Below are positions 1-62,803 of a stretch of 62,803 nt of DNA, piece after piece. Position numbers and translations under genes: made by a program. Position 1 is the first letter of the stretch. Each line of letters opens with the position of its first letter. The notes under the pieces were generated by a model. It saw nothing but the letters and a program-made list of their open reading frames with translations, was not told where the DNA came from and made no database searches. Source of the DNA: Embleya hyalina (GTDB lineage: Bacteria > Actinomycetota > Actinomycetes > Streptomycetales > Streptomycetaceae); NCBI RefSeq assembly GCF_003967355.1, contig NZ_BIFH01000061.1, positions 1 to 62,803 of the forward strand, in the 5' to 3' direction.

Positions 1-96
1 GACCAACCACGAAAGTCCCACCCGCCGCAACGGAGCACCCGATGCGCCGCCGTCGTCTTCGTCCCAAAGCGCCGCACCAGTGCGCGGCATTCCACC

Positions 97-720
97 TCAT
101 CCGGTGGGCTGGGCGCGGTCGAGCAGGGCGTTGATCGTGTCGGGTTCGGCTCCGGATCGGCGCAAGGCGATGAGCCGCCGCTGGAGCCGGTCCCATTGGC
201 GGTCGCGCGCACGCGCGCGTGCTTCGGCGGTGGTGTCGTGGGTGGCGCGGTATCGGGCCAGGTCCTGCCAGGGGCACAGGATCGACTCGCGTGCCAGCGG
301 CATCAGCAGCAGGTAGTTCCTGGCGAGCGGTGTTCCTATGGGAAGGGCGTGGATCTCGCGGAAGCGACGGGTGAATTCCTCGGCCACGGCTTCCTCGTCG
401 GTGGGCAACTGCGCCCAGGGTTGGGCCAGTAGGAGGGTTTCCGAGCCCGTGGTCGGGGCGTCGATGGTGTAAGTCCCCCAGTACAGGCAGGGGATGCCCA
501 CGACCTCGTCGTCCTCACTGCCCGCACCGGGCTCGGCCGGTCGCCACGTGAAGCGCTGGGCATCGGCCGAGTACCTGGTCATGACCCACGGGCGGGGGTC
601 CATGATCCGTACCGGATACGTCGGGTCGCCGGCGGGGCGCGCGTCCCGGTCGTCGGGGTCGTAGGTGTCGTCGCTTTGGGGATCGGCGGCGTACAGCACG
701 TCGGTGCGCAACTCATCCAT
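97..720 (-). CDS. hypothetical protein, 207 aa
   Basis: I do not recognise this family. The ATG at 720 is preceded by a GGGAG ribosome site, which is why I prefer it over longer in-frame starts upstream. The protein begins MDELRTDVLYAADPQSDD, with an acidic N-terminal third, a central stretch around DEEAVAEEFTRRFREIHALP and a basic C-terminal third rich in Arg and Ala that is probably helical. There is no signal peptide or membrane segment. Codon bias supports it as coding. Nothing near it indicates a pathway. Confidence 0.6.
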   Translation of the reverse strand: MDELRTDVLYAADPQSDDTYDPDDRDARPAGDPTYPVRIMDPRPWVMTRYSADAQRFTWRPAEPGAGSEDDEVVGIPCLYWGTYTIDAPTTGSETLLLAQPWAQLPTDEEAVAEEFTRRFREIHALPIGTPLARNYLLLMPLARESILCPWQDLARYRATHDTTAEARARARDRQWDRLQRRLIALRRSGAEPDTINALLDRAQPTG

Positions 721-1333
721 GGGGACACTCCCTCGAGGAACGGCGTCGGTGTGGACGGTGCCCATCATGACCGCCGTCGGGCGGACGTCTCTCGAATACG
801 ATGCAGACTTCTTCGAGTTCGGCCTCCGGGTTCGGGTCGGTGTCGGACCAACGCGGAACCGCGGTGGTTCGTGACGCCGTCGATGGCCGCACTCATGAGG
901 GCGGACCGGTCGGCCGGGGTGGCCTTCCTCTTCAAGGGTTCGGCCTTGAACCTGGAGATCGACAGGGTGCACCGGCTGGTGCGCCGGATGACACCCGCCC
1001 GAACTTCTCGCTCATGCCCCTGTGGCACATCGAAGGCCACGCGTTCGAGTTGACGTTCCGGGCCTCTGGCTTCCGCCAGTCTTCCGGCAGGCTCCGACAC
1101 TCGTCTCACGGCGGGCATTGCCCTACGTCGAACGCGAGGGTTGCGCCTTCACCGAGGTCGGCTTCGGCGGACCCGCTACCCCGGTCGATCGCCCGGCACA
1201 CCGTCACTCCGGAACTTCCCTCGGCCTCCTCGGTGACGACGTCGTCCACGGCCCACTCCTCGCGGCCGGAACTACGCGAAGGACTCTCCGCACGTCCTCG
1301 CGAGGTCCCAGGGACGGGGGCCGGTAGGCTGAG
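721..1333. other. no confident gene
   Basis: All frames here are short or have the arginine-rich composition typical of antisense frames in high-GC DNA. A minus-strand stretch at about 765-1118 has fair codon bias but no good start and runs into a frame change near 850, so it may be the decayed end of a gene. I see no promoter or repeat that I can defend. Confidence 0.3.
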
Positions 1334-1756
1334 GTGGTGAACGGGTTCGACCGTGCCGACCAGAGGCAACTCGGTGTCGTGTTGCACGAGTACGCCGAGC
1401 ACGTCCTGGACGAGGTGGCCCTGTTGCGGGCCCGGACGAGGTACGGGGACGTGTACGTCGAGTTGTTTCGCACACTCGCCCCGGGCATGACCGATGCCGG
1501 CTTCCGCTCCATCGACCACGAGTTGCCCCCGCTCGGCGCGCGGGAGAACCGGTTCACCCGGGCCCACGAGGTTCGACTCGCCGTCCTGGTCCGCGCGTAC
1601 GCGGAACACGAACTCGACCAATGGACCGCACTGCGGACACAAACGACCTGCGGACCCGTCTACATCGGCATCCTCAACGTACCCGCGCCCGGCAGGACCC
1701 ACGAGGACCACCGCCCACTCGACCACCTCCTCCCCACACCCGACGTCGGGATGTGA
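1334..1756 (+). CDS. small protein made of two ~60-residue repeats
   Basis: A 140-residue protein of unknown function. The two halves align: residues about 8-66 (RADQRQLGVVLHEYAEH, then DEVALLRARTRYGDVYVELF and SIDHELPP) match residues about 74-132 (RAHEVRLAVLVRAYAEH, then DQWTALRTQTTCGPVYIGIL and PLDHLLPT). The AYAEH/EYAEH and GxVYxxx positions coincide, which antisense noise would not produce. Two consecutive GTG codons at 1334 and 1337 could start it, and the ribosome site is weak. No similar family comes to mind. Confidence 0.5.
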   Translation: MVNGFDRADQRQLGVVLHEYAEHVLDEVALLRARTRYGDVYVELFRTLAPGMTDAGFRSIDHELPPLGARENRFTRAHEVRLAVLVRAYAEHELDQWTALRTQTTCGPVYIGILNVPAPGRTHEDHRPLDHLLPTPDVGM

Positions 1757-2111
1757 AGCGAGACCCGCTGAGCCCTGCGGAACGACCGGCGGACCCTGCG
1801 ACACGATCGAGCGACGGGCCCATCGGACCGAGCCCGAGTCCGGTGTCCGACTCCGAGCGGTTCCCTCCCCCGGAGCCTTCCGCAGGCGTGACGGGCGTCG
1901 CCTTGGAGCAATTCCGCAGGGTGTGGGGGCGACACCGGTTCGTTCGTCCGCCCGGGGCGAGCCGGTTCGGTGGAGACAGCCCCCGCGCCGGCGCCGCCGT
2001 ATTCGTGCCTACCTCCTGTCCGGAAGCGGGCACCGGCGAGGCGGCCCGGCCGGAGAAGTGCATGTGGGAACCGAAGCGGGCCCGCGAGCGTACAACCCCC
2101 AGGGGGCGGCA
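1757..2111. other. no confident gene
   Basis: A 355-bp stretch between two small plus-strand genes. No frame has convincing codon bias together with a start. Nothing else was seen. Confidence 0.3.
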
Positions 2112-2603
2112 ATGAGCGGCTTCTCACCCGACTGGGCACGCGCCGGTGGCACCCCGACGAGGTTCGGGAAGTCTCGACACCGGTTCGCTTCGTGTTTGCG
2201 ACCTTCGACCGGGCGAATGGACCATGCCCTCACGCATCGGATATCTCAGCGCGTCCCCGGCCGCGCGGACGGCCGTCACGCGGTGACCCGGCCCGAACAC
2301 GGCACGGTGTTCGTGAAACCGGCGCCGACCGAGGAGAACCTCGTCGAACTCGCCGCCCGTCACGGCCCGGACAAGGCGGAGCGCCTGCCCGCATTTCGAT
2401 TCCGCCCGTGTACTGCGGTATTCCTCGACGGTCCGAGGGGTGCCGGCCAGACGACCCCCCACGCCACCGACGAACTCGGCTCGCTCGACCGAATCTCCAC
2501 CGCAGGCCACGCCCCGGTCCACGAGCCCGTCGAACTCGCTGAAGCAGACCGGCCCGGAAAGCTCCTGCTCGTCGAATGCGACGGCCGGCCCGTGAACTCG
2601 TAG
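2112..2603 (+). CDS. hypothetical protein, 163 aa
   Basis: The ATG at 2112 follows a GGGGGCGG ribosome site. The second half (from about HGTVFVKPAPTEENL) has strong G/C bias in third positions and a normal residue mix, whereas the first 60 residues look less natural. It may be a real short gene or the surviving 3' part of a longer one. It overlaps tail to tail with the minus-strand gene ending at 2360, so at least one of the two is mis-bounded. The function is unknown. Confidence 0.35.
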   Translation: MSGFSPDWARAGGTPTRFGKSRHRFASCLRPSTGRMDHALTHRISQRVPGRADGRHAVTRPEHGTVFVKPAPTEENLVELAARHGPDKAERLPAFRFRPCTAVFLDGPRGAGQTTPHATDELGSLDRISTAGHAPVHEPVELAEADRPGKLLLVECDGRPVNS

Positions 2604-3004
2604 GAATACCGGCGCAACCTCCACACCGGTCGCGGCGCACACCCGATCGAGCCATGCGCGCGGCGGCGCGGCACCGCGTCACGGTGGTCGGTGGTCGGTG
2701 GTGACAACGGGGGGAAGGTCTGCGGGGCTTGCGGCTCGACGGTCGCGGTGAGTCCGCCCGGTCGGGTGTGCTCGGCTGGAGCGCTCACCCGGGGCAGCAG
2801 AGCCATCGGCGGATGTCTGGACTGGTAACCCAGGACGACGACATCCAGACGTGTGCCCTTCGCGGGCCGGCCGTTCGGATACCGCGGGTCGGGTTCCAGG
2901 TATTGCCGCTCGAGGAAGGCGCGTTCGCCGTTGGGCAGACGCACCGTCACCCCGTAGGTCGGATGGGTGTCCACCACCGCCGGGACGACCGCGTAGGGGA
3001 CCAT
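2360..3004 (-). CDS. hypothetical protein with S1-like N-terminus
   Basis: The start is the ATG at 3004 (MVPYAVVPAVVDTHPTYGV). Residues about 1-85 look like a genuine compact beta domain, with GVTVRLPNGERAFLERQYL then GTRLDVVVLGYQ, which reminds me of a short S1/OB-type RNA-binding fold. Beyond about residue 105 the composition turns into Arg/Ser-rich noise antisense to the plus-strand gene ending at 2603. The true product may therefore be only about 100 residues, with a frameshift or a lost stop downstream. Function is inferred only weakly. Confidence 0.4.
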   Translation of the reverse strand: MVPYAVVPAVVDTHPTYGVTVRLPNGERAFLERQYLEPDPRYPNGRPAKGTRLDVVVLGYQSRHPPMALLPRVSAPAEHTRPGGLTATVEPQAPQTFPPLSPPTTDHRDAVPRRRAHGSIGCAPRPVWRLRRYSYEFTGRPSHSTSRSFPGRSASASSTGSWTGAWPAVEIRSSEPSSSVAWGVVWPAPLGPSRNTAVHGRNRNAGRRSALSGP

Positions 3005-3114
3005 TCGTCGATTCTCGCGCACACGGCACACGGCCCTCAGTCGTGGATCGCCCGGGCTTCCGCCGCTCCTCGCCAGCGGTGACATCCCCTGCCCCCACCC
3101 GCGACCTGCGGCGG

Positions 3115-4233
3115 TCAGCTCCCGGCGAAGGCGTTGATCAGGTTGTGGGGTGTGCTGTCGCCCAGCATGTCGCGCAGCTCGTACGCCTCGGCGTTGGCTG
3201 CTTCGGTACGTACGAACATCGCCTGCTCGTACGCGGCCAGCGCGCTCTCGATGTCGTGGGAGTGCGCGGCGATGGCCTTGCCGAGTTCGGCGCCGTCGTA
3301 CAGGGCCAGGTTGGCGCCTTCACCGTTGGGGGCCGTCAGGTGTGCGGCGTCGCCGAGCAGGGTCACCCCGGCCGTCCGGTGCCACCGGTGTTCGGCGGGC
3401 AGGGTGTGGATGTGGCGCAGGACGGGCGGGGTCTCGCCATCGGTGACCAGAGCGGTGAGTTTCGGTGCCCAGCCGTCGAATTCCTGCACGATTCGTGCGG
3501 TGGCCGCGCCGGGATCGGTGAAATCGATATCGGCGAACCAGTTCTGCGGCCTGTCGAGCATGACCCAGGTGTGCAGGTTCCCGCCGCGCTCCCGGTGGGC
3601 CACGATCCCCTTGCCCGGTTCGAGCACCATCATCGTTCCGCCACCGACGGTCTTCGCGCTGGTCGGGTGGCGGTTGTCGCCGTCGAACAGGTGGGTGTCG
3701 ATGAACGAGACACCGGTGTACTCGGGTGTCGCGCCGGACAGCAGCGGCCGGACCCGGGACCAGGCACCGTCCGCGCCGACCAGCAGGCTCGTGACGAGGG
3801 TGGCGCCATTGGCGAAGGCCACTTCGTGGCGGCCCGCGCCGAGAGAGCGGACGTCGCTGACCTTGTGACTCCACCGGACCGTGCCGACCGGGAGCGAGTC
3901 GAGCAGCATCTGCCGCAGTTCCCCGCGCTGCACCTCGGGGTTGGCGCCCGTGCCGTCGTCGGGCACGTCGAGCAGAACGTGCCCCTTCCGGTTCAGGAGC
4001 CGCATCGCCTTACGCCCCTCCAGGACGAGCTTGCGGAACTCCTCGGTCAGGCCGGCCACCTCCAGTGCCGGTTGACCGTTGTGGTCGCGTATGTCGAGCA
4101 GCCCGCCCTGCATGCGCGCCGACGGGGACGATTCCGCCTCGTAGACCTCGGACGCGATGCCGTGCAGGTGCAGCACGCGGGCCAGCACCAGGCCGCCCAG
4201 ACCTGCTCCGATGATCGTGACCGGCGTCGTCAT
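3115..4233 (-). CDS. TetX-like FAD-dependent monooxygenase
   Basis: A 372-residue class A flavoprotein monooxygenase. GAGLGGLVLARVL near residue 9 is the FAD-binding Rossmann motif, GADGAWSRVR lies mid-protein, and GDAAHLTAPNGEGANLALYDG is the second FAD motif. The N-terminal segment through RMQGGLLDIRDHNGQ is the pattern I associate with the TetX tetracycline-inactivating branch. Such enzymes hydroxylate polycyclic phenolic drugs using NADPH and oxygen. The start at 4233 has an AGGAGG ribosome site. It is divergent from a TetR gene across a paired operator, suggesting substrate-induced expression. I considered kynurenine 3-monooxygenase for the neighbouring cluster and do not favour it. The substrate is unknown. 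Confidence 0.8.
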   Translation of the reverse strand: MTTPVTIIGAGLGGLVLARVLHLHGIASEVYEAESSPSARMQGGLLDIRDHNGQPALEVAGLTEEFRKLVLEGRKAMRLLNRKGHVLLDVPDDGTGANPEVQRGELRQMLLDSLPVGTVRWSHKVSDVRSLGAGRHEVAFANGATLVTSLLVGADGAWSRVRPLLSGATPEYTGVSFIDTHLFDGDNRHPTSAKTVGGGTMMVLEPGKGIVAHRERGGNLHTWVMLDRPQNWFADIDFTDPGAATARIVQEFDGWAPKLTALVTDGETPPVLRHIHTLPAEHRWHRTAGVTLLGDAAHLTAPNGEGANLALYDGAELGKAIAAHSHDIESALAAYEQAMFVRTEAANAEAYELRDMLGDSTPHNLINAFAGS

Positions 4234-4265
4234 GGTGATCCTCCTGATCCAGTGGACGATCCCCA

Positions 4266-4315
4266 TTGGATTGCCACTCCAAAAACGTTAACACGACGTT
4301 GGAGCGACAATCCAC
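4266..4315. promoter_or_regulatory. paired TetR-type operator
   Basis: Two 17-bp quasi-palindromes of form TTGGA-N7-TCCA(A/C) lie at 4266-4282 and 4299-4315. Taken together, the 15-base arms 4268-4282 and 4299-4313 also form an inverted repeat matching at 13 of 15 positions around a 16-bp spacer. The element fills the divergent promoter region between the monooxygenase (start 4233) and the TetR gene (start 4334), the normal place for an autoregulatory TetR operator controlling both genes. Confidence 0.75.
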
Positions 4316-4333
4316 TCGTGCGATACTGAGGGC

Positions 4334-5020
4334 ATGGCGAAGACATCCGCGAACGGATCGGCGCGGGCTCCCCGGCGCAAGGACGGCCTGTCCAGGGAAG
4401 TGATCATCCAGAGTGCGATCGAGCTCCTGGACGGCGGCGGTGAGCGCGCACTGACGCTGCGCGCGCTCACCATTCACCTGAGCACCGGCTACGGGGCGAT
4501 CTACCACCATGTCGCGGACAAGGACGATCTGCTCGCGACCGCGACCGACGAGATCTTCGCCCGCGTGCTGACCGGTGCGGTCATCGATACGGATCCACGC
4601 GAAAACCTGCGGCACCTCGCCCTGGGACTCTTCGACGCGATCGACGCGCACCCCTGGGTCGCGGCAGAACTCTCCCGGCAGCCATGGCGGCCCGTACTGC
4701 TGGACTTCTACGAGAGCATCGCCGGACTGCTGGACGCCCTCGACGTCCCCGAGCGGGCACGCTTCGACGCGACCGGCACATTCATGAGCTACGTCCTCGG
4801 TGATGCCGTAAAGAACGCTGCAACCGCACGGCACCTCGCCGACAGCGGCATGGACCGAGCGGCCTTCCTCGGCGCCGCCGCCACACAATGGGCGGAAGTG
4901 AACCCCGGCAAGTACCCGTTCGTGCATGCGGCGGTGTCGCAACTGCGCGATCACAACGACCGCGAGCAGTTCCTCGCCGGCGTCGACATCTTCCTGGCCG
5001 GCATCGCAGCCCTGCGCTGA
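4334..5020 (+). CDS. TetR-family transcriptional regulator
   Basis: A 228-residue TetR repressor. The N-terminal helix-turn-helix spans about residues 18-65 (REVIIQSAIELLDGGG, then LTIHLSTGYGAIYHHVADKD), with the family's YHHVADKDDLL recognition-helix end. The remaining 160 residues form the helical ligand domain. It presumably represses itself and the divergent monooxygenase gene through the operator between them, releasing DNA when the monooxygenase substrate is present. The ligand cannot be read from sequence. Confidence 0.85.
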   Translation: MAKTSANGSARAPRRKDGLSREVIIQSAIELLDGGGERALTLRALTIHLSTGYGAIYHHVADKDDLLATATDEIFARVLTGAVIDTDPRENLRHLALGLFDAIDAHPWVAAELSRQPWRPVLLDFYESIAGLLDALDVPERARFDATGTFMSYVLGDAVKNAATARHLADSGMDRAAFLGAAATQWAEVNPGKYPFVHAAVSQLRDHNDREQFLAGVDIFLAGIAALR

Positions 5021-5244
5021 TCATCTGCGGCGGCGCCGGCCCCGTGCGACATCGTCGGGAGACGAGTATCGTTCACCCGTTCGCGGCGGTTACCCCGGGA
5101 ACCGTGGCGGGGCCGGCCGGCCCTCGTGTGGAGATCGTTCCCGGCCGCGTGCGCGGTGTGGTCGAGTAGGGCTCCGGGTCCGCCGAGGCGGTGCCGCTCC
5201 GTCGATGCGATCGGCTGCGGCGTCATGGGATTTCTCGGGCGAGG
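5021..5244. other. convergent intergenic region, nothing seen
   Basis: The space between two converging genes. No gene and no hairpin strong enough to call a terminator was found. Confidence 0.3.
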
Positions 5245-6762
5245 TCACCTGAAATACATCGTTTCCGCGTTTTTGGGGCTGTGGGGCTTCCAGGTGGGCA
5301 GGCCGGGGCCGTTCGGTGACCCGGTTGCCACGAAGGCGGCCAATGCCCCGCCGAACGTGGTGAACAGTTCGGTTGCGGCCGCCCGGTCCACGCCGCGCAG
5401 CATCAGGCTTTCCGCGAACGCGTCGAACGTGCCGAACAGGTAGGGAAGTTCGGCGCAGTGCGGCGCGCCCAGACCGAGTTCGGGGGCGGCGATCGGCCGG
5501 TCGAAGCGATACAGGTAGGCCGGGTGGCCCTGCCACGCGCGGGCCCGGGCCACGTCGCGCGTACCGGCGTGGAAGATCCGGTCGCTCATCACCTCGGTGA
5601 ACACCTGCCCCGGGGTGGCCTCGGGGCGACGCTTCGCGTATCGCTCGTAGACGTGTCCGCTTTCGTCGCGCATCATCCGCAGCACGTCCACCCGACCGGC
5701 CTCGCGTACCGAGGGGTTGAGCCCGAAGAACGCCGCGGCCTCCTCCCCGGTGGTACCGATCAGGACGTCCTTGTCGGCCAGCGCGCCTTCGCGCACCGAC
5801 TCGCGCAGCCCCCGGCGCACGCCGAAGCCGCCGAGCACCGGATACATCGGCGGGGCCACGTTCGCGGTCGCCGCCATGTCCCGGCCCAGGCCGGCGTACG
5901 TGCGCAACAGGTGCTCCACCGGAAGCGCGCGCAGACCCTCGGCGGGGTCGTCGCCGGGAATCAGCCCGAGCAGGGCCAGGTAGTGCACGGCCGCGGCGCG
6001 CGCGGCGTCCCGGGTCTGTTCCGGCAGGCCCAACGGCGCGCTTTGCATCAGCACCCGGCGAATCAGCGGCCCGGTCTCCGGGTCGACCGCGAGCAGCAGC
6101 GCGGTCCAGGCGCCCGCCGATTGCCCGCCCACCGTGATCGTGCGCGGGTCGCCGCCGAAGGCCGCGATGTTGTCGTGCACCCACCGCAGCACCGCGCCCT
6201 GGTCCCGCAGGCCGAGGTTGTCCGCGCCCATCTCGGGCCGGTACAGGAAGCCCAGCGGGCCGAGCCGGTAGTTGGCGGTGACCACCACGATGTCGCCGAG
6301 CAGGGCGAGTCGGGCGCCGTCGTACCAGTCCCAGCCGCCGCATCCGCTGGTGAAGCCGCCACCGTGGAACCACACGAGCACCGGTCGCGGAGCGCCGCTC
6401 GTGCGCGGGGCCCACACGTTGAGGGTCAGGCAGTTCGCCTCGGACCAGTCGGGCGTGCGCGGCCCCACCATACGTTCGAGCCGTGCGGGGCCCTGCGGCA
6501 CCGACGGGCCGGAGCGCACCGTGTCGCGGATGCCCGCCCAGTACGGGTGCGGCCGAGGCGGCGCGAAGCGCAGATCGCCCACCGGCGAGGCGGCGTACGG
6601 GATGCCCCGGAAGGATCGCATCGGGCCGTCGTCCTCGCCCCGGATCCGCCCGCGATCCGTGGTCACCACGGTCGAGCGGTGGGGCTGGGTACCCGGCCCG
6701 GCGCCGTCGGCGGGTCGGCTGTGCTCGCGGCGACCGTTGTCATCGTTCCACTCGTTGCTCAT
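5245..6762 (-). CDS. type B carboxylesterase
   Basis: A 505-residue carboxylesterase/para-nitrobenzyl esterase of the alpha/beta-hydrolase fold. FHGGGF is the oxyanion loop, GGQSAGAW holds the nucleophilic serine, and GAPHCAELPYLFG supplies the histidine. CLTLNVWAP matches the family's EDCLxLNV signature. It hydrolyses carboxylic esters, substrate unknown. The first ~40 residues are hydrophilic (MSNEWNDDNGRREH), so it is cytosolic. The start at 6762 has an AGGGGG ribosome site. It is divergent from the salicylate synthase, so it could be a border gene of that cluster or unrelated. Confidence 0.85.
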   Translation of the reverse strand: MSNEWNDDNGRREHSRPADGAGPGTQPHRSTVVTTDRGRIRGEDDGPMRSFRGIPYAASPVGDLRFAPPRPHPYWAGIRDTVRSGPSVPQGPARLERMVGPRTPDWSEANCLTLNVWAPRTSGAPRPVLVWFHGGGFTSGCGGWDWYDGARLALLGDIVVVTANYRLGPLGFLYRPEMGADNLGLRDQGAVLRWVHDNIAAFGGDPRTITVGGQSAGAWTALLLAVDPETGPLIRRVLMQSAPLGLPEQTRDAARAAAVHYLALLGLIPGDDPAEGLRALPVEHLLRTYAGLGRDMAATANVAPPMYPVLGGFGVRRGLRESVREGALADKDVLIGTTGEEAAAFFGLNPSVREAGRVDVLRMMRDESGHVYERYAKRRPEATPGQVFTEVMSDRIFHAGTRDVARARAWQGHPAYLYRFDRPIAAPELGLGAPHCAELPYLFGTFDAFAESLMLRGVDRAAATELFTTFGGALAAFVATGSPNGPGLPTWKPHSPKNAETMYFR

Positions 6763-7044
6763 CGACGTTCCCCCTGGAAGCAGTTCGGGAAAGGGTGCGC
6801 GCACGGATGGCTCATGCCTGCCAGTGGTTGTACGACCCGTGCGAACGACTCACCAGTCAGCGGCCCCGAACTGCCGGAACACCACGTCGGGAAGCGGGGG
6901 ATTGCCGATCTGCGTCACCTTCGGCGGTGACGCAATGGCAGCGACAGCGCGGCGCAAGACACGGCTGCGAGGGTGGCCCGCCGGTGTCGGAGCGGCCGAC
7001 CGCTCCGGTACCCACAGGCCCGATTCCCGGTCGAAAGGGAAGCC

Positions 7045-8391
7045 ATGGCACAGCGTCAGTATCCGCACGAGCTGAGAATCCATACCGCTGTCGATCCCCC
7101 CGCCGCCGCCGCGTGCCTGGCCCGCTCGGCCACGTTCGGCAGCTTCGTCGTCTACGAGCGGCACGGAGTGTGGACGTTCGCCGGCGGCGGCGCCGGTGAG
7201 GTGATCCTGGATCGGGCCGGCTTTCGGGTGCGCTGGGGCGCCTACGAGCGGTTGTTGCCGGTAGGCCACGATCCCAGCCGCGACCTGGCAAAGATCATGG
7301 CCGACGCCCCCGTGGAGGACTGGAGCCTGTACGGCTGGGCCGGTTTCGAATTCGCGTACGCGCAGGCGGGCATGCGCGATCTGCTCGACGACGGGACGCT
7401 GCTGCACATGGTGGTGCCCCAGGTCGAGATCAAGATGTCGGCGAACCACGTGGTGTTGCGGGGCAGCGACCACCGACTGTTGCAGATCCTCGCCGACGTG
7501 GTGCAAAACGCGCCCGCCGACCCGTATCCCGAGCCGTCGCCGGTATCGGTCGAGGAGATCGGCGCCGACGCCTACCGGGAGGCGGTCGCCTCCGTGGTGC
7601 GCGACATCGACGACGGCAGGCTGCGCAAGGCGATCGTCTCGCGCACGGTGCCCGTCGCGTTCGATGTGGACCTGGTCGCGACCTATCTGGTGGGGCGCCG
7701 GCACAACACGCCCTCGCGCTCGTTCCTGCTGCGTCTGGGCGATCTGACGGCGGCCGGGTTCAGCCCGGAAACGGTGGTCGAGGTGGACCCGGACGGTGCG
7801 GTGCGCAGCCACCCGTTGGCCGGTACGCGCGCGTTCTTCCCCCTCGACCGGGCCCGCACCGCCCGGCTCAGGGCCGACCTGCTGGGCGATCCCAAGGAGG
7901 TGTTCGAACACGCGATCTCGGTTCAACTCGCCTGCGAGGAGTTGGCCCGGATCTGCGCTCCGGGGTCGGTGCGGGTCGAGGAGTTCATGAACGTCCTCGA
8001 ACGCGGCTCGGTCCAGCATCTGGCCTCGGCGGTGGGCGGTCGTCTGGCGGTCGGCATGGACTCCTGGGACGCGTTCGCCGCGCTGTTCCCGGCGGTGACC
8101 GCCTCCGGGATCCCCAAGCGCGCGGCGTTCGAGGCGATCCACCGGTACGAACCGGGTCCGCGGGGCCTGTACAGCGGGACGGTCCTGACCGCGGACGCGC
8201 GGGGCGGCCTGGACGCGGCGCTCGTTTTGCGGACGGTCTTCCAGCGCGACGGCCGTACCTGGCTTCAGGCGGGCGCGGGCATCGTGGCGGGCTCCACGCC
8301 GGACCGCGAACTGGAGGAGACCTGCGAGAAGATGCGCAGCGTCGCCCGGTTCCTGGTGCCCGAGTCGGCCACCGCGATGGCGGCCGGCTGA
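7045..8391 (+). CDS. salicylate synthase (MbtI/Irp9 family)
   Basis: A 448-residue chorismate-using enzyme, the usual length for single-protein salicylate synthases that turn chorismate into isochorismate and then salicylate plus pyruvate. Seen: RKAIVSRTV (with the lysine that activates water), HPLAGTRAF, EEFMNVLERGSVQHLASAV, GIPKRAAFEAI and GPRGLYSGTV, then LQAGAGIVAGSTP near the C-terminus, in the order expected for the chorismate-binding fold. The ATG at 7045 has a GAAAGGGA ribosome site. It is the only plus-strand gene of the salicylate arm and converges on the minus-strand operon at a bidirectional terminator. Its product most likely feeds the aryl-AMP ligase at 12397-13989. Confidence 0.9.
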   Translation: MAQRQYPHELRIHTAVDPPAAAACLARSATFGSFVVYERHGVWTFAGGGAGEVILDRAGFRVRWGAYERLLPVGHDPSRDLAKIMADAPVEDWSLYGWAGFEFAYAQAGMRDLLDDGTLLHMVVPQVEIKMSANHVVLRGSDHRLLQILADVVQNAPADPYPEPSPVSVEEIGADAYREAVASVVRDIDDGRLRKAIVSRTVPVAFDVDLVATYLVGRRHNTPSRSFLLRLGDLTAAGFSPETVVEVDPDGAVRSHPLAGTRAFFPLDRARTARLRADLLGDPKEVFEHAISVQLACEELARICAPGSVRVEEFMNVLERGSVQHLASAVGGRLAVGMDSWDAFAALFPAVTASGIPKRAAFEAIHRYEPGPRGLYSGTVLTADARGGLDAALVLRTVFQRDGRTWLQAGAGIVAGSTPDRELEETCEKMRSVARFLVPESATAMAAG

Positions 8392-8407
8392 ATCTCCCCG
8401 GCACGTG

Positions 8408-8444
8408 CGAAGTCCCCCGCATCGAGAGGATGCGGGGGACTTCG
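8408..8444. terminator. bidirectional hairpin terminator
   Basis: A perfect 16-bp inverted repeat (8408-8423 and 8429-8444) with a 5-base loop, 16 bp after the salicylate synthase stop and 27 bp after the stop of the converging methyltransferase gene. Confidence 0.9.
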
Positions 8445-8471
8445 CGGGTCGGGACGGGGCATGCCCGCGGA

Positions 8472-9533
8472 TCAGCCGGACGGGGCGACCGCGGTGGGAT
8501 ACGCCTCGACGACTCCGTGCGGTGTCCAGCCGCCGACGGTGATCCGGCGGTGCGCCGCGTAGCCGCACTCGTCGAGCCAGCCCTCGTAGGCCCGCCAGGG
8601 ATAGATCGTGCTGCTCTCGAAGGGGAGTGTGGTGAAGTACACCCCATCCAGGGCTGTGTACAGCGGTCCGGCGCCGTCGTCGTCGGAGAACGCGTTGAAG
8701 ATCAGCACTCGGCCGGTGGGGTCGACCGCGCGCAACGCCTTGGCCAGCAGTGCCCGGTTCTGCGGAGCGGACCAGATCACCAACTGGTGGGCAAACAACA
8801 CGCAGTCGTAGCCGAGCGGGTACTCGTCGTCGAAGATGTCGGCCGCGTGGGTGTCGATGCGATCCGTCAGGCCGGCTTCGCGAATGTTGTGTTCGGCCAC
8901 TTCGAGGGCTCCCGGGCGGTCCAGCACGGTGACCCGCAGGTGCGGGTGTGCGGTGACGAGTGCGATGGCGTTCAGGCCGCCTCCGCCGCCGATGTCCAGG
9001 ATGCGGCGGACGCCGCCGTAGTCGACGCCGTCGATCAGCACCGGGTTGGAGATTCGCGACCAGGAGTTCATCCCCTTGTAGAACAGTTCCTCCAGGCCGG
9101 GCGTACCCGCCAAGCGGCTGTACAGATCGCGGGTTCGACCCGGGAAGTGCCGCAGTCCCAGGTTCTCCCCCGCGCGCAGCGACGCGGTGTACTCGGCGGC
9201 GGGCGCGTAGGCGATCCGGGCCTGGAACTCGACGATGTCGCGCAGGTTGGTCCAGGTTCCGTCGTCGAAGGCGGCCTCCACGACGGAGGCGTTGGTGTAT
9301 CCGTCGCCCTGTTTGACGGTCAGTCGCAGCGACGTGGTGCCCAGCAGGAGCACGGCCGCCGAGCGCTCGGGCAGTTCCAGTTCCTTGGCGATCTCCTCCC
9401 GGGTGCTGCCCGGTCGTTCGTGCAGGAGTTCGGGAAGTCGCAGCTCGCAGGCCGCGTTCAGCTGCTGGAACGCGGCGTGGCCGAAGAGCAGCGGCACCAG
9501 GTCGGCCATGGTCAGGTGCGGGGTCGCGGTCAT
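8472..9533 (-). CDS. SAM-dependent O-methyltransferase
   Basis: A 353-residue class I methyltransferase of the plant-COMT/polyketide O-methyltransferase type. It has an N-terminal winged-helix dimerisation domain (about 1-100, with STREEIAKELELPE), then the SAM-binding glycine loop ILDIGGGGGLNAIAL near residue 185 and VLDRPGALEVAE. The start at 9533 has a GGAGG ribosome site. It is the last gene of the nine-gene minus-strand operon beginning at 17376. In context it probably methylates a phenol or carboxylate of the assembled product, but the position cannot be predicted. Confidence 0.85.
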   Translation of the reverse strand: MTATPHLTMADLVPLLFGHAAFQQLNAACELRLPELLHERPGSTREEIAKELELPERSAAVLLLGTTSLRLTVKQGDGYTNASVVEAAFDDGTWTNLRDIVEFQARIAYAPAAEYTASLRAGENLGLRHFPGRTRDLYSRLAGTPGLEELFYKGMNSWSRISNPVLIDGVDYGGVRRILDIGGGGGLNAIALVTAHPHLRVTVLDRPGALEVAEHNIREAGLTDRIDTHAADIFDDEYPLGYDCVLFAHQLVIWSAPQNRALLAKALRAVDPTGRVLIFNAFSDDDGAGPLYTALDGVYFTTLPFESSTIYPWRAYEGWLDECGYAAHRRITVGGWTPHGVVEAYPTAVAPSG

Positions 9534-9585
9534 GGGGTACCTCCGGTCGACGGCGGATCGAGCCTGGCGGGGCCGGGCGCACGTG

Positions 9586-10446
9586 TCACAACAGCGTGCG
9601 CACCGACCACAGTTCGGGGAAGAACCGGTGCTCGTTGATGGTGCGCAGCCAGTCCAGGCCGGTGGTGCCCCCGGTGCCCGGCTTGCCGCCGAGCATACGT
9701 TCCACCACCAGCAGATGGGTGGAGCGCCAGACCGAGAAGCGGAACGAGACGTCGCTCAGCGCCTCGGCCAGGCGGTGCTCCACGGGTCGACCCGCCGGGT
9801 CGAGGTAGATCTCCAACCACGCCTGCTCCACCAGTGGGTGCGGCTCGTGACGTCGTGTCACGTCCCGTTCCAGGAGTTCCGGGGGCAACTCCGCGCCCTG
9901 TCGGGCGAGGTATCGAATCGCCTCGTCGTACACGCTCGGCGCCTGCAACTCGGCCCGGAGCATGGGGTATCGCTCCAGCTCGGCCTTCCAGGCCCGGACC
10001 GTGTCCGGGTCCTTGTTGCCCATCGTGAACTCGAGTGCGCGGTACATGAACGACTGGGTGCCGGATGCCTCGCCCAGGATGTCGCGGAACTCCAGGAACT
10101 CGTCGGGGGCCATCGCGCTGAGCACTTCCCAGGACGTCAGCAGCGCCTGTTGGGACCGGGTCGCTCGCTGCAGATGCTCGCAGGCGACCGAGATCTCGTC
10201 CTGCCGGATCGCGGTACGGGCCTGGTCCAGTTCGATGTGGATGGTGCGGAACAGGATCTCCTTGACGTGGCTGATCAGGATGAAGGTCAGCTCGCACGGC
10301 GAATCGGTGAGCGGTCGGGCCAGTTCGTGCAGCTCGTCCATGCGCGCGTAGGACACGTACGGGGCGGGCCCGTCCCGGTCGGCACCCGCGCCGAATGGGC
10401 AGCGCGCGGGGGTCGGGACGGTGTCGGCGGCCGATCGGTCCCTCAT
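9586..10446 (-). CDS. kynA: tryptophan 2,3-dioxygenase
   Basis: A 286-residue heme dioxygenase that opens the indole ring of tryptophan to give N-formylkynurenine, step one of the kynurenine route. Family landmarks: FILISHVKEILFRTIHIELDQAR (active-site histidine region), LTSWEVLSAMAPDEFLEFRDILGEASGTQS in pieces across the middle, and near the C-terminus WRSTHLLVVERMLGG with the proximal heme histidine followed by GTGGTTGLDWLRT, which binds the amino acid. Its ATG overlaps the stop of the amidohydrolase gene. Placed with two tryptophan halogenases, it presumably accepts chlorinated tryptophan. Confidence 0.92.
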   Translation of the reverse strand: MRDRSAADTVPTPARCPFGAGADRDGPAPYVSYARMDELHELARPLTDSPCELTFILISHVKEILFRTIHIELDQARTAIRQDEISVACEHLQRATRSQQALLTSWEVLSAMAPDEFLEFRDILGEASGTQSFMYRALEFTMGNKDPDTVRAWKAELERYPMLRAELQAPSVYDEAIRYLARQGAELPPELLERDVTRRHEPHPLVEQAWLEIYLDPAGRPVEHRLAEALSDVSFRFSVWRSTHLLVVERMLGGKPGTGGTTGLDWLRTINEHRFFPELWSVRTLL

Positions 10447-11999
10447 CGAAGCCTCCTCGTCGGGTGTGCGCCACGAGCGCGGCGCAGTCGGGGGTTGTCG
10501 TCCAGAAGTGGGCGCAGCACCTTCTCGTCGATGCCCAACCGGCGGGCGGAGAACGAGTGCAAGGCGTCGAGGTAGTCCTCCAGGAGTTGCCGCTCGTCCA
10601 GCAGCTCGGCCTGCCCGGCGCGGACCAGGACGCGGCCGGCCACGATCACGGTGTCGATGTCGATGGAGCCGCCCAGGTGCAGGAACGCCTCCAGGGGGCG
10701 GGGGTTGAGCACGTAGCGCCAGTCGTCGGTGGACACCAGCACCAGGTCGGCTCGTTTGCCCGTCTCCAGGCTGCCGATCTCGTCGTCCCAGCGCAGCCCG
10801 CGCGCGGGCAGCCGGGTGGCCATGGCCAGCACGTCGGTGGGCAGTACGAAGCTCTGGTCGGCCGAGAGTTCGTTGTGCGCCTGCCAGGCCGCGCGCATGT
10901 TCTCCGCCATGCCGCCGAGCGGATAGACGACGCCGTCGGTGGACACCGACACGTCCAGACCGGCGCGGATCAGTTCGGTGATCAGCCGCGTCTCGGTCAG
11001 CGCGGATTCGCCGGTGCTGCCGTACTTGGCGGGCGAGTGGCTGATGTGCACGCGGTTGTCGATCAGCAGGGACCGCTCGTACTCGTCGGCGAACGCACAG
11101 TGCACCGCCATCAACCGGTCGTCGAGCAGACCGAGTTCGTGCAGGCGGCGCAGCGGTGTGGTGTTGAAGCACGCGCGCGTCGCCTCGTCCTCGTGCCGCA
11201 GCGCCCCCACGTGGGTGGCGAAGGTCGTGCCGTATCGCTTGACCAACTCGGCAAGCCCGCGCCCGAGTTCGTCCGACATGTTGCCCGGGTACACAGCCGT
11301 GGGCCGGCCGCGCAGCAGGCCGCTGCGGTCCTGGGCACAGCGGCGCAGCACGTCCTCCAGCGGGCCCAGTACGGCTTCCGGCTCACGGGTGCGCCGAAAG
11401 GCGTTCTCCTCGGGGACGGCGACTCCGTCGGTGGCCCAGGTGCCGAGTACGCAGCGCAGTCCGATCCGCAGTGCGGCGTCGGCGAGCGAGTGCGGCAGCG
11501 TGAACGATCCGACGTCGGCGATGGTGGTGGTGCCGGATCGCAGTTGGGTCCACAGCGAGTAGGCGGCGATCGCCTCGGCCTCGTCGGGGGCGAGTTGCCC
11601 GGCGAGGCCGTGGAACGAGTCGAACATGGTGGAGATTCGGGCCATGTCTCCACCGCAGGCCATGAATCCGGGTTCGTCGGCGTGGTCGTCGGCGGACCGC
11701 AGCGCGCCCTTGAACGGGATGCGCATCGCGTACATTTCGTGCCAGTGCGCGTTGACGAAGCCGGGCAGCACCATCATCGAGCGCGCGTCGACGGTGCGCA
11801 GGGCGGCTCGCACGGCCGGCTCGCAGGCGGCGACCGCCTCGTCGACGTCGGCGGAGGCGCCGACCGCGACGATCGTGTCGCCGACGACGAGCACCGACCC
11901 CGGGTCGTACACCCGTGCGTCGGCGGCCGCGCTGTAGACCACGCCGTCCCGGATCAACAGCCCGGTGGGCGCGGGGGCGTTCGCGCTCGCGCCGGTCAT
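10443..11999 (-). CDS. metal-dependent amidohydrolase
   Basis: A 518-residue amidohydrolase-superfamily protein of the chlorohydrolase/guanine-deaminase branch. The metal ligands are all present: NAHWHEM (HxH, after strand GFVN), FATHVGALRHED, MAVHCAFADE and SVSTDGVVY. The C-terminal GSLETGKRADLVLV is typical of the beta-sandwich domain. It overlaps the carrier-protein stop upstream and the dioxygenase start downstream by ATGA. From memory, an amidohydrolase of this superfamily closes the oxazole ring in benzoxazole clusters beside the same ligase, carrier and KSIII set. A cyclodehydration role here is therefore inferred, but the usual ortho-hydroxyl substrate is not obviously made in this cluster. 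Confidence 0.85.
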   Translation of the reverse strand: MTGASANAPAPTGLLIRDGVVYSAAADARVYDPGSVLVVGDTIVAVGASADVDEAVAACEPAVRAALRTVDARSMMVLPGFVNAHWHEMYAMRIPFKGALRSADDHADEPGFMACGGDMARISTMFDSFHGLAGQLAPDEAEAIAAYSLWTQLRSGTTTIADVGSFTLPHSLADAALRIGLRCVLGTWATDGVAVPEENAFRRTREPEAVLGPLEDVLRRCAQDRSGLLRGRPTAVYPGNMSDELGRGLAELVKRYGTTFATHVGALRHEDEATRACFNTTPLRRLHELGLLDDRLMAVHCAFADEYERSLLIDNRVHISHSPAKYGSTGESALTETRLITELIRAGLDVSVSTDGVVYPLGGMAENMRAAWQAHNELSADQSFVLPTDVLAMATRLPARGLRWDDEIGSLETGKRADLVLVSTDDWRYVLNPRPLEAFLHLGGSIDIDTVIVAGRVLVRAGQAELLDERQLLEDYLDALHSFSARRLGIDEKVLRPLLDDNPRLRRARGAHPTRRLR

Positions 12000-12313
12000 C
12001 GCCCGGCCTCGCGGTCCGCGGGGTGGGTGTCCTCGGTGGCGGCGCGCCGGGCGGCGTCGATCCTTTGCCACCAGGCGTCGAGTGTGGGTTGGGCGGCCAG
12101 GTCCTGGAACGCGACGCGCAGGCCGAGCCGACGCCATTGGTTGACCAGTCGCATCATCTCCAGTGATCCGAGTCCGAGCAGGACCAGGTTCTGGTCGCCC
12201 CGGAGGTTGTCGGGGTCGGTGCCGATCACGGCGGCGACGGTTTCCCGCAGTCGCGGTGGGGTCATTGAGTCGGCCGCCGCGTCGGCGGCATTCGGGTCGG
12301 TGCGCGGTTCCAT
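11996..12313 (-). CDS. free-standing aryl carrier protein
   Basis: A 105-residue carrier protein. The phosphopantetheine serine is Ser50 in LLGLGSLEMMRLVNQW, and the following WRRLGLRVAFQDLAAQPTLDAWW is the pattern of aryl carrier domains such as the one in EntB rather than of fatty-acid ACPs. It should carry the aryl group loaded by the ligase whose gene lies 83 bp upstream, and present it to the KSIII-like acyltransferase. The start at 12313 has a GGAAGGAAA ribosome site, and its stop overlaps the amidohydrolase start. Confidence 0.88.
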   Translation of the reverse strand: MEPRTDPNAADAAADSMTPPRLRETVAAVIGTDPDNLRGDQNLVLLGLGSLEMMRLVNQWRRLGLRVAFQDLAAQPTLDAWWQRIDAARRAATEDTHPADREAGR

Positions 12314-12396
12314 CCTCGGTTTCCTTCCTGCTGGGTGGCCCCGGGACCGGCCCGGAGGGTTTCGGGTCCGGTCCCGGGTGTCCGTCGCCGATGGGG

Positions 12397-13989
12397 TCAG
12401 GAGAACCGGGCGACCAGTGCCTTCTTGTCGACCTTGCCCAGGGGGGTGCGCGGCAGGTCGACCAGGATCTCCAGGCGATCCGGCAGCTTGTAGTCGGCCA
12501 GTCCCTCGTCCCGCAGTGCCGTGCGCAGGTCGAGCAGTTCGGGCGCGTGGCCGTGCGCGACCACGCACGCGCAGGTGCGCTCGCCGAGGATCGGGTCGGG
12601 GACCCCGATCAGTGCGACCTGGTGGACCCCCGGCAGGGCGAGCAGGTGTTCCTCGATCTCGGGTGCGGAGATCTTGTCGCCGCCGCGGATCACCACGTCC
12701 TTGATCCGGCCCTCGATCACCAGGTGACCGTCGGGGGTGCGGGTGACCACGTCCCCGGTGCGGTAGAAGCCGTCCTCGGTGAACGCCCGCTCGTTGTGTT
12801 CGGGGGCGCGGTAGTAGCCGCGCAGGGTGTACGGCCCGCGCACGAGCATCTCGCCGGCCGCGCCGGGGGCCACCGGATCGCCGTGCTCGTCGACGACCCG
12901 CACCTCGTCCGCCGGGGACAGGGGCAGGCCCTGGGTGGTGTACGCGGTCTCCTCGTCGTCGTCCTCGCGGACGTAGGACAACATGCCTTCGGCCATCCCG
13001 AAGACCTGTTGCAGTCGGCAGCCGAACGCGGGCGGGATGCGGCGGGCCGACTCCACCGGCAATTTGGCCCCGCCGACCTGGACGAAGCGCAGACTCGACA
13101 GGTCGTGTGCGGTCCACTCCGTCTCTTCCAGCCACAGATGCGCGATGGCCGGCACCAGCGAGGTGAAGGTCACCCGTTCCCGGGCGATCAGTGCGAAACA
13201 CTCGTCGGCGCCGGCGTCCGCGGCCAGCACCACCGTGCCGCCGGCGGAGAGGGTGCCGAGTACGCCGGGACATCCCCAGGGGAAGTTGAACTCGATCGGG
13301 AGCACCACGAGGTACACGTCCTGCCGGGTGAGTCGGCACAGTTCGCTGCCGGCGCGCACCTGGTAGGCGTAGTCGTCGTGGGTGCGCGGGATCAGCTTGG
13401 GCAGCGCGGTGGTTCCGCCGGAGAGCAGGAAGAAGGCGACGTCGGCCGGGTCCACACGGACCGGTTCGAGCTCACGGTCGGATGCGCCCGGGTCGGTGAA
13501 GTCGTCCGGGCCGCCCACGACCAGGATCGTGCGCAGGGTGGGTACGTCGGCCTGGATCCGCTTGGCCAGCGCCGGGTAGTCGAAGCCGACCCGGCCGTCG
13601 GGCACGATGTAGGCGGCCGCCTCGGAGATGCGGCACAGGTGCCGGATCTCGTTGCCGCGATGCGCGGCGAGGGCGAACACCGGGTGGGCGCCGAGTCGAA
13701 ACAGCGCGAAACATACGGCGACGAACTCGGGGATGTTCGGCAGGTGCACCACGACCCGGTCGCCCGCGGTGATTCCTTCGGCGTTCAGCCGGATCGCCAC
13801 CCGGTCGGCCCACAGGTCGAGTTCGCGATAGCTCAGCCGGCGTTCCCGGTGCACCAGTGCGACGCGGTCGTCGTATCGGCGCGCCCAGTCGTGCAGGAGG
13901 TCGCCCAGGGTACGGCCCTGCCAGTATCCCGATTCGCGGTAGCGTTCGGCCCATTCGTCGGGCCAGGGGGTGCAGCCGGCGAGCATCAT
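12397..13989 (-). CDS. aryl-AMP ligase, probably salicylate-specific
   Basis: A 530-residue stand-alone adenylation enzyme of the EntE/DhbE/YbtE family. LLSGGTTALPKLIPRTHDDY is the ATP loop, FGMAEGMLSYVREDD the adenine site, FYRTGDVV and GRIKDVVIRGGDKISAPEIE the hinge, and PLGKVDKKAL carries the catalytic lysine. The aryl pocket reads FNFPWGCPG. The Cys replaces the Ser found in DHB-type enzymes, which I associate with salicylate ligases, while the His of the usual HN pair is Phe. Salicylate is therefore the likeliest substrate, with some doubt. The first ATG at 13989 overlaps the stop of the KSIII gene. Confidence 0.88.
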   Translation of the reverse strand: MMLAGCTPWPDEWAERYRESGYWQGRTLGDLLHDWARRYDDRVALVHRERRLSYRELDLWADRVAIRLNAEGITAGDRVVVHLPNIPEFVAVCFALFRLGAHPVFALAAHRGNEIRHLCRISEAAAYIVPDGRVGFDYPALAKRIQADVPTLRTILVVGGPDDFTDPGASDRELEPVRVDPADVAFFLLSGGTTALPKLIPRTHDDYAYQVRAGSELCRLTRQDVYLVVLPIEFNFPWGCPGVLGTLSAGGTVVLAADAGADECFALIARERVTFTSLVPAIAHLWLEETEWTAHDLSSLRFVQVGGAKLPVESARRIPPAFGCRLQQVFGMAEGMLSYVREDDDEETAYTTQGLPLSPADEVRVVDEHGDPVAPGAAGEMLVRGPYTLRGYYRAPEHNERAFTEDGFYRTGDVVTRTPDGHLVIEGRIKDVVIRGGDKISAPEIEEHLLALPGVHQVALIGVPDPILGERTCACVVAHGHAPELLDLRTALRDEGLADYKLPDRLEILVDLPRTPLGKVDKKALVARFS

Positions 13990-15023
13990 CGGCCTCCGGC
14001 CGCGTCTTCGGTGATCCGCACGATCGCGCAGGCCACCTCGAAGCCCGGGGTGCCGCCGAGCAGGAGCACGTGGTCGCCGGTGCGCACCGCGCCGGTCGTC
14101 CAGAGGTGTTCGAGCCCCGCGACGTGGTCGGAGGGGCCGGCGTGCCCGGTGCGCCGGACGAACTCCCAGGTGCCGCGCGCCTCGTCGATCCCGATCGGGT
14201 CCAGGAAGGTGTCCCGCAGCGCGTCTTGGGCGAAGCTGACGTGGGCGACCCGGGTGATGTCGTCCATGGTGAGTTCGGCCTCGGCCACCGTCTCGCGCAC
14301 CACCTCGGCCACGAGGTCGCCGAGGTGCCCCATCGGCGGCGGACTGCCGGCGGCCCACTGTCGGGCCCAGTAGGTGCGCCGGCGTTCCAGGTCGAGCGGT
14401 TCGCCGCGCGTGATGCCCGGCGGGAACATCTGCTCGCCGCCGCGGTGCAGTTCCTCCATGCGCGGGATGGACCGGGCGCCGGTGGCCACGAGTCGGGCGA
14501 ATCCGGGTCGGGTGGACAACACGATCGCGCCGGCCCCGTCGGCGAGTACGAACAGTTTGGAGACCGTCCAGCGGTCGACCGTGGGGGTGTTGAAGTTGTC
14601 CGAGGTGGTCAGCAGGACGGCGGTCCGGCTCGGGTCGGCCAGCAGGTGGTTGGCGCCCAGTTCCAGCGATTCGATGATGCCCAGGCAACCGTGCCGGACC
14701 TCGATCGCCGAGATCGGCCGGTCTACGGTGTTGCGCACGATGTAGTGCGGCGCGGACCACACGTCCGGTCCCTGGTAGTGCACGGTGCTGTGGAACAGCT
14801 TGCAGATCTCGGCGGCCTCGTGGTCGGCCTGCTTGAGCGCCGCGTTCGCGGCGCGGATCGCCATGTCGGGGGCGGGCAGGTCGCCGGCGTCGCCGATCGA
14901 GAGCAGCCCGCTGCTCTCGCGTTCGGCCGCGGGGTAGCGGCCGGCCGCGACCGCGTCCTCGGTACTCACCCGGTCCGGCAGGTGGGTGCCGATACCGGCC
15001 AGGTGGATTCCGTCGAATCTCAT
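13986..15023 (-). CDS. KSIII-like acyltransferase (CerJ/ChlB3 type)
   Basis: A 345-residue thiolase-fold protein resembling ketosynthase III. The nucleophile is Cys113 in EVRHGCLGIIE. The FabH histidine corresponds to His261 (RVAHVSFAQD), and where FabH has the Asn of GNTS this protein has GPSD (Asp299). That Cys-His-Asp set is what I recall for KSIII-like enzymes that transfer acyl groups onto O or N instead of condensing carbon. It should move the aryl group from the carrier protein onto the second building block. The start at 15023 has a GGAGAG ribosome site. Confidence 0.85.
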   Translation of the reverse strand: MRFDGIHLAGIGTHLPDRVSTEDAVAAGRYPAAERESSGLLSIGDAGDLPAPDMAIRAANAALKQADHEAAEICKLFHSTVHYQGPDVWSAPHYIVRNTVDRPISAIEVRHGCLGIIESLELGANHLLADPSRTAVLLTTSDNFNTPTVDRWTVSKLFVLADGAGAIVLSTRPGFARLVATGARSIPRMEELHRGGEQMFPPGITRGEPLDLERRRTYWARQWAAGSPPPMGHLGDLVAEVVRETVAEAELTMDDITRVAHVSFAQDALRDTFLDPIGIDEARGTWEFVRRTGHAGPSDHVAGLEHLWTTGAVRTGDHVLLLGGTPGFEVACAIVRITEDAAGGR

Positions 15024-15045
15024 GGTTGCTCTCCTCGGCGCCGGA

Positions 15046-15711
15046 TTATCGGGACCGGTCGGCACGACCGGACAGGACGGGGACGGCGTGCTCGTCCGCC
15101 GCGCGCACGGCGGATGCGTACAGGCCGGCGAACCGCGGGTCGATCCGGGCGCCACTGTCGTAGTAACGGGCGTACCGGTCGCGGTAGTTGGAGAACCAGC
15201 CGGGGTGATCGTGCAGGAAGAGGATGTCGTGGAAGGCCATGTTCCTGATCGCGATCATCGGCCAGGGCGCCCGGTTGACGGGGAACAGCGGGTTGCGCGC
15301 CGCCGGGGCCCGGCAGTCCGGGTGGAACTGGCCGAGCATCAAACCCTCGGCCACCGCCCGGTCCTTGGTCGCCCGATGGCCCTCGTCGATCAGCCACCAG
15401 CCCTCCTCGGGCAGGTCGGTGACCAGCACGACGAGCGCGTGCAGTTGGGGATTGCGCGCCTTCCAGTCGATGGACCGGAACATCCGGGTGGCGTCCTCGA
15501 TCATCCGCACCATCCGGGGCAGGTGCGGCGGGCCCTCCCAGCGATGACCCACCGCGATCAGCGAATCGGCGCGCAACGAGGGTTCGACGAAGGGGCAGAC
15601 CGGGCCGTCGCGGCCCAGTTCGGGATGCGGTTGGGCGATGTAGTCGCCGAGCCAGGTGTGCAACTCCCGGTCGTGCTCGGCGTCCAGGGTGACGAACGGA
15701 TATTTCCTCAT
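15046..15711 (-). CDS. uncharacterised protein, possible DUF6875 type
   Basis: A 221-residue cytosolic protein. It starts MRKYPFVTLDAEHDRELHTW and contains GPVCPFVEPSL, ALVVLVTDLPEEGWWLIDEGHR, GQFHPDCRAPAARN and MAIRNMAFHDILFLHD. The conserved-looking Cys-Pro-Phe, His-Pro-Asp-Cys and His-Asp positions could be catalytic or metal-binding. It reminds me of proteins labelled DUF6875, but I am not certain. Its start overlaps the upstream stop by ATGA and it precedes the acyltransferase by 22 bp, so it is surely co-expressed with the assembly enzymes. The function is unknown and possibly specific to this pathway. Confidence 0.7.
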   Translation of the reverse strand: MRKYPFVTLDAEHDRELHTWLGDYIAQPHPELGRDGPVCPFVEPSLRADSLIAVGHRWEGPPHLPRMVRMIEDATRMFRSIDWKARNPQLHALVVLVTDLPEEGWWLIDEGHRATKDRAVAEGLMLGQFHPDCRAPAARNPLFPVNRAPWPMIAIRNMAFHDILFLHDHPGWFSNYRDRYARYYDSGARIDPRFAGLYASAVRAADEHAVPVLSGRADRSR

Positions 15712-16301
15712 CGGATGCCCTCGTCCCGGATCACGGAGCAGTTCGTGGCGCGAGGCGGCCAGTACGCGCCGGGCGCGGAACACCCCAGGGTGGCGGTTCG
15801 GCCGAGCGGAATCGGGTCCGCGGTGCTCGCGGAGAGCGTGCGACGGATCTGCCGGGGGGCGCCGCCGGCGCGAATGCCGCTCTCCCACGAGGGACGCGGG
15901 TACGCCGCGGTCTCCTGACGCGCGAGTTCGGCGGCGGCAGGGTCGGCGCCCGCCTGCGGTCGGCCCCGGGGCTCGGCCCAGCGCCACGTCTGGGCGTCGA
16001 GTGCGGCCCAGGCGCGCACACCCTCGGCGCCGAAGCACTGGGCGAAGTAGCCCCGGATGAGCGCCAACGCGCGCAGGCACACGCAGCGCCAACCCTCGGT
16101 GTCGGTCTCGTCGGGCTCGGGTCGGCCGTCGTCCAGTCGGGACAGGATCGCCGTCCACGCGTCGTAGCCGCCGGCGCCCAGTTGTTCGAGCGCGTTGGCC
16201 ATGCTCACTTCGGCGGCGAAGAGTCGATGCCGCCAGACCGTCGCGTCGTCGCCGTCGGTGTCGGGACCGCCGTTGCGGGGCCCCTCTGCGGGAGAGGTCA
16301 C
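15708..16301 (-). CDS. hypothetical protein of the aryl cluster operon
   Basis: A 197-residue protein I do not recognise. The GTG at 16301 lies right after the DAHP synthase stop and has a GGAAGGGG ribosome site at the proper distance, whereas the longer in-frame ATG would overlap that gene by 47 bases. The N-terminal half is helical (VWRHRLFAAEVSMANALEQLG, ALALIRGYFAQCFGAEGVRAWAALD). The C-terminal half is Pro/Gly-rich with no known motif. Translationally coupled on both sides, so it probably works with its operon partners. Confidence 0.7.
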   Translation of the reverse strand: MTSPAEGPRNGGPDTDGDDATVWRHRLFAAEVSMANALEQLGAGGYDAWTAILSRLDDGRPEPDETDTEGWRCVCLRALALIRGYFAQCFGAEGVRAWAALDAQTWRWAEPRGRPQAGADPAAAELARQETAAYPRPSWESGIRAGGAPRQIRRTLSASTADPIPLGRTATLGCSAPGAYWPPRATNCSVIRDEGIR

Positions 16302-16302
16302 A

Positions 16303-17376
16303 TCAGACCCCTTCCGTCGCCAGCGCACGCGGACGTGCCGGCATCGCACGCGGCGGCGGCACCGCCAGGACCCGACCCGTCGCGGTCAGCAACCGGCCGA
16401 GGTCGGCGGTCAGTTCGGCGAGTTCCTTGGGATGCAGCGCCTGCCCCGCGTCGCACAGCGCGCCGGCCGCGTCGGGGTGGACGTCGATCATGACGCCGTC
16501 GGCGCCGACCGCGGCGGCGGCCAGCGCGAGCGGCCGGACCAGGTCGGTGCGACCGGCCGCGTGGCTGGGGTCGACGATCACCGGCAGGTGGCTGATCCGT
16601 CGCACCGCGGCGACGGCGGACAGGTCGAGGGTGAAGCGGGTCGCCGGCTCGAACGTGCGGATGCCGCGTTCGCACAACACCACGTCGGGGTTGCCCTCGG
16701 ACAGGATGTACTCGGCAGCGAGCAGCCATTCCTCGATCGTGGCCGCCATCCCGCGTTTGAGCAGCACCGGTCGGCCGCTGCGCCCGATCGCGCGCAACAG
16801 GGTCGCGTTGCTCATGTTCCGGGTGCCGACCTGGAGGATGTCCGCGACCTCCAGGACGTCGTCCAGGTCGGCGACGTCGAGCACCTCGGTGATGATCGGC
16901 AACCCGGTGACCTCGCGCTGTTCGGCGAGCAGACGCAGTCCGGCGCGTCCCAGGCCCTGGAAGCTGTACGGCGAGGTCCGGGGCTTGTAGGCACCACCGC
17001 GCAGGATGGCGCCCCCGGCGAGCGCGACGCCGTGCGCGGAGTCGCTCATCTGGGCCCGGTTCTCCACCGCGCACGGCCCCGCGACGACCACGAACGCCGG
17101 GCCGCCGATCGGCACTCCGGCCACGTCGACGACGGTGTCGGCGCGTTGGTAGGCGCGTCCGGTGAAGCGCAATGCGTCCTCGGTGTCGACCACCGATTCC
17201 ACACCGGGCAACGGTCGGATGCGTTCGGCCAGGCCCCGCGGAGCGGTCCCGGTCGAGATCAGGTGGGCGCGGCCGTGGCATCGGCTGCGCAGCACCTGCA
17301 TGTCCTCCGCACGAAGCGCCGCAGCCACGTCTTCGGCAAGCTCCGGAGCGGAAGTCTGATCCATCACCACGATCAT
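16303..17376 (-). CDS. DAHP synthase, type I-beta
   Basis: A 357-residue 3-deoxy-D-arabino-heptulosonate 7-phosphate synthase, the first step of the shikimate pathway (PEP plus erythrose 4-phosphate). An N-terminal ferredoxin-like domain (about 1-75) precedes the barrel: VVAGPCAVENRAQM, RGGAYKPRTSPYSFQGLG, LLKRGMAATIEEW and VDPSHAAGRTDLV are the family motifs. It is a cluster-dedicated copy that would raise chorismate flux into both salicylate and tryptophan. The start at 17376 has a GGGGGA ribosome site. It heads the minus-strand operon. Confidence 0.9.
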   Translation of the reverse strand: MIVVMDQTSAPELAEDVAAALRAEDMQVLRSRCHGRAHLISTGTAPRGLAERIRPLPGVESVVDTEDALRFTGRAYQRADTVVDVAGVPIGGPAFVVVAGPCAVENRAQMSDSAHGVALAGGAILRGGAYKPRTSPYSFQGLGRAGLRLLAEQREVTGLPIITEVLDVADLDDVLEVADILQVGTRNMSNATLLRAIGRSGRPVLLKRGMAATIEEWLLAAEYILSEGNPDVVLCERGIRTFEPATRFTLDLSAVAAVRRISHLPVIVDPSHAAGRTDLVRPLALAAAAVGADGVMIDVHPDAAGALCDAGQALHPKELAELTADLGRLLTATGRVLAVPPPRAMPARPRALATEGV

Positions 17377-17540
17377 CGGCGTAGTCCCCCAGCGTCCTGA
17401 TGGCGCGACCCGAACCTCCGTCCAGGCCGAATCGGACACTGGCAGGGCGCACTTACGCACCCCTGTCGTGTCTCTTGCGTACGCGGGGCGGTGGCCGGGC
17501 GGGACGTCGAAGGCGACCAAAGGCCGCGCCCGGTGGGTCC

Positions 17541-17594
17541 GGGCCGGGCATTTCGGTGCGACCGGTTCGCCCGCTCGCACCGGGTGCCCGGCCC
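17541..17594. promoter_or_regulatory. inverted repeat in divergent promoter region
   Basis: Arms 17541-17561 and 17575-17594 pair almost perfectly (about 18 bp with a small internal mismatch) around a 13-base spacer. It lies in the 396-bp space between the DAHP synthase operon and the Lrp-type regulator gene. A second GC-rich hairpin with a CGAA loop lies near 17712-17735. These could be regulator-binding sites or leader hairpins. Confidence 0.45.
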
Positions 17595-17772
17595 CCTTTT
17601 CAACGTCGCGCCGAGACCGGCGACAGGCGTTGGGCCAACCGCCGGCCGGCGGCGAGCACGGGCGGCACCGGCCGGCCCGGCGGCATACGACTCGACGTCG
17701 ACGAGAGCGGCCTGCCGGCCGAAGCCGGCCGGCCTCTGGCGCCGGATATCGGCTTTCAAGTAGCGTCGTGGG

Positions 17773-18783
17773 GTGGATTCCACCAGGCTCGACCGGCTGG
17801 AACGGCAATTGGTACATGCGCTCCAGATCGACGGGCGCGCGCCTTTGAGTCGAGTGGCCGCGGTCCTGGACGTATCCGATCAGACCGTGGCCCGCCGCTA
17901 CCGCAAGCTGCACAACTCCGGTGCCATGCGGGTGCTGGGCCTGCCCGACGTCAGCCGCTTCGGCCAGGTCGAGTGGCTGGTCCGGATCCAGTGCAGCCCC
18001 GACGCGGCGGCCGGCGTCGCCGCCGCCCTGGCCCGGCGCGACGACACCTCCTGGGTCAGCCTGACCGCCGGCGGCACCGAGATCGTCTGCGTCACCCGCA
18101 GCGGGCCGCGTACCGACGGCGATTCGCTGCTCCTGCAGAAGTTACCGCGCACTCCACGCGTGGTCGGTGTCACCGCGCACAACATCCTGCACGCGTTCTC
18201 CGGCGGCCCGACCGGCTGGCACGGCAAGGCCGACTCGCTGACCCCCGACCAGATCCGCGAACTCGACGCGGGGCTGGGTGATCCCCCCACGCAGCGCGAG
18301 CGACTGGAGATGTTCGAGGGCGACGGCAAACTCCTGGCCATGCTCGCCCTGGACGGTCGGGCCGGCTACGCCCAGCTGGCCGAGGTGACCGGCTGGTCCG
18401 AATCGACCGCCAAACGCCGGTTGGAGCGGCTGCGCCGGGCCCGGGCGCTGTTCTTCGACGTGGAGATCGATTCGGCGCTGCTCGGCTACGAGGCCGAGAT
18501 GATGTTGTGGCTCTCCGTGCCCCCGGCGGCCCTGGTCGCGGTCGGTGAGGCGCTGGCCGGGCATCACGAGGTCGCCTTCGCCGCCGCCGTCACCGGCTCG
18601 GCGAATCTGGTCGCGATGGTCGCCTGCCACGACACCGACGACTTCTACCACTACCTGACCACACGGATCGCCACGTTGACCCAGGTGGTGGCGATGGAGA
18701 CGGCTCCGGTCATCCGCTCGGTCAAGCGCGCCGGCAGCGTACCCAAGTCGTTGTCCGCCGGGAGCGGTCCGCCCCGGCGCTGA
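17773..18783 (+). CDS. Lrp/AsnC-family regulator, tandem form
   Basis: A 336-residue regulator with two Lrp-like halves, each a winged helix plus an effector-type domain. The first HTH is about 4-55 (LERQLVHALQIDGRAPLSRVAAVL, then SDQTVARRYRKLH) and the second about 180-235 (DGKLLAMLALDGRAGYAQLAEVTG, then STAKRRLERLRR). It starts with GTG at 17773. Codon 124 is TTA (18142-18144), very rare in such genomes, so translation probably depends on the bldA leucyl-tRNA. It is divergent from the aryl-cluster operon and upstream of the MFS gene, so it probably controls both, with an aromatic metabolite as a plausible effector. Confidence 0.85.
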   Translation: MDSTRLDRLERQLVHALQIDGRAPLSRVAAVLDVSDQTVARRYRKLHNSGAMRVLGLPDVSRFGQVEWLVRIQCSPDAAAGVAAALARRDDTSWVSLTAGGTEIVCVTRSGPRTDGDSLLLQKLPRTPRVVGVTAHNILHAFSGGPTGWHGKADSLTPDQIRELDAGLGDPPTQRERLEMFEGDGKLLAMLALDGRAGYAQLAEVTGWSESTAKRRLERLRRARALFFDVEIDSALLGYEAEMMLWLSVPPAALVAVGEALAGHHEVAFAAAVTGSANLVAMVACHDTDDFYHYLTTRIATLTQVVAMETAPVIRSVKRAGSVPKSLSAGSGPPRR

Positions 18784-18980
18784 AGGACCCGGCGCGTTCG
18801 TCGGCGGTGGAACCGTCGGCCGTCTTGTCCGGCGCGTCTCGACGATTTCCCACCTCGTCGGCGGTCGTGATGTCGAAAACAAGCAATGCGGGCCCCCTGC
18901 GTGGCGCGGTCCGGCCGATCGCCACGAAGGTTTCGGTGACCGGGTTCTCGACATCGACCCCCGCCGCCGAGAGGAAACTC

Positions 18981-20516
18981 ATGCGTAAGTGGCCGCCCCT
19001 TGTGGCGATCTGCCTGGGTACGTTCATGCTGCTCGTGGACGTGACCATCGTGACCGTGGCCCTGCCGGACATGGCGACCGATCTGGACACCGAGTTGTCC
19101 GATCTGGAGTGGGTCGTCGACATCTACGCGTTGGCGCTGGCCGCGCTGCTGCTCGGCATCGGATCGACCGCGGACCTCCTCGGTCGCAAGGCCACCTACC
19201 TGGTCGGACTGGTGGTCTTCGCGGTCGCCTCACTGGTGTGTGCGCTGGCCCCCGACGCCGGCGTGCTGATCGCGGCCCGAGGTGTCCAGGGCATCGGCGC
19301 GGCCGGCATGTTCGGCACCACCATCGCCCTGTTGGGCTCGCACTACCGGGGCAAGGACCGCGCCGTCGCGTTCGCCGTGTGGGGTGCCACGAACGCGGTG
19401 GCCGCGGCGGCGGGACCGGTGGTCGGCGGTCTGTTGACCGAATACCTGGACTGGCGTTGGATCTTCTACGTCAACCTCCCGGTGAGCGTGATCGCGGTCG
19501 TGCTGAGCGTGCGGGTGCTCAGGGAGGAGCGCCCCGCGGAGCGCCACCGCATCGACCTCCCGGGCATCGTCGCGTTCACCGTCGCCGCCGGGTCGGTCAC
19601 CTTCGCGCTGATCCGGGCCCACGTCGACGGCTGGACGTCGGTGAACACGCTGGGCATGCTCGGACTCGGCCTGGTCGCGCTGATCGTGTTCATCGTGGTG
19701 GAGCGCCGGCACCCGTACCCGATCCTGGATCTCACGCTCTTTCGGAGCCGGTCGTTCGTGGGCATCATGTCGGCCGGCCTGTTGATGCAGGCCGCGGCGT
19801 TCGCCTATCTCCTGTTCACGTCCCTGTGGCTCCAGACCGTTCTGGGCTACGGGCCGATCAAGGCGGGCCTGTACATCCTGCCGCTGAGCATCTCGGCGTT
19901 CGTACTCTCCGCCCTGGTGGGTCGACTGGGACCGTGGGCCCCCAAACCCGCGATCGGCATCGGCATGCTCTTCATCGCGGCGGGCGCGGCGTTGCAGGCG
20001 TTCGTCGAGGCCGGCTCGTCGGGCGGGGTGATCATCGGCGGCCTGCTGGTGGCCGGCGTCGGGGTGGGTCTGGTCACGCCGACCCTGTCCGGTGCCGCCT
20101 TGGCCTCGGTTCCGGCGGCTCGTGGCGGCATGGCCGGTGGTGCGGTCAACACCTTCCGCCAACTCGGCTTCGCCCTGGGCATCGCCGTGTTCGGCGTCAT
20201 CTTCCAGGCCCGGGTCCAGGACGTGCTCACCGACAAGGGCCGGTTGGCCGACGCCCACGACGTGGCCGGGGCCCTGACCGGCGGTCAGGCGCAGGGCGTG
20301 ATCGCCCGCACCCCCGAACCCGAGCGGGCCTCGATGGATCATCTGGTCCGGGAAGCCTTCGCCTCGGGCCTGAACGTGACGCTATGGGTCGCCGCGGGCA
20401 TGGCCCTCCTGGCCGCGCTCGTGGTCTTCGTCCTGGTCGACACACCCGCGTCCCGGGAATCGAGCGACGAGGAGCCCGAGTCGGCGGAGGTGACCTCGGC
20501 GGTGGGACACGTGTGA
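18981..20516 (+). CDS. MFS drug-efflux transporter, DHA2 type
   Basis: A 511-residue multidrug transporter of the 14-helix EmrB/QacA type, driven by proton exchange. Motif A reads GSTADLLGRKATYL, and GAAMFGTTIALLGSHYRGKDRAVA and WRWIFYVNLPVSV are typical. The start ATG at 18981 has a GAGAGGAAA ribosome site; a longer in-frame extension upstream lacks membrane character. It ends at the terminator shared with the formamidase gene. It most likely exports the cluster product and gives self-resistance. Confidence 0.9.
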   Translation: MRKWPPLVAICLGTFMLLVDVTIVTVALPDMATDLDTELSDLEWVVDIYALALAALLLGIGSTADLLGRKATYLVGLVVFAVASLVCALAPDAGVLIAARGVQGIGAAGMFGTTIALLGSHYRGKDRAVAFAVWGATNAVAAAAGPVVGGLLTEYLDWRWIFYVNLPVSVIAVVLSVRVLREERPAERHRIDLPGIVAFTVAAGSVTFALIRAHVDGWTSVNTLGMLGLGLVALIVFIVVERRHPYPILDLTLFRSRSFVGIMSAGLLMQAAAFAYLLFTSLWLQTVLGYGPIKAGLYILPLSISAFVLSALVGRLGPWAPKPAIGIGMLFIAAGAALQAFVEAGSSGGVIIGGLLVAGVGVGLVTPTLSGAALASVPAARGGMAGGAVNTFRQLGFALGIAVFGVIFQARVQDVLTDKGRLADAHDVAGALTGGQAQGVIARTPEPERASMDHLVREAFASGLNVTLWVAAGMALLAALVVFVLVDTPASRESSDEEPESAEVTSAVGHV

Positions 20517-20595
20517 CGTCCCGCCCGGCGGATCCTCGCGGAACCGGGCCGCCCGGTGCCGTGATCGGGCCGCGGGGCGCGCCGGTCGGGTCCTG

Positions 20596-20650
20596 CCACA
20601 CGCGCGCGCCGGTCGGACCGAAGCCCGCGGTCCGACCGGCGCGCGTGTGG
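20596..20650. terminator. bidirectional hairpin terminator
   Basis: Arms 20596-20620 and 20628-20650 pair over about 23 bp, differing only by one extra CG unit, with a 7-base loop. It sits between the converging MFS and formamidase genes. Confidence 0.88.
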
Positions 20651-20653
20651 TGT

Positions 20654-21517
20654 TCAGGGCCGGGCGGCGGGTGGCGACAGGCCCATCTGTGCCAGCACCG
20701 CGTCACCGACCGAGGTCCCGACCCGACCGAGATCGAACGGCAGGTCGAAGTGATTGCGTCCGACCACCACCAGATCGCGAACCGGGTGCTTCCGGGCCTG
20801 GAGCATCTGGACGAACTCCCTTTGCTGCCGGGCGTATTCGAAGGTCTCGTCGGCACCTCGGGCGATGATCACCGATCGTGCGGCGAGGGTTCCCGCACGC
20901 AGCGGGCTGTAGCGCTCCGCGGTCTCCCGATCCAGTCCCAGCGCGTCGTTGACGTAGCTCGACCGGATCGGTTGCAGGTCGTACACCCCGCTGAGCAGGC
21001 ACACCCCCGGTACTCGCGGCCCCGCCTCGGGTCCGCTGAGCGCCGCCGCGACGAGATGGGCGCCGGCCGAACTCCCGCCCGCGTACACCGCGTCGCCCGC
21101 GTGTCCGAGCACGTCGGCGTGCTCGCCCAACCAGCGCAGCGCGCGCCGCACCGACGCGACCATCTCGGCCAGCGAGTTGCCCGGCGCCAATCCGTATCCC
21201 AGCGCCGCGAACGCCGCCCCGGAGCTCACGAACCGGGGTGCGGCGAAGGCCGATTCCTCCTTGCTGCACTGCTGCCAGTGGCCGCCGTGGACGAACACGA
21301 ACAGCGGTGCGCCGGGCCGGGTCGCGGGGAAGTAGTCGAGCCGCTCGGCCGGATCGGGTCCGTATCGCACGTCCGGGCGGCAGGCCAGGTCGGCGCGTGC
21401 CCGCCGACTGCGATCCGCGGCCTGGTCCAGGGTCCGCAGAAAGTCGGGCGCGCGGGAACTCGGCGAGTACTCCCGGTCGAGCGCGGCTCGATCGAACGCG
21501 CCGTAGACGATGGTCAT
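20654..21517 (-). CDS. kynurenine formamidase (alpha/beta hydrolase type)
   Basis: A 287-residue arylformamidase that cleaves N-formylkynurenine to kynurenine and formate. HGGHWQQCSK is the oxyanion loop typical of this enzyme, GGSSAGAHL holds the nucleophilic serine, and GADETFEY and RNHFDLPFD supply the acid and histidine. The start at 21517 has a perfectly spaced GGAGGA ribosome site. It sits 94 bp after the large regulator gene and completes the tryptophan-opening arm with the dioxygenase and kynureninase. Confidence 0.88.
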   Translation of the reverse strand: MTIVYGAFDRAALDREYSPSSRAPDFLRTLDQAADRSRRARADLACRPDVRYGPDPAERLDYFPATRPGAPLFVFVHGGHWQQCSKEESAFAAPRFVSSGAAFAALGYGLAPGNSLAEMVASVRRALRWLGEHADVLGHAGDAVYAGGSSAGAHLVAAALSGPEAGPRVPGVCLLSGVYDLQPIRSSYVNDALGLDRETAERYSPLRAGTLAARSVIIARGADETFEYARQQREFVQMLQARKHPVRDLVVVGRNHFDLPFDLGRVGTSVGDAVLAQMGLSPPAARP

Positions 21518-21611
21518 GGGTCCTCCACATTCGATCGACGCCGCAGCGCCGGCGTTCGATGTTCGACGGGTTTCCGGGTTCGACGGTTGCGGGGTTCGTC
21601 GGCGACGCGTC

Positions 21612-24600
21612 TCAGGCGCTGTCCTCCAGCGCCTCCCGCTCCCCCGCCTCGCGCCGGGTGGCATCGCGACACGTTCGCCTCGTGCGCCCCGGCCCGATCA
21701 GCGCGGGCGCCGACGCCTCCTGTTGCCGAAACGCGGGCGGTGCGGGCAGTCTGCGCGGCAGGGCCGGCTCCGACCTGTCCGCCTGAACCACGAACACGCA
21801 TGCGCGCGACACCGTTTCGGCGCGCCGCGGCCGAGTTGCGCCCGTCGCGCTCGACGCCGTCGAGACCGCGTGCAGGGTGTGGCAGGCACGCGCGTAGATC
21901 AGTGGGTGACCGGCGCGGACGGCCGTGCCGACCGCCGCCCGGGCGTGCCACCTCGCCGGCCGGAGCAGACGGGCGTCGCGTTCCGCGAGCAGCACCAGCA
22001 CCAGACCGGTCCGGGCCTCGCATTCGCCCCGCGTCGAGCCGACCCGACGGGCCAGCCTCAGCGCGACCGTGTGATGCCGAAACGCGAGGTCGCGTTGCCC
22101 CTGCACCCGGGCGATCTCGCCGAGCACGTTCAAGGCGTGTGCCCGACACCGCGCGTCGCCGCCGGCACACGCCAGCCGCAGGGCCTCGCCGCCGTGTCGG
22201 GCCGCGGTGCCCAGTCCCCCGCGTTCGAGGTACGTCCGGGCCAACACGGCCTCGATCGCGGCCTGATCGTGGGCCGTACCGCCGGACGCCAACGCCTGGG
22301 CGAGATAGCTGACGGCCCGCTCGGCCCGGCCCTGGTCGTGCGAGACCAGGCCCAGCCGCCACAACGTTCGGGCAATGCCGGGGCCGGATTCGCCCGGCTC
22401 GACGAGGCGGGTGTCGCGCAGCGCGACCAGCAACTCCTCGCGGGCCTCGTCCAGCCGGCCCGCCCGGTGCAACTCGGCCGCCAAATCCCGCCGCACACAC
22501 GCCGCCGCCCGCGGTCCGCCGAGCCGGTCGGCCAGGTCACGCGCGGTGGTCAGCACCTCGACGGCCCTCGCGCCGTGCCGCTCCACGCCGATCGCGAGCC
22601 CGAGGCCGCGCAGGGCGGCCAACCGTTGCCAGGGCTCGCTCGTCGCGATGTCGCGTTCGAGCGCCCGGGTGAAGTACAGCCGTGCCCGGGTCGAACGCCC
22701 CAGGCCCAGATGGGCGAAACCGAGCCCGATCAAGGTGGCCGCGGACCACCCGCACCCGGCGCGTTGTTCGGCCGCCCGTGCGGCCAGGGCGCAGCGCAGC
22801 GCCTGATCGTGGTGCCCGCCCTCGGCCAGGTAGGGACCGAGCAACGCGGCGAGCGCGATCGCCGGACATTCGGCGTCACCGGCCTCCACCAGGGCCACCA
22901 GTGTCGCCCGCTCGGCGTCGAGCCAGGCCGAGGCGGCGCGGGCCTCGGCGAAGCGCGCCGGCGCGTCGCCCGATCCGGGGAACTCCGGGAAGGTACCCAG
23001 GCCGAGCCGGCGCACCGCCTCCCGCACACCCGCGAACAGCCATTCGTTCATGCGGCGCGCGGCCCGGGTCCGCTCGTCCGGGGCATCCGCGGTGCGCGAC
23101 AACTCGTTGGCGTACGCGCGCGTGAGTCCACGCAGCCGGAACCGGCCGGGGCCGCTGGGGGCGACCAGGTGGCCGGCCGCGAGCCGGTCGAGGATCTCCT
23201 TGGCCCGTCTGTCGTCGGCCAGGCCCGCCAACACCCGGACGGTGGCGGTGCCGAAATCGGGTCCGGGCGTCAGCGGCAACAGCCGATACACCCGCGCGGC
23301 CTGCGGCGAAAGCAGCCCGGCCGCGGCCCGGAAGGCGTCGCGCACGCCGGCCCGGGGACCCTGTCCCAGGGTGAGCCGACTCAGCGGGTCCCCCTCGCGC
23401 AACCGGGCCACGTAGTCCGCGAGGCGGCACCGGGGATCGGCGGCGAGCGTCGCCGCGGCGATCCGCAGGGCCAGGGGCAGGCGGTCGCACAGCCGGGCCA
23501 ACTCCGCTGCGGCCTCGGGCTCTGCGGCGAGCCGGGCCGTACCCAGCACGCCTTCGAGCAGGGCGGCGGATTCGCTCTCGGTCAGTTCGTCCGACAGCGC
23601 GAACAGTCGAGCACCGCAGGACGCGCTCAGCTCCGGGAGGTCCACGCGGCTGGTCACCAGGACCGTCGAGCCCGCGGTACCCGGCAGCAGCAGCGTGACC
23701 TGCTCGGCGCAGGTGACGTCGTCGAGGAGCAACAGCACGCGGCGGTCCGCCAGTTGGGCACGCAGCGCGGCCGCCCGTGCCTCCAGGCCGGGCGGCACCC
23801 GGCGTGAACCGCACGCGCTCAGGAGTTCCGCCAACACCTCGGCCGGATCGCGGGGGCTGTCGTCGGTGTCGCTGAGGCGCACGTACCACTGGCCGTCCGG
23901 AAACTGTCCGCGCAACCGGTGCGCGGCCCGCAGCGCGGTCGCCGTCTTCCCCGCTCCCGGGCCGCCCGAGAGCACCACGACCGGCGACGCGGGCAGCCCG
24001 TGGTGCGGCGTGGCGGCCTCGACGATGCCTCCGAGTACCGCCTCGCGCCCGACGAAATCGCGCTCGTCCCTCGGTAGTTGGTACAGCGAGGTCCACGAGC
24101 CGCGGGTATCGGCCGGCGCCGTGCGGTGTTTGGCGGCGGACTCGGCGGGCGGGGCCGGCGCACCGCTGAGGATCGCCCGTTGCAGACGCACCAGCCGTTC
24201 ACCGGGATCGATGCCCAGTTCCTCGTTGAGCCGGTCGCGGACCTCGGCGTAGGCGGCCAGCGCCTCCGCCTGCCTGTCGCAGCGGTACAGCGTGAGGATC
24301 AGCTGGTACCAGAACCGTTCGCGGTAGGGGTGTTCGGCGGTCATCTCGCGCAGCGGGGCCAGGATCCGGTCCTGTCGGCCCAGGAAGAGGCCGACGTCGA
24401 AGTATCGTTCGGCGGCGCGCAACCGGCGTTCGGTCAGCACGGGCACCGCCTCCCGTTGCAGGGCCTCCGCGGGTACGTCGTCCAGCGCGGGGCCGCGCCA
24501 CAGGGCCAGGGCGGCGGCGAGCAGATCCGTCTCCTCCTGCGGCCGATCGGCCTGACGCGCCCGTTCGGCGCGCTCGACCAGGTCGTCGAAGCGGTTCAGG

Positions 24601-24995
24601 TCCAGCGCCGACGCGGCGATCGAGATGCGATACCCCTCGGGCACGGTGTGGATCAGCCGTTCACCGCCCGCCCGTTCCAATGTCTGGCGCAGCCGGTTCA
24701 TGTGCACGTGCAGGGCGTTGCGGCCGCTGGCCGGAGGGTTGCCCTCCCAGAGGTGGCCGAGCAGCTTCTCGACCCCCACCGTTTGTCCGGCGTGCAGCAA
24801 CAGGCAGGCCAGCAGGCTGCGTTGTTTGGGTGCCCGGAGGGGAACGGACCGATGGTCGACGACCACTTCCAGGGGTCCGAGGATCAGGAAGTCCGCGCGA
24901 TCGGGTGAGCCGCGGTCCGAGTCGGGCGACGTCGCACCGTCTCCGCCCCCGCGGACCGCCGGTGAGCGGTACACCGGAAAGGATGCTGTGGTCAC
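21612..24995 (-). CDS. SARP/AfsR-type regulator with NB-ARC and TPR
   Basis: About 1127 residues. The OmpR-like winged helix (FLILGPLEVVVDH to GYRISI) is followed by the bacterial transcriptional activation domain (LDLNRFDDLVERAE to RLQRAILSG). Next is an NB-ARC ATPase with Walker A SGGPGAGKTATA near residue 350 and VLLLLDDV, then a long TPR-like C-terminus. I prefer the GTG at 24995, which has GGAG six bases upstream, to the TTG at 25007. Large AfsR-like SARPs activate secondary-metabolite promoters. It lies between the halogenase and formamidase genes on the same strand. A perfect palindrome sits just upstream. Confidence 0.88.
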   Translation of the reverse strand: MTTASFPVYRSPAVRGGGDGATSPDSDRGSPDRADFLILGPLEVVVDHRSVPLRAPKQRSLLACLLLHAGQTVGVEKLLGHLWEGNPPASGRNALHVHMNRLRQTLERAGGERLIHTVPEGYRISIAASALDLNRFDDLVERAERARQADRPQEETDLLAAALALWRGPALDDVPAEALQREAVPVLTERRLRAAERYFDVGLFLGRQDRILAPLREMTAEHPYRERFWYQLILTLYRCDRQAEALAAYAEVRDRLNEELGIDPGERLVRLQRAILSGAPAPPAESAAKHRTAPADTRGSWTSLYQLPRDERDFVGREAVLGGIVEAATPHHGLPASPVVVLSGGPGAGKTATALRAAHRLRGQFPDGQWYVRLSDTDDSPRDPAEVLAELLSACGSRRVPPGLEARAAALRAQLADRRVLLLLDDVTCAEQVTLLLPGTAGSTVLVTSRVDLPELSASCGARLFALSDELTESESAALLEGVLGTARLAAEPEAAAELARLCDRLPLALRIAAATLAADPRCRLADYVARLREGDPLSRLTLGQGPRAGVRDAFRAAAGLLSPQAARVYRLLPLTPGPDFGTATVRVLAGLADDRRAKEILDRLAAGHLVAPSGPGRFRLRGLTRAYANELSRTADAPDERTRAARRMNEWLFAGVREAVRRLGLGTFPEFPGSGDAPARFAEARAASAWLDAERATLVALVEAGDAECPAIALAALLGPYLAEGGHHDQALRCALAARAAEQRAGCGWSAATLIGLGFAHLGLGRSTRARLYFTRALERDIATSEPWQRLAALRGLGLAIGVERHGARAVEVLTTARDLADRLGGPRAAACVRRDLAAELHRAGRLDEAREELLVALRDTRLVEPGESGPGIARTLWRLGLVSHDQGRAERAVSYLAQALASGGTAHDQAAIEAVLARTYLERGGLGTAARHGGEALRLACAGGDARCRAHALNVLGEIARVQGQRDLAFRHHTVALRLARRVGSTRGECEARTGLVLVLLAERDARLLRPARWHARAAVGTAVRAGHPLIYARACHTLHAVSTASSATGATRPRRAETVSRACVFVVQADRSEPALPRRLPAPPAFRQQEASAPALIGPGRTRRTCRDATRREAGEREALEDSA

Positions 24996-25014
24996 TGGTT
25001 TCTCCAAGAACAGG

Positions 25015-25046
25015 GGATACCGGTCGCCGATCGGCGACCGGTATCC
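25015..25046. promoter_or_regulatory. 32-bp perfect palindrome
   Basis: Bases 25015-25046 read identically on both strands, with a half-site ACCGGTCGCC. It lies between the stop of halogenase 1 (25110) and the SARP start (24995). It may terminate the halogenase transcript or act as an operator for the SARP gene. Confidence 0.7.
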
Positions 25047-25109
25047 GCGAATGCCGCCGACCCGGCGGCGATCCCGGGCCCGGGGCGGGTCCGGCGGACG
25101 GGCCCCGGG

Positions 25110-28125
<3,016 letters not shown>

Positions 28126-28220
28126 CGCGACCTTCTCTGGTCGGGGCGAGCACGGCGCCGGTGTGGACGTGGGGACCGCGGCGCGCCGCCGACGGGGGGC
28201 GGCGGGCGCGCCGCGGGGTC

Positions 28221-28772
28221 TCAGGGCTGCCCCGGCCAGGCGGCATAGCCACGCAGGCCGTACAGCAGCGGATCGGGCAGTGAGCGGTGGGCCGTGCCCA
28301 GCACTTCGCCGAAGATCACCGCGTGATCGCCGACGACGTCGTCGCGCACCACCTTGCAGTCGGCGACCCCGTGTGCGGCCTCGTCCAGATGCGGGCCGCC
28401 GGCGCCGGCGGGCAGACACCAGGGGGTGCGCGCGAACCGGTCGGGAGCGCCGGAGGCGAACAACTCGGCCGTGCTCCTGGCGTGTCCGCTCAGCAGGTTG
28501 AGCGCGAAGGTGCCGCCGGCTCGGACCGCTTCCAGCGTGGGGCTGCCCTGGCGCAGGCAGACCAGGAGGGTGGGCGGCGACAGCGTCACGCAGCTGATCG
28601 AGGTGCAGGTCATGCCCCACGGGTGGTTTCCCGCGTCGAGCGTGGTGAGCACGCCGACACCGGTGGGGAAGCCGGCCATGAAGGCTCGCAGTCGGTCCGC
28701 CCGGTCGGTCGGCTCCGCGGGGTGATCGACCCGGACGTCGTTGTGTACGTCGGCCCGGATGGAATGCGTCAC
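28221..28772 (-). CDS. flavin reductase (halogenase partner)
   Basis: A 183-residue NAD(P)H:flavin oxidoreductase of the short-chain flavin reductase family. FMAGFPTGVGVLTTLDAG, then GMTCTSISCVTLSPPTLLVCL and GTFALNLLSGHARSTAELFAS, are the FMN/FAD-binding landmarks, and DDVVGDHAVIFGEVLG is the C-terminal strand pair. It supplies free FADH2 to the two halogenases flanking it. The GTG start at 28772 has a TGGAG ribosome site, and the gene is 31 bp after halogenase 2. Confidence 0.9.
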   Translation of the reverse strand: MTHSIRADVHNDVRVDHPAEPTDRADRLRAFMAGFPTGVGVLTTLDAGNHPWGMTCTSISCVTLSPPTLLVCLRQGSPTLEAVRAGGTFALNLLSGHARSTAELFASGAPDRFARTPWCLPAGAGGPHLDEAAHGVADCKVVRDDVVGDHAVIFGEVLGTAHRSLPDPLLYGLRGYAAWPGQP

Positions 28773-28803
28773 GAATTACTCCAGAAGTCCCGGTCGAGCG
28801 AGG

Positions 28804-30393
28804 TCATTTACCGTGGAGTTGGCGCAGGAATTCGTGCGTGGTGGGCAGCTCGGCCAGCAGGTGTCGCCGCCGGGACTCGACCTCGGCGAACAGGTTCTCG
28901 ACACTTTCGATGGAGGCCGGCTTGTATTCCAGGGCGGGCAACACACGATCCGGGAGGTGGCCGAGGCCGGCGAAGATGCACCAGTAGTTCGTGTTGTTCC
29001 AGAAGTTCTTGTTGTCCACTTCGGAATTGCCGTAGTACACTCGCTCGCCGGCCTGCGAGGTGTTCACCGGGAATCCGGCCCGATACAACGAGATCTTCTC
29101 CCGGACGTCGTCGCCGAGCGGAAGCTCCTTGTTGGCCCGCCAAAACTCCGTGTCCGTGCGCGGCGAGAAGTAGAAGTGCGTCTGGATGAAGTCGCGGGTG
29201 AAGTCGAACATGCTCTCCACCTCGCGATTGAAGTGGTCGACCAGGGTCGGGTCGAAGCGCTTGTCCGGAAAGTGCTTGGCGAGTTGGTGCACCGCCGAGT
29301 AGATGAAGTAGATGCCGGTCGACTCGAGCGGTTCGACGAAGCACGAGGCGAGTCCGATGCTCACCACGTTGCGCACCCAGGCCCGGCGGTTGCGGCCGAC
29401 CCGAAAGCGTACGTGGTTGAACGGGGTGCGGTCGGGGTTCAGACCCCACAGGTCGCAGAACTCGCGCGTGGCCTCGTCCTGGCCGGTGAACTTGCTCGAG
29501 TAGACGTAGCCGGTGCCGAAGCGGGTCAGCATCGGGATCTTCCACGTCCAGCCGGAACTCATCGCGATCGCCGAGGTGAACGGCTCGACGCCGTTGGCGG
29601 CGTCGTCGTGCGGGATCGCGGTCGCCACGGCGCTGTCGCACAGCAGTTGGTCGGACATGTCCAGGAACGGCTCTTCCATCGCCTGGTTGATCAACAGGCC
29701 GCGGAAGCCCGAGCAGTCCACGAACAGGTCGCCTTCGAGGAGTCGACCCTCCTTCGTGCGCAGCGCGGTGATGTGGCCCCGCTCGTCGAGGACCGCCTCG
29801 GTCATCTCGTCCCGGACGTGCCGCACACCCTGCTTCTCGGTGGCGAACCGACGCAGGAAGTCCGCGACCAGGTTGGCGTCGAAGTGCCAGGCGTAGCCGG
29901 TGGCCTGGCTGCCGTCGCCGTAGCGCGGGCCCTTCTTGGCGTCGAGCACCTCGGCTTCGGCGAAACACGCGTAGTCGAAGGGCACGTCGGTCTCGCCCCG
30001 CAAGGTGCGCAGGTGCCAGTAGTGCGAGAGCGGGATCCCGTCGTGCTCGGGGAGGTTGGCGAAGTGATGGTAGAAGTGGTCGACGCCGCCGTGGAGTGCG
30101 CGTGGCTGTGCCGCGCCGTTGCCGGGGGTGCGCCAGTTGACGAACCGGATGCCCGCCTTGAAGCTCGCGTTGCACTCGCGCATCCATTCGTCCTCGGGAA
30201 TCCCGAGGTAGTCGAAGAACGCGGACTGCAGGTTCGGCACGGTGGCTTCGCCGACACCTATTCGGGGAATGGTGGGCGCCTCCAGGACCGTGATGTCCAC
30301 GGCACCCTGGAGGGCCTTCCCCAGATACGAGGCGGTCATCCACCCCGCCGTCCCGCCGCCGAGAACGACCAGCCTCTTGATGCGATGGTCCAC
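28804..30393 (-). CDS. flavin-dependent tryptophan halogenase, RebH-like (7-position)
   Basis: A 529-residue halogenase. GGGTAGWM at 12-19, Lys79 in [14 protein letters not shown] (same number as in RebH and PrnA), WTWKIP and EPLESTG are all present, as are [27 protein letters not shown] and [17 protein letters not shown], which match the tryptophan 7-halogenase branch. C7 chlorination is inferred. It starts with GTG at 30393 after an AAGGAGAG ribosome site. It leads the run halogenase 2, reductase, antiporter, halogenase 1, downstream of an AT-rich promoter-like stretch. Confidence 0.92.
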
Positions 30394-30412
30394 GAGTCTC
30401 TCCTTCGGCCTG

Positions 30413-30440
30413 CGGCCGCGGGGTTCGATCCCCGCGGCCG
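30413..30440. promoter_or_regulatory. GC hairpin in halogenase leader
   Basis: A perfect 11-bp stem (30413-30423 with 30430-30440) and 6-base loop, 20 bp upstream of the halogenase 2 start. Just beyond it, about 30462-30486 is the most AT-rich stretch of the intergenic space and is bracketed by CGGCTC and GAGCCG, so it may hold the halogenase operon promoter. Confidence 0.5.
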
Positions 30441-30530
30441 ACCCTGGAGAGCATCCTGTGAGACGGCTCTATATTTTTCCTATGAGCCGGCCCGGACCGA
30501 TGTGCGATCGCTCACCGACGAGGCAATCGG

Positions 30531-31766
30531 CTAACCGTAGGCGCTGGTTCGGGCGAATCGTGGATCGGTGTACTGTTTGGTTTCCGCGACTCGCCACAAG
30601 CGTTCGACGCTTTCCCGAACGTCTTGATGCGAGACATATAGCGGATGGAATCCGAAACGGAGCAGATCCGGCGGCCTACTGTCCGCGACGACGCCCTGCG
30701 GCATCAGGGCGCGAATCATCCCGTAGGCGTGTTCGTGCCGCAGCGAGACGTGCCCACCGCGTCGCTCGGCCGCACGTGGGGTGACCACCTCGAACGCCGG
30801 TTCGTCCGGTAGTTCGTCCACGCAGCGGATGAAGAACGCGGTGAGCGAGAGGCTCTTGTCGCGCAGTTGCTCGACCGCGACGTCGCGGTACACGTCCAGC
30901 GCGGCGTCCAGGGCGACCAACGACAGGATCGCGGGTGTCCCGACCACGGCCCGGGCGATGCCGGCGGCCGGCAGGTACGGGCCACCGGTGGCGAACGGGG
31001 TGACGTGTCCGAGCCAGCCGGCCAGCGGCAGGTCCAGGGCTTGGTGGTGGCGTTCGGCGGCGTACACGAAGGCCGGTGAACCGGGGCCGCCGGACAGGTA
31101 CTTGTAGGTACAGCCCACCGCCAGGTCGACGTCGTGGCGCGCCAATTCGAGCGGCAGCACGCCCACGCCGTGACAGACGTCCCACAGGACGACCGCGCCC
31201 GCGTCGTGCGCCGCCGCGGTGATGCCCGCGATGTCCCACAACTCGCCGGTGCGGTAGTCCACCACCGGGTACGCGGCCACCGCCACGTCGCGGCCGTTTC
31301 GGGCCAACCACCCGGCCGCCTCCCCCGCGGGCACCTCGACCACCCGCAGGCCCAGCAGCCTGGCCGCCGACTCGGCCATGTAGCGGTCGGTGGGAAAGTG
31401 TCGCGGATCGGTCAACAGCACCTGCCGGCCCGGCCGCAACCGGGCCGCCCCGATCAGCGTGTTGAACAACTGCACCGAGGTGGAGTCGCCCACCGCGACC
31501 TGTCCCGGGCCGACCCCGAGCAGGGCGCCGATCCGATCCCCCACCCGGGTGGGCAGTTCCATCCAGTCCACCCAGGAGCGCACCAAATCCTCGCGCCATT
31601 GTCTGTGGATGGTCTCGTGCACCGCGGGGGCGACCGAGGTCGGCAGCGGCCCGAGCGAGTTTCCGTCCAGGTAGATCAGCCCCGGCGGCAGCGCGAACCG
31701 CTCCCGGAAGCCGGCCAACACGTCCTCTGCGTCCAATCGTTCAGCGTCGGTGCGCGTCGTGGGCAT
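30531..31766 (-). CDS. kynU: kynureninase
   Basis: A 411-residue PLP enzyme that splits kynurenine into anthranilate and alanine. LIYLDGNSLGPLP near the start, VGDSTSVQLFNTLIGAA, WDVCHGVGVLPLEL (aspartate contacting PLP) and GCTYKYLSGGPGSPAF (Schiff-base lysine) are classic. It starts at 31766 inside the last 26 bases of the SARP gene, so the two are transcribed together. With the upstream enzymes it should give chlorinated anthranilate. Confidence 0.93.
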   Translation of the reverse strand: MPTTRTDAERLDAEDVLAGFRERFALPPGLIYLDGNSLGPLPTSVAPAVHETIHRQWREDLVRSWVDWMELPTRVGDRIGALLGVGPGQVAVGDSTSVQLFNTLIGAARLRPGRQVLLTDPRHFPTDRYMAESAARLLGLRVVEVPAGEAAGWLARNGRDVAVAAYPVVDYRTGELWDIAGITAAAHDAGAVVLWDVCHGVGVLPLELARHDVDLAVGCTYKYLSGGPGSPAFVYAAERHHQALDLPLAGWLGHVTPFATGGPYLPAAGIARAVVGTPAILSLVALDAALDVYRDVAVEQLRDKSLSLTAFFIRCVDELPDEPAFEVVTPRAAERRGGHVSLRHEHAYGMIRALMPQGVVADSRPPDLLRFGFHPLYVSHQDVRESVERLWRVAETKQYTDPRFARTSAYG

Positions 31767-33996
31767 GTGCCTGCCTCCGTCGATTCCGGGATGCGATGCG
31801 CGCCGCGCCCAGCGCCGGTGCGACCGGGAGCACCCGGTCCTCGGAATAGGCGCAGCGATCCAGGAAACGGGCCATGTTCTGGCCCAACTCCCAGGCGCAG
31901 GAAGATTTTCCGGCCCCTCGTGCCTGTCGGAACAGGGCGATCAGGGCGCTCTTCTCGTCCTCCAACCAGTGTTCGCCCTCACGCACGGGGGCGGCTTGCG
32001 CCGCGTACCCGCGGTGCACCCAGGCGGTCAACGCCCGGTCCAGGACGGCGGCGAGCTCCGGCGCGGTGGCCACTTCGAGGTCGGCGGCCTCGCGGCCGAA
32101 TATCCGCACCAGACGGTGCAGCCGATAGCGCGTCGTGGTCCCACCCGCGCCGGGGACGAAGGAGAGCAGTCGGGCGTCCACCAACGTCTCCAGTACGTCC
32201 TCGACCTGGTCGTGGGGCAGCCGCAGAATCTCGGCGGCGGCCCACGACGGGAAGTCGGGCACGTCCAGGTGGGAGAGCAGGCACAGGGCCCGCCGCGCGT
32301 GCGGAGCCAGCTCGCGATAGCTCTGCCGGATCCCCGATCGAACGTCCAGGTCCGAGGTGCGCAACTCGTCCAGCCGGCCGCGCTCCGCGGCCAGCCGGAC
32401 CACGAGCGAGGCCACTTGCCAGTGCGGTCTCGCGTGCAGGCGAACGGCCGCGATCCGCACCGCGAGCGGTAGACCGCCGCACAACTCGACCAGCCGGCGG
32501 GCCATTTCGCGCTCGGCCCGGATCCGGGCCTCCCCCGAGACCCGGGACAGCAGTTCCAATCCCTCGTCCATGGACAGCGGGCCCGGTTCGATCAGGCTGA
32601 CTCCGTCCAGGGCGGTCGGCGAGTGGCGACTGGTGATCAGTACCCGGCAACCGGTGGCGCCGGGTAACAGTGGTCGGATCTGGCTCTCGTCCCGCGCGTT
32701 GTCGAGCAGAATCAGCATCCGTCGGCCGGCGAGCCTGCTGCGGTAGAGCTGGACGCGTTCCTCGATCGAATCGGGGATCGCCCACTCGTCGATGCGCAGC
32801 GCGCGCAGGAACCAGCCGAGAACCTGCCTCGGATCCTTGGGACGTTCGTCGAGACCGCCGAGATCCACGTGGAGTTGACCGTCGGGGAAGACGTCCAGGC
32901 ACCGGTAGGCGGCCCGCATCGCGAGCGCGGTCTTGCCGATGCCGGCCATCCCGGTGATCGCCACCGGTCTGCTCGGCGCACGGGCCGGCCGGTGCGCGTG
33001 GTCCGACTCCCCGGAGGCCGCCGGGGCCGCCGAGCCCGCCCGCAACAGGGTCTCGATCACTCGGAGTTCGCTGTTTCGGCCGGTGAAGTCGACGATGTCG
33101 GGCGCCAGCATGGCCGGCCGCAGCCGACTCCACGCGCTGGTGGTGACCACCCGTGCGCCGGCCCCGTCCGCGGTGCGCCCGAGTGTGGGATCACCGTCCA
33201 GAATCCCCCGAAAGACGGTGTTCATCGCTTGGCCCGGGTCCACCCCGAGTTGCTCGGCCAGCACGTGCCGGCCCTGCTGGTAGATCTCCAGCGCGTCGGC
33301 CTGTCGATCGCTGCGGTACAGCGCGATCATCAGGTAGGTGCGCATGCGCTCGCGCACCGGGTGGCCCTCCACCAGTGCGGTCAACTCGGGCACGAGCCGC
33401 GCGTGCAGGCCGAGTTCCATGTCGGCCTCGATCCGGGCCTCCAGCGCCCGCATCCGTGCCTCTTCCAGCCACGGGCCGTCGTTGGCGGCCAGGAACTCGG
33501 TCACGTTCGCCAGGGCCGGGCCGCGCCACAGCCGCAAGGCGGCCGACAGATGCCGTGAGGCGTCCTCGAACCGCCGGTCGGTCAGGGCCGCTTGGCCTAC
33601 TCGGCTGAGTCGCTCGAACTCCTCGTGGTCGCAGCGGGCCGGACCCAGCGAAAGCGCGTAGCCGGGTTGGCGCCGCACGATGTAGGTACCGGCCGGGCCG
33701 AGCAGTTTGCGCAGCCGCGAGATGTACGTGTAGATCTGTGAACTCGCGGTGGCGGGCGGTCGGTCGCCCCAGAGGTAGCTGCTCATCCGAGCGTCGGACA
33801 GCACCGTCCCGTGGGCCAGGAGCAGGCCCGCCAAAGCCGTGCTGGGTTTGGTTCCGTCGAACGTGGTCTCGATTCCCCCTCTGTACATCGTCACCGGCCC
33901 GAGGATTCGAATTTCCATCCGGTCCTCGGGGTCGCATCCCGTGCTGTGCGAGATCGTCCCCGTCGTCTCGTAATAATGCTTCGAGAGATCAAGCAT
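31741..33996 (-). CDS. SARP-family activator with NB-ARC domain
   Basis: A 751-residue activator. It has an OmpR-type DNA-binding domain (MEIRILGPVTMYRGG to QPGYALSLG), an activation domain (EEFERLSRVGQ to VFRGILDG) and an NB-ARC ATPase with Walker A ITGMAGIGKTALAM and MLILLDNARDE. It lacks the long TPR tail of its partner at 21612-24995. The ATG at 33996 has a GGGGAGG ribosome site; an internal Met 26 residues on is the alternative. Codon 444 is TTA (32665-32667), so bldA-dependent translation is likely. It heads the kynureninase-halogenase side of the cluster and is its probable pathway activator. Confidence 0.88.
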   Translation of the reverse strand: MLDLSKHYYETTGTISHSTGCDPEDRMEIRILGPVTMYRGGIETTFDGTKPSTALAGLLLAHGTVLSDARMSSYLWGDRPPATASSQIYTYISRLRKLLGPAGTYIVRRQPGYALSLGPARCDHEEFERLSRVGQAALTDRRFEDASRHLSAALRLWRGPALANVTEFLAANDGPWLEEARMRALEARIEADMELGLHARLVPELTALVEGHPVRERMRTYLMIALYRSDRQADALEIYQQGRHVLAEQLGVDPGQAMNTVFRGILDGDPTLGRTADGAGARVVTTSAWSRLRPAMLAPDIVDFTGRNSELRVIETLLRAGSAAPAASGESDHAHRPARAPSRPVAITGMAGIGKTALAMRAAYRCLDVFPDGQLHVDLGGLDERPKDPRQVLGWFLRALRIDEWAIPDSIEERVQLYRSRLAGRRMLILLDNARDESQIRPLLPGATGCRVLITSRHSPTALDGVSLIEPGPLSMDEGLELLSRVSGEARIRAEREMARRLVELCGGLPLAVRIAAVRLHARPHWQVASLVVRLAAERGRLDELRTSDLDVRSGIRQSYRELAPHARRALCLLSHLDVPDFPSWAAAEILRLPHDQVEDVLETLVDARLLSFVPGAGGTTTRYRLHRLVRIFGREAADLEVATAPELAAVLDRALTAWVHRGYAAQAAPVREGEHWLEDEKSALIALFRQARGAGKSSCAWELGQNMARFLDRCAYSEDRVLPVAPALGAARIASRNRRRQAHAHDAHRR

Positions 33997-34545
33997 GCCT
34001 AGCCTCCCCGCAGACTTTCAGCGTCAGCAGCTTGGCACGCTATGGACGGGACCCCCGGCGCACCAGTCGATATTCGCCGACTGACCGATTTCGACACGGC
34101 CGCCGGCCCCGACGACGGATAGCACTCAAACGCCTTGGAGTTTCCATGACAAAATGAAAATGAGGTTCATTCAGCCACAAATATCATCGAACCGCCTGAA
34201 CCTCGCATGGCGAATTTCCCTCACAGATCCCACCGGTTCACCCTGCGGCATCGCGAATCCCCAACCCGCCAGGGGGAGTTACCACCTCTCCCCACCCCGG
34301 CCACCTCGACCGAACCGGGTCCGGCCCGTGGGGGTCGTGGCGGGGCCCTCGTTCGCTGTGCGTCCGCAACAGACACGCGAAACCCCGGTCGAGCGCGCCG
34401 AGTTCGGAGGCCATCCCCTCGACGCCGTCGGCGTCGATCGGGAATTCACTCGGCCGGCCGACTTCACCCGGGGCCACCGGTCGGCTTCGAGCCATCGGAA
34501 TCAACGATGAACCCCAGCGACCAACGACAGTAAAAGGAAAACGTC
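33997..34545. promoter_or_regulatory. upstream region of SARP gene, AT-richer
   Basis: This 549-bp gap is clearly less GC-rich than its surroundings at about 34130-34200. It contains an 8-bp inverted repeat GAGGTTCA/TGAACCTC (34162-34169 and 34197-34204) and, between the arms, a GGTTC-like repeat. It probably holds the SARP promoter and an operator. No gene was recognised. Confidence 0.4.
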
Positions 34546-34655
34546 ATGCGCACTCGACGTGCCCTGGTCGGCTTGACCTTGGGCGCCACGCTCGCCCTCC
34601 AGGGCATGGGCGCGACGGGAGGGCAACGCGTACCGGGCGGGGGCGTGGCGGGCCG
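34546..34655 (+). pseudogene. decapitated secreted protein (signal peptide only)
   Basis: An AAAAGGAAA ribosome site and ATG at 34546 open a frame whose first 27 residues are a good signal peptide: MRTRRALVGL, then TLGATLALQG, then MGATGG. After about 35 residues the frame runs into the 3' end of the opposite-strand gene ending at 34656 and becomes antisense noise. I read this as the 5' remnant of an exported protein whose body was removed by a rearrangement. Confidence 0.45.
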
Positions 34656-37085
34656 TCAGCCGGTCGCCCCGCGGGTCGTCATGCGCTCCGCTGTTTCGAG
34701 GAGTTCGAGCAGCGTGCCGGTGAAGTCCGGGAGCAGCGCCGCAGCCGCCGCCCAGGCGTCGGGGTTGTCGCGGAGGGTGTCACGAACCGCGCAGCGGGTC
34801 GCGCCGCCGTCCGCCGCGACGTCGGCGTCCGCATGGGCGTAGAGGAGCAGAGCGGCGCGTGCCGGGATGCGGGCGGCGATGTGGAAGCCGTCGCCGTACA
34901 CGTCGCGGGCGAGGGCACCGAGCGGGCGGTACACCACCGCCAGTGCCGGCCGCAGCGCCGCCTCGACGACCTCGGCCGGGTGCCCCAGGCCCGCACCGTG
35001 GGTCGCCAGTACCGTCGTGTTCCAGGACGTGGTCAGCCGGCCCGCCTGCCGCGCGGCCGCCAACGCCGCCCAGTCGGCGGGGCTCGGTGGGCCCCACTCC
35101 ATCAGGAAGTTCACCTGGTTGTGCTGCTCGGAGCCCGGCCCGGACCCGGCCATCGCGTCGACGAGTAGTTGCGGCGGATGCTCGCGGGCGCACGTGGCTC
35201 GGAACCCGGCCGGTCCTTCCGGCGCGTGCAGCGCCCGGCGGATCGTGGCCGAGTCGGCGCTCACGGGGCGGCGGGTCCATCGCTGCGCGGCGGGTGTCCG
35301 TTCCGGAGCGAACTCGTCGAGGAGCAGCTCGACATGGCCCGGCCCGTGGGACTCCCACAGCGCGGAGACGATCCGGGCCCACAGCGCGGTGGTGCGCGGC
35401 GTGTAGGCCCGCAGCCCGGTCCGGACGGCCACCGGGTTCCCCGAGACCATCGCGGCCGACGCCCACGAAAAGGGGGACTTCGGGCGGGTGGTGGGGAGGT
35501 ACGCGGCGACGGCGTCGGCGACGGGCAGCGCGCCGGGGCGGCCGGTGCGGTCGCGGCCGGACAGGACGCGCAGGCGCTGCGCGTAGGTCAGATCGGCGTG
35601 TGTGTACAGGGCGGCGTTGACCCGCGGATCGTCGAGGCCGAGCAGGCGGGCGACGGAGGCCCGGGTAAGCCTGCCGCAGGCCGCCTCGGCGGCGACGGCC
35701 GTACCTGCGCGCGTCTCGATGACCAGGTCGTGTAGTTCGCCGGAGCGGTGGTCGGCCAGGAGCGCGCGCAGCAGCGCGACGTCGAGGTGTTCGAGGACCC
35801 GGTTCTGGTGCTGCGGCGCGAGGTGCGGGAACAGGGCGCGCAACAGCGGGTACCTGTCGCGTTCTTCGTCGACACTCGGCCAGTCGGCCGGGTGCTCCGG
35901 TGTCGGCTCGGGCTCGGCCGCCGCGGTCGGGCCGGCCGCATCGTCCACCGCGCCGACGACGGTCACCTGCGCCGCCGTGCCGGTGTACGCGAGGCGCCGC
36001 CACGCTCGGGGGTCCCCGCCCAGACGGGCGGCCTGCGCGCGCAACGCCTCGCGTACGGCCGGCGATTCCTGTGGTAGCGCCGCCGCGACCTCATGCGCGG
36101 GGGTGAGGGCCGCGAGGACCTGCCGCGCGTCGAGGGCGCCGCTCTCGAGGTGGCGCCGCAGCGCGGACCGCCACTCGTCCGAATATTGCCGCAGCCCGGG
36201 CCTGCGGAACATGTCGAGGGGTATGCGCCGTGCGACGGCGAGGGTCTCCCAAGGGCTCCTGTCGAAGAGCCGGTCCAGCAGGTTCGCAGGACAGTCGGCG
36301 CGAGCGGCCAGGAACGCGAGGACACGATCGTCCAGTCGGCCGAGGGCTCGGTGCTCGCGTACGACCGCCCAGTCGAGCGGCCCTTCGGTGAGGGAAGCGG
36401 CCACTTGGGCCTCCACCCCACCAGCGCGCGACAGTTCCGCGACGCTCCTGGACGCGGGGATGTACCCGGCGGCGAGGAGCCGCCGCAACGTCCGGCCGGT
36501 GGTGTCGGCTGCGGCGTAGTCCTCCGGCGGCCGGATCATGGCGTAGGCCAACTCCCGGAACGCCGTGGCGCGCAGGGTTGGCAGCCGGGTCGTCAGCGCG
36601 GGCACCAGGTCGATGATCGCGGGCGCGTACTCCAGTGTCGGGCCGGCCCCGTCGGTCCATTCCTCGAACACCCGCGCCCGGTAGTCCAGGCCGGGCCCGA
36701 GGAGGTGCGAGGCCACCAGTCCGTCGTCGGCGAACCAGTGGGGATCGGCCGGGTCGGCGGACCCGAGCACGGCCTCGCGTACCAGGTCCGAACCCCCGTC
36801 GGGGAAACTCCCGCGGAACAGCGCGGCCGCCAACCTTGCGTCGCCGCGGCGTGCGAGCCGCAGCCGTACCGGCACGGGCGTGTACGGCAGACGGGCGAGC
36901 GCGAGCGTCACCGCAGGATGGTCGGACGCGGCCGCGGTGTCCACGAGTTCGGGCAGTGGCACGCGCGACGCCGTCAACGCGGCGGCGCACAGCTCGGGCA
37001 TCCGCCGCACGGCCGCGTCGAGGCCGTCGCGATCGGCGAAGCCGAGCAGCACACCGAGCGCCACGTCCGGGGAGCGATCGTCCAT
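34656..37085 (-). CDS. large helical-repeat protein, unknown function
   Basis: An 809-residue cytosolic protein dominated by Leu/Ala/Arg helices in a loose repeating pattern, as in HEAT or leucine-rich-variant repeats (for example LVPALTTRLPTLRATAFREL, then LDDRVLAFLAARADCPANLL and LLDRLFDRSPWETLAVARRI). The central PTAAAEPEPTPEHPADWPSV is a linker. It has no enzyme motif. It starts at 37085, three bases after the stop of the DUF4013-like gene, and follows a TerD-vWA gene on the same strand, so it may be a scaffold in a stress or defence assembly. That role is inferred. Confidence 0.7.
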   Translation of the reverse strand: MDDRSPDVALGVLLGFADRDGLDAAVRRMPELCAAALTASRVPLPELVDTAAASDHPAVTLALARLPYTPVPVRLRLARRGDARLAAALFRGSFPDGGSDLVREAVLGSADPADPHWFADDGLVASHLLGPGLDYRARVFEEWTDGAGPTLEYAPAIIDLVPALTTRLPTLRATAFRELAYAMIRPPEDYAAADTTGRTLRRLLAAGYIPASRSVAELSRAGGVEAQVAASLTEGPLDWAVVREHRALGRLDDRVLAFLAARADCPANLLDRLFDRSPWETLAVARRIPLDMFRRPGLRQYSDEWRSALRRHLESGALDARQVLAALTPAHEVAAALPQESPAVREALRAQAARLGGDPRAWRRLAYTGTAAQVTVVGAVDDAAGPTAAAEPEPTPEHPADWPSVDEERDRYPLLRALFPHLAPQHQNRVLEHLDVALLRALLADHRSGELHDLVIETRAGTAVAAEAACGRLTRASVARLLGLDDPRVNAALYTHADLTYAQRLRVLSGRDRTGRPGALPVADAVAAYLPTTRPKSPFSWASAAMVSGNPVAVRTGLRAYTPRTTALWARIVSALWESHGPGHVELLLDEFAPERTPAAQRWTRRPVSADSATIRRALHAPEGPAGFRATCAREHPPQLLVDAMAGSGPGSEQHNQVNFLMEWGPPSPADWAALAAARQAGRLTTSWNTTVLATHGAGLGHPAEVVEAALRPALAVVYRPLGALARDVYGDGFHIAARIPARAALLLYAHADADVAADGGATRCAVRDTLRDNPDAWAAAAALLPDFTGTLLELLETAERMTTRGATG

Positions 37086-37087
37086 GC

Positions 37088-37765
37088 CTACTCGACCTCA
37101 TTCGTCTCGGTGTGCACAAGCAACGGAGGTTCCGCCCCGGCCGGGCCGAGCTGATGGGTGTCGGTGAACACCGTCGCGAAGCCGAACCCCGCCACCTGCC
37201 AGAACCACACGCTCGTGACCAGGAAACCGACCCCGACGGCCAGGAGGCCCAGTACGGACACCGCCAGGCCGGCCAACGCGATGCCCCACGCCCGCCAATA
37301 GGCCGCACCGCAGGCGGCCACCCGGCGCAGCGCCCGGACCGGATCGAACAACTCGCAGGCGTCGAAGGCAACGCAGTAGTGGGTCATGAACCCGGGAATC
37401 GCGGCGATCGCCGCAAGGAGGAACACACCCCCGACGACCGCGACAGGGACGCTGCCCCAGAAGAGTCCGGCCGCCGTCAGCAGGCCGCCGGGCGCGGTGT
37501 AGCCGATCATCGCGGCAGCGGTGACCAGTCCGTGCCGCAGCAGGCGTCCGGGGTGCCGCCAGGCCGGGAATCCCGGCCGACCGTGCTGGAGCCGATGGAC
37601 CACCTCCACGCGGTGGCCCAGGTTGAGCAGCCATCCGACGACGGGTACCAACAGCCATGCCGCGCCGATCAACACGTCGGTCCGCGCGGCGCGATCCGCG
37701 ATCGGGAACCGAAACGAGGTACACAGCCGCAGCGGCGCGTTCAGGCTGACCGGGTTGTTCGACAT
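37088..37765 (-). CDS. DUF4013-like membrane protein
   Basis: A 225-residue integral membrane protein with about four to five hydrophobic segments: VLIGAAWLLVPVVGWLLNLG, then LVTAAAMIGYTAPGGLLTAAG, VAVVGGVFLLAAIAAIPGFM and ALAGLAVSVLGLLAVGVGFL. The motif PVVGWLLNLGHRVEV resembles DUF4013 proteins. Its function is unknown. It lies between the TerD-vWA gene and the 809-residue gene, and is translationally close to the latter. Confidence 0.7.
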   Translation of the reverse strand: MSNNPVSLNAPLRLCTSFRFPIADRAARTDVLIGAAWLLVPVVGWLLNLGHRVEVVHRLQHGRPGFPAWRHPGRLLRHGLVTAAAMIGYTAPGGLLTAAGLFWGSVPVAVVGGVFLLAAIAAIPGFMTHYCVAFDACELFDPVRALRRVAACGAAYWRAWGIALAGLAVSVLGLLAVGVGFLVTSVWFWQVAGFGFATVFTDTHQLGPAGAEPPLLVHTETNEVE

Positions 37766-37934
37766 GAGGGCCGTAGGCTACCTGCCGGCCGGGTGGTTCA
37801 GGCGGGGGTGCCGGTTGGTGCGCCGTCACGCCGGACGCACCATGACGCCGACGACGGCCGCTCCGCCCGGCCGATCCGCCGCCGCACGGCGGGCCCGACT
37901 CGGCCGGTTGCGCGCGGTGGCGGCACCGGCGCGG

Positions 37935-39299
37935 TCAGCCGAGCAGTCGTGCCGTGCGGGCGGCGGCGAGCCAGTGGGGGAACTCGCCGAGCAGGCGGTC
38001 GTACAGGTCGTCGTCGGTGACCGAGTCGAAGTCGTCGAGGGCGAAGAAGTTGCAGTTGTCGACGATGCGCCCGGGCAGGGTGTCGAGGCGTTCGAGGACG
38101 CCGTACTGGCTGTTCCCCAGTCCGATGAACTGCCAGAACATCGGGTGTTCGGCGGCGGAGGTGAGGATGCGGGCCATCTCGTCGTCGGCCCACACGTCGC
38201 CGTCGGACACGAACAGGACGAGGGTGGGCAGTCCGTCGGCGGAGCGGCGATAGGCGGACACCAACTCGCGCATCACCACGGGTTCGTCGTTGCCGACGCC
38301 GACGTTGTCCGGCCACTTGCGGAACTGTTTCATCCAGCGTCGGAGTTCGGGTATGCGCAACGGGTCGCGTAGCCGGCGGGCGCGGTCGGCGTACAACCAC
38401 ACGTCCAGGGTGCCGTCGTCGTCGAGGCGGGCCGCGACCGGCGCCAGGCGCTCCAGCATGCGCGCGACGGTACCCTGCCCATACACGTCGTACATGGACC
38501 CGGAGGCGTCCAGGACGAGCACCACGTGTGCCCGGGTGCCGGCGAGTCCCTTCTTCTCCAGACACACCGCCACCCGCTCCTTGCGCAGGTCGATCCGCCG
38601 GGCGAGGTCGGCGGGCAGGGCCGCGGTGTCCCGGGTGGGATCCGCGCCCTTCGCGGCAGGCGGTGACACGGGCGCCGGCGCGGGACGGCCCGCAGTACCG
38701 CCGGCCGTGTGGGCGCTTGTCGGCCGCGCCGATTCGTCGGCGACGTCCACTCCGTAGTCGGTGGCCAGTCCCGCCAGGCCGGCGGCGTAGCCCTGCCCGA
38801 CGGACCGTAGCTTCCAGTCGCCTTGACGGCGGTAGAACTCGACCACGACCAGCAGCGTCTCCGTGCCGCCGCCGGAGCCCGGGCAGTGCGCCGCGAACGC
38901 GCCCGAACCGTGTGGGTCGTGGGCATCGACCCGCACGACGTGCGTGGCCAGGTCGGTGACATCGGCGAAACGTCCGCCGTCGACCGACGCCGCGACCAGC
39001 ACACGTTCGACGTCGGGCGGTAGGTCGCCGAGCGAAACCCGGACCGCCGCCCGTGTGCCGCCCTCTCCCGAGACGTCGACGCAGCGCACCGCGCCGCCGG
39101 CGCCCGACGGCTGGTTGTAGAAGACGAAGTCGGCGTCCGAGCGCACGCGTCCGTCGGTACCGAGCAGCAGCGCGCACAGGTCCGGGACGGGCGTACCCGG
39201 TCGGGGCGTAAACGCCAGGGTGACGTCCAGAACTCCGGTGGGCACCGCCGTATTGGCACCCGCCGGCAGGACCTGCGGCTGGTTGGGCATCGAACGCAT
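37935..39299 (-). CDS. TerD-vWA fusion, tellurite/stress type
   Basis: A 454-residue two-domain protein. Residues about 10-180 form a TerD domain (TVxLAFTPRPG type start, SDADFVFYNQPSG, DLPPDVERVLVAASVDGG and VVEFYRRQGDWKLRSVGQGY), a calcium-binding fold of Ter stress systems. A Pro/Ala linker leads to a von Willebrand A domain with an intact metal site, VVLVLDASGSMYD near 265, and LFVSDGDVWADDE. Such proteins are linked to tellurite, oxidative or phage stress. The start at 39299 has only a weak ribosome site, and MPNQPQ at 39290 is an alternative. Confidence 0.85.
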   Translation of the reverse strand: MRSMPNQPQVLPAGANTAVPTGVLDVTLAFTPRPGTPVPDLCALLLGTDGRVRSDADFVFYNQPSGAGGAVRCVDVSGEGGTRAAVRVSLGDLPPDVERVLVAASVDGGRFADVTDLATHVVRVDAHDPHGSGAFAAHCPGSGGGTETLLVVVEFYRRQGDWKLRSVGQGYAAGLAGLATDYGVDVADESARPTSAHTAGGTAGRPAPAPVSPPAAKGADPTRDTAALPADLARRIDLRKERVAVCLEKKGLAGTRAHVVLVLDASGSMYDVYGQGTVARMLERLAPVAARLDDDGTLDVWLYADRARRLRDPLRIPELRRWMKQFRKWPDNVGVGNDEPVVMRELVSAYRRSADGLPTLVLFVSDGDVWADDEMARILTSAAEHPMFWQFIGLGNSQYGVLERLDTLPGRIVDNCNFFALDDFDSVTDDDLYDRLLGEFPHWLAAARTARLLG

Positions 39300-39708
39300 C
39301 GACCCATTCTGACCCACCCGTCCCCGCACGCCGCACACGGGTCCGGTCGTCACACCGCGGCCCGTGGACGGTTCCCGACGCGGGGTCGTACGAGGTGGCG
39401 ACCGCAGCATCACCAACGGAAACCCACCCGGCACGAACCGCACCCCGCCCCCTCCCCCGAGCCTTGGGGCGTAGACGGCGCGACACGTCGACGCCGGCAC
39501 ACCGTGTCCGGCCCCCGAGGATCCCTCACCGTCGTGCAACACCACGCCCACACGAGGCGCCGCGTCGGGCCCGCGCCGTCGGAGCGGTCGTCCCGGCGTG
39601 CCTTGCCCGACTACGGTGGGTTCGACGCATCGGGAGGCTCCGAGGTGGGCGCGGTGGTGGCGGAACCGGGTGCGGGCACGTGAACTTTGGAGGAGGGGCG
39701 GAGTCGGG
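39300..39708. other. intergenic region, nothing recognised
   Basis: A 409-bp space upstream of the TerD-vWA gene. It probably holds its promoter. No gene or repeat is supported. Confidence 0.3.
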
Positions 39709-40806
39709 TCACCGGGCCCGGCCCGGGTGGGGTTCGGCGGCGTCGATCGCCAATTGTGCGCGGACGGCGGGCAGCACTTCGGTGGCGAGTCGCCGAAGGT
39801 TGGCGAGCGCGTCGTCGGGGTCGGTAACCTGCTCCACCTGGAAGAGGACCCGGGAGCAGCCCGACGCGCGGATGTGCCGGAGCACGTGCCGGACGCAGGT
39901 GTCGACGCCGCCCACCGCCTGGGATTCCAGCAGGTGTTCGGTGACCGCTGCGATCAGCGCCTCACGCTGGGGCTCCGCCTCGTGGTTCTCCGTGCTCTCG
40001 TGCGGGCGCTCCGGCGACGCGGGGGGCTGCGCGTCCCGGAGCAGATACCTGGCTCGGTCGGCCATCAGGTCGTGTGCTCGGGTCGCGGACTCGGTGACGT
40101 GGGCGAAGAGCAGGAAGGCATGTGGGAAGCCGCCGGTGGGGTGTCCCGCTGCGGCGGCGAACTCGGTGTGCAGGGCTACCATTTCGGCCTTCGCCTCGGC
40201 GTTCTTGTCGAAGGAAAGCAGCATCGGCAGGCCCCGGGCGGCGGCCGTTTCGATCGTCCCCGCGGATCCGGCGGCGACGTACACGGGCGGTCCCGACCGG
40301 GTGAGCGGGGCCGGCGTGGGGGTGACCGGCGAGAACGCGTATCGATCGGAGGAGGCGCCCACTCTTCCGGTCCAGGCCGCGCGGATCAGGTCGAGGGGTT
40401 CCGCCGCGCCGCGCCGCCGGTCGTCGATGCCGCGACCGATCACCTCGTACTCGGTGGTGGTCTGTCCGCGTCCCACCCCCAGTACGAAACGACCGCCGGA
40501 GAGTTGGTCGAGGAGGGCTGCCTGTTCGGCGACGTGGATCGGGTGATGGAGAGGGAGGAGGGTGACGGCGGTTCCCACCGTGATGCGCTCGGTGCGGCCG
40601 AGAAGGAAGGCGGCGAGGGCCAGGGCGGACGGGCCGATCGCCGCGTCGCCGAAGTGGTGTTCGGTGACCCACAGATCGTCCAGGCCCAGGGCTTCGGCTC
40701 GGGCGGCCAGGGTGAGGGTGTCGCGGAACACGTCGTTGTCGCTCTGCCCCGGGCCGCGCTGGGTGGCGAGCAGGATACCGAAGCGGGTCTCGCCTGCGGG
40801 GATCAC
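39709..40806 (-). CDS. LLM-class flavin-dependent oxidoreductase
   Basis: A 365-residue luciferase-like monooxygenase with the TIM-barrel fold, probably using F420 or FMN. Landmarks: RFGILLATQRGPG, ARAEALGLDDLWVTEHHF, RITVGTAVTLLPLHHPIHVAEQAALLDQLSGGRFVLGVGRG read in pieces, and PVYVAAGSAGTIETAAARGL. The GTG at 40806 follows an AAGGAGG site. The same frame is open upstream to an ATG at 40980 that overlaps the stop of the lasso RRE gene, so a fused product with about 58 extra residues is formally possible. Its role in the lasso locus is doubtful. Confidence 0.8.
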   Translation of the reverse strand: MIPAGETRFGILLATQRGPGQSDNDVFRDTLTLAARAEALGLDDLWVTEHHFGDAAIGPSALALAAFLLGRTERITVGTAVTLLPLHHPIHVAEQAALLDQLSGGRFVLGVGRGQTTTEYEVIGRGIDDRRRGAAEPLDLIRAAWTGRVGASSDRYAFSPVTPTPAPLTRSGPPVYVAAGSAGTIETAAARGLPMLLSFDKNAEAKAEMVALHTEFAAAAGHPTGGFPHAFLLFAHVTESATRAHDLMADRARYLLRDAQPPASPERPHESTENHEAEPQREALIAAVTEHLLESQAVGGVDTCVRHVLRHIRASGCSRVLFQVEQVTDPDDALANLRRLATEVLPAVRAQLAIDAAEPHPGRAR

Positions 40807-40980
40807 GATCGGGAGCCTCCTTGTCGGGTGCGGGTGTCGGTCATGATCGGCTCGGCACAGTCCGGGGGACGTGGTACGGACGGGTATCCCGGGGTTCCCC
40901 CGACGGCCTGACCGTTGTAGGCGCTCCTGGCCGGGCGCTGCCGCGCATTGCGCCGACGTACCCCGGCGAGGCGCTCTCAT
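40807..40980 (-). pseudogene. position of missing lasso leader peptidase (B2)
   Basis: In actinobacterial lasso loci the order precursor, cyclase, RRE (B1), peptidase (B2) is usual, with ATGA overlaps. Here an ATG at 40980 overlaps the B1 stop exactly as a B2 start would, but only about 58 codons follow (MRAPRRGTSAQCAAAPGQER and on) before the frame enters the oxidoreductase. No transglutaminase-like Cys-His-Asp protease is present in this window. The peptidase gene appears to have been deleted or replaced. Confidence 0.5.
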
Positions 40981-41237
40981 GACGCGACCAGTTGTCGGTC
41001 TCGCAGGGTCCGGACCAGGTTGACGACATCGTCGGGGATCCGCTCGGCCGACTGGGGATGTGCCCGAAGCAGGACGCCGATCGCGGCCTCCTGGCTGGGT
41101 TCGCCCAAAAGGACCCGCAGGATGGCTCCGCCGGTCGGGTTGAGCTTCCAATGTCGGCCGCTTCGTCCGTCGAGCAGGACCATGCCGCCGTCCTCGGTCT
41201 CCGTGGCGGACACGTGCGCGGCGAGGGCAAGACTCAT
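40977..41237 (-). CDS. PqqD-like RRE protein of a lasso peptide locus (B1)
   Basis: An 86-residue RiPP recognition element: ALAAHVSATETEDGGMVLLDG, then RSGRHWKLNPTGGAILRVLL and PDDVVNLVRTLRDRQLVAS. The DG-x-x-G-xx-W-xLNxTG pattern is that of PqqD-like B1 proteins, which bind the lasso leader through its YxxP motif and hand it to the B2 peptidase. Its start overlaps the cyclase stop by ATGA. It looks intact, unlike its partners. Confidence 0.88.
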   Translation of the reverse strand: MSLALAAHVSATETEDGGMVLLDGRSGRHWKLNPTGGAILRVLLGEPSQEAAIGVLLRAHPQSAERIPDDVVNLVRTLRDRQLVAS

Positions 41238-42139
41238 CGCGGACCTCCGGGAGAGGTGGTCACGGAGGCGTGGTCGGGCAGCGGGCACATCCGGAACCCG
41301 CCCGCCGGGGTGGCGTCCAACGGGATGATCGTAGGTGCGGCCGGGTGCGGGCCGAGGAGTGCGACCCGCAGCTTTTCGGGGTCTACCGCACCGAGGCGGG
41401 CGAGTCGCAGGGCGTCGCGGTGTTCGACGAGTTCGTGCTTGTGTCGTCTCGGGCCGGTCGCCTCCGCGCCCAAATCGGCCCTGGTCTGCCGGCCCGGGAG
41501 GTGTTCGGGGACGATGCCGCGCATGGCCACCGCCGATGGCGGCTGGTATGGGGTGGCCGCAGCACGATCGGCCGGCCCGATCGACAACGCGAGCCCCACC
41601 ACCCGGTCATCGAGGTAGGGCACGTGCGAAGAGAAGCCGGAACCGGAGGTGAGCCGGTCCACCCGATGCATCGTCGCGCCGCATTCGCGGACCGGTTCGG
41701 GCTCCATGTGCCGGTTACGGTGCGGGGCGAGCGCTTCGACCTTCGCGGAAGCGCGGAGCAGCGCGCGTACCGAATCCACGGCCCCGCGGGTTGCCCAGGG
41801 CGGCGTCCTGCCCTCGCCGGCCCCATCGACGGAGGGTCGGTCGTCCCGGTGGGCACGGGTCGTCGGTACGTGTTTCCAACGGCACATCGAGGCGGTGACC
41901 CCGGCCGCCCGGTGCAGCGTGTTCAGGGGATTGCCGCCGCGAGCCGGCGAGTGCCGGTACGTGGGCGGTACGTGGAGCAATTCGTCTCCGTCGTGACCGG
42001 TCGGATCGCTCGTTGCTCCCCGCGCGGCGACCACACGGGCCCGGGCATCCTGCCGAACCCGCGTTCCGCACCATGGGATCGCCTTCCAACGATTCGCGAT
42101 CAGGTACGCCGGGCCGTTGTCGCCGATGAGTAATCCCAT
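41234..42139 (-). pseudogene. lasso cyclase with large in-frame deletion
   Basis: A 301-residue open frame with an AAGGAG ribosome site and ATG at 42139. Its 3' half is clearly the C-terminal part of an asparagine-synthetase-like lasso cyclase: DGDELLHVPPTY, TPPWATRGAVDSVRALL, SSHVPYLDDRVVGLALS, then LRLARLGAVDPEKLRVALLG and PTIIPLDATPAGGF. Normal cyclases have about 600 residues. After only about 45 N-terminal residues the frame jumps to the GGDEL-like region, so most of the glutaminase-like domain and the SGGxDS ATP-pyrophosphatase loop are missing. It cannot adenylate the ring aspartate. Codon 3 is TTA. Confidence 0.75.
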
Positions 42140-42169
42140 GTCGCCGTATCTCCTTGACCAGGGGGCGCA

Positions 42170-42186
42170 CTGCCCGCCGCGGGCAG
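42170..42186. promoter_or_regulatory. hairpin between lasso precursor and cyclase genes
   Basis: CTGCCCGC (42170-42177) and GCGGGCAG (42179-42186) form a short GC stem in the 149-bp space after the precursor gene. Such hairpins often make the precursor transcript more abundant than the enzyme transcripts. Confidence 0.4.
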
Positions 42187-42288
42187 CGTGGCAGCGTGAA
42201 CGAACATGCGACTCTCCCTTGGGGGCGGCGGATCACGCTGCCCGCCAGTCTGCGATCAACCTGCGGACAGCGCGCGCCAAGGATGGGG

Positions 42289-42417
42289 TCAGCAGCCGAC
42301 GAACAGGCACTTCCCCCGGTAGTCGAAGCCCCACGTGCGCGGGCCCATGGTCACCTGGTCGAAGTCGCCCGCCTCGACCAACTGGGGCAATTCGTATTGC
42401 AGCTTGTCGATACTCAT
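42289..42417 (-). CDS. lasso peptide precursor, LP2006-like class IV
   Basis: A 42-residue precursor missed by normal length cut-offs. Leader: MSIDKLQYELPQ then LVEAGDFDQVTM. It has the lasso leader pattern Y-x-x-P-x-L with Thr at the penultimate position. Core: GPRTWGFDYRGKCLFVGC (18 residues). Gly1 and Asp8 would form the 8-residue isopeptide ring, and Cys13 and Cys18 can form one disulfide in loop and tail. From memory LP2006 is GRPNWGFENDWSCVRVC, with the same W5-G6-F7-acid8 and Cys13. The ATG at 42417 has an AAGGAG ribosome site. The cyclase remnant, RRE gene and lost peptidase follow on the same strand. Confidence 0.88.
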   Translation of the reverse strand: MSIDKLQYELPQLVEAGDFDQVTMGPRTWGFDYRGKCLFVGC

Positions 42418-42868
42418 GGAGGTCATCTCCTTGACTCGCTCGGAAGGTGTCCGCCCTGTCGGGCTCAACTACGAGACTGCCCAAGGGAATCGGCTACGCC
42501 GTTGGCATTCCCGGCATGCTTGTTGACGCTCCCTGCAGGGTGATGCGCTTGTGTGCGAAGTGCGCGGCGCCGGCGCGGCGCCGGTGGCGGGCGATCGCGT
42601 GGATCCGGCGGGTCGTGGTGACGGTGTTCCAGGCGACCTCGACGGAAACCGGGCGGCACGCACGCCTGACGGATCGGGCCGGTTACTCGGAGACGGGTAC
42701 GCCGGGTTTGGAGCGGCACGGAAAAATGGACCGGTGGCGACACCGGCACCGCGCTCCGTGCCGACTCGACAGGCGTCCACCGCGGCCGGCGGCGGCCCGA
42801 CCTCCGCACCGCCCGCCACGACACGGCCGTCGAGGCGGTGGACGCCCACGTCGAGCGCGCCGTCCGGA
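42418..42868. other. intergenic region upstream of lasso precursor
   Basis: A 451-bp stretch with no supported gene. It should hold the lasso promoter. Long frames on either strand here are Arg/Pro/Thr-rich antisense noise. Confidence 0.3.
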
Positions 42869-43648
42869 CTACCTCGCGTCGCCGGATCGATCGAGCGCCG
42901 CGTACGTCAAGGTTGACGGTAGTAGTGGCCGCCAACGAACGTCCGCCCGGTACAAGAGGACGACGATGGTGCTGTCGCGGCGGGCAATCGCAGTGAAAGT
43001 GGCGATTTGGCCTTCCGTTTGATACCACCCGGAGACACTGGCACCCGGATCCGACCCGCGTAGTGGGTCCGGCATGTCGGTACGACTCGTGCCGGGGCAG
43101 TCGGCTGTCCAGCGCTCCAGATCGCGGGCGACACGGGTCGCCTCGGCCTGATCGTCGAGACGGATGACGATCTCGATGAACGATGCCGTCAAGCTCGTCG
43201 CGCTGGTGTAGTGGAACGTCTGCGCGTGTCGAACCCCGGCCAACCGACGCCCTTTCTCGCAGTACGTCGGCTTCGGATACCCCAACAACTCCGCGTAGTT
43301 CGTGTCGGTGTGGGTCAGCTTCCAGGGAGCAAGCTCGGGCGGGAGCTGCCGAGGGGTGAGCGGTTCGATGGTCGCGGGTCCCCCTCGGAACGTGCCACCG
43401 AGGTCCGTGGACCGTACGCCGAGGACGGTCACCACGATCACGATGGCGGCGGCGACCCCGAGGGCGATCCGGCGCCGGATGCGTCGCTGCCGTCCTCGCC
43501 GACGCGCCGACGCCGCGGGGCGCGGGCTCACGGCTGTTTGGGTGCGCACTGCGAGGGCGTCCAGGTACCGGGTCAGTGCGGCCTGTTCGTCGCGTTCCGA
43601 CGATCCGCGGCGTTCGCCGGTGCCGGGCATCCCGCTCGTCTCACCCAT
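42869..43648 (-). CDS. membrane-anchored partner of ECF sigma factor
   Basis: A 259-residue protein with a cytosolic N-terminus of about 60 residues, one membrane segment (IALGVAAAIVIVVTVLGV, about 62-80) and an extracellular part that starts RSTDLGGTFRGG. It overlaps the sigma factor stop by eight bases, so the two are co-translated. That order and topology suit an anti-sigma factor, but I see no zinc HxxxCxxC motif. It could instead be an effector or sensor lipoprotein-like partner. Confidence 0.75.
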   Translation of the reverse strand: MGETSGMPGTGERRGSSERDEQAALTRYLDALAVRTQTAVSPRPAASARRRGRQRRIRRRIALGVAAAIVIVVTVLGVRSTDLGGTFRGGPATIEPLTPRQLPPELAPWKLTHTDTNYAELLGYPKPTYCEKGRRLAGVRHAQTFHYTSATSLTASFIEIVIRLDDQAEATRVARDLERWTADCPGTSRTDMPDPLRGSDPGASVSGWYQTEGQIATFTAIARRDSTIVVLLYRADVRWRPLLPSTLTYAALDRSGDAR

Positions 43649-44189
43649 GGGGCACCTCCGCGGTGTCCGTTCGGTCCGCGACTTCTCGCGGGGGGTCGGG
43701 GGTGGTCGTGGTCAGGTCGACGGCCAGTGCGCGGCGTGCGCGGGTGAGTCGGACCCGGACCGCGCCGGCCGTTATCCCCAGGTCTTCGGCGACCTCCTCG
43801 ATCGGCAGGTCGTAGAGATGGAACAGCACGACGACCAGGCGTTGGCCGACGGGCAGCCGCCGCAGGGCCCAGACCAGGTCGACATGATCGGGCGTCGGAT
43901 CGGGAACGTGTCGGGGTCCGCCGAGCCGCAGATGGGCCCGCAGTCGATGGCGCGAACGCCGCCAACTGCTCACGGCCAGACGCAGCACCACCCTGCGCAC
44001 CCAGGCGGCCGGGTCCCGGGCGGCCGAGACGGTCGGCCATCGCTCCCAGGCCCGCGCGAACGCCTCGTGGACGGCGTCCTCCGCCTCGGTCACGTCACCG
44101 GTGAGCTGGTAGACCGACGCGATCAGCCGACGCGAGGCAGTCGCGTACAACGCGTCGAAGTCCGTCCGTAAGTCCTCGTCGTCCCGCAT
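43641..44189 (-). CDS. ECF-family RNA polymerase sigma factor
   Basis: A 182-residue sigma-70 family ECF factor. Region 2 spans about 8-75 (DFDALYATASRRLIASVYQL, EAEDAVHEAFARAWERW, DPAAWVRRVVLRLA) and region 4 about 105-165 (LVWALRRLPVGQRLVVVLFH, then LPIEEVAEDLGITAGAVRVR). Codon 7 is TTA (44169-44171), so expression probably waits for bldA tRNA. It is divergent from the AraC-type gene across a long inverted repeat whose arms contain GGAAT and may hold its own promoter. Confidence 0.88.
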   Translation of the reverse strand: MRDDEDLRTDFDALYATASRRLIASVYQLTGDVTEAEDAVHEAFARAWERWPTVSAARDPAAWVRRVVLRLAVSSWRRSRHRLRAHLRLGGPRHVPDPTPDHVDLVWALRRLPVGQRLVVVLFHLYDLPIEEVAEDLGITAGAVRVRLTRARRALAVDLTTTTPDPPREVADRTDTAEVPHG

Positions 44190-44225
44190 CCGTCCGCCCC
44201 CGATGTCGGCTCCCGTGCGCCCTCG

Positions 44226-44356
44226 TCGAGAAGAAGACGCCCGGGCGGGCCGGAATGTTACGCGCGATCACGCGGATCGACTCCGGCCGGCAAACGCCGT
44301 GGCCCGGGAGTGGGCCCGCGTAACATTCCGGCCCACCCGGGCGTCCTCCTCTTCGA
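44226..44356. repeat. 39-40 bp inverted repeat between divergent regulators
   Basis: Arm 44226-44264 pairs with 44317-44356 with only a few mismatches, around a 52-bp spacer. Each arm carries GGAATGTTACGCG pointing inward. If GGAAT acts as an ECF -35, the left arm would fire toward the AraC-type gene and the right arm toward the sigma gene, giving overlapping divergent promoters. A small mobile-element remnant is the alternative. Confidence 0.65.
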
Positions 44357-44498
44357 CCGAAATCCAGCAAGGGACTCGCACCGCACCCCGGCGGCCACGA
44401 TCGCCGGTCATCGCGAGGCACATCCACGGCCGGCGCTCCGCCGCGCATCCATCCCGTCTGTGATCCGGCGTCTGCCGCGAAGGGAAGCGAGGACAGAC

Positions 44499-45530
44499 AT
44501 GCGAACCGAGACCGTGCCGCGACACGCGCGTCCGCCCGGTACACAACGCTCCGATCGGCCCCCGGCCGAACGCGTGCGGCGCGCCGACACGGCAACCGGG
44601 CAAGCATGCGATCCCCCGCCGTGGCAACCGGAGATCGCCCTCGGGCCGGTGTCGATGTGGTCGAACACGTCCCGCTCGGCGGGACCTCGAAGGTTTCTGA
44701 CGTCCATCCGCCGGCCGCGTCCGCAGGCGTATCGGCTCGTCCTCGTCGTGTCGGGCACCGCGCGAGCCTCCCGGGGCGGACGAGACCGGAGACTGGGCGC
44801 GTTCGAGTTCCACACGTTCGACGCCGCGGACCCGTGTACGTTCCGCGCCGCCGGAGACCGGATCACGATCGTCGGCCTGGACATTCCCAAGACGCTGATC
44901 GCAATGTCCCCGGCCCGGGCGACTCGTGCGATGGAACGCCCCGTGTCGGGCCGGGAAGGCATCGGCGCCCTGTTGGCACAGACCCTCCTGCGCCTGGCAT
45001 CCGACACCACCGCGTACGTTCCGCCCGACGCCCTGCGTCTGGGCGTGGTCGTCGCCGATCTGGTCACGGCGATGTTCGCCCGCGCCCTCCGTACCGACGA
45101 CCGGTCCCTCTCCCGAACCTCCCAACGCATCCTCCTGGCCCGGATCCACGCCTACATCCACGACCGTCTCCCCGACCCCGACCTCACACCCCGAACGATC
45201 GCCGCCGCCCACCACATCTCGGCCAGGCATCTCTACTGCCTGTTCCGGGACGAGGAGGACTCCGTGGCCGCCCACGTCCGCCGCGCCCGCCTGGAACACG
45301 CCCGACGCGACCTGGAGGACCCCGCCCAGGAACGGACCCCCGTGCACGTGATCGCCACACGCTGGGGCTTCACCCACCACGCCGCCTTCACCCGCACCTT
45401 CCGCACCACCTACGGCATCCCACCCGCGGAACACCGCCACCACACCATCCACCACAACGACGCGCCCGCCCGGCCCCCCAAGGAGCGAACCAGGGACCGC
45501 CGACGGGAACATTCATGCCGGGAACGCTGA
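44499..45530 (+). CDS. AraC-family transcriptional regulator
   Basis: A 343-residue regulator. An N-terminal AraC-binding-like cupin domain (about 50-180, QPEIALGPVSMWSNTSRSAG, FEFHTFDAADPCTF) is followed by the double HTH at about 225-330: LLARIHAYIHDRLPDPDLTP, then AAAHHISARHLYCLFRDEE and IATRWGFTHHAAFTRTFRTT, ending with the family's YGIPPAEHR. The start at 44499 has a GAGGACA ribosome site. It lies beside the linaridin cluster and is divergent from the sigma factor, and might regulate either. Confidence 0.85.
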   Translation: MRTETVPRHARPPGTQRSDRPPAERVRRADTATGQACDPPPWQPEIALGPVSMWSNTSRSAGPRRFLTSIRRPRPQAYRLVLVVSGTARASRGGRDRRLGAFEFHTFDAADPCTFRAAGDRITIVGLDIPKTLIAMSPARATRAMERPVSGREGIGALLAQTLLRLASDTTAYVPPDALRLGVVVADLVTAMFARALRTDDRSLSRTSQRILLARIHAYIHDRLPDPDLTPRTIAAAHHISARHLYCLFRDEEDSVAAHVRRARLEHARRDLEDPAQERTPVHVIATRWGFTHHAAFTRTFRTTYGIPPAEHRHHTIHHNDAPARPPKERTRDRRREHSCRER

Positions 45531-45865
45531 TCCGCGTTGGCGCGCGGGACCGTCGTTTGCGTCGTCCGTCGATTCCATGACGACGGTCACGCGCAACTCC
45601 CGCAGTCTGCGCGGCGGATCGAGATGCGGTGTCCCTTCGAGGGGATACCCTCCCAGCCGGAGTGCGTTCTCGGGCGTTGCGGCGACGGCGTGCCGAAGGC
45701 GATGCGGGAGACGTCGTCGCCGGCGTCGGGCACGACGAGCGTGTCCGGATCCGGAGACGTGTACCGCCCGGCGGCGACCTGGCGTTCGACGACCCGCGTC
45801 GGTCACCTCGCACAGCGCATCGCCACGACGCCGGTCGAGCAGGGCGCGTACCCGTCGCCGGAAGG
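45531..45865. other. intergenic region with possible gene remnant
   Basis: On the minus strand, about 45587-45800 has a frame with good third-position G/C bias (TSPDPDTLVVPDAGDDVSRI and on) but no start, preceded by an in-frame stop. It may be the decayed 3' end of a gene. Nothing else was recognised. Confidence 0.3.
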
Positions 45866-47335
45866 TCAACCCAAGGGCTCGGTACGCCACTCGGCCACGG
45901 GCCCCAGGTGCGGGGTGGTGCTCACGTTGAACTCCCTGTGCAGGGCGGCCCGGGCCGCGAAGTACCCACACATGCCGTGTACGCCGGGTCCCGGGGGCGT
46001 CGACGCCGAGCACAGGTACACGCCGGGCAGGGGCGTGCGATAGGGATTCCGGGCGGCCACCGGTCGGAAGACGGACTGGGTGAGCGTGACGGCTCCCGCG
46101 CCGATGTCGCCGCCGGGGTAGTTCGGGTTGTACGTCTCGTATGCCGCCGCCGACACACCGCGCGAGGCGATGATCGTGTCGGTGAAGCCGGGGGCGTACC
46201 GTTCGATGCGTCGGGTGATCAGCGGCACCGGATCACGGGTGTCGCCGTTGGGGACGTGGGCGTAGGCCCACACCGGGCGACGGCCGTCGACGGCGCGGTC
46301 GGGGTCGGTCACGGCGGGGTCGACCAGGAGTACGAACGGTTCCTCGCCGGCCTCGCCCCGCACCGCGGCGTTCTCCGTCGCGAGCGTCGCGGGGCGGGTG
46401 CCTCCCAGGTGCACGGTCCCCGCCCGTCCCACCTCCGGGTCGGCCCACGGGATGGGCCCATCGACCAGGAAATCGGCCTTCGCCGCACCCGGGCCGTAGT
46501 GGTAGCGGTCCAACGCGCGACGGTAGCGCGGCGGCAGCCGGTCGCCGGCCAGCGCGACCAGGCCGCGGGGTGTGGTGTCCAGCATGACCACCCGGGCGTC
46601 GAGTTCCGCGAGGTCGGTGATCCGGTGGTCGGTGTGTACCGTACCGCCGTGCGCCCGTAGGTCGTCGGCCAACGCGTCGGCGATGCGAACGCTGCCGCCC
46701 CGCGGCAGCGGCCAGCCGGTCGTGTGTGCCAGGTGTCCGAGCAGCAGTGCGATGGCGCCGGCGGGCAGGCTGGGCAGTCGGCCCATCGCGTGCGCCGCGA
46801 CCCCGGTGAGCAGCGCCCGGCCCGCCTCGGTACGCAGCCCGTTGGTCCGCAGGAGGTGTCCGACCACCCGCGGGCCCAGCAGCAACGGGGCGGCCGAGTC
46901 GGGTGGCAGCGACCGCTGACCGGACAGCAGGAAGTCGGTCACGCCGGTACTGTGCCGCATCAGCGGCGCCATCAGCCGCCGCCAGCGGGGGCCGTCCGGG
47001 CCGAGCCCGGCACAGGTCTCGGTGAGGTCGTGATGGGCGAACACGGCGCCGCCGTCCAGGGGATGCGCGTAGGCGATCGGTGGCTGCAGCAGTGTCACGC
47101 CGCGTGCCGCGAGGTCGAACTCTCGGAAGAAGGCCGACGCGGCCGCCATGGGGTGCACCGCCGCGCAGACGTCGTGCCGGACCTCGGAGTCGAACAGCGC
47201 CTGGGCGCGAAGGCCGCCGCCGATGGTGCCGGCCTGCTCGTGGACGTGCACCGTCAGCCCGGCACGCGCCATGGTGACCGCGGCGGCCAGGCCGTTCGGG
47301 CCGCTGCCGACGACGGCGACGTCGACGCGCGTCAT
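45866..47335 (-). CDS. phytoene-desaturase-like FAD oxidoreductase (linaridin cluster)
   Basis: A 489-residue flavoprotein. VAVVGSGPNGLAAAVTMARAG at 6-26 is the FAD Rossmann motif, EQAGTIGGGLRAQ the following strand, and PGVYLCSASTPPGPGVHGMC the C-terminal cofactor motif of the phytoene desaturase/CrtI-like family. Linaridin loci often encode an oxidoreductase of this kind, whose exact role I cannot state. Its start overlaps the ABC transporter stop by ATGA. It is the last gene of the linaridin run. Confidence 0.82.
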   Translation of the reverse strand: MTRVDVAVVGSGPNGLAAAVTMARAGLTVHVHEQAGTIGGGLRAQALFDSEVRHDVCAAVHPMAAASAFFREFDLAARGVTLLQPPIAYAHPLDGGAVFAHHDLTETCAGLGPDGPRWRRLMAPLMRHSTGVTDFLLSGQRSLPPDSAAPLLLGPRVVGHLLRTNGLRTEAGRALLTGVAAHAMGRLPSLPAGAIALLLGHLAHTTGWPLPRGGSVRIADALADDLRAHGGTVHTDHRITDLAELDARVVMLDTTPRGLVALAGDRLPPRYRRALDRYHYGPGAAKADFLVDGPIPWADPEVGRAGTVHLGGTRPATLATENAAVRGEAGEEPFVLLVDPAVTDPDRAVDGRRPVWAYAHVPNGDTRDPVPLITRRIERYAPGFTDTIIASRGVSAAAYETYNPNYPGGDIGAGAVTLTQSVFRPVAARNPYRTPLPGVYLCSASTPPGPGVHGMCGYFAARAALHREFNVSTTPHLGPVAEWRTEPLG

Positions 47336-49065
47336 ACCGGCGCCTTCCCGGTGGCGAACTGCAGGCCAGCAAGCCGCCGGTACACCTCGTCCGACTCCAT
47401 GAGTTCCCGGTGGGTGCCGACGGCTCTCACGTGCCCCTCCTCCATGACGATGATGCGATCGGCTCGCACGATGGTGGACAGCCGGTGGGCGATGGCCAGC
47501 ACGGCGCACTCGCGAGCGGCCTCCGCCATCGCGTCGCGCAGCGCGGCCTCGGTGTCGCTGTCCAGGTGCGCGGTGACCTCGTCCAACAGGATCACCGCCG
47601 GCCGCTGCAACAGCGTGCGGGCAATCGCGAGCCGTTGCCGCTGGCCGCCGGACAGGCCGGCGCCGCGCTCGCCGAGTTCGGTGTCGAGCCCGTCGGGCAG
47701 ATCGGCGACGAAGCCCCCCAGCCCGGCGAGCCGCAGCGCACGGGCGATGTCGACCGGGGCCGCCTCGGGGTGCGCATAGGTCAAATTCTCCCGGATCGTA
47801 CCGCGCAGCAGCGGCGAGTCCTGCTCGACATAGCCGACCAACGACCGCAGTTCGGCGAGCCTGAGGTCGGCGATGTCACGGCCCGCGACCCGGATGGTGC
47901 CGGAGTCCGGCTGGTGGAAACGTTCGATGAGCTGGAACATCGTCGTCTTCCCGGCGCCGGAGGCACCGACGATCGCGGTCAGGCCGCGACACGGCAGGGT
48001 GAAGGAGACGCCCCGCAACACGGGGGCATGCTCGCGATACGCGAAGCCGACACTCTCGAAGCGGATCGCGGACGTCCACCGCGCGACGGGGTCGCACTCC
48101 GGCAACCGCGCGGGTTGCCCGCTCGCTTCCTCCTCCTGCGGAATCGCTCCCAGCTCCGTCACACGCCGGACCGCGGCACGGCCCTGCTGGATCTGGCCGA
48201 TCGACACGAACAGCAACACCAGCGGCGTCACCAGGTAGAACAGGTACATCACGAACGCCGTGAGATCGGCGGCCGACAGCGAACCCGTCGCGACGCGGGC
48301 CATGCCCCAGCAGACGACGACGGCCAGCGAGAGCTGGGTGCCGACGTTGATCGCCGGATTCAGTAGCGAACCGAACCCGGTGACCCGGATTCCGCTGCGC
48401 CGCGCCCGCGCCGCCAAACGGGTCAGCTCCTCGGTCTCGCGCTCCTCCGCGCGCGACGCCTTCACCGTGGTGAGCGCGCCGAGCACCCGCTGCAGACCCG
48501 AACCGAACGCGCCGATGTCCTCCCGGTTGCGCAGGGCGGCGATGCGCATCCGGCGGGCCAGCAGCAGCGCGCCGCCGCTGGCCAGGCCGAGGCAGCCGAC
48601 CGTGGCGAGCAGCAGCCTCCAGTCGAGCCGGGCCATCAACACGATTCCGCCGCCCACCATGAGAACGGAGGTAACCGTCTGCGCCAGCGCCTGAGCGATC
48701 GTCAGGCACGCGATGGAGGTGTCGGAGACGGTCCGCGCGAAGACGTCTCCGTGCTCCAGACGCGAGAAGTGCGGGATCCGGCTGCGGAGCAGGCGGGCGC
48801 CGAGGACGCGCCGGGCGTCGAAGACGATGTTCTCGCCCGCCCGGCCGATCGTGTAGGCGTGGCCGGCACCGAGCCCCGCGTCCACGAGCAGGAACAGCGC
48901 CATGAACGCGATGGGCCCGGCGATCGACGCGTCTCGGCCCACGGCCTCGATCAGCCGACCCAGCATCCAGGGCTGAGCGAGCTTGGCGGCCGCGCCGGCC
49001 AGGCCCATGACCAGACCGGAGATCAGCAGGACCCGATGGCGGCGGACCATCTCCGGCAGGTTCAT
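47332..49065 (-). CDS. ABC exporter, fused permease-ATPase (linaridin cluster)
   Basis: A 577-residue half-transporter. Six membrane helices lie in about 1-300 (VLLISGLVMGLAGAAAKLAQ, FMALFLLVDAGLGAGHAYTI, and on). The ATPase follows: Walker A VGASGAGKTTMFQL, signature GAGLSGGQRQRLAIARTLL, Walker B VILLDEVTAHLDS and switch IAHRLS. The A motif DEVTAHLD departs slightly from the usual DEPTSALD. There is no N-terminal C39 peptidase, so it exports but does not cleave the leader. Overlapping start and stop tie it to the methyltransferase before and the oxidoreductase after. It likely secretes the mature linaridin. Confidence 0.88.
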   Translation of the reverse strand: MNLPEMVRRHRVLLISGLVMGLAGAAAKLAQPWMLGRLIEAVGRDASIAGPIAFMALFLLVDAGLGAGHAYTIGRAGENIVFDARRVLGARLLRSRIPHFSRLEHGDVFARTVSDTSIACLTIAQALAQTVTSVLMVGGGIVLMARLDWRLLLATVGCLGLASGGALLLARRMRIAALRNREDIGAFGSGLQRVLGALTTVKASRAEERETEELTRLAARARRSGIRVTGFGSLLNPAINVGTQLSLAVVVCWGMARVATGSLSAADLTAFVMYLFYLVTPLVLLFVSIGQIQQGRAAVRRVTELGAIPQEEEASGQPARLPECDPVARWTSAIRFESVGFAYREHAPVLRGVSFTLPCRGLTAIVGASGAGKTTMFQLIERFHQPDSGTIRVAGRDIADLRLAELRSLVGYVEQDSPLLRGTIRENLTYAHPEAAPVDIARALRLAGLGGFVADLPDGLDTELGERGAGLSGGQRQRLAIARTLLQRPAVILLDEVTAHLDSDTEAALRDAMAEAARECAVLAIAHRLSTIVRADRIIVMEEGHVRAVGTHRELMESDEVYRRLAGLQFATGKAPV

Positions 49066-49817
49066 GCCGGCTTGGTGTAGGTCGCGACGAACAAGCCTGC
49101 CTCGGGCACGTAATCGGTCCGCTGCCAGTCGCTGTAGTGGCCTTCCGGCCGCAACCCGGCGTCTCGGGCGTAGCCGTCGACCTCGCCGGGCGTGAGCAGG
49201 CGCGCGGTCTCGGTACCGATGCGGTGCGTGCCGTCGGCCTCGAACAACATGGTGGACACCTGCCAGATCCGGTTGTGTGCCAGGAGGGTGGCGTGCAGCT
49301 GAAGGCCGGTGTCCCGCTCCGGGTACGGCACGAACATGGTGGTGCGGGTCAGACCCTGGTGCAGGTCCACGATGCCGGGGCGGTTGTGCGTCTCGACCAG
49401 CAATCTGCCGCCGGGCCGCAGGTGTTCGGCCGCGCGGGCGATGGCGTCCTCCTGCCCCGCGGGGTCGAGGATCAGGGAGAGCGTGGAGCAGACGCAGTAG
49501 ACGAGGCCGTACTCGCGGTCGCCGCGGTAGGTCCGGATGTCGCCGAGTTCGGCGGTCACCTCGCCCTCGCCGGCCTTCTTTTCGAGGGCTGCCAACATCT
49601 CCTGTGAGGAGTCCACGCCGACGACCGGGCCGACGCGGTGCGACAGCGGCAGCGCGATACGGCCGGTGCCGACCCCGAACTCCAGCGTGCCCCAGGTGGG
49701 GTCCGGGTGGAATCGGGCCACGGCGTCGACGGTGGCGCGCGTGGCGGCGGCACTCGGAAGGATGCGGTCGTACCAGCCGCGGAACTGCCCGCCATAGCCG
49801 ATGTCCTCGACGGTCAT
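49062..49817 (-). CDS. linaridin N-methyltransferase (CypM-like)
   Basis: A 251-residue class I SAM methyltransferase: TLEFGVGTGRIALPLSHRVG is motif I, VVGVDSSQEMLAAL the acidic strand, and EHLRPGGRLLVETHNRPG the post-motif. In linaridins such as cypemycin the equivalent enzyme puts two methyl groups on the N-terminal alanine. The predicted core here also begins Ala-Thr-Pro, so the same reaction is inferred. The start at 49817 has a GGAGG ribosome site. Its stop overlaps the exporter start. Confidence 0.85.
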   Translation of the reverse strand: MTVEDIGYGGQFRGWYDRILPSAAATRATVDAVARFHPDPTWGTLEFGVGTGRIALPLSHRVGPVVGVDSSQEMLAALEKKAGEGEVTAELGDIRTYRGDREYGLVYCVCSTLSLILDPAGQEDAIARAAEHLRPGGRLLVETHNRPGIVDLHQGLTRTTMFVPYPERDTGLQLHATLLAHNRIWQVSTMLFEADGTHRIGTETARLLTPGEVDGYARDAGLRPEGHYSDWQRTDYVPEAGLFVATYTKPA

Positions 49818-49899
49818 GAGTCCTCCGTTGCGGTGGAAGGGGTTCGGCACGGGGTGTCGCCGTGCCGGCATCGCTCCGCGGCCGACCCGTCCGGGCGGT

Positions 49900-50799
49900 T
49901 CACGGCGCGGGGGCGAGGGCGAAGGCGGGGGCGAGCGAGGAGGCGAGCCGAGTCGGATCGGGCGTTTCGCGGCGGCGCTGGGACAGCATGTAATGGATCG
50001 CCGGATGTGTGGCGCCGAACGCGAGAACGAACCGGTTGAGTCCCATGAACTCGCCGATGCCGACGTGGAACACCAACATCGTGGCGAGGTAGGCGCGAGC
50101 CGCGGGTTTGGGGAGCACATAGATGAGGGGGAAGCCGCATTCGATGGCGATCGTGCCCCAGGACAATGCCGTGGAGATGGCCGGGTAGCGGGTGATCAGG
50201 CGATGCGCGCGCGGGTCCCCGTAACTCTTCGTCCGCATCACCCCGGCGACGGCGTCACCGCTCAGCCAGATCGGGGAAACCGCCTTCACCAACCCGGAGG
50301 CGACGTAGGAGAGCGAGGTCTCCAGCGCCAGCATCCGCATCGCCAGGTCGTCGGCCCGTTCGATGTCGTGGATCAGCCCGGTGGATGCCATCGTGACGTT
50401 GATGACCTGCTGCAACTGGTCGGCGCCGTCGCGGCCGAACGGAATGCAGACGGACTGCGCACTCTGCAGAGCCGCCAGCGTCACGCCGCCCGCGATCCGC
50501 AGCGGCCGGTTCCCGGGCCACAGGAAGGTGGCCGCCGAGACGGCGGCCTGCGTGCCGTAGAGCGCGTAGGGGAACGCCCTGGACGCCAGCGCGCGGTTCA
50601 CCCGGGGGAATCTCTTCGCGAGTCTCGGACGGAAGTACTCGACCTGGCTTCCCAGCAGGTCGCCCTTCACGAACCGTTTGTGTTGGCTGAGCGCCTCCAA
50701 CGCCGCCACGAAGGTTCCTGCGGAGGCGAGGCGGCGTACCGCGACGGGCGGGTTCGCCGGGGCGAGGGACGAGGCCACCCGGGTCAGGCGACGGAACAC
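49900..50799 (-). CDS. HTTM/SdpB-like membrane protein (linaridin cluster)
   Basis: A 299-residue integral membrane protein with about five or six helices (ALYGTQAAVSAATFLWPG, LRIAGGVTLAALQSAQSVCI, ISTALSWGTIAIECGFPLIY, AYLATMLVFHVGIGEFMGLN). The layout and the HxGxGEFMGLNRF motif are like HTTM or SdpB-family proteins. The GTG at 50799 has an AAGGAG ribosome site. It lies between precursor and methyltransferase, so it is a strong candidate for one of the membrane modification proteins that dehydrate or epimerise linaridins. I cannot map it to a named Lin protein. Confidence 0.78.
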   Translation of the reverse strand: MFRRLTRVASSLAPANPPVAVRRLASAGTFVAALEALSQHKRFVKGDLLGSQVEYFRPRLAKRFPRVNRALASRAFPYALYGTQAAVSAATFLWPGNRPLRIAGGVTLAALQSAQSVCIPFGRDGADQLQQVINVTMASTGLIHDIERADDLAMRMLALETSLSYVASGLVKAVSPIWLSGDAVAGVMRTKSYGDPRAHRLITRYPAISTALSWGTIAIECGFPLIYVLPKPAARAYLATMLVFHVGIGEFMGLNRFVLAFGATHPAIHYMLSQRRRETPDPTRLASSLAPAFALAPAP

Positions 50800-50825
50800 G
50801 GAGTCTCCTTCCGATGGGGTCGGGT

Positions 50826-50855
50826 GCCGGGGACAGGAGGGCTCCTGTCCCCGGC
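50826..50855. promoter_or_regulatory. attenuating hairpin after linaridin precursor gene
   Basis: GCCGGGGACAGGAG (50826-50839) pairs perfectly with CTCCTGTCCCCGGC (50842-50855). It lies in the 229-bp space between the precursor and the HTTM gene, the expected position for a partial terminator that keeps precursor mRNA in excess. Confidence 0.75.
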
Positions 50856-51028
50856 TGCGACGGCGCGAGTGCTCGCCGCACGCCGAACGTCGCGTGGTGC
50901 GCGTCGAGCGGCGCGCCGCGCGGGTACGTCGGCGGTCCCGACGCCTGCGAAGCGCAGCCGGTACGATCACCGGCCGCCGGTTGTCCCGGCCGAATCCCCG
51001 GCCGTCACAACGGGTTTGGCGCCGATCG

Positions 51029-51226
51029 TCAGTGGGCGTTGCGGTTGACGTAGTTGGCGATGTTCTGCGTCAGCATGTCCGTCGCGACGGCGAAGACCGC
51101 CGTGATGAGCGGAGTGGCCATGACGGGGTCGGCGGGGCTGTCCAGGCGGGCGGCGTCGATCCCCGTGAGCATGCCCGGGGAGACGTCGGTCAGGGATGCG
51201 TTGGCGAACTGGGCTACTGGAGACAT
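51029..51226 (-). CDS. linaridin precursor peptide
   Basis: A 65-residue precursor. The leader holds FANASL (residues 7-12), equal to the FANxxL motif of linaridins, and the leader-core junction reads PVMATP (34-39), matching PAMATP of cypemycin's precursor as I recall it (PxxxTP). Cleavage after Met36 gives a 29-residue core: ATPLITAVFAVATDM then LTQNIANYVNRNAH. Its four Thr residues could become dehydrobutyrine, Ala1 could be N,N-dimethylated, and there is no Cys, so no aminovinyl-cysteine is possible. That fits the lack of a decarboxylase gene. The ATG at 51226 has an AGGAAAGGGA ribosome site. Confidence 0.9.
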   Translation of the reverse strand: MSPVAQFANASLTDVSPGMLTGIDAARLDSPADPVMATPLITAVFAVATDMLTQNIANYVNRNAH

Positions 51227-51378
51227 CGAGTCCCTTTCCTAGTGATCCTTCGGCGGATCTCCGATGGTGCGGTGACTGCTCCCCAGCAGGGCGTGCGGCC
51301 CGTCTCGACTGGGGGTCCCGTCCTCACGTGCGGGTGTGGGTGCCCGGACGTGAGGGCGAGGCTCCCGGCCGAGGCGGC

Positions 51379-51945
51379 CTACCCCGCGGCAACGGCCGCC
51401 GGCGACTCGGGCCTCAGCGGGATGTGCCGAGAGGCGAACAGGGGCTCCACCGCGTACGGTTGCCCGCGCTCGGGGTGGCCCCGCAGCAGCATGAACTGGG
51501 TGTGGTCGGCGCCCGGGTCGTGCGGGATCCGGGTGGTCAGATAGCCCTGAAGAATCAGGTAGCCGGGGCTGGAGGCGATCCGGACCATGTCCGCGCACGA
51601 ATCGTTGGACACCTTGATGATGACCTGGAGCGTGTCGAGGAGGACCTTGGGAGCGCGGTTGCCCGCGTTCCAGGCCAGGGCGTACCAGGGCCGGTCCGGG
51701 GTCACCTCGATTTCCTTCCAGGGCGCCGCCGTGCCGGCGGTGATGTCCCGATAGAGCAGGTGCGCGTCGTCCACGCCGGGATTGGGGCCGAAGAACCGCC
51801 AGTTGGGCGCCGGGAGAAGGCGCAGAGGGCCCCGCGCCAGCAGACGGTCGAACCGCTGGTCGGGGAGCTGGCCGGCGACGGTGCCGACCAACCACGCCGC
51901 GAGGCCGGTCGACACCGCCGAGTACACGACACGATGCCCGTTCAC
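51379..51945 (-). CDS. SdpA-like membrane-anchored protein (linaridin cluster)
   Basis: A 188-residue protein with an N-terminal membrane helix (YSAVSTGLAAWLVGTVAGQL) followed by a soluble domain with LLPAPNWRFFGPNPGVDDAH. WxFFxPNPG is the motif I associate with SdpA-type or DUF5819-like proteins that accompany HTTM/SdpB partners. The GTG at 51945 overlaps the hydrolase stop by GTGA. Together with the HTTM protein it brackets the precursor gene, suggesting they act on the peptide as a membrane pair. Confidence 0.72.
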   Translation of the reverse strand: MNGHRVVYSAVSTGLAAWLVGTVAGQLPDQRFDRLLARGPLRLLPAPNWRFFGPNPGVDDAHLLYRDITAGTAAPWKEIEVTPDRPWYALAWNAGNRAPKVLLDTLQVIIKVSNDSCADMVRIASSPGYLILQGYLTTRIPHDPGADHTQFMLLRGHPERGQPYAVEPLFASRHIPLRPESPAAVAAG

Positions 51946-52889
51946 GCCCTGCCCCCGGAGGCGATCAGTTCGGCGATGGTCTTCGCGTGGGTCTCCTCCG
52001 CGACGACCCCCAGGTGGTCGGCGTCCTCCCGGACGTGATGCGAGGACCGATCCGAGAGCTCCAGCATCCGTTCCTGCGACGCGCGGTGTGCGACACCGCG
52101 CGTACCCTTCAACGCCGTCACCACGTGCAACGGGACGGCCATCCTCCCGGCCGGCGGGTAGGTGCGCGCCGCCATGTACTCGCGATACGCGGTGGCCCAC
52201 ACACGCGGCCGGGCGTGATACGCGGTGAGACTGTCCTTGACGTCCTCGGTGTACAGCTCGCGAACCGGTGTCATCGGACGCAGGACGTTGAGCCCGGAGG
52301 CGGCCCACAGACATTCCATCAGCAGGCGCTGGCGCGTCCACCGGTCGGGCATCAGGCCGAGACTGGCCTGCAGGTCGGCGATGATCGTGGGGTCGACCAT
52401 CACCACATGGGACAGATCCGCGTCCGGCCGCGAGGCGGCGTACGCGGCGGCCATGTAGCCGCCGATCGAATGTCCCGCCAATACCAGCGGCAGGCCGTCG
52501 AGGTAGTGCCGGCGCAGCTCGTCGACGATCCGGAACTGTTCTTCCAAGCCGATATCCGGCAGCGGACTGCTGAGCCCGTGGCCGGGTCGGTTGTAGCCCA
52601 CGCAGGCCGCGTTCTCGGGCAGGTGCTCGCGTACCCGGGCCCACTGCTCGTGCGGAAGGCCGAGGCCGTTGAAGAACATCACACCGAACTCGGCACCCGA
52701 CGGGCGCCGGTGGTCGACCTCGACCGCGCCGCCGTCGGCGCGGGTCATCGTGGAGAACGCCGCCCTCCGCCGCCGAGCACCGAGGAACCGCGTCCGCGCT
52801 CCGGCCACACAGCTGCCGACGCACAACCCCGCCACGCCGACGGCCACCTTCCGCTCCATCGACATCGTTGCCACCATCGGCACGCCCAT
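51942..52889 (-). CDS. alpha/beta hydrolase (linaridin cluster)
   Basis: A 315-residue alpha/beta-hydrolase with a hydrophobic N-terminal segment (VAVGVAGLCVGSCVAGA) that may anchor it. VMFFNGLGLPHEQW is the oxyanion region, LAGHSIGGYMAAAYA carries the nucleophilic serine, VMVDPTI follows, and DADHLGVV gives the histidine. The start at 52889 has a GGAGGAGA ribosome site. First gene of the linaridin run. It could be the leader protease-like or a modification enzyme; I cannot tell. Confidence 0.8.
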   Translation of the reverse strand: MGVPMVATMSMERKVAVGVAGLCVGSCVAGARTRFLGARRRRAAFSTMTRADGGAVEVDHRRPSGAEFGVMFFNGLGLPHEQWARVREHLPENAACVGYNRPGHGLSSPLPDIGLEEQFRIVDELRRHYLDGLPLVLAGHSIGGYMAAAYAASRPDADLSHVVMVDPTIIADLQASLGLMPDRWTRQRLLMECLWAASGLNVLRPMTPVRELYTEDVKDSLTAYHARPRVWATAYREYMAARTYPPAGRMAVPLHVVTALKGTRGVAHRASQERMLELSDRSSHHVREDADHLGVVAEETHAKTIAELIASGGRA

Positions 52890-53189
52890 CTGTTCTCCTC
52901 CCGTGTGTCCCGGAGCCGGTCCCCATCCCGATCGGACCGGCCCCGGAAGGCGCATCGTCCCCGACTCGATGCGCCCGTCGAAGTGTCAGCCGAGGCGAAC
53001 GGCGACACGAGGTCGCAGGTGATCGGCCTTACGGGCCGTGCCGTCCGCTCTGAACAGATCCTGAAGGCGAGGCCCCGCGAAGCCGAAACCCTTTCGGCCG
53101 TCGCCGAAGTGCCTGTCCCGAAAGCGCCTTGGCGCGGCCGAGACGGTCCGGAAGGATGACCCCTTCAGGTCGCCCCGGAAGGAGATCGC
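52890..53189. promoter_or_regulatory. divergent promoter region of the linaridin cluster
   Basis: A 300-bp space between the first linaridin gene and the divergent ArsR-type regulator. It should hold both promoters. I found no clear operator palindrome. Confidence 0.4.
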
Positions 53190-54263
53190 GTGCTGCGCAT
53201 CAAGCTCACGTCGGAAGACTTGACCAGGACCCGGATCGCCTCCACGTGGGGCCCGCTCGGGGAGACGTTCCTCTCCCTGGCGACCCTGCAACAGCCCCAT
53301 GAGGAAGCTCTGTTCGGTGGGTGGCGCCGGAGAGTGCACGCCGAATCCGCCGCTCGGACGCATCCGGCTTCCGCGCTCTTCCACGAGGGGCTCCTGGATC
53401 TGTTCACCGTGGCGAGAGCCTCGACCTCGTTGGAGGAGGGCCTCGACGCGCTTCGTGCGGCCCGGGCGGACCACCTGCGCGTCGAACTCGCCGCAGCGCT
53501 CAAGGCCCGCATGTACTACTCGCGCTCCACGAGGCCGTGGGCGGGTACCGCGTGGGGAGACATCGCCGACGACCGCGCGGACCGCGAGGAGTTGGTGTCC
53601 TACCTCCGGGACGCCCACCGCGCCGCCGTGGCCCCCCACTGGCCGCGCATCCTGTCGCGGTTACGGGCCGAACAGGCCGGTCACGCCCGTACCCTCGCGG
53701 AACACGGAGTGGAGGCGATGCTCGCCGGGCTGCCACCCGGATTCCGCTGGCGGCCCCCCATGCTGGAGATCGGCCGAGGAGCACTCTCCGCCACCGCCGA
53801 ACCGGCCGGCCGAGGTCTGCTGCTGGTCCCCTCGGCCTTCTGCCGGGCCAGGGTCGGTACCTACATCGACCGCACCGACGACCAGGCGCCCGACCTGCTG
53901 TTCGTACCCGTCATCCGCAACATCACCGACGCCGCCACCCTGCTGACGACCCGGAGGAACGGACTGGACAAGGCCCTGTCCACCCTCCTGGGCCGCACCC
54001 GCGCCCACACCCTCGACGCCATCGCCAACGGACCGTGCACCACCGGACAACTCGCCGAGCGAATCTCCGCGTCCCTGCCCACCGCCAGCGAGCACGCCAC
54101 CGTACTCCGCCAAGCCGGCCTCATCACCACGACCCGACACGGCAGCGCCGTACTGCACGAGCTCACCCCCCTCGGAAACGCACTCCTCGACGGCCACCAC
54201 TTTCCGAAGTCCTCCCCCCGGCAACCCGACGGACGCCACCCACACAACCCGGTGATCCGATGA
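53190..54263 (+). CDS. ArsR-type winged-helix regulator with N-terminal DUF5937-like domain
   Basis: A 357-residue regulator. About 240 N-terminal residues form a ligand-like domain (LRIKLTSEDLTRTRIASTWG, FHEGLLDLFTVARAS, LLFVPVIRNITDAATLL). The C-terminal winged helix (about 265-335) reads RTRAHTLDAIANGPCTTGQL, then SLPTASEHATVLRQAGLITT, typical of ArsR/HTH_20 proteins with DUF5937. The GTG at 53190 has a GGAAGGAG ribosome site. Codon 158 is TTA (53661-53663). Divergent from the linaridin genes, it is the likely cluster regulator and bldA-dependent. Confidence 0.82.
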   Translation: MLRIKLTSEDLTRTRIASTWGPLGETFLSLATLQQPHEEALFGGWRRRVHAESAARTHPASALFHEGLLDLFTVARASTSLEEGLDALRAARADHLRVELAAALKARMYYSRSTRPWAGTAWGDIADDRADREELVSYLRDAHRAAVAPHWPRILSRLRAEQAGHARTLAEHGVEAMLAGLPPGFRWRPPMLEIGRGALSATAEPAGRGLLLVPSAFCRARVGTYIDRTDDQAPDLLFVPVIRNITDAATLLTTRRNGLDKALSTLLGRTRAHTLDAIANGPCTTGQLAERISASLPTASEHATVLRQAGLITTTRHGSAVLHELTPLGNALLDGHHFPKSSPRQPDGRHPHNPVIR

Positions 54264-54295
54264 AGATGCGCGAGCCCATTCCTCAGACAAAGCCC

Positions 54296-56199
54296 TCAGC
54301 ACGTCCGAGTCGGCATGCCACCGTCCGGGCTCCGGAGCGGGCGACGGCTTTCGGCCGGGTTCGGCACGGTGTCGTGGTTGGTCCGTGACGGCTTTCCGTC
54401 GGATGGAGTTTTCGCGTATCGGCTCGATCCGGACGGACCCGATTCCCGTCGAAGGCCGTCGGGCTCGGCGGATGCCGGGATGCCGTAGAGGACGTAGGCC
54501 GCCCAGTGCACCGGGTCCGGGTGTTCGGCGGCGGTCCGGCTTCGGGCGTGGCGCAGGGCCCGGCGCGGGTCGCCGTGCGTGGCGTAGTCGGTGTGGAAGG
54601 CGGTCGTGAACTCCCGGCCGATTCGGTCGTGGACCCGCCACAGCGTCACCAGGATCCATCGGGCACCGGCGAGCGTGAACGCGTGGGCCGGCCCCTGTGG
54701 CCCCTCCTGCACGCGGATGTCACCGAGGCCGGTGTCGCACGCGGACAGGACGACGAGCTCGGTGCCGGAGAGGTCGAGGGCCGCGATGTCCTCGCCGGTC
54801 ACGATGCCCGAACCGAGATCCGACCGGGCAAGCGAGGTGTCGCCGTGGTTCGCGCCGGCCAGGGCGAGCCCGCAGCGCAGCAGAGGACGCGGCAACGACA
54901 TCCACAACAGACCGCTGTCGCTCGTCGAGTCCGGGTCGGCGCCGGACAGCGGAGCGAGCACGGCCCGCCGCAGGCCCGGATCGGATTCGTCCAGGAAGAC
55001 AGCCGCTCGGTGCGGGAGAGGGCTTGCCCGCGCCTGCCCGTGCGGTATTCGAGCCGGGCGAGGGCGTACTGGGCGTCCACCCGGATCCGCTGGTCGGCGG
55101 GTTCGGGTTCGGCGTCGGCCGCTGTGGATTCCGCCGGTCCGTCGAGGAGTTTCCTCGCGCCTTCGTAGTCGTGACGATCGGCGGCGATCAGCGCCCGAAG
55201 GTGCCGGGCATGGGCCCGCAGGACCCGGTCGCCGGGCCCCGGGTGGGCGCGCAGTCGGGATTCGCCCTCGTCGAGGTGTCGCAGGGCCGCTTCCGACCGG
55301 CCTCGCGCCTGGGCGATGCCGGCGGCGGTCAGCAGCACGGCGGCGAAACCGTGCGACGTCAGGCGCGCAGTGGGCACCGCCCACAGTGGATCGCTCGTCG
55401 CGGACCCGAGGCGGGAGCCGTCCCCCCGCGCTGCCGGTGCCGCTTCGAGTCGCCGCACGCGTCGTACGGCGTCCTCGATCATGTCCTGGGCCATCGACGC
55501 ACCGCCCAGGGCCGCATGAACGCGCGCCGCCTTGTACAGGATGTCGATGAACAGGACGGGGTCGACATCGCCTTCGGCGTCCGCGTCGGGGGCGACCTCG
55601 GCGGCAGGCTCGGTCCGCTCGGCCCCGGGCTCGCTCCCGCCCGAGGACTCGACCGCGACGAACGCGTCGATCGGGCTCGGGCCCGATTCGGCGCCCGCGG
55701 CGTGCAGATGACGCAACGCGTCGCGCAGCCTTCCCTGTTCGAACTCGATGTCGGTGAGCTGGAGATGGGCTGCGACGCGCTGGGCGACCACCTGCTCTTT
55801 GATCGGGGTCTCCTCGGTCAGCGTGAGGAATTCGTCCGCCCAGGTGCGGGCGTCCTCAACCGCTCCGGCCAAGCCGGCCAACGCCGCGCCGATCACGAGG
55901 AGTCCGCCCAGTGCCACCGGGTCGACGTCGGTTCGATCGTGCACGAGATCTCGGGCTTCGGCCAGAAGTCTTCGGGCCGCGTCCGTTCGGCCCGTCGAGG
56001 CGTGCGCCAAGGCGAGGAGCGTGATGTGCGTCAGCACTCGGGTGTCGTGCGTGCCGAAGGCGCGGATACCGTGGGCCAGGGCGCGATCGAGCAGGACTTT
56101 CGCATCGTCCGGACGACCCGCGGCCATCCGCTCGCGGGAGCGGCGCAGGAGGTTCTCGAAGAGCCGGGCGTCGATGTGCCGTTGCAGCCGTTGCAGCAT
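54296..56199 (-). pseudogene. broken TPR-CHAT peptidase gene
   Basis: The 5' part (ATG at 56199, GGAG ribosome site) encodes TPR-like helices through ADQRIRVDAQYALARLEYRT. The 3' part, in another frame, encodes the end of a CHAT domain: LLRCGLALAGAN, TGEDIAALDLSGTELVVLSA, CDTGLGDI (catalytic Cys) and LAGARWILVTLWRVHDRIGR. The frames meet near 55000, and the middle of the CHAT domain, including the HxATHG histidine, is missing (HRAAVFLDESD stands where it would be). A deletion plus frameshift is the simplest reading. CHAT peptidases often act in cell-death or defence systems. Confidence 0.7.
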
Positions 56200-56227
56200 C
56201 CGGGTCTCCGTTTCGCTCGCCTCGGGC

Positions 56228-57634
56228 TCACGCGGACGGGAAGACGGCGATCAGTTCCGAGACGGCCGCGTTCGGGTCGTGTCGCGGGATCGCGACCACG
56301 CGGTGGTAGCCGGCGGGAGCCTTCGGGATCACCCAGGTACCCTCCGTCGGATCGGTGGCGCGGAGCGGATCCACCTGTGCCGTCGGATCCACCGGCCGCA
56401 GTTCCACGCGTCCACGAAAGGCGCCCCCGATGGTCGGTCCCACCCGGATCGTCAACGACTCCCCGGCGGTCGCCGTCTGCGGGCAATCCAAGGTCACGAA
56501 GATTCGCGCCTCCTCGACGGCGCGGTACTCGTCGAGCGGATACGCGAGGCTGTGCAGGAGACCGACCAGATGCCCGACGACGGGTTTCGCGCCGGCCAGT
56601 GAGGTGTGCCGACCGGACACGTAGACGGCTCCGCGCGGACGGTCCCACTCGATCGGATGTGCGGAGACCGACGGGACGGTTCCGTCGCCGAGACGATCAC
56701 CGGGCCGTGTCGGGGTCTCGACGTAGTCGATCGAGACGACGTCGGCGCCGTTCCGCCCTCGCCGGGTGGAGATCGCGAGCCGGCTCGGCGTCGGTTGGTG
56801 TGCACCGATGACGGCGTGCAACCGGTCCCGCCGGTCCTCGTCCGGTTCCGCCGGCACCGCCTCGTGGATCTCGCGGAGAAACCGCTCGCCGTCCGCGACC
56901 ATCTCGACATCGAGTCCGTGTGCGACGGCCGGATCGGTCAGCCGTCGGTCCGTGCCGTTCGCGTCCACGACACACGGAAACAGCGGCAGGAGCTGATGAA
57001 CCGAGGGCATCGCCCGCAGAACCGTGGTGAGTCGGTCGCGCCACCCGAGCCCGGGTACCCCGTGGGCCGGCACACGGGCCGCCTTGGGCGCGCCCCGGTG
57101 CGGGGTACCGATGGTGACGACGGCTCGGGTCACCGCCCGCAGACCCGATACCTCGACGGCATGGCGGGCGATCAGTCCACCCATCGAGTGGGCGAGGAAG
57201 ACCACTTCCGCCGTCGGGTTGTCGGACGCGGCCCGCCAGGCATGCAGCAGCCTCGGCACCCGCTCGACCAGCAGCGCGGCATGGAGCCGGTTGTCCAGAC
57301 GCCAGTCGTAGGGGAATTCGACCAGGTTCGCGCCGCGACGCAGACCGAGGGAACCACACAGTTCATCGAGGCAACGGCCGTAGAAGTCGACGCCCGCCAA
57401 CTCCGGCACGAGCCCCGCGCCGCGCACGATCTCGACCGCCTCGACGTCCGCCTCGGGCTCGAACGCGCGGCCGTCCCCGCGCAGAGCCAAACGATCGGGT
57501 ACGGCGACGTCGTGCAGGAAGACGAACGGGTTCCCGTTCCAGACGGTACGGCCGGCGCGGCGCAGCACACTCCCGCCGATGCCGGGCAGGAAGATCACCA
57601 GGTGCGGATAGCGAGCGACGCCCGGCGTCACCAC
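56228..57634 (-). CDS. LCAT-like lipase/acyltransferase
   Basis: A 468-residue alpha/beta-hydrolase of the lecithin:cholesterol acyltransferase family: HLVIFLPGIGGSVLRRAG at the start, VEFPYDWRLDNR, FLAHSMGGLIARH (nucleophilic serine), TIGTPHRGAPKAA, GDGTVPSVSAHP and VSGRHTSLAG. The C-terminal ~100 residues form a beta-rich extra domain (ARIFVTLDCPQTATAGESLT and on). No signal peptide, so it is cytosolic. It starts with GTG (57634 or 57631). It lies 28 bp upstream of the CHAT gene and is probably co-transcribed, so the pair may once have been a membrane-attacking defence unit. Confidence 0.82.
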   Translation of the reverse strand: MVTPGVARYPHLVIFLPGIGGSVLRRAGRTVWNGNPFVFLHDVAVPDRLALRGDGRAFEPEADVEAVEIVRGAGLVPELAGVDFYGRCLDELCGSLGLRRGANLVEFPYDWRLDNRLHAALLVERVPRLLHAWRAASDNPTAEVVFLAHSMGGLIARHAVEVSGLRAVTRAVVTIGTPHRGAPKAARVPAHGVPGLGWRDRLTTVLRAMPSVHQLLPLFPCVVDANGTDRRLTDPAVAHGLDVEMVADGERFLREIHEAVPAEPDEDRRDRLHAVIGAHQPTPSRLAISTRRGRNGADVVSIDYVETPTRPGDRLGDGTVPSVSAHPIEWDRPRGAVYVSGRHTSLAGAKPVVGHLVGLLHSLAYPLDEYRAVEEARIFVTLDCPQTATAGESLTIRVGPTIGGAFRGRVELRPVDPTAQVDPLRATDPTEGTWVIPKAPAGYHRVVAIPRHDPNAAVSELIAVFPSA

Positions 57635-58103
57635 GCGGCTCCGCGCACACCCGCCGTGGCGCCGGACGGCGATGTTCGATGGACGTGGGCGTCGACCGGG
57701 GGTCGAGGTCGTTCCATCGCACCATCATCACTCCCGCCGGCCGCACCCGCCCCGGATCCGCGAAGCTCCCGCCGGAATCACCGTAACCGGGCGCCCGATC
57801 CGCCGAGTTCGCCCGGATGTTCGACCGCACGGGTGTCGGGGGCGAGGCGGCGGGCGTGTTCGGCGAAGCGGTCGTGCGGGTCGGCGCGCAGGCTCGACGC
57901 GTTGTTCCACGACGCCGCCCGGCCGGTCGGCCGGCCGGCCGCCGCCCGCTCGCGAAGGGCATGTCGAGCATGTCGCGGACGTGGGAGTCGGACCACAGCC
58001 TCGACACGTCCGGTCGCGACCGCGACCCGACTCCGCCCGACCCGACGGCCGACCACAACGAACGCTTGCCCGCGCCGTCGGCCGTCGTGAACGCACGCGC
58101 GGG
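57635..58103. other. intergenic region, nothing recognised
   Basis: A 469-bp gap with only short antisense-like frames. No hairpin or repeat worth calling. Confidence 0.3.
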
Positions 58104-59033
58104 TCAGGCGAGGAAGGCCGAGAGTTCGTCGATGACGAACTTCGGTTGTTCCTCGGCGATGTAGTGGCCGCAGTCCGGAACCTCGACCACGCGTACGTCG
58201 ACGCCCCGGGCCGGGAGGAAGTCGCGCAGGACGGCGTAGTTGCTGTCGTCGCCGCCGAGGGCCAGGATCGGCGCGGTCAGGATCGGGTGCGCACGTCGGT
58301 CGACGATGTCGGTGCCGAAGGTCTGGTACCAGCCGTTGCCGGCGCGGACGGCGTCGGCGGTGGAGTACGCGCGGGCGTAGACCTGTCGTGAGTGTTCGTC
58401 GATGGTGGCGGGGTCCTTCGCCAGGTATTCGACGAGCCAGTCCACGAGCAGGCGGCTGCGGCCGTCGAGCAGCTTCTCCGGGAGACCGCGGACCTGGTTG
58501 AACGCGAACCACCACAGGTAGGTGCGGGCGCCCTTCTCGATCTCGGAACCGACGTGCTGATCGGGCTCGGGCAGCAGTCGCATCTCCCACAGGCCCTCGT
58601 CCGGATGCGGGACGTCCAAGAGCACGATCCGCCGTGTGGCCTCCGGGAATTGCGCGGCGTACGCCTGCGCGACCATGGCACCGATGTCGTGTCCGGCGAC
58701 GTCGACGGTCTCCGCGCCCAGGTGCCGAACCAGTTCGCGGATGTCGTTCGCCATCGTCTTCTTGTCGTAGCCGCCCTCGGGCTTGTCCGACCCACCCATG
58801 CCTCGCAGGTCGACGGCGATCACCCGATGTGTACGCGCCAGTGCGGGCATCACCTTGTGCCACTGCCACCAGGTCTGCGGCCATCCGCCCAGCAGGAGGA
58901 GGGGGCGCCCGGCGCCGCCCTCGACGTAGTGCAGACGCACGCCGTTCACGTCGGCGTGGCGACTGGTGAAGTCGCCGTCGAGGGAGCGGGCCAGTTCGGC
59001 GTCGTCGAGGGGGTCGGGCGTGGGGGTGTTCAC
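58104..59033 (-). CDS. epoxide-hydrolase/dehalogenase-like alpha/beta hydrolase
   Basis: A 309-residue alpha/beta-hydrolase. LLLLGGWPQTWWQWHKVMP is the HGxP-like oxyanion region, VDLRGMGGSDKP, then VDVAGHDIGAMVAQAYA with an Asp nucleophile, as in epoxide hydrolases and haloalkane dehalogenases, and VPDCGHYIAEEQP with the histidine. The GTG at 59033 has a GGAAGGA site. It is divergent from an ArsR gene with three matching operators, so it is likely repressed by that regulator and induced by a small molecule. Confidence 0.85.
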   Translation of the reverse strand: MNTPTPDPLDDAELARSLDGDFTSRHADVNGVRLHYVEGGAGRPLLLLGGWPQTWWQWHKVMPALARTHRVIAVDLRGMGGSDKPEGGYDKKTMANDIRELVRHLGAETVDVAGHDIGAMVAQAYAAQFPEATRRIVLLDVPHPDEGLWEMRLLPEPDQHVGSEIEKGARTYLWWFAFNQVRGLPEKLLDGRSRLLVDWLVEYLAKDPATIDEHSRQVYARAYSTADAVRAGNGWYQTFGTDIVDRRAHPILTAPILALGGDDSNYAVLRDFLPARGVDVRVVEVPDCGHYIAEEQPKFVIDELSAFLA

Positions 59034-59118
59034 GGAGGGATCCTTCCGGGTCGGCGGGAGAGCTTCGAGCGTTCGACCATTCGAATGTTCACGCGTTCAC
59101 GCGTTCGAGCATTCGACT

Positions 59119-59161
59119 GTACGAAGAGTTCGTACGATCTGTATGTACGAGATATTCGTAC
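59119..59161. promoter_or_regulatory. two 17-bp ArsR-type operators
   Basis: GTACGAAGAGTTCGTAC (59119-59135) and GTACGAGATATTCGTAC (59145-59161) are perfect GTACGA-N5-TCGTAC palindromes spaced 26 bp centre to centre. They lie between the hydrolase and ArsR genes. Upstream (59060-59117) is a run of imperfect TTCGA direct repeats. Confidence 0.8.
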
Positions 59162-59243
59162 GGTCGAACAATGCCTGTCAAGCGCGGGAAAGAGGGCGGT
59201 CACGGGCTGCGTGGCAGTGGCAACGGCGCACGCGGGAGGCTTT

Positions 59244-59260
59244 GTACGAGGATCGCGTAC
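59244..59260. promoter_or_regulatory. third ArsR-type operator at regulator start
   Basis: GTACGAGGATCGCGTAC matches the two upstream sites with one mismatch in the half-site. It ends nine bases before the ArsR ATG, so binding here would block the regulator's own expression. Confidence 0.7.
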
Positions 59261-59269
59261 TATTGGCGG

Positions 59270-59581
59270 ATGGCCGCTCTGCACCACCCCGACATCGACG
59301 ACATCGAGCTCGTGTACGTCCTGGCCGCGCTCGGGCACCCAGCCCGACTGCAGATCGCCCGGGCGTTGGCCGACGGCGTCGAGCGGTACTGCGGCGAGAT
59401 CATGCCCGACGTCCCCAAATCGAGCATGACCCACCACTGGCGCGCCCTGCGCGAGAGCGGCGTCATCCGCCAACGCCGCGCGGGCCGCAAGCTCTACCTG
59501 ACCCTGCGCCGGGACGAACTCGACGCGCTGTTCCCGGGATTGCTCGACATCGTCCTGACCGAGCCGGTCGGTACGCGCTAA
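59270..59581 (+). CDS. ArsR-family repressor
   Basis: A 103-residue winged-helix regulator: ELVYVLAALGHPARLQIARA, then PKSSMTHHWRALRESGVIRQ and RRAGRKLYLTLRRDEL. It lacks the paired-cysteine metal site of classical ArsR, so it probably senses an organic ligand. The ATG at 59270 has little ribosome site, consistent with a leaderless or short-leader transcript. Three operators in the divergent region suggest autoregulation and control of the hydrolase gene. Confidence 0.85.
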   Translation: MAALHHPDIDDIELVYVLAALGHPARLQIARALADGVERYCGEIMPDVPKSSMTHHWRALRESGVIRQRRAGRKLYLTLRRDELDALFPGLLDIVLTEPVGTR

Positions 59582-60460
<879 letters not shown>

Positions 60461-62050
60461 TCAGCGCCGCAGACCTATGCGGTCGAAGAGGACGAGGCCG
60501 TCGCCGTGTGGCTGGATCCCGGTGACGGAGGGTGCGAAGACGACGGTGTTGGCGGCCTCTTGGTAGACCCAGAAGGGGAGGTCTTCGTTGAGCCGGACCT
60601 GGACGCGCGTGTAGGCGTCGCGACGCGCGACGGGGTTGGTCGCAAGCCGGCCCGCGTTCATCGCCTCGGTGACCGTGGCGTTGGAGTATCCGCTGATGTT
60701 GGTGAGGCTGCCGGGGCGCAGGAAGTCGTACAACACCGGTTCCGGGTCGCTCATCCACAGGCCGGTCACGGCCATGTCGAAGTCTCCGGAGATGCTCCGG
60801 CGGATGAGGGTCGCGGTGTCGACGGTGTCGATCCGCATGTGGACGCCGGGGAAGCGCTGGACCTGCGCCCGGATGTAGGAGGCCTGGGAGCCCGGGTCCT
60901 CGACGCCCACGGCGACGAAGGTGAAGTCGAAGGGTCGACTCCCGCCCGCGGTGAGTTTGTCGAAACCCGCGCGGGCGGCTTCGGGGTCGTCGTCGCGTGC
61001 CGCGAGCCGGCCGTTGGCGAGTTGTGAGGTGGAGCCGAAGATCCCGTGCGCGGGGGTGCCGGCGCCCCGGAAGAAGCGGCGGTCGATCTCGTCCGCGCTG
61101 AGGCTGTTCACGACGGCCCTGCGGGCGGCCGGGTCGTTGAACGGCGGCCTGCGGGTGTTGAAGACGAGCATGCGTCCGCCGCCGAGCTGTATGGGGAGGA
61201 CGCCGAGCTTTTCGGCGGTCGCCTCCTTCACCTGCGCCGGGTCGCCGACGGTGGTCAGGTCGAAGTCCTCGGCGGCCATCGATTCGACCTGGGTCTTCCC
61301 CACCGAGGGGACGTGGACCTCGACCTGATCGAGGTAGGGGCGGCCGGGCTGCCAGTAGTGGGGGTTCCTGCGCAGCGTCAACCGCCGGCCGGGAACACGT
61401 TCGGCGAGGACGAAGGGGCCCGCTCCGACGGGTTCGGTGCGCAGGGACACCAGGTCGTTCAGGGCGCGCGGCGAGGCGACATAGGCGAGGTTGTTCGCGA
61501 CCGCACGGTCGAAGTGCGCGTTGGGTCCGGGGAGTTCGATGGTGAGACGGAGGGGGTCGGCGACGGTGAGCTTGAGGCCGGTGGCGGCGATCGCGCCGGC
61601 GGACCCGGTGGCGGGATCGGCGTGCACCCGCCAGTTCGCCTTGACGGCGGCGGCATCGAACGGCAGACCGTCGGAAAAGACCACTCCGGGGCGGATGACG
61701 AGGGTCCAGGTGCGCGCGTCCGGGGAGGGCGTGAGCGACTCGGCGATGTGCGGCCGGATGGCGCCGGTGGCCGGGTCCGCCCACACCAGGGGGTCGTAGA
61801 TCGCGGCGAGCAGATGGCCGTAGGCGACCGCGTAGGAGGGAGTGGTGAACGGGTCCAACGAGGGTGGATCCGTCGGCACCGCCACACGCAGCACCCCGCC
61901 CCGTCCGGGCGTGGACCACGAGTCGGGGGTCTGCCGGCCCGGCGATCCGCACGCGGTTGCCACCAGCACGGTCGCCGCCGCCACGGCGAGGACGCGCCGA
62001 CAACCCCGGCGCAAGCGGGTGAAGCGACGCCCGGGGGAGAAACGAAGCAC
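60461..62050 (-). CDS. ABC transporter solute-binding lipoprotein, peptide type (family 5)
   Basis: A 529-residue extracellular binding protein. A basic start (VLRFSPGRRFTRLRRGCRR) and hydrophobic stretch VLAVAAATVLVATAC give a lipoprotein signal with the lipidated Cys. The mature part has RGGVLRVAVPTDPPSLDPFT, TWTLVIRPGVVFSDGLPFDA, RLTLRRNPHYWQPGRPYLDQ and MLVFNTRRPPFNDPAARRAV, all typical of the DppA/OppA family. I chose the GTG at 62050, which places the signal at the very N-terminus. No permease or ATPase genes follow in the window, so its partners lie elsewhere or it works alone as a receptor. Confidence 0.87.
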   Translation of the reverse strand: MLRFSPGRRFTRLRRGCRRVLAVAAATVLVATACGSPGRQTPDSWSTPGRGGVLRVAVPTDPPSLDPFTTPSYAVAYGHLLAAIYDPLVWADPATGAIRPHIAESLTPSPDARTWTLVIRPGVVFSDGLPFDAAAVKANWRVHADPATGSAGAIAATGLKLTVADPLRLTIELPGPNAHFDRAVANNLAYVASPRALNDLVSLRTEPVGAGPFVLAERVPGRRLTLRRNPHYWQPGRPYLDQVEVHVPSVGKTQVESMAAEDFDLTTVGDPAQVKEATAEKLGVLPIQLGGGRMLVFNTRRPPFNDPAARRAVVNSLSADEIDRRFFRGAGTPAHGIFGSTSQLANGRLAARDDDPEAARAGFDKLTAGGSRPFDFTFVAVGVEDPGSQASYIRAQVQRFPGVHMRIDTVDTATLIRRSISGDFDMAVTGLWMSDPEPVLYDFLRPGSLTNISGYSNATVTEAMNAGRLATNPVARRDAYTRVQVRLNEDLPFWVYQEAANTVVFAPSVTGIQPHGDGLVLFDRIGLRR

Positions 62051-62255
62051 GGTGCCTACCAAGGAGTTTGGGGGCTGCACGGTCGACAGCCCGCGAGTGA
62101 CGGCCGAAGTGGCACGCGAGTTCGGCACGCCCCGCGCGTTCGTCCCGATCGACGGTCCGGGAGTCTCCACGCGGGCTTGCCCATGGACGACGGCGTCGAC
62201 CACTTCGAGCGCCGGAGCGTAGCGGAGGTGGTCGCCGTTGCTTGCCGCAGCTTTT

Positions 62256-62277
62256 TAGTGTAACTAGTACGTTATTT
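62256..62277. promoter_or_regulatory. AT-rich promoter/operator-like palindrome
   Basis: About 62256-62277 is the most AT-rich spot at this end of the window and contains GTAACTAGTACGTTAT, a near-palindrome around AGTACT-like bases. It lies about 206 bp upstream of the lipoprotein start and resembles a repressor site overlapping a promoter. Confidence 0.4.
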
Positions 62278-62803
62278 TGCCTCGGCGACGACGCAACGCC
62301 CCGGCACCGCCCATCCGCACCCCTCCCCCGAATCCCCCACCCCCGACGACCCGGCGGGATCGGGCGACGCCATCGCCGGATCGACCCGATGTAGCCTCCG
62401 GTGCGACGGCGAGCCGTCACCGAACGCGGGATCCGCGCCCACCACCGCACCTACAACTGCGACCCGTTGGGGCCTACCGGGGCCGGGCAGCCCCCGATCG
62501 ACGGCCCCGGAATCGGGAACGCCACGAGGGCGAACCTCGGCAACACCCTCGACCAACTCACGCGCCACACGCGGAACACCGCCGGGACATTGCCGAAACA
62601 GAGGAGCCGCCGGATCCCCGCCCCGGCCCCGACGCCGCGTCCGTACTCCCGAACCTGGCCACCGGACTGCCGACTCCTGGCCGGCCCGACGACGTGCACG
62701 GAAACGGAAACGGGAACGGCACGGGAATGCCCTCCAGGCTTGCGCCGGGCAGCGACCGGCGGAGCCCGTTCCGCAATGTCGCCTAGGGTCGGGTTCGGGC
62801 TGT
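62278..62803. other. window end, no confident gene
   Basis: A long proline- and arginine-rich plus-strand frame exists (62277-62786) but has no ribosome site and an unnatural composition. I do not call it. Confidence 0.25.

Follow-up and report, generated by a model that had tools for sequence, protein, structure and literature searches.

A mycemycin-type cluster in Embleya hyalina, with a probable NatAM-type benzoxazole closure and a DUF6875 gene as probable source of the 3-oxygen

What is made by the genes at positions 7045-33996 of the stretch of Embleya hyalina DNA analysed here (the window, 62,803 nucleotides)? The original prediction was an undescribed chlorinated dianthramide, formed from salicylate and 3,5-dichloroanthranilate. 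The genes that it named are real, as reading frames and profile matches attest; they are long frames whose third codon positions are rich in GC. The gene set also supports its two arms (salicylate, and chlorotryptophan-kynurenine-anthranilate), which would be coupled, with no NRPS or PKS involved, via a carrier protein and a KSIII-like acyltransferase and then cyclised. The claim that no described bacterial product has this build fell to the comparison with known clusters that the original prediction had itself proposed as a check: the mycemycin (mym) cluster, described in 2018 (PMC5867642), comprises these genes in this order, and its product is known.

Nineteen of the 20 mym genes (A to Q and R1 to R3) are present in the published order, at 47-79% identity to Streptomyces olivaceus, and the other, J, is a remnant. 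The published list is that of S. olivaceus FXJ8.012 (PMC5867642, MG837055); the sequences compared are from S. olivaceus NRRL B-3009, which has a collinear match for each mym gene but J. Gene order is also kept, at 94-99.5%, in another genome of the same genus as the window (G400), and its conservation in both excludes chance. That the cluster is an orthologue of mym is virtually certain; it is another, slightly decayed copy of one already described. The genes for supply, regulation and transport, the remnant and an unnamed gene are as follows (percentages in the lists are identities to S. olivaceus NRRL B-3009 unless stated otherwise):

15708..16301, -: unnamed 197-aa gene (95% in G400)
16303..17301, -: I, DAHP synthase, shikimate supply (TIGR01361, 370 bits; 66%)
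17600..17740, ends approximate, -: J, remnant, C-terminal scrap of a carboxyl-methyltransferase (deleted, frameshifted mymJ)
17854..18783, +: R1, Lrp/AsnC regulator (PF13404, PF01037; 69%; start possibly upstream)
18981..20516, +: K, predicted MFS exporter (TIGR00711, 263 bits; 75%, larger piece)
21612..24995, -: R2, SARP/AfsR-type regulator (PF03704, NB-ARC; 47%)
26560..28125, -: N, predicted Na+/H+ exchanger (PF00999, 177 bits; 61%)
31741..33996, -: R3, SARP regulator at the cluster end (PF03704, 148 bits; 49%)

The scrap of J is split over two frames; G400 has an open frame at this place, and the window is short of about 0.87 kb. With J lost, the cluster would have no enzyme to methylate the carboxyl group. 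The 197-aa gene has no counterpart in S. olivaceus mym and no Pfam match at E 10, and its matches elsewhere are at about 30%. Besides the J remnant, a NatAM-type amidohydrolase (D), a SibL-type C-methyltransferase (B) and a DUF6875 gene (H) had gone unmentioned in the original prediction.

The salicylate arm and the coupling genes are:

7045..8391, +: A, salicylate synthase (TIGR03494, 454 bits, cut-off 325; 67%)
10443..11999, -: D, NatAM-type amidohydrolase, predicted benzoxazole synthase (6sj0, 563 bits; next-best solved structure, 77)
11996..12313, -: E, aryl carrier protein (PF00550; 56% over 62 aa)
12397..13989, -: F, salicylate-AMP ligase (TIGR02275, 666 bits, below the cut-off of 724; 62%)
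13986..15023, -: G, KSIII-like acyltransferase of the BomK/CbxB/MymG type (PF08541/PF08545; 67%)

Salicylate synthase, KSIII, AMP ligase, carrier protein and amidohydrolase complete a caboxamycin-type cassette, with G-F-E-D in the order of cbxB-C-D-E (table in PMC5481532). In S. albus, cbxABCDE are reported to yield benzoxazoles, and cbxBCDE are argued by the authors to be sufficient. D keeps 15 of the 17 published NatAM active-site residues (residue list in PMC7204872), and retains the zinc ligands plus H290, K315, E321 and D345.

Is the product then a benzoxazole or a dibenzoxazepinone? The latter structure was assigned by two groups, and the published scheme has D act as the N-formylkynurenine amidohydrolase, G form an amide and a P450 encoded elsewhere in the genome produce the diaryl ether. 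This scheme is backed by the published structures and pathway proposal (PMC5867642), and deletion of myeD or myeG abolishes the products (PMC5867642), a result compatible with either role of D. However, D is a NatAM relative with a NatAM active site, and it is L, not D, that accompanies tryptophan 2,3-dioxygenase (TDO) in 11 related operons. The authors found no P450 in the cluster (PMC5867642), and the profile scan of the cluster genes gave no diaryl-ether-forming oxidase or P450. Formula, 13C shifts, UV and IR all fit a benzoxazole. The mass of mycemycin A is that of O-methylcaboxamycin, and its 13C shifts differ from those of a methyl benzoxazole-4-carboxylate in the same solvent by 0.67 ppm on average (largest difference 2.4), a comparison of nine carbons in one ring with one reference compound. 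The reported UV data include a maximum at 332 nm, and the published IR list has no band between 1634 and 1716. In mycemycin C the correlation that placed the NH runs to C12 (119.1 ppm), whose shift differs by 0.2 ppm from that of C6 (119.3 ppm); a phenol OH correlation would point to C6. The NatAM-type D, the caboxamycin-type cassette, and the mass and 13C shifts of mycemycin A together lead us to consider that the mycemycins are probably benzoxazoles rather than dibenzoxazepinones; the published scheme seems unlikely.

The tryptophan-kynurenine arm, and a gene that adjoins the cluster, are:

3115-4266: FAD monooxygenase, adjoining the cluster
8472..9533, -: B, SibL-type C-methyltransferase (SibL 4qvg, 474 bits; next best, 81)
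9586..10446, -: C, TDO (PF03301, 163 bits; 65%)
15046..15711, -: H, DUF6875 protein, predicted tryptophan C-7 hydroxylase (PF21780, 181 bits)
20654..21517, -: L, alpha/beta hydrolase, predicted kynurenine formamidase (PF20434, PF07859; with TDO in 11 operons of this type)
30531..31766, -: Q, kynureninase (TIGR01814, 244.4 bits, cut-off 246.4; 61%)

The formamidase role first given to L is predicted from gene order; its profile matches say alpha/beta hydrolase only. The plain anthranilate first proposed has to be amended: B and H together imply a 3-hydroxy-4-methyl form. In B, 12 of the 13 named substrate-binding and catalytic residues of SibL are identical (Y99 is replaced by F), and the predicted reaction of B is methylation of (chloro-)3-hydroxykynurenine at C4. 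SibL takes 3-hydroxykynurenine and not 3-hydroxyanthranilate, so hydroxylation should come earlier than methylation in this pathway.

Where does the 3-oxygen come from? DUF6875 proteins are reported as heme proteins (PMC13307353), tryptophan C-7 hydroxylases among them, the latter at second hand from a cited preprint with the title 'cytochrome P422'; deletion of the DUF6875 gene zigI is reported to give a product without the methoxy group. As tryptophan C7 becomes anthranilate C3, C-7 hydroxylation by H would give the 3-oxygen. Residues W20, R34, G36, C39, P40, R156, D162 and F165 are invariant in all 72 of 72 DUF6875 sequences. TDO lies within 10 kb in 18 of 71 DUF6875 neighbourhoods, all of them among the 38 closest to H (0 of the 33 others); it was not seen in 53 of the 71, 29 of the 71 stretches being shorter than 19.5 kb, and some DUF6875 genes adjoin histidine decarboxylase. 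The full set (H, TDO, formamidase, kynureninase and C-methyltransferase) recurs in 11 other loci, in the order H-L-C-Q-B in 10. In four of these full-set loci H is preceded by an NRPS thioesterase end. The same holds for acnF, an essential gene in actinomycin synthesis; a search for a kynurenine 3-monooxygenase gene within acn found none (PMC6521150). Comparison of H with the YqcI/YcgG thiolate-heme oxygenases (hhalign) gave P 0.0065 and a probability of 5.8% with 33 sequences, and P 0.0015 and 16.7% with 72, the best of nine comparisons (controls 0.0095-0.84). Two structure models of H were both poor, and the fold search gave no match.

A flavin kynurenine monooxygenase elsewhere in the genome could supply the oxygen instead, with H otherwise employed, for example in the dimerisation that the acn authors guessed for acnF (PMC6521150). 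Those authors put the monooxygenase outside the acn cluster (PMC6521150), and 66 FAD_binding_3 matches, at family level only, occur in the present genome. Moreover, mye has no H homologue (Table 1, PMC5867642) though its products carry the 3-oxygen, so that another oxygen source must exist in mye. Against this stand the heme enzymes reported in PMC13307353 and the fact that, of the mym genes that mye does not share (B, H, I, L, M and R2), H alone is without an assigned role. The FAD gene at 3115-4266 was not found beside the cluster in G400 or S. olivaceus, and feeding 5-chlorotryptophan in mye led to a product that was identified from its mass and UV as an unhydroxylated 5-chloroanthranilate (PMC5867642). 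We regard a genome-encoded monooxygenase as decidedly improbable. H quite probably supplies the 3-oxygen, and a good case can be made that it acts on tryptophan before ring opening and not on a kynurenine.

The chlorination genes are:

25110..26642, -: M, flavin halogenase, predicted tryptophan 5-halogenase (PF04820, 470 bits; 72%)
28221..28772, -: O, flavin reductase for the halogenases (PF01613; 70%)
28804..30393, -: P, flavin halogenase, predicted to chlorinate the salicyl ring (PF04820, 538 bits; 79% to P of S. olivaceus)

The best solved relative of M is the tryptophan 5-halogenase 2wet (752 bits), and those of P are tryptophan 6-/7-halogenases. Tryptophan halogenase pairs can work in series, as for kutzneride. 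That M and P, both closest to tryptophan halogenases, would likewise give 3,5-dichloroanthranilate, as in the original prediction, is nevertheless most improbable, given the gene-for-gene match to mym, whose dichloro products have one chlorine per ring, the oxygen that occupies anthranilate C3 (tryptophan C7) in the known products and that D's relatives need, the residues that mark B as a 3-hydroxykynurenine C-methyltransferase, and the loss of the salicyl-ring chlorine only on deletion of myeP (PMC5867642). The predicted site of P is taken from this deletion, made in another strain; MyeP and MymP share 75% identity. In mycemycins C and E each ring bears a single chlorine, a placement that for E comes from mass spectrometry only, and we expect the same of the present product with good confidence.

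The proposed pathway would run as follows. M would chlorinate tryptophan at C5 and H hydroxylate it at C7, in either order; C would open the ring and L then take off the formyl group; B would methylate C4 of the resulting 3-hydroxykynurenine, and Q would release 5-chloro-3-hydroxy-4-methylanthranilate. Salicylate made by A would be loaded onto E by F and transferred to the anthranilate by G, after which D would close the oxazole ring with loss of water in the fashion of NatAM, and P, with O, would chlorinate the salicyl ring para to its oxygen. The predicted product is 6-chloro-2-(5-chloro-2-hydroxyphenyl)-7-methyl-1,3-benzoxazole-4-carboxylic acid (C15H9Cl2NO4, computed [M+H]+ 337.998) or its amide. 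Gene content, gene order and the conserved catalytic residues of B and D were obtained from sequence, and we put the probability of this mycemycin-type pathway as a whole at about 0.74.

Two points go beyond the published mym scheme: the probable NatAM-type benzoxazole closure and the DUF6875 gene as probable source of the 3-oxygen. If D closes a benzoxazole, the structures of the mycemycins and of demethylmycemycin A need revision and join the caboxamycin family. If H and AcnF are tryptophan C-7 hydroxylases, a recently described enzyme family accounts for a step to which the mycemycin and actinomycin papers assign no gene, the steps follow a different order, and kynurenine 3-monooxygenase is needless in both pathways; the link between DUF6875 and actinomycin may already stand in the preprint cited in PMC13307353. 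The combined proposition, that mycemycins are chlorinated, methylated caboxamycin-type benzoxazoles closed in the NatAM manner and that the DUF6875 enzyme oxygenates tryptophan C7 before ring opening, as would AcnF for the actinomycin chromophore, has about even odds.

How does the cluster compare with known systems? It differs from mym in having J only as a deleted remnant and an extra 197-aa gene between H and I, and S. olivaceus belongs to another genus of the same family. H shares its Pfam domain with the DUF6875 heme proteins and, like ZigI, would act in a tryptophan-derived pathway, a likeness at the level of family membership. The acn cluster (PMC6521150) has the same 4-methyl-3-hydroxyanthranilate set (a gene of acnF size, formamidase, TDO, kynureninase and methyltransferase), AcnF being matched by place and size and not by sequence, but actinomycin's anthranilate enters an NRPS. 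B is 63% identical to SibL of sibiromycin (PDB 4qvg) over 337 residues, although, apart from the change at Y99, its substrate is probably chlorinated. D is 56% identical to NatAM of nataxazole (PDB 6sj0-6sj4, PMC7204872) over the 408 residues compared and shares its zinc site and proton shuttle; D has K in place of R87 and I in place of F84, and no NatL2-type ester-forming ligase was recognised in the cluster. The cbx cluster (PMC5481532) has the same five cassette genes, the last four in the same order. Its DAHP synthase is of a different class from that found here, and caboxamycin draws its 3-hydroxyanthranilate from chorismate, whereas in this cluster, with tryptophan-kynurenine genes in place and no cbxFGHI-type route recognised, the ring would come from tryptophan and be chlorinated and methylated.

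The window is one complete contig, C61, of 62,803 bp, from a genome of 12.05 Mb. The cluster in it is, by gene content and order, a further member of the mycemycin kind. The original prediction knew of no described bacterial product with exactly this build; a literature search led to the published mycemycin cluster mym, with the same genes in the same order (PMC5867642), which refutes that claim of novelty. The genes it named are all present with correct coordinates, as judged by Pfam and NCBIfam identification and codon-usage gene calling, and its interpretation was partly right, failing on novelty and probably on the placing of the chlorines. The value of the cluster lies in a probable structure revision of the mycemycins and in the placement of the oxygen-adding step. 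The mym order in Table 1 of the published account is A B C D E F G H I J R1 K L R2 M N O P Q R3 (PMC5867642), and window genes are named after it. The window KSIII protein was used to scan named genomes, a search sensitive to close relatives only; it returned one such relative, S. olivaceus NRRL B-3009 (67%). When all genes were compared, every mym gene except J had a collinear match on its contig.

Window genes and their identity to S. olivaceus NRRL B-3009
A, 67%
B, SibL-type C-methyltransferase, 76%
C, tryptophan 2,3-dioxygenase (TDO), 65%
D, 10443-11999, minus strand, amidohydrolase, 66%
E, carrier protein, 56%
F, ligase, 62%
G, KSIII, 67%
H, 15046-15711, minus strand, DUF6875 protein, 64%
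I, DAHP synthase, 66%
R1, 69%
K, 75%
L, predicted formamidase, 56%
R2, 47%
M, halogenase, 72%
N, antiporter, 61%
O, 70%
P, halogenase, 79%
Q, kynureninase, 61%
R3, 49%

The cluster is also present in a genome of the same genus (G400), at 94-99.5%. In mym, J is a carboxyl-methyltransferase gene between I and R1 (PMC5867642). In the window it survives only as a C-terminal scrap split across two frames, about 0.87 kb being absent (863 bases between two matches, 6 shared); at this position in G400 the frame is still open, at 43.6% to S. olivaceus J. An assembly error is unlikely because the remaining scrap is itself decayed. With J gone, the cluster should not make the methyl ester of mycemycin C.

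Several other features of the window deserve mention. Between H and I lies a 197-aa gene (15708-16301, minus strand) that is 95% in G400 and has no match in S. olivaceus mym and no Pfam family; it was matched in 22 of 150 genomes, and outside the window and G400 the identity was about 24-42%. The N and M genes share 83 bases (26560-26642, minus strand), each reading them in its own frame. Adjoining the cluster at 3115-5020 are divergent genes for a TetR regulator and for an FAD monooxygenase that resembles Tet(X) in a profile match far below the cut-off. This pair was rejected as pathway genes, being found beside the cluster in neither G400 nor S. olivaceus. Elsewhere, 40977-42417 (minus strand) is possibly a decayed lasso-peptide cluster:
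42289-42417, minus strand, 42-aa frame resembling a lasso-peptide precursor (ring read as Gly1-Asp8, Thr at -2)
41234-42139, minus strand, short gene whose match to asparagine synthase is confined to the C-terminal part
40977-41288, minus strand, PqqD-type gene adjoining the lasso-like frame

Genes and published shift lists make it more likely that the mycemycins are benzoxazoles. The authors of mym took the amidohydrolase D for a formamidase and ascribed ether formation to a P450 that they could not name (PMC5867642). The nearest solved relative of D is NatAM (6sj0, 563 bits; the second-best reaches 77 bits), which is described as forming benzoxazoles by removal of water, and D keeps 15 of the 17 residues of the NatAM paper (PMC7204872), including H75, H77, H253, H290, K315, E321 and D345, the changes being F84 to I and R87 to K. 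On this match and these active-site residues the formamidase role was rejected. In the caboxamycin cluster the order cbxB-C-D-E, as reported, equals G-F-E-D of the window, and cbxABCDE in S. albus is reported to yield benzoxazoles. Mycemycin A (C15H11NO4, [M+H]+ 270.08) agrees in nominal mass with O-methylcaboxamycin, for which 270 is reported (PMC5481532). The listed 13C shifts of mycemycin A (carboxylate-ring carbons, C1, ester carbonyl and methoxy) were set against the shifts of compound 6 of PMC9864271, a methyl benzoxazole-4-carboxylate, both in CDCl3; the mean difference is 0.67 ppm over 9 carbons and the largest 2.4. The reported UV maximum of 332 nm and the IR list, with no band between 1634 and 1716, both agree with a benzoxazole. 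Finally, the 11.65-ppm signal of mycemycin C was assigned in print to the NH of an amide, on a correlation to C12 (119.1); C6 is listed close by at 119.3, and the signal can alternatively be read as a hydrogen-bonded phenol OH. Such an OH is typical of hydroxyphenyl-benzoxazoles. It is because of the NatAM-like D, the cbx-like gene order, the mass, the 13C, UV and IR data and this alternative phenol OH that a benzoxazole is favoured. A search of literature outside most subscription journals turned up no paper stating that the mycemycins are benzoxazoles.

As regards chlorination, the nearest solved relative of M is the tryptophan 5-halogenase 2wet (752 bits), and those of P are the tryptophan 6-halogenase 7aqu (872 bits) and RebH (841 bits). 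Taken alone, the similarity of P would suggest tryptophan as its substrate, and the original prediction had both halogenases acting on tryptophan to give a dichloroanthranilate. Against this, deletion of myeP in mye, a related mycemycin cluster of another strain, abolished the salicyl-ring chlorine of mycemycin B and left mycemycin A (PMC5867642), and mycemycins C and E are reported to carry one chlorine on each ring (E by mass spectrometry only). The region around the conserved NFW of P departs from the 6-halogenase in the window and S. olivaceus alike, which fits, without proving, an altered substrate.

In both candidate ring structures, C3 of the anthranilate must carry oxygen. B has SibL as its best match (474 bits versus 81 for the next relative) and keeps 12 of the 13 named SibL residues. 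SibL is reported to methylate C4 of 3-hydroxykynurenine and to refuse 3-hydroxyanthranilate, and the methyl group of mycemycin C is placed on the carbon corresponding to that C4. If B shares this preference, as its residues suggest, the C3 oxygen should be present ahead of C4 methylation by B. Table 1 lists no mye homologue for the mym genes B, H, I, L, M and R2, among which only H has no assigned role; C and Q have counterparts at distant places in the mye genome (PMC5867642). Fed 5-chlorotryptophan, mye, which lacks H, gave a product assigned as unhydroxylated 5-chloroanthranilate (PMC5867642). The simplest reading is that H is a C7 hydroxylase, predicted to act on tryptophan or 5-chlorotryptophan ahead of ring opening by C. 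The C7 position of tryptophan is the one that ends up as C3 in kynurenine and anthranilate. A less likely source of the oxygen would be a kynurenine monooxygenase among the 66 FAD_binding_3 matches of the genome.

H belongs to the Pfam family DUF6875, whose members are described, according to a citing paper, as heme proteins that include tryptophan C-7 hydroxylases; when zigI, a DUF6875 gene, was deleted, the product lacked the methoxy group (PMC13307353). Given this description, the idea of H as a new kynurenine 3-hydroxylase akin to YqcI/YcgG was dropped. W20, R34, G36, C39, P40, G123, R156, D162 and F165 are invariant in 72 of 72 DUF6875 sequences. In profile comparisons with the thiolate-heme YqcI/YcgG family (AglA Cys44), the cysteines align, in a weak match (P 0.0065 with 33 sequences; P 0.0015, probability 16.7%, with 72; eight unrelated families gave 0.0095 to 0.84). 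Structure models of H were poor (mean pLDDT 55.8 for the window, 53.1 for S. olivaceus), and Foldseek run on the window model had no hit at E <= 0.001, from which no conclusion is drawn. Neither H nor a YqcI/YcgG protein found a relative among solved structures by sequence.

DUF6875 occurs in 3 of 396 genomes of the phylum and 67 of 394 of the family, to which S. olivaceus also belongs. We took 71 neighbourhoods, namely 69 family places at E <= 4.1e-28 (window excluded) and two from the phylum set, leaving out one place at 1.6e-26 with an internal stop and weaker ones. G400 counts as two loci: L065 contains the cluster, and L132 a different DUF6875 gene. The second half of the G400 cluster (L066) carries no H and was dropped. 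Of the 71, only G400 and S. olivaceus have both D and G close to H, one further neighbourhood having a KSIII match alone (34%). TDO was sought by tblastn with the window protein as the sole query and lies within 10 kb of DUF6875 in 18 of the 71. Since 29 of the 71 stretches are shorter than the full 19.5 kb, misses there do not prove absence. All 18 are among the 38 loci with at least 39.5% identity to H; the other 33 have none. One of the shorter stretches (L100) has kynureninase and formamidase genes and no TDO. We estimate the chance of such proximity at about 1/100 or less, from the number of TDO loci per genome (mostly one to four, many listed as two pieces) rather than from a run control. 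Counting against the link, 20 of the 38 close loci show no nearby TDO, nine of them being second DUF6875 copies.

Two DUF6875 genes close to H in sequence (L116 and L122) lie beside hemerythrin-like, aminotransferase and desaturase-like genes, and kynurenine genes were not found in these neighbourhoods; the family probably has further substrates. On Streptomyces plasmids (L145 and L147), DUF6875 directly follows a gene annotated as histidine decarboxylase, with ATP-grasp and trpA-annotated genes close by. TDO was not annotated in the three plasmid neighbourhoods read, of 60 matched records.

The second copies (L103, L104, L106, L107, L111, L112, L114, L115 and L117) occur in genomes that also hold a full H-L-C-Q-B operon (9/9), and where both lie on one contig, as in two of these genomes, the distance is about 24 kb; their place resembles that reported for acnU3, a non-essential gene of the actinomycin cluster. 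Eleven loci combine genes for TDO, a formamidase-type protein, kynureninase and a methyltransferase, ten of them in the order H-L-C-Q-B. In all four such loci scanned upstream (L067, L068, L074, L075), H is preceded by an NRPS gene's thioesterase end; downstream, one gene each was scanned in two of the four, showing a P450 in L068 and a TetR regulator in L075. The layout reported for actinomycin, acnN3-acnF-acnG-acnH-acnL-acnM-acnP (PMC6521150), is the same, AcnF corresponding to H by place and size, not by sequence. The authors of that report found acnF (211 aa) essential, guessed that it acts in dimerisation, and noted that the cluster has no kynurenine 3-monooxygenase gene (PMC6521150). Were AcnF a tryptophan C-7 hydroxylase, this would explain both why acnF is essential and how actinomycin is made without that gene.
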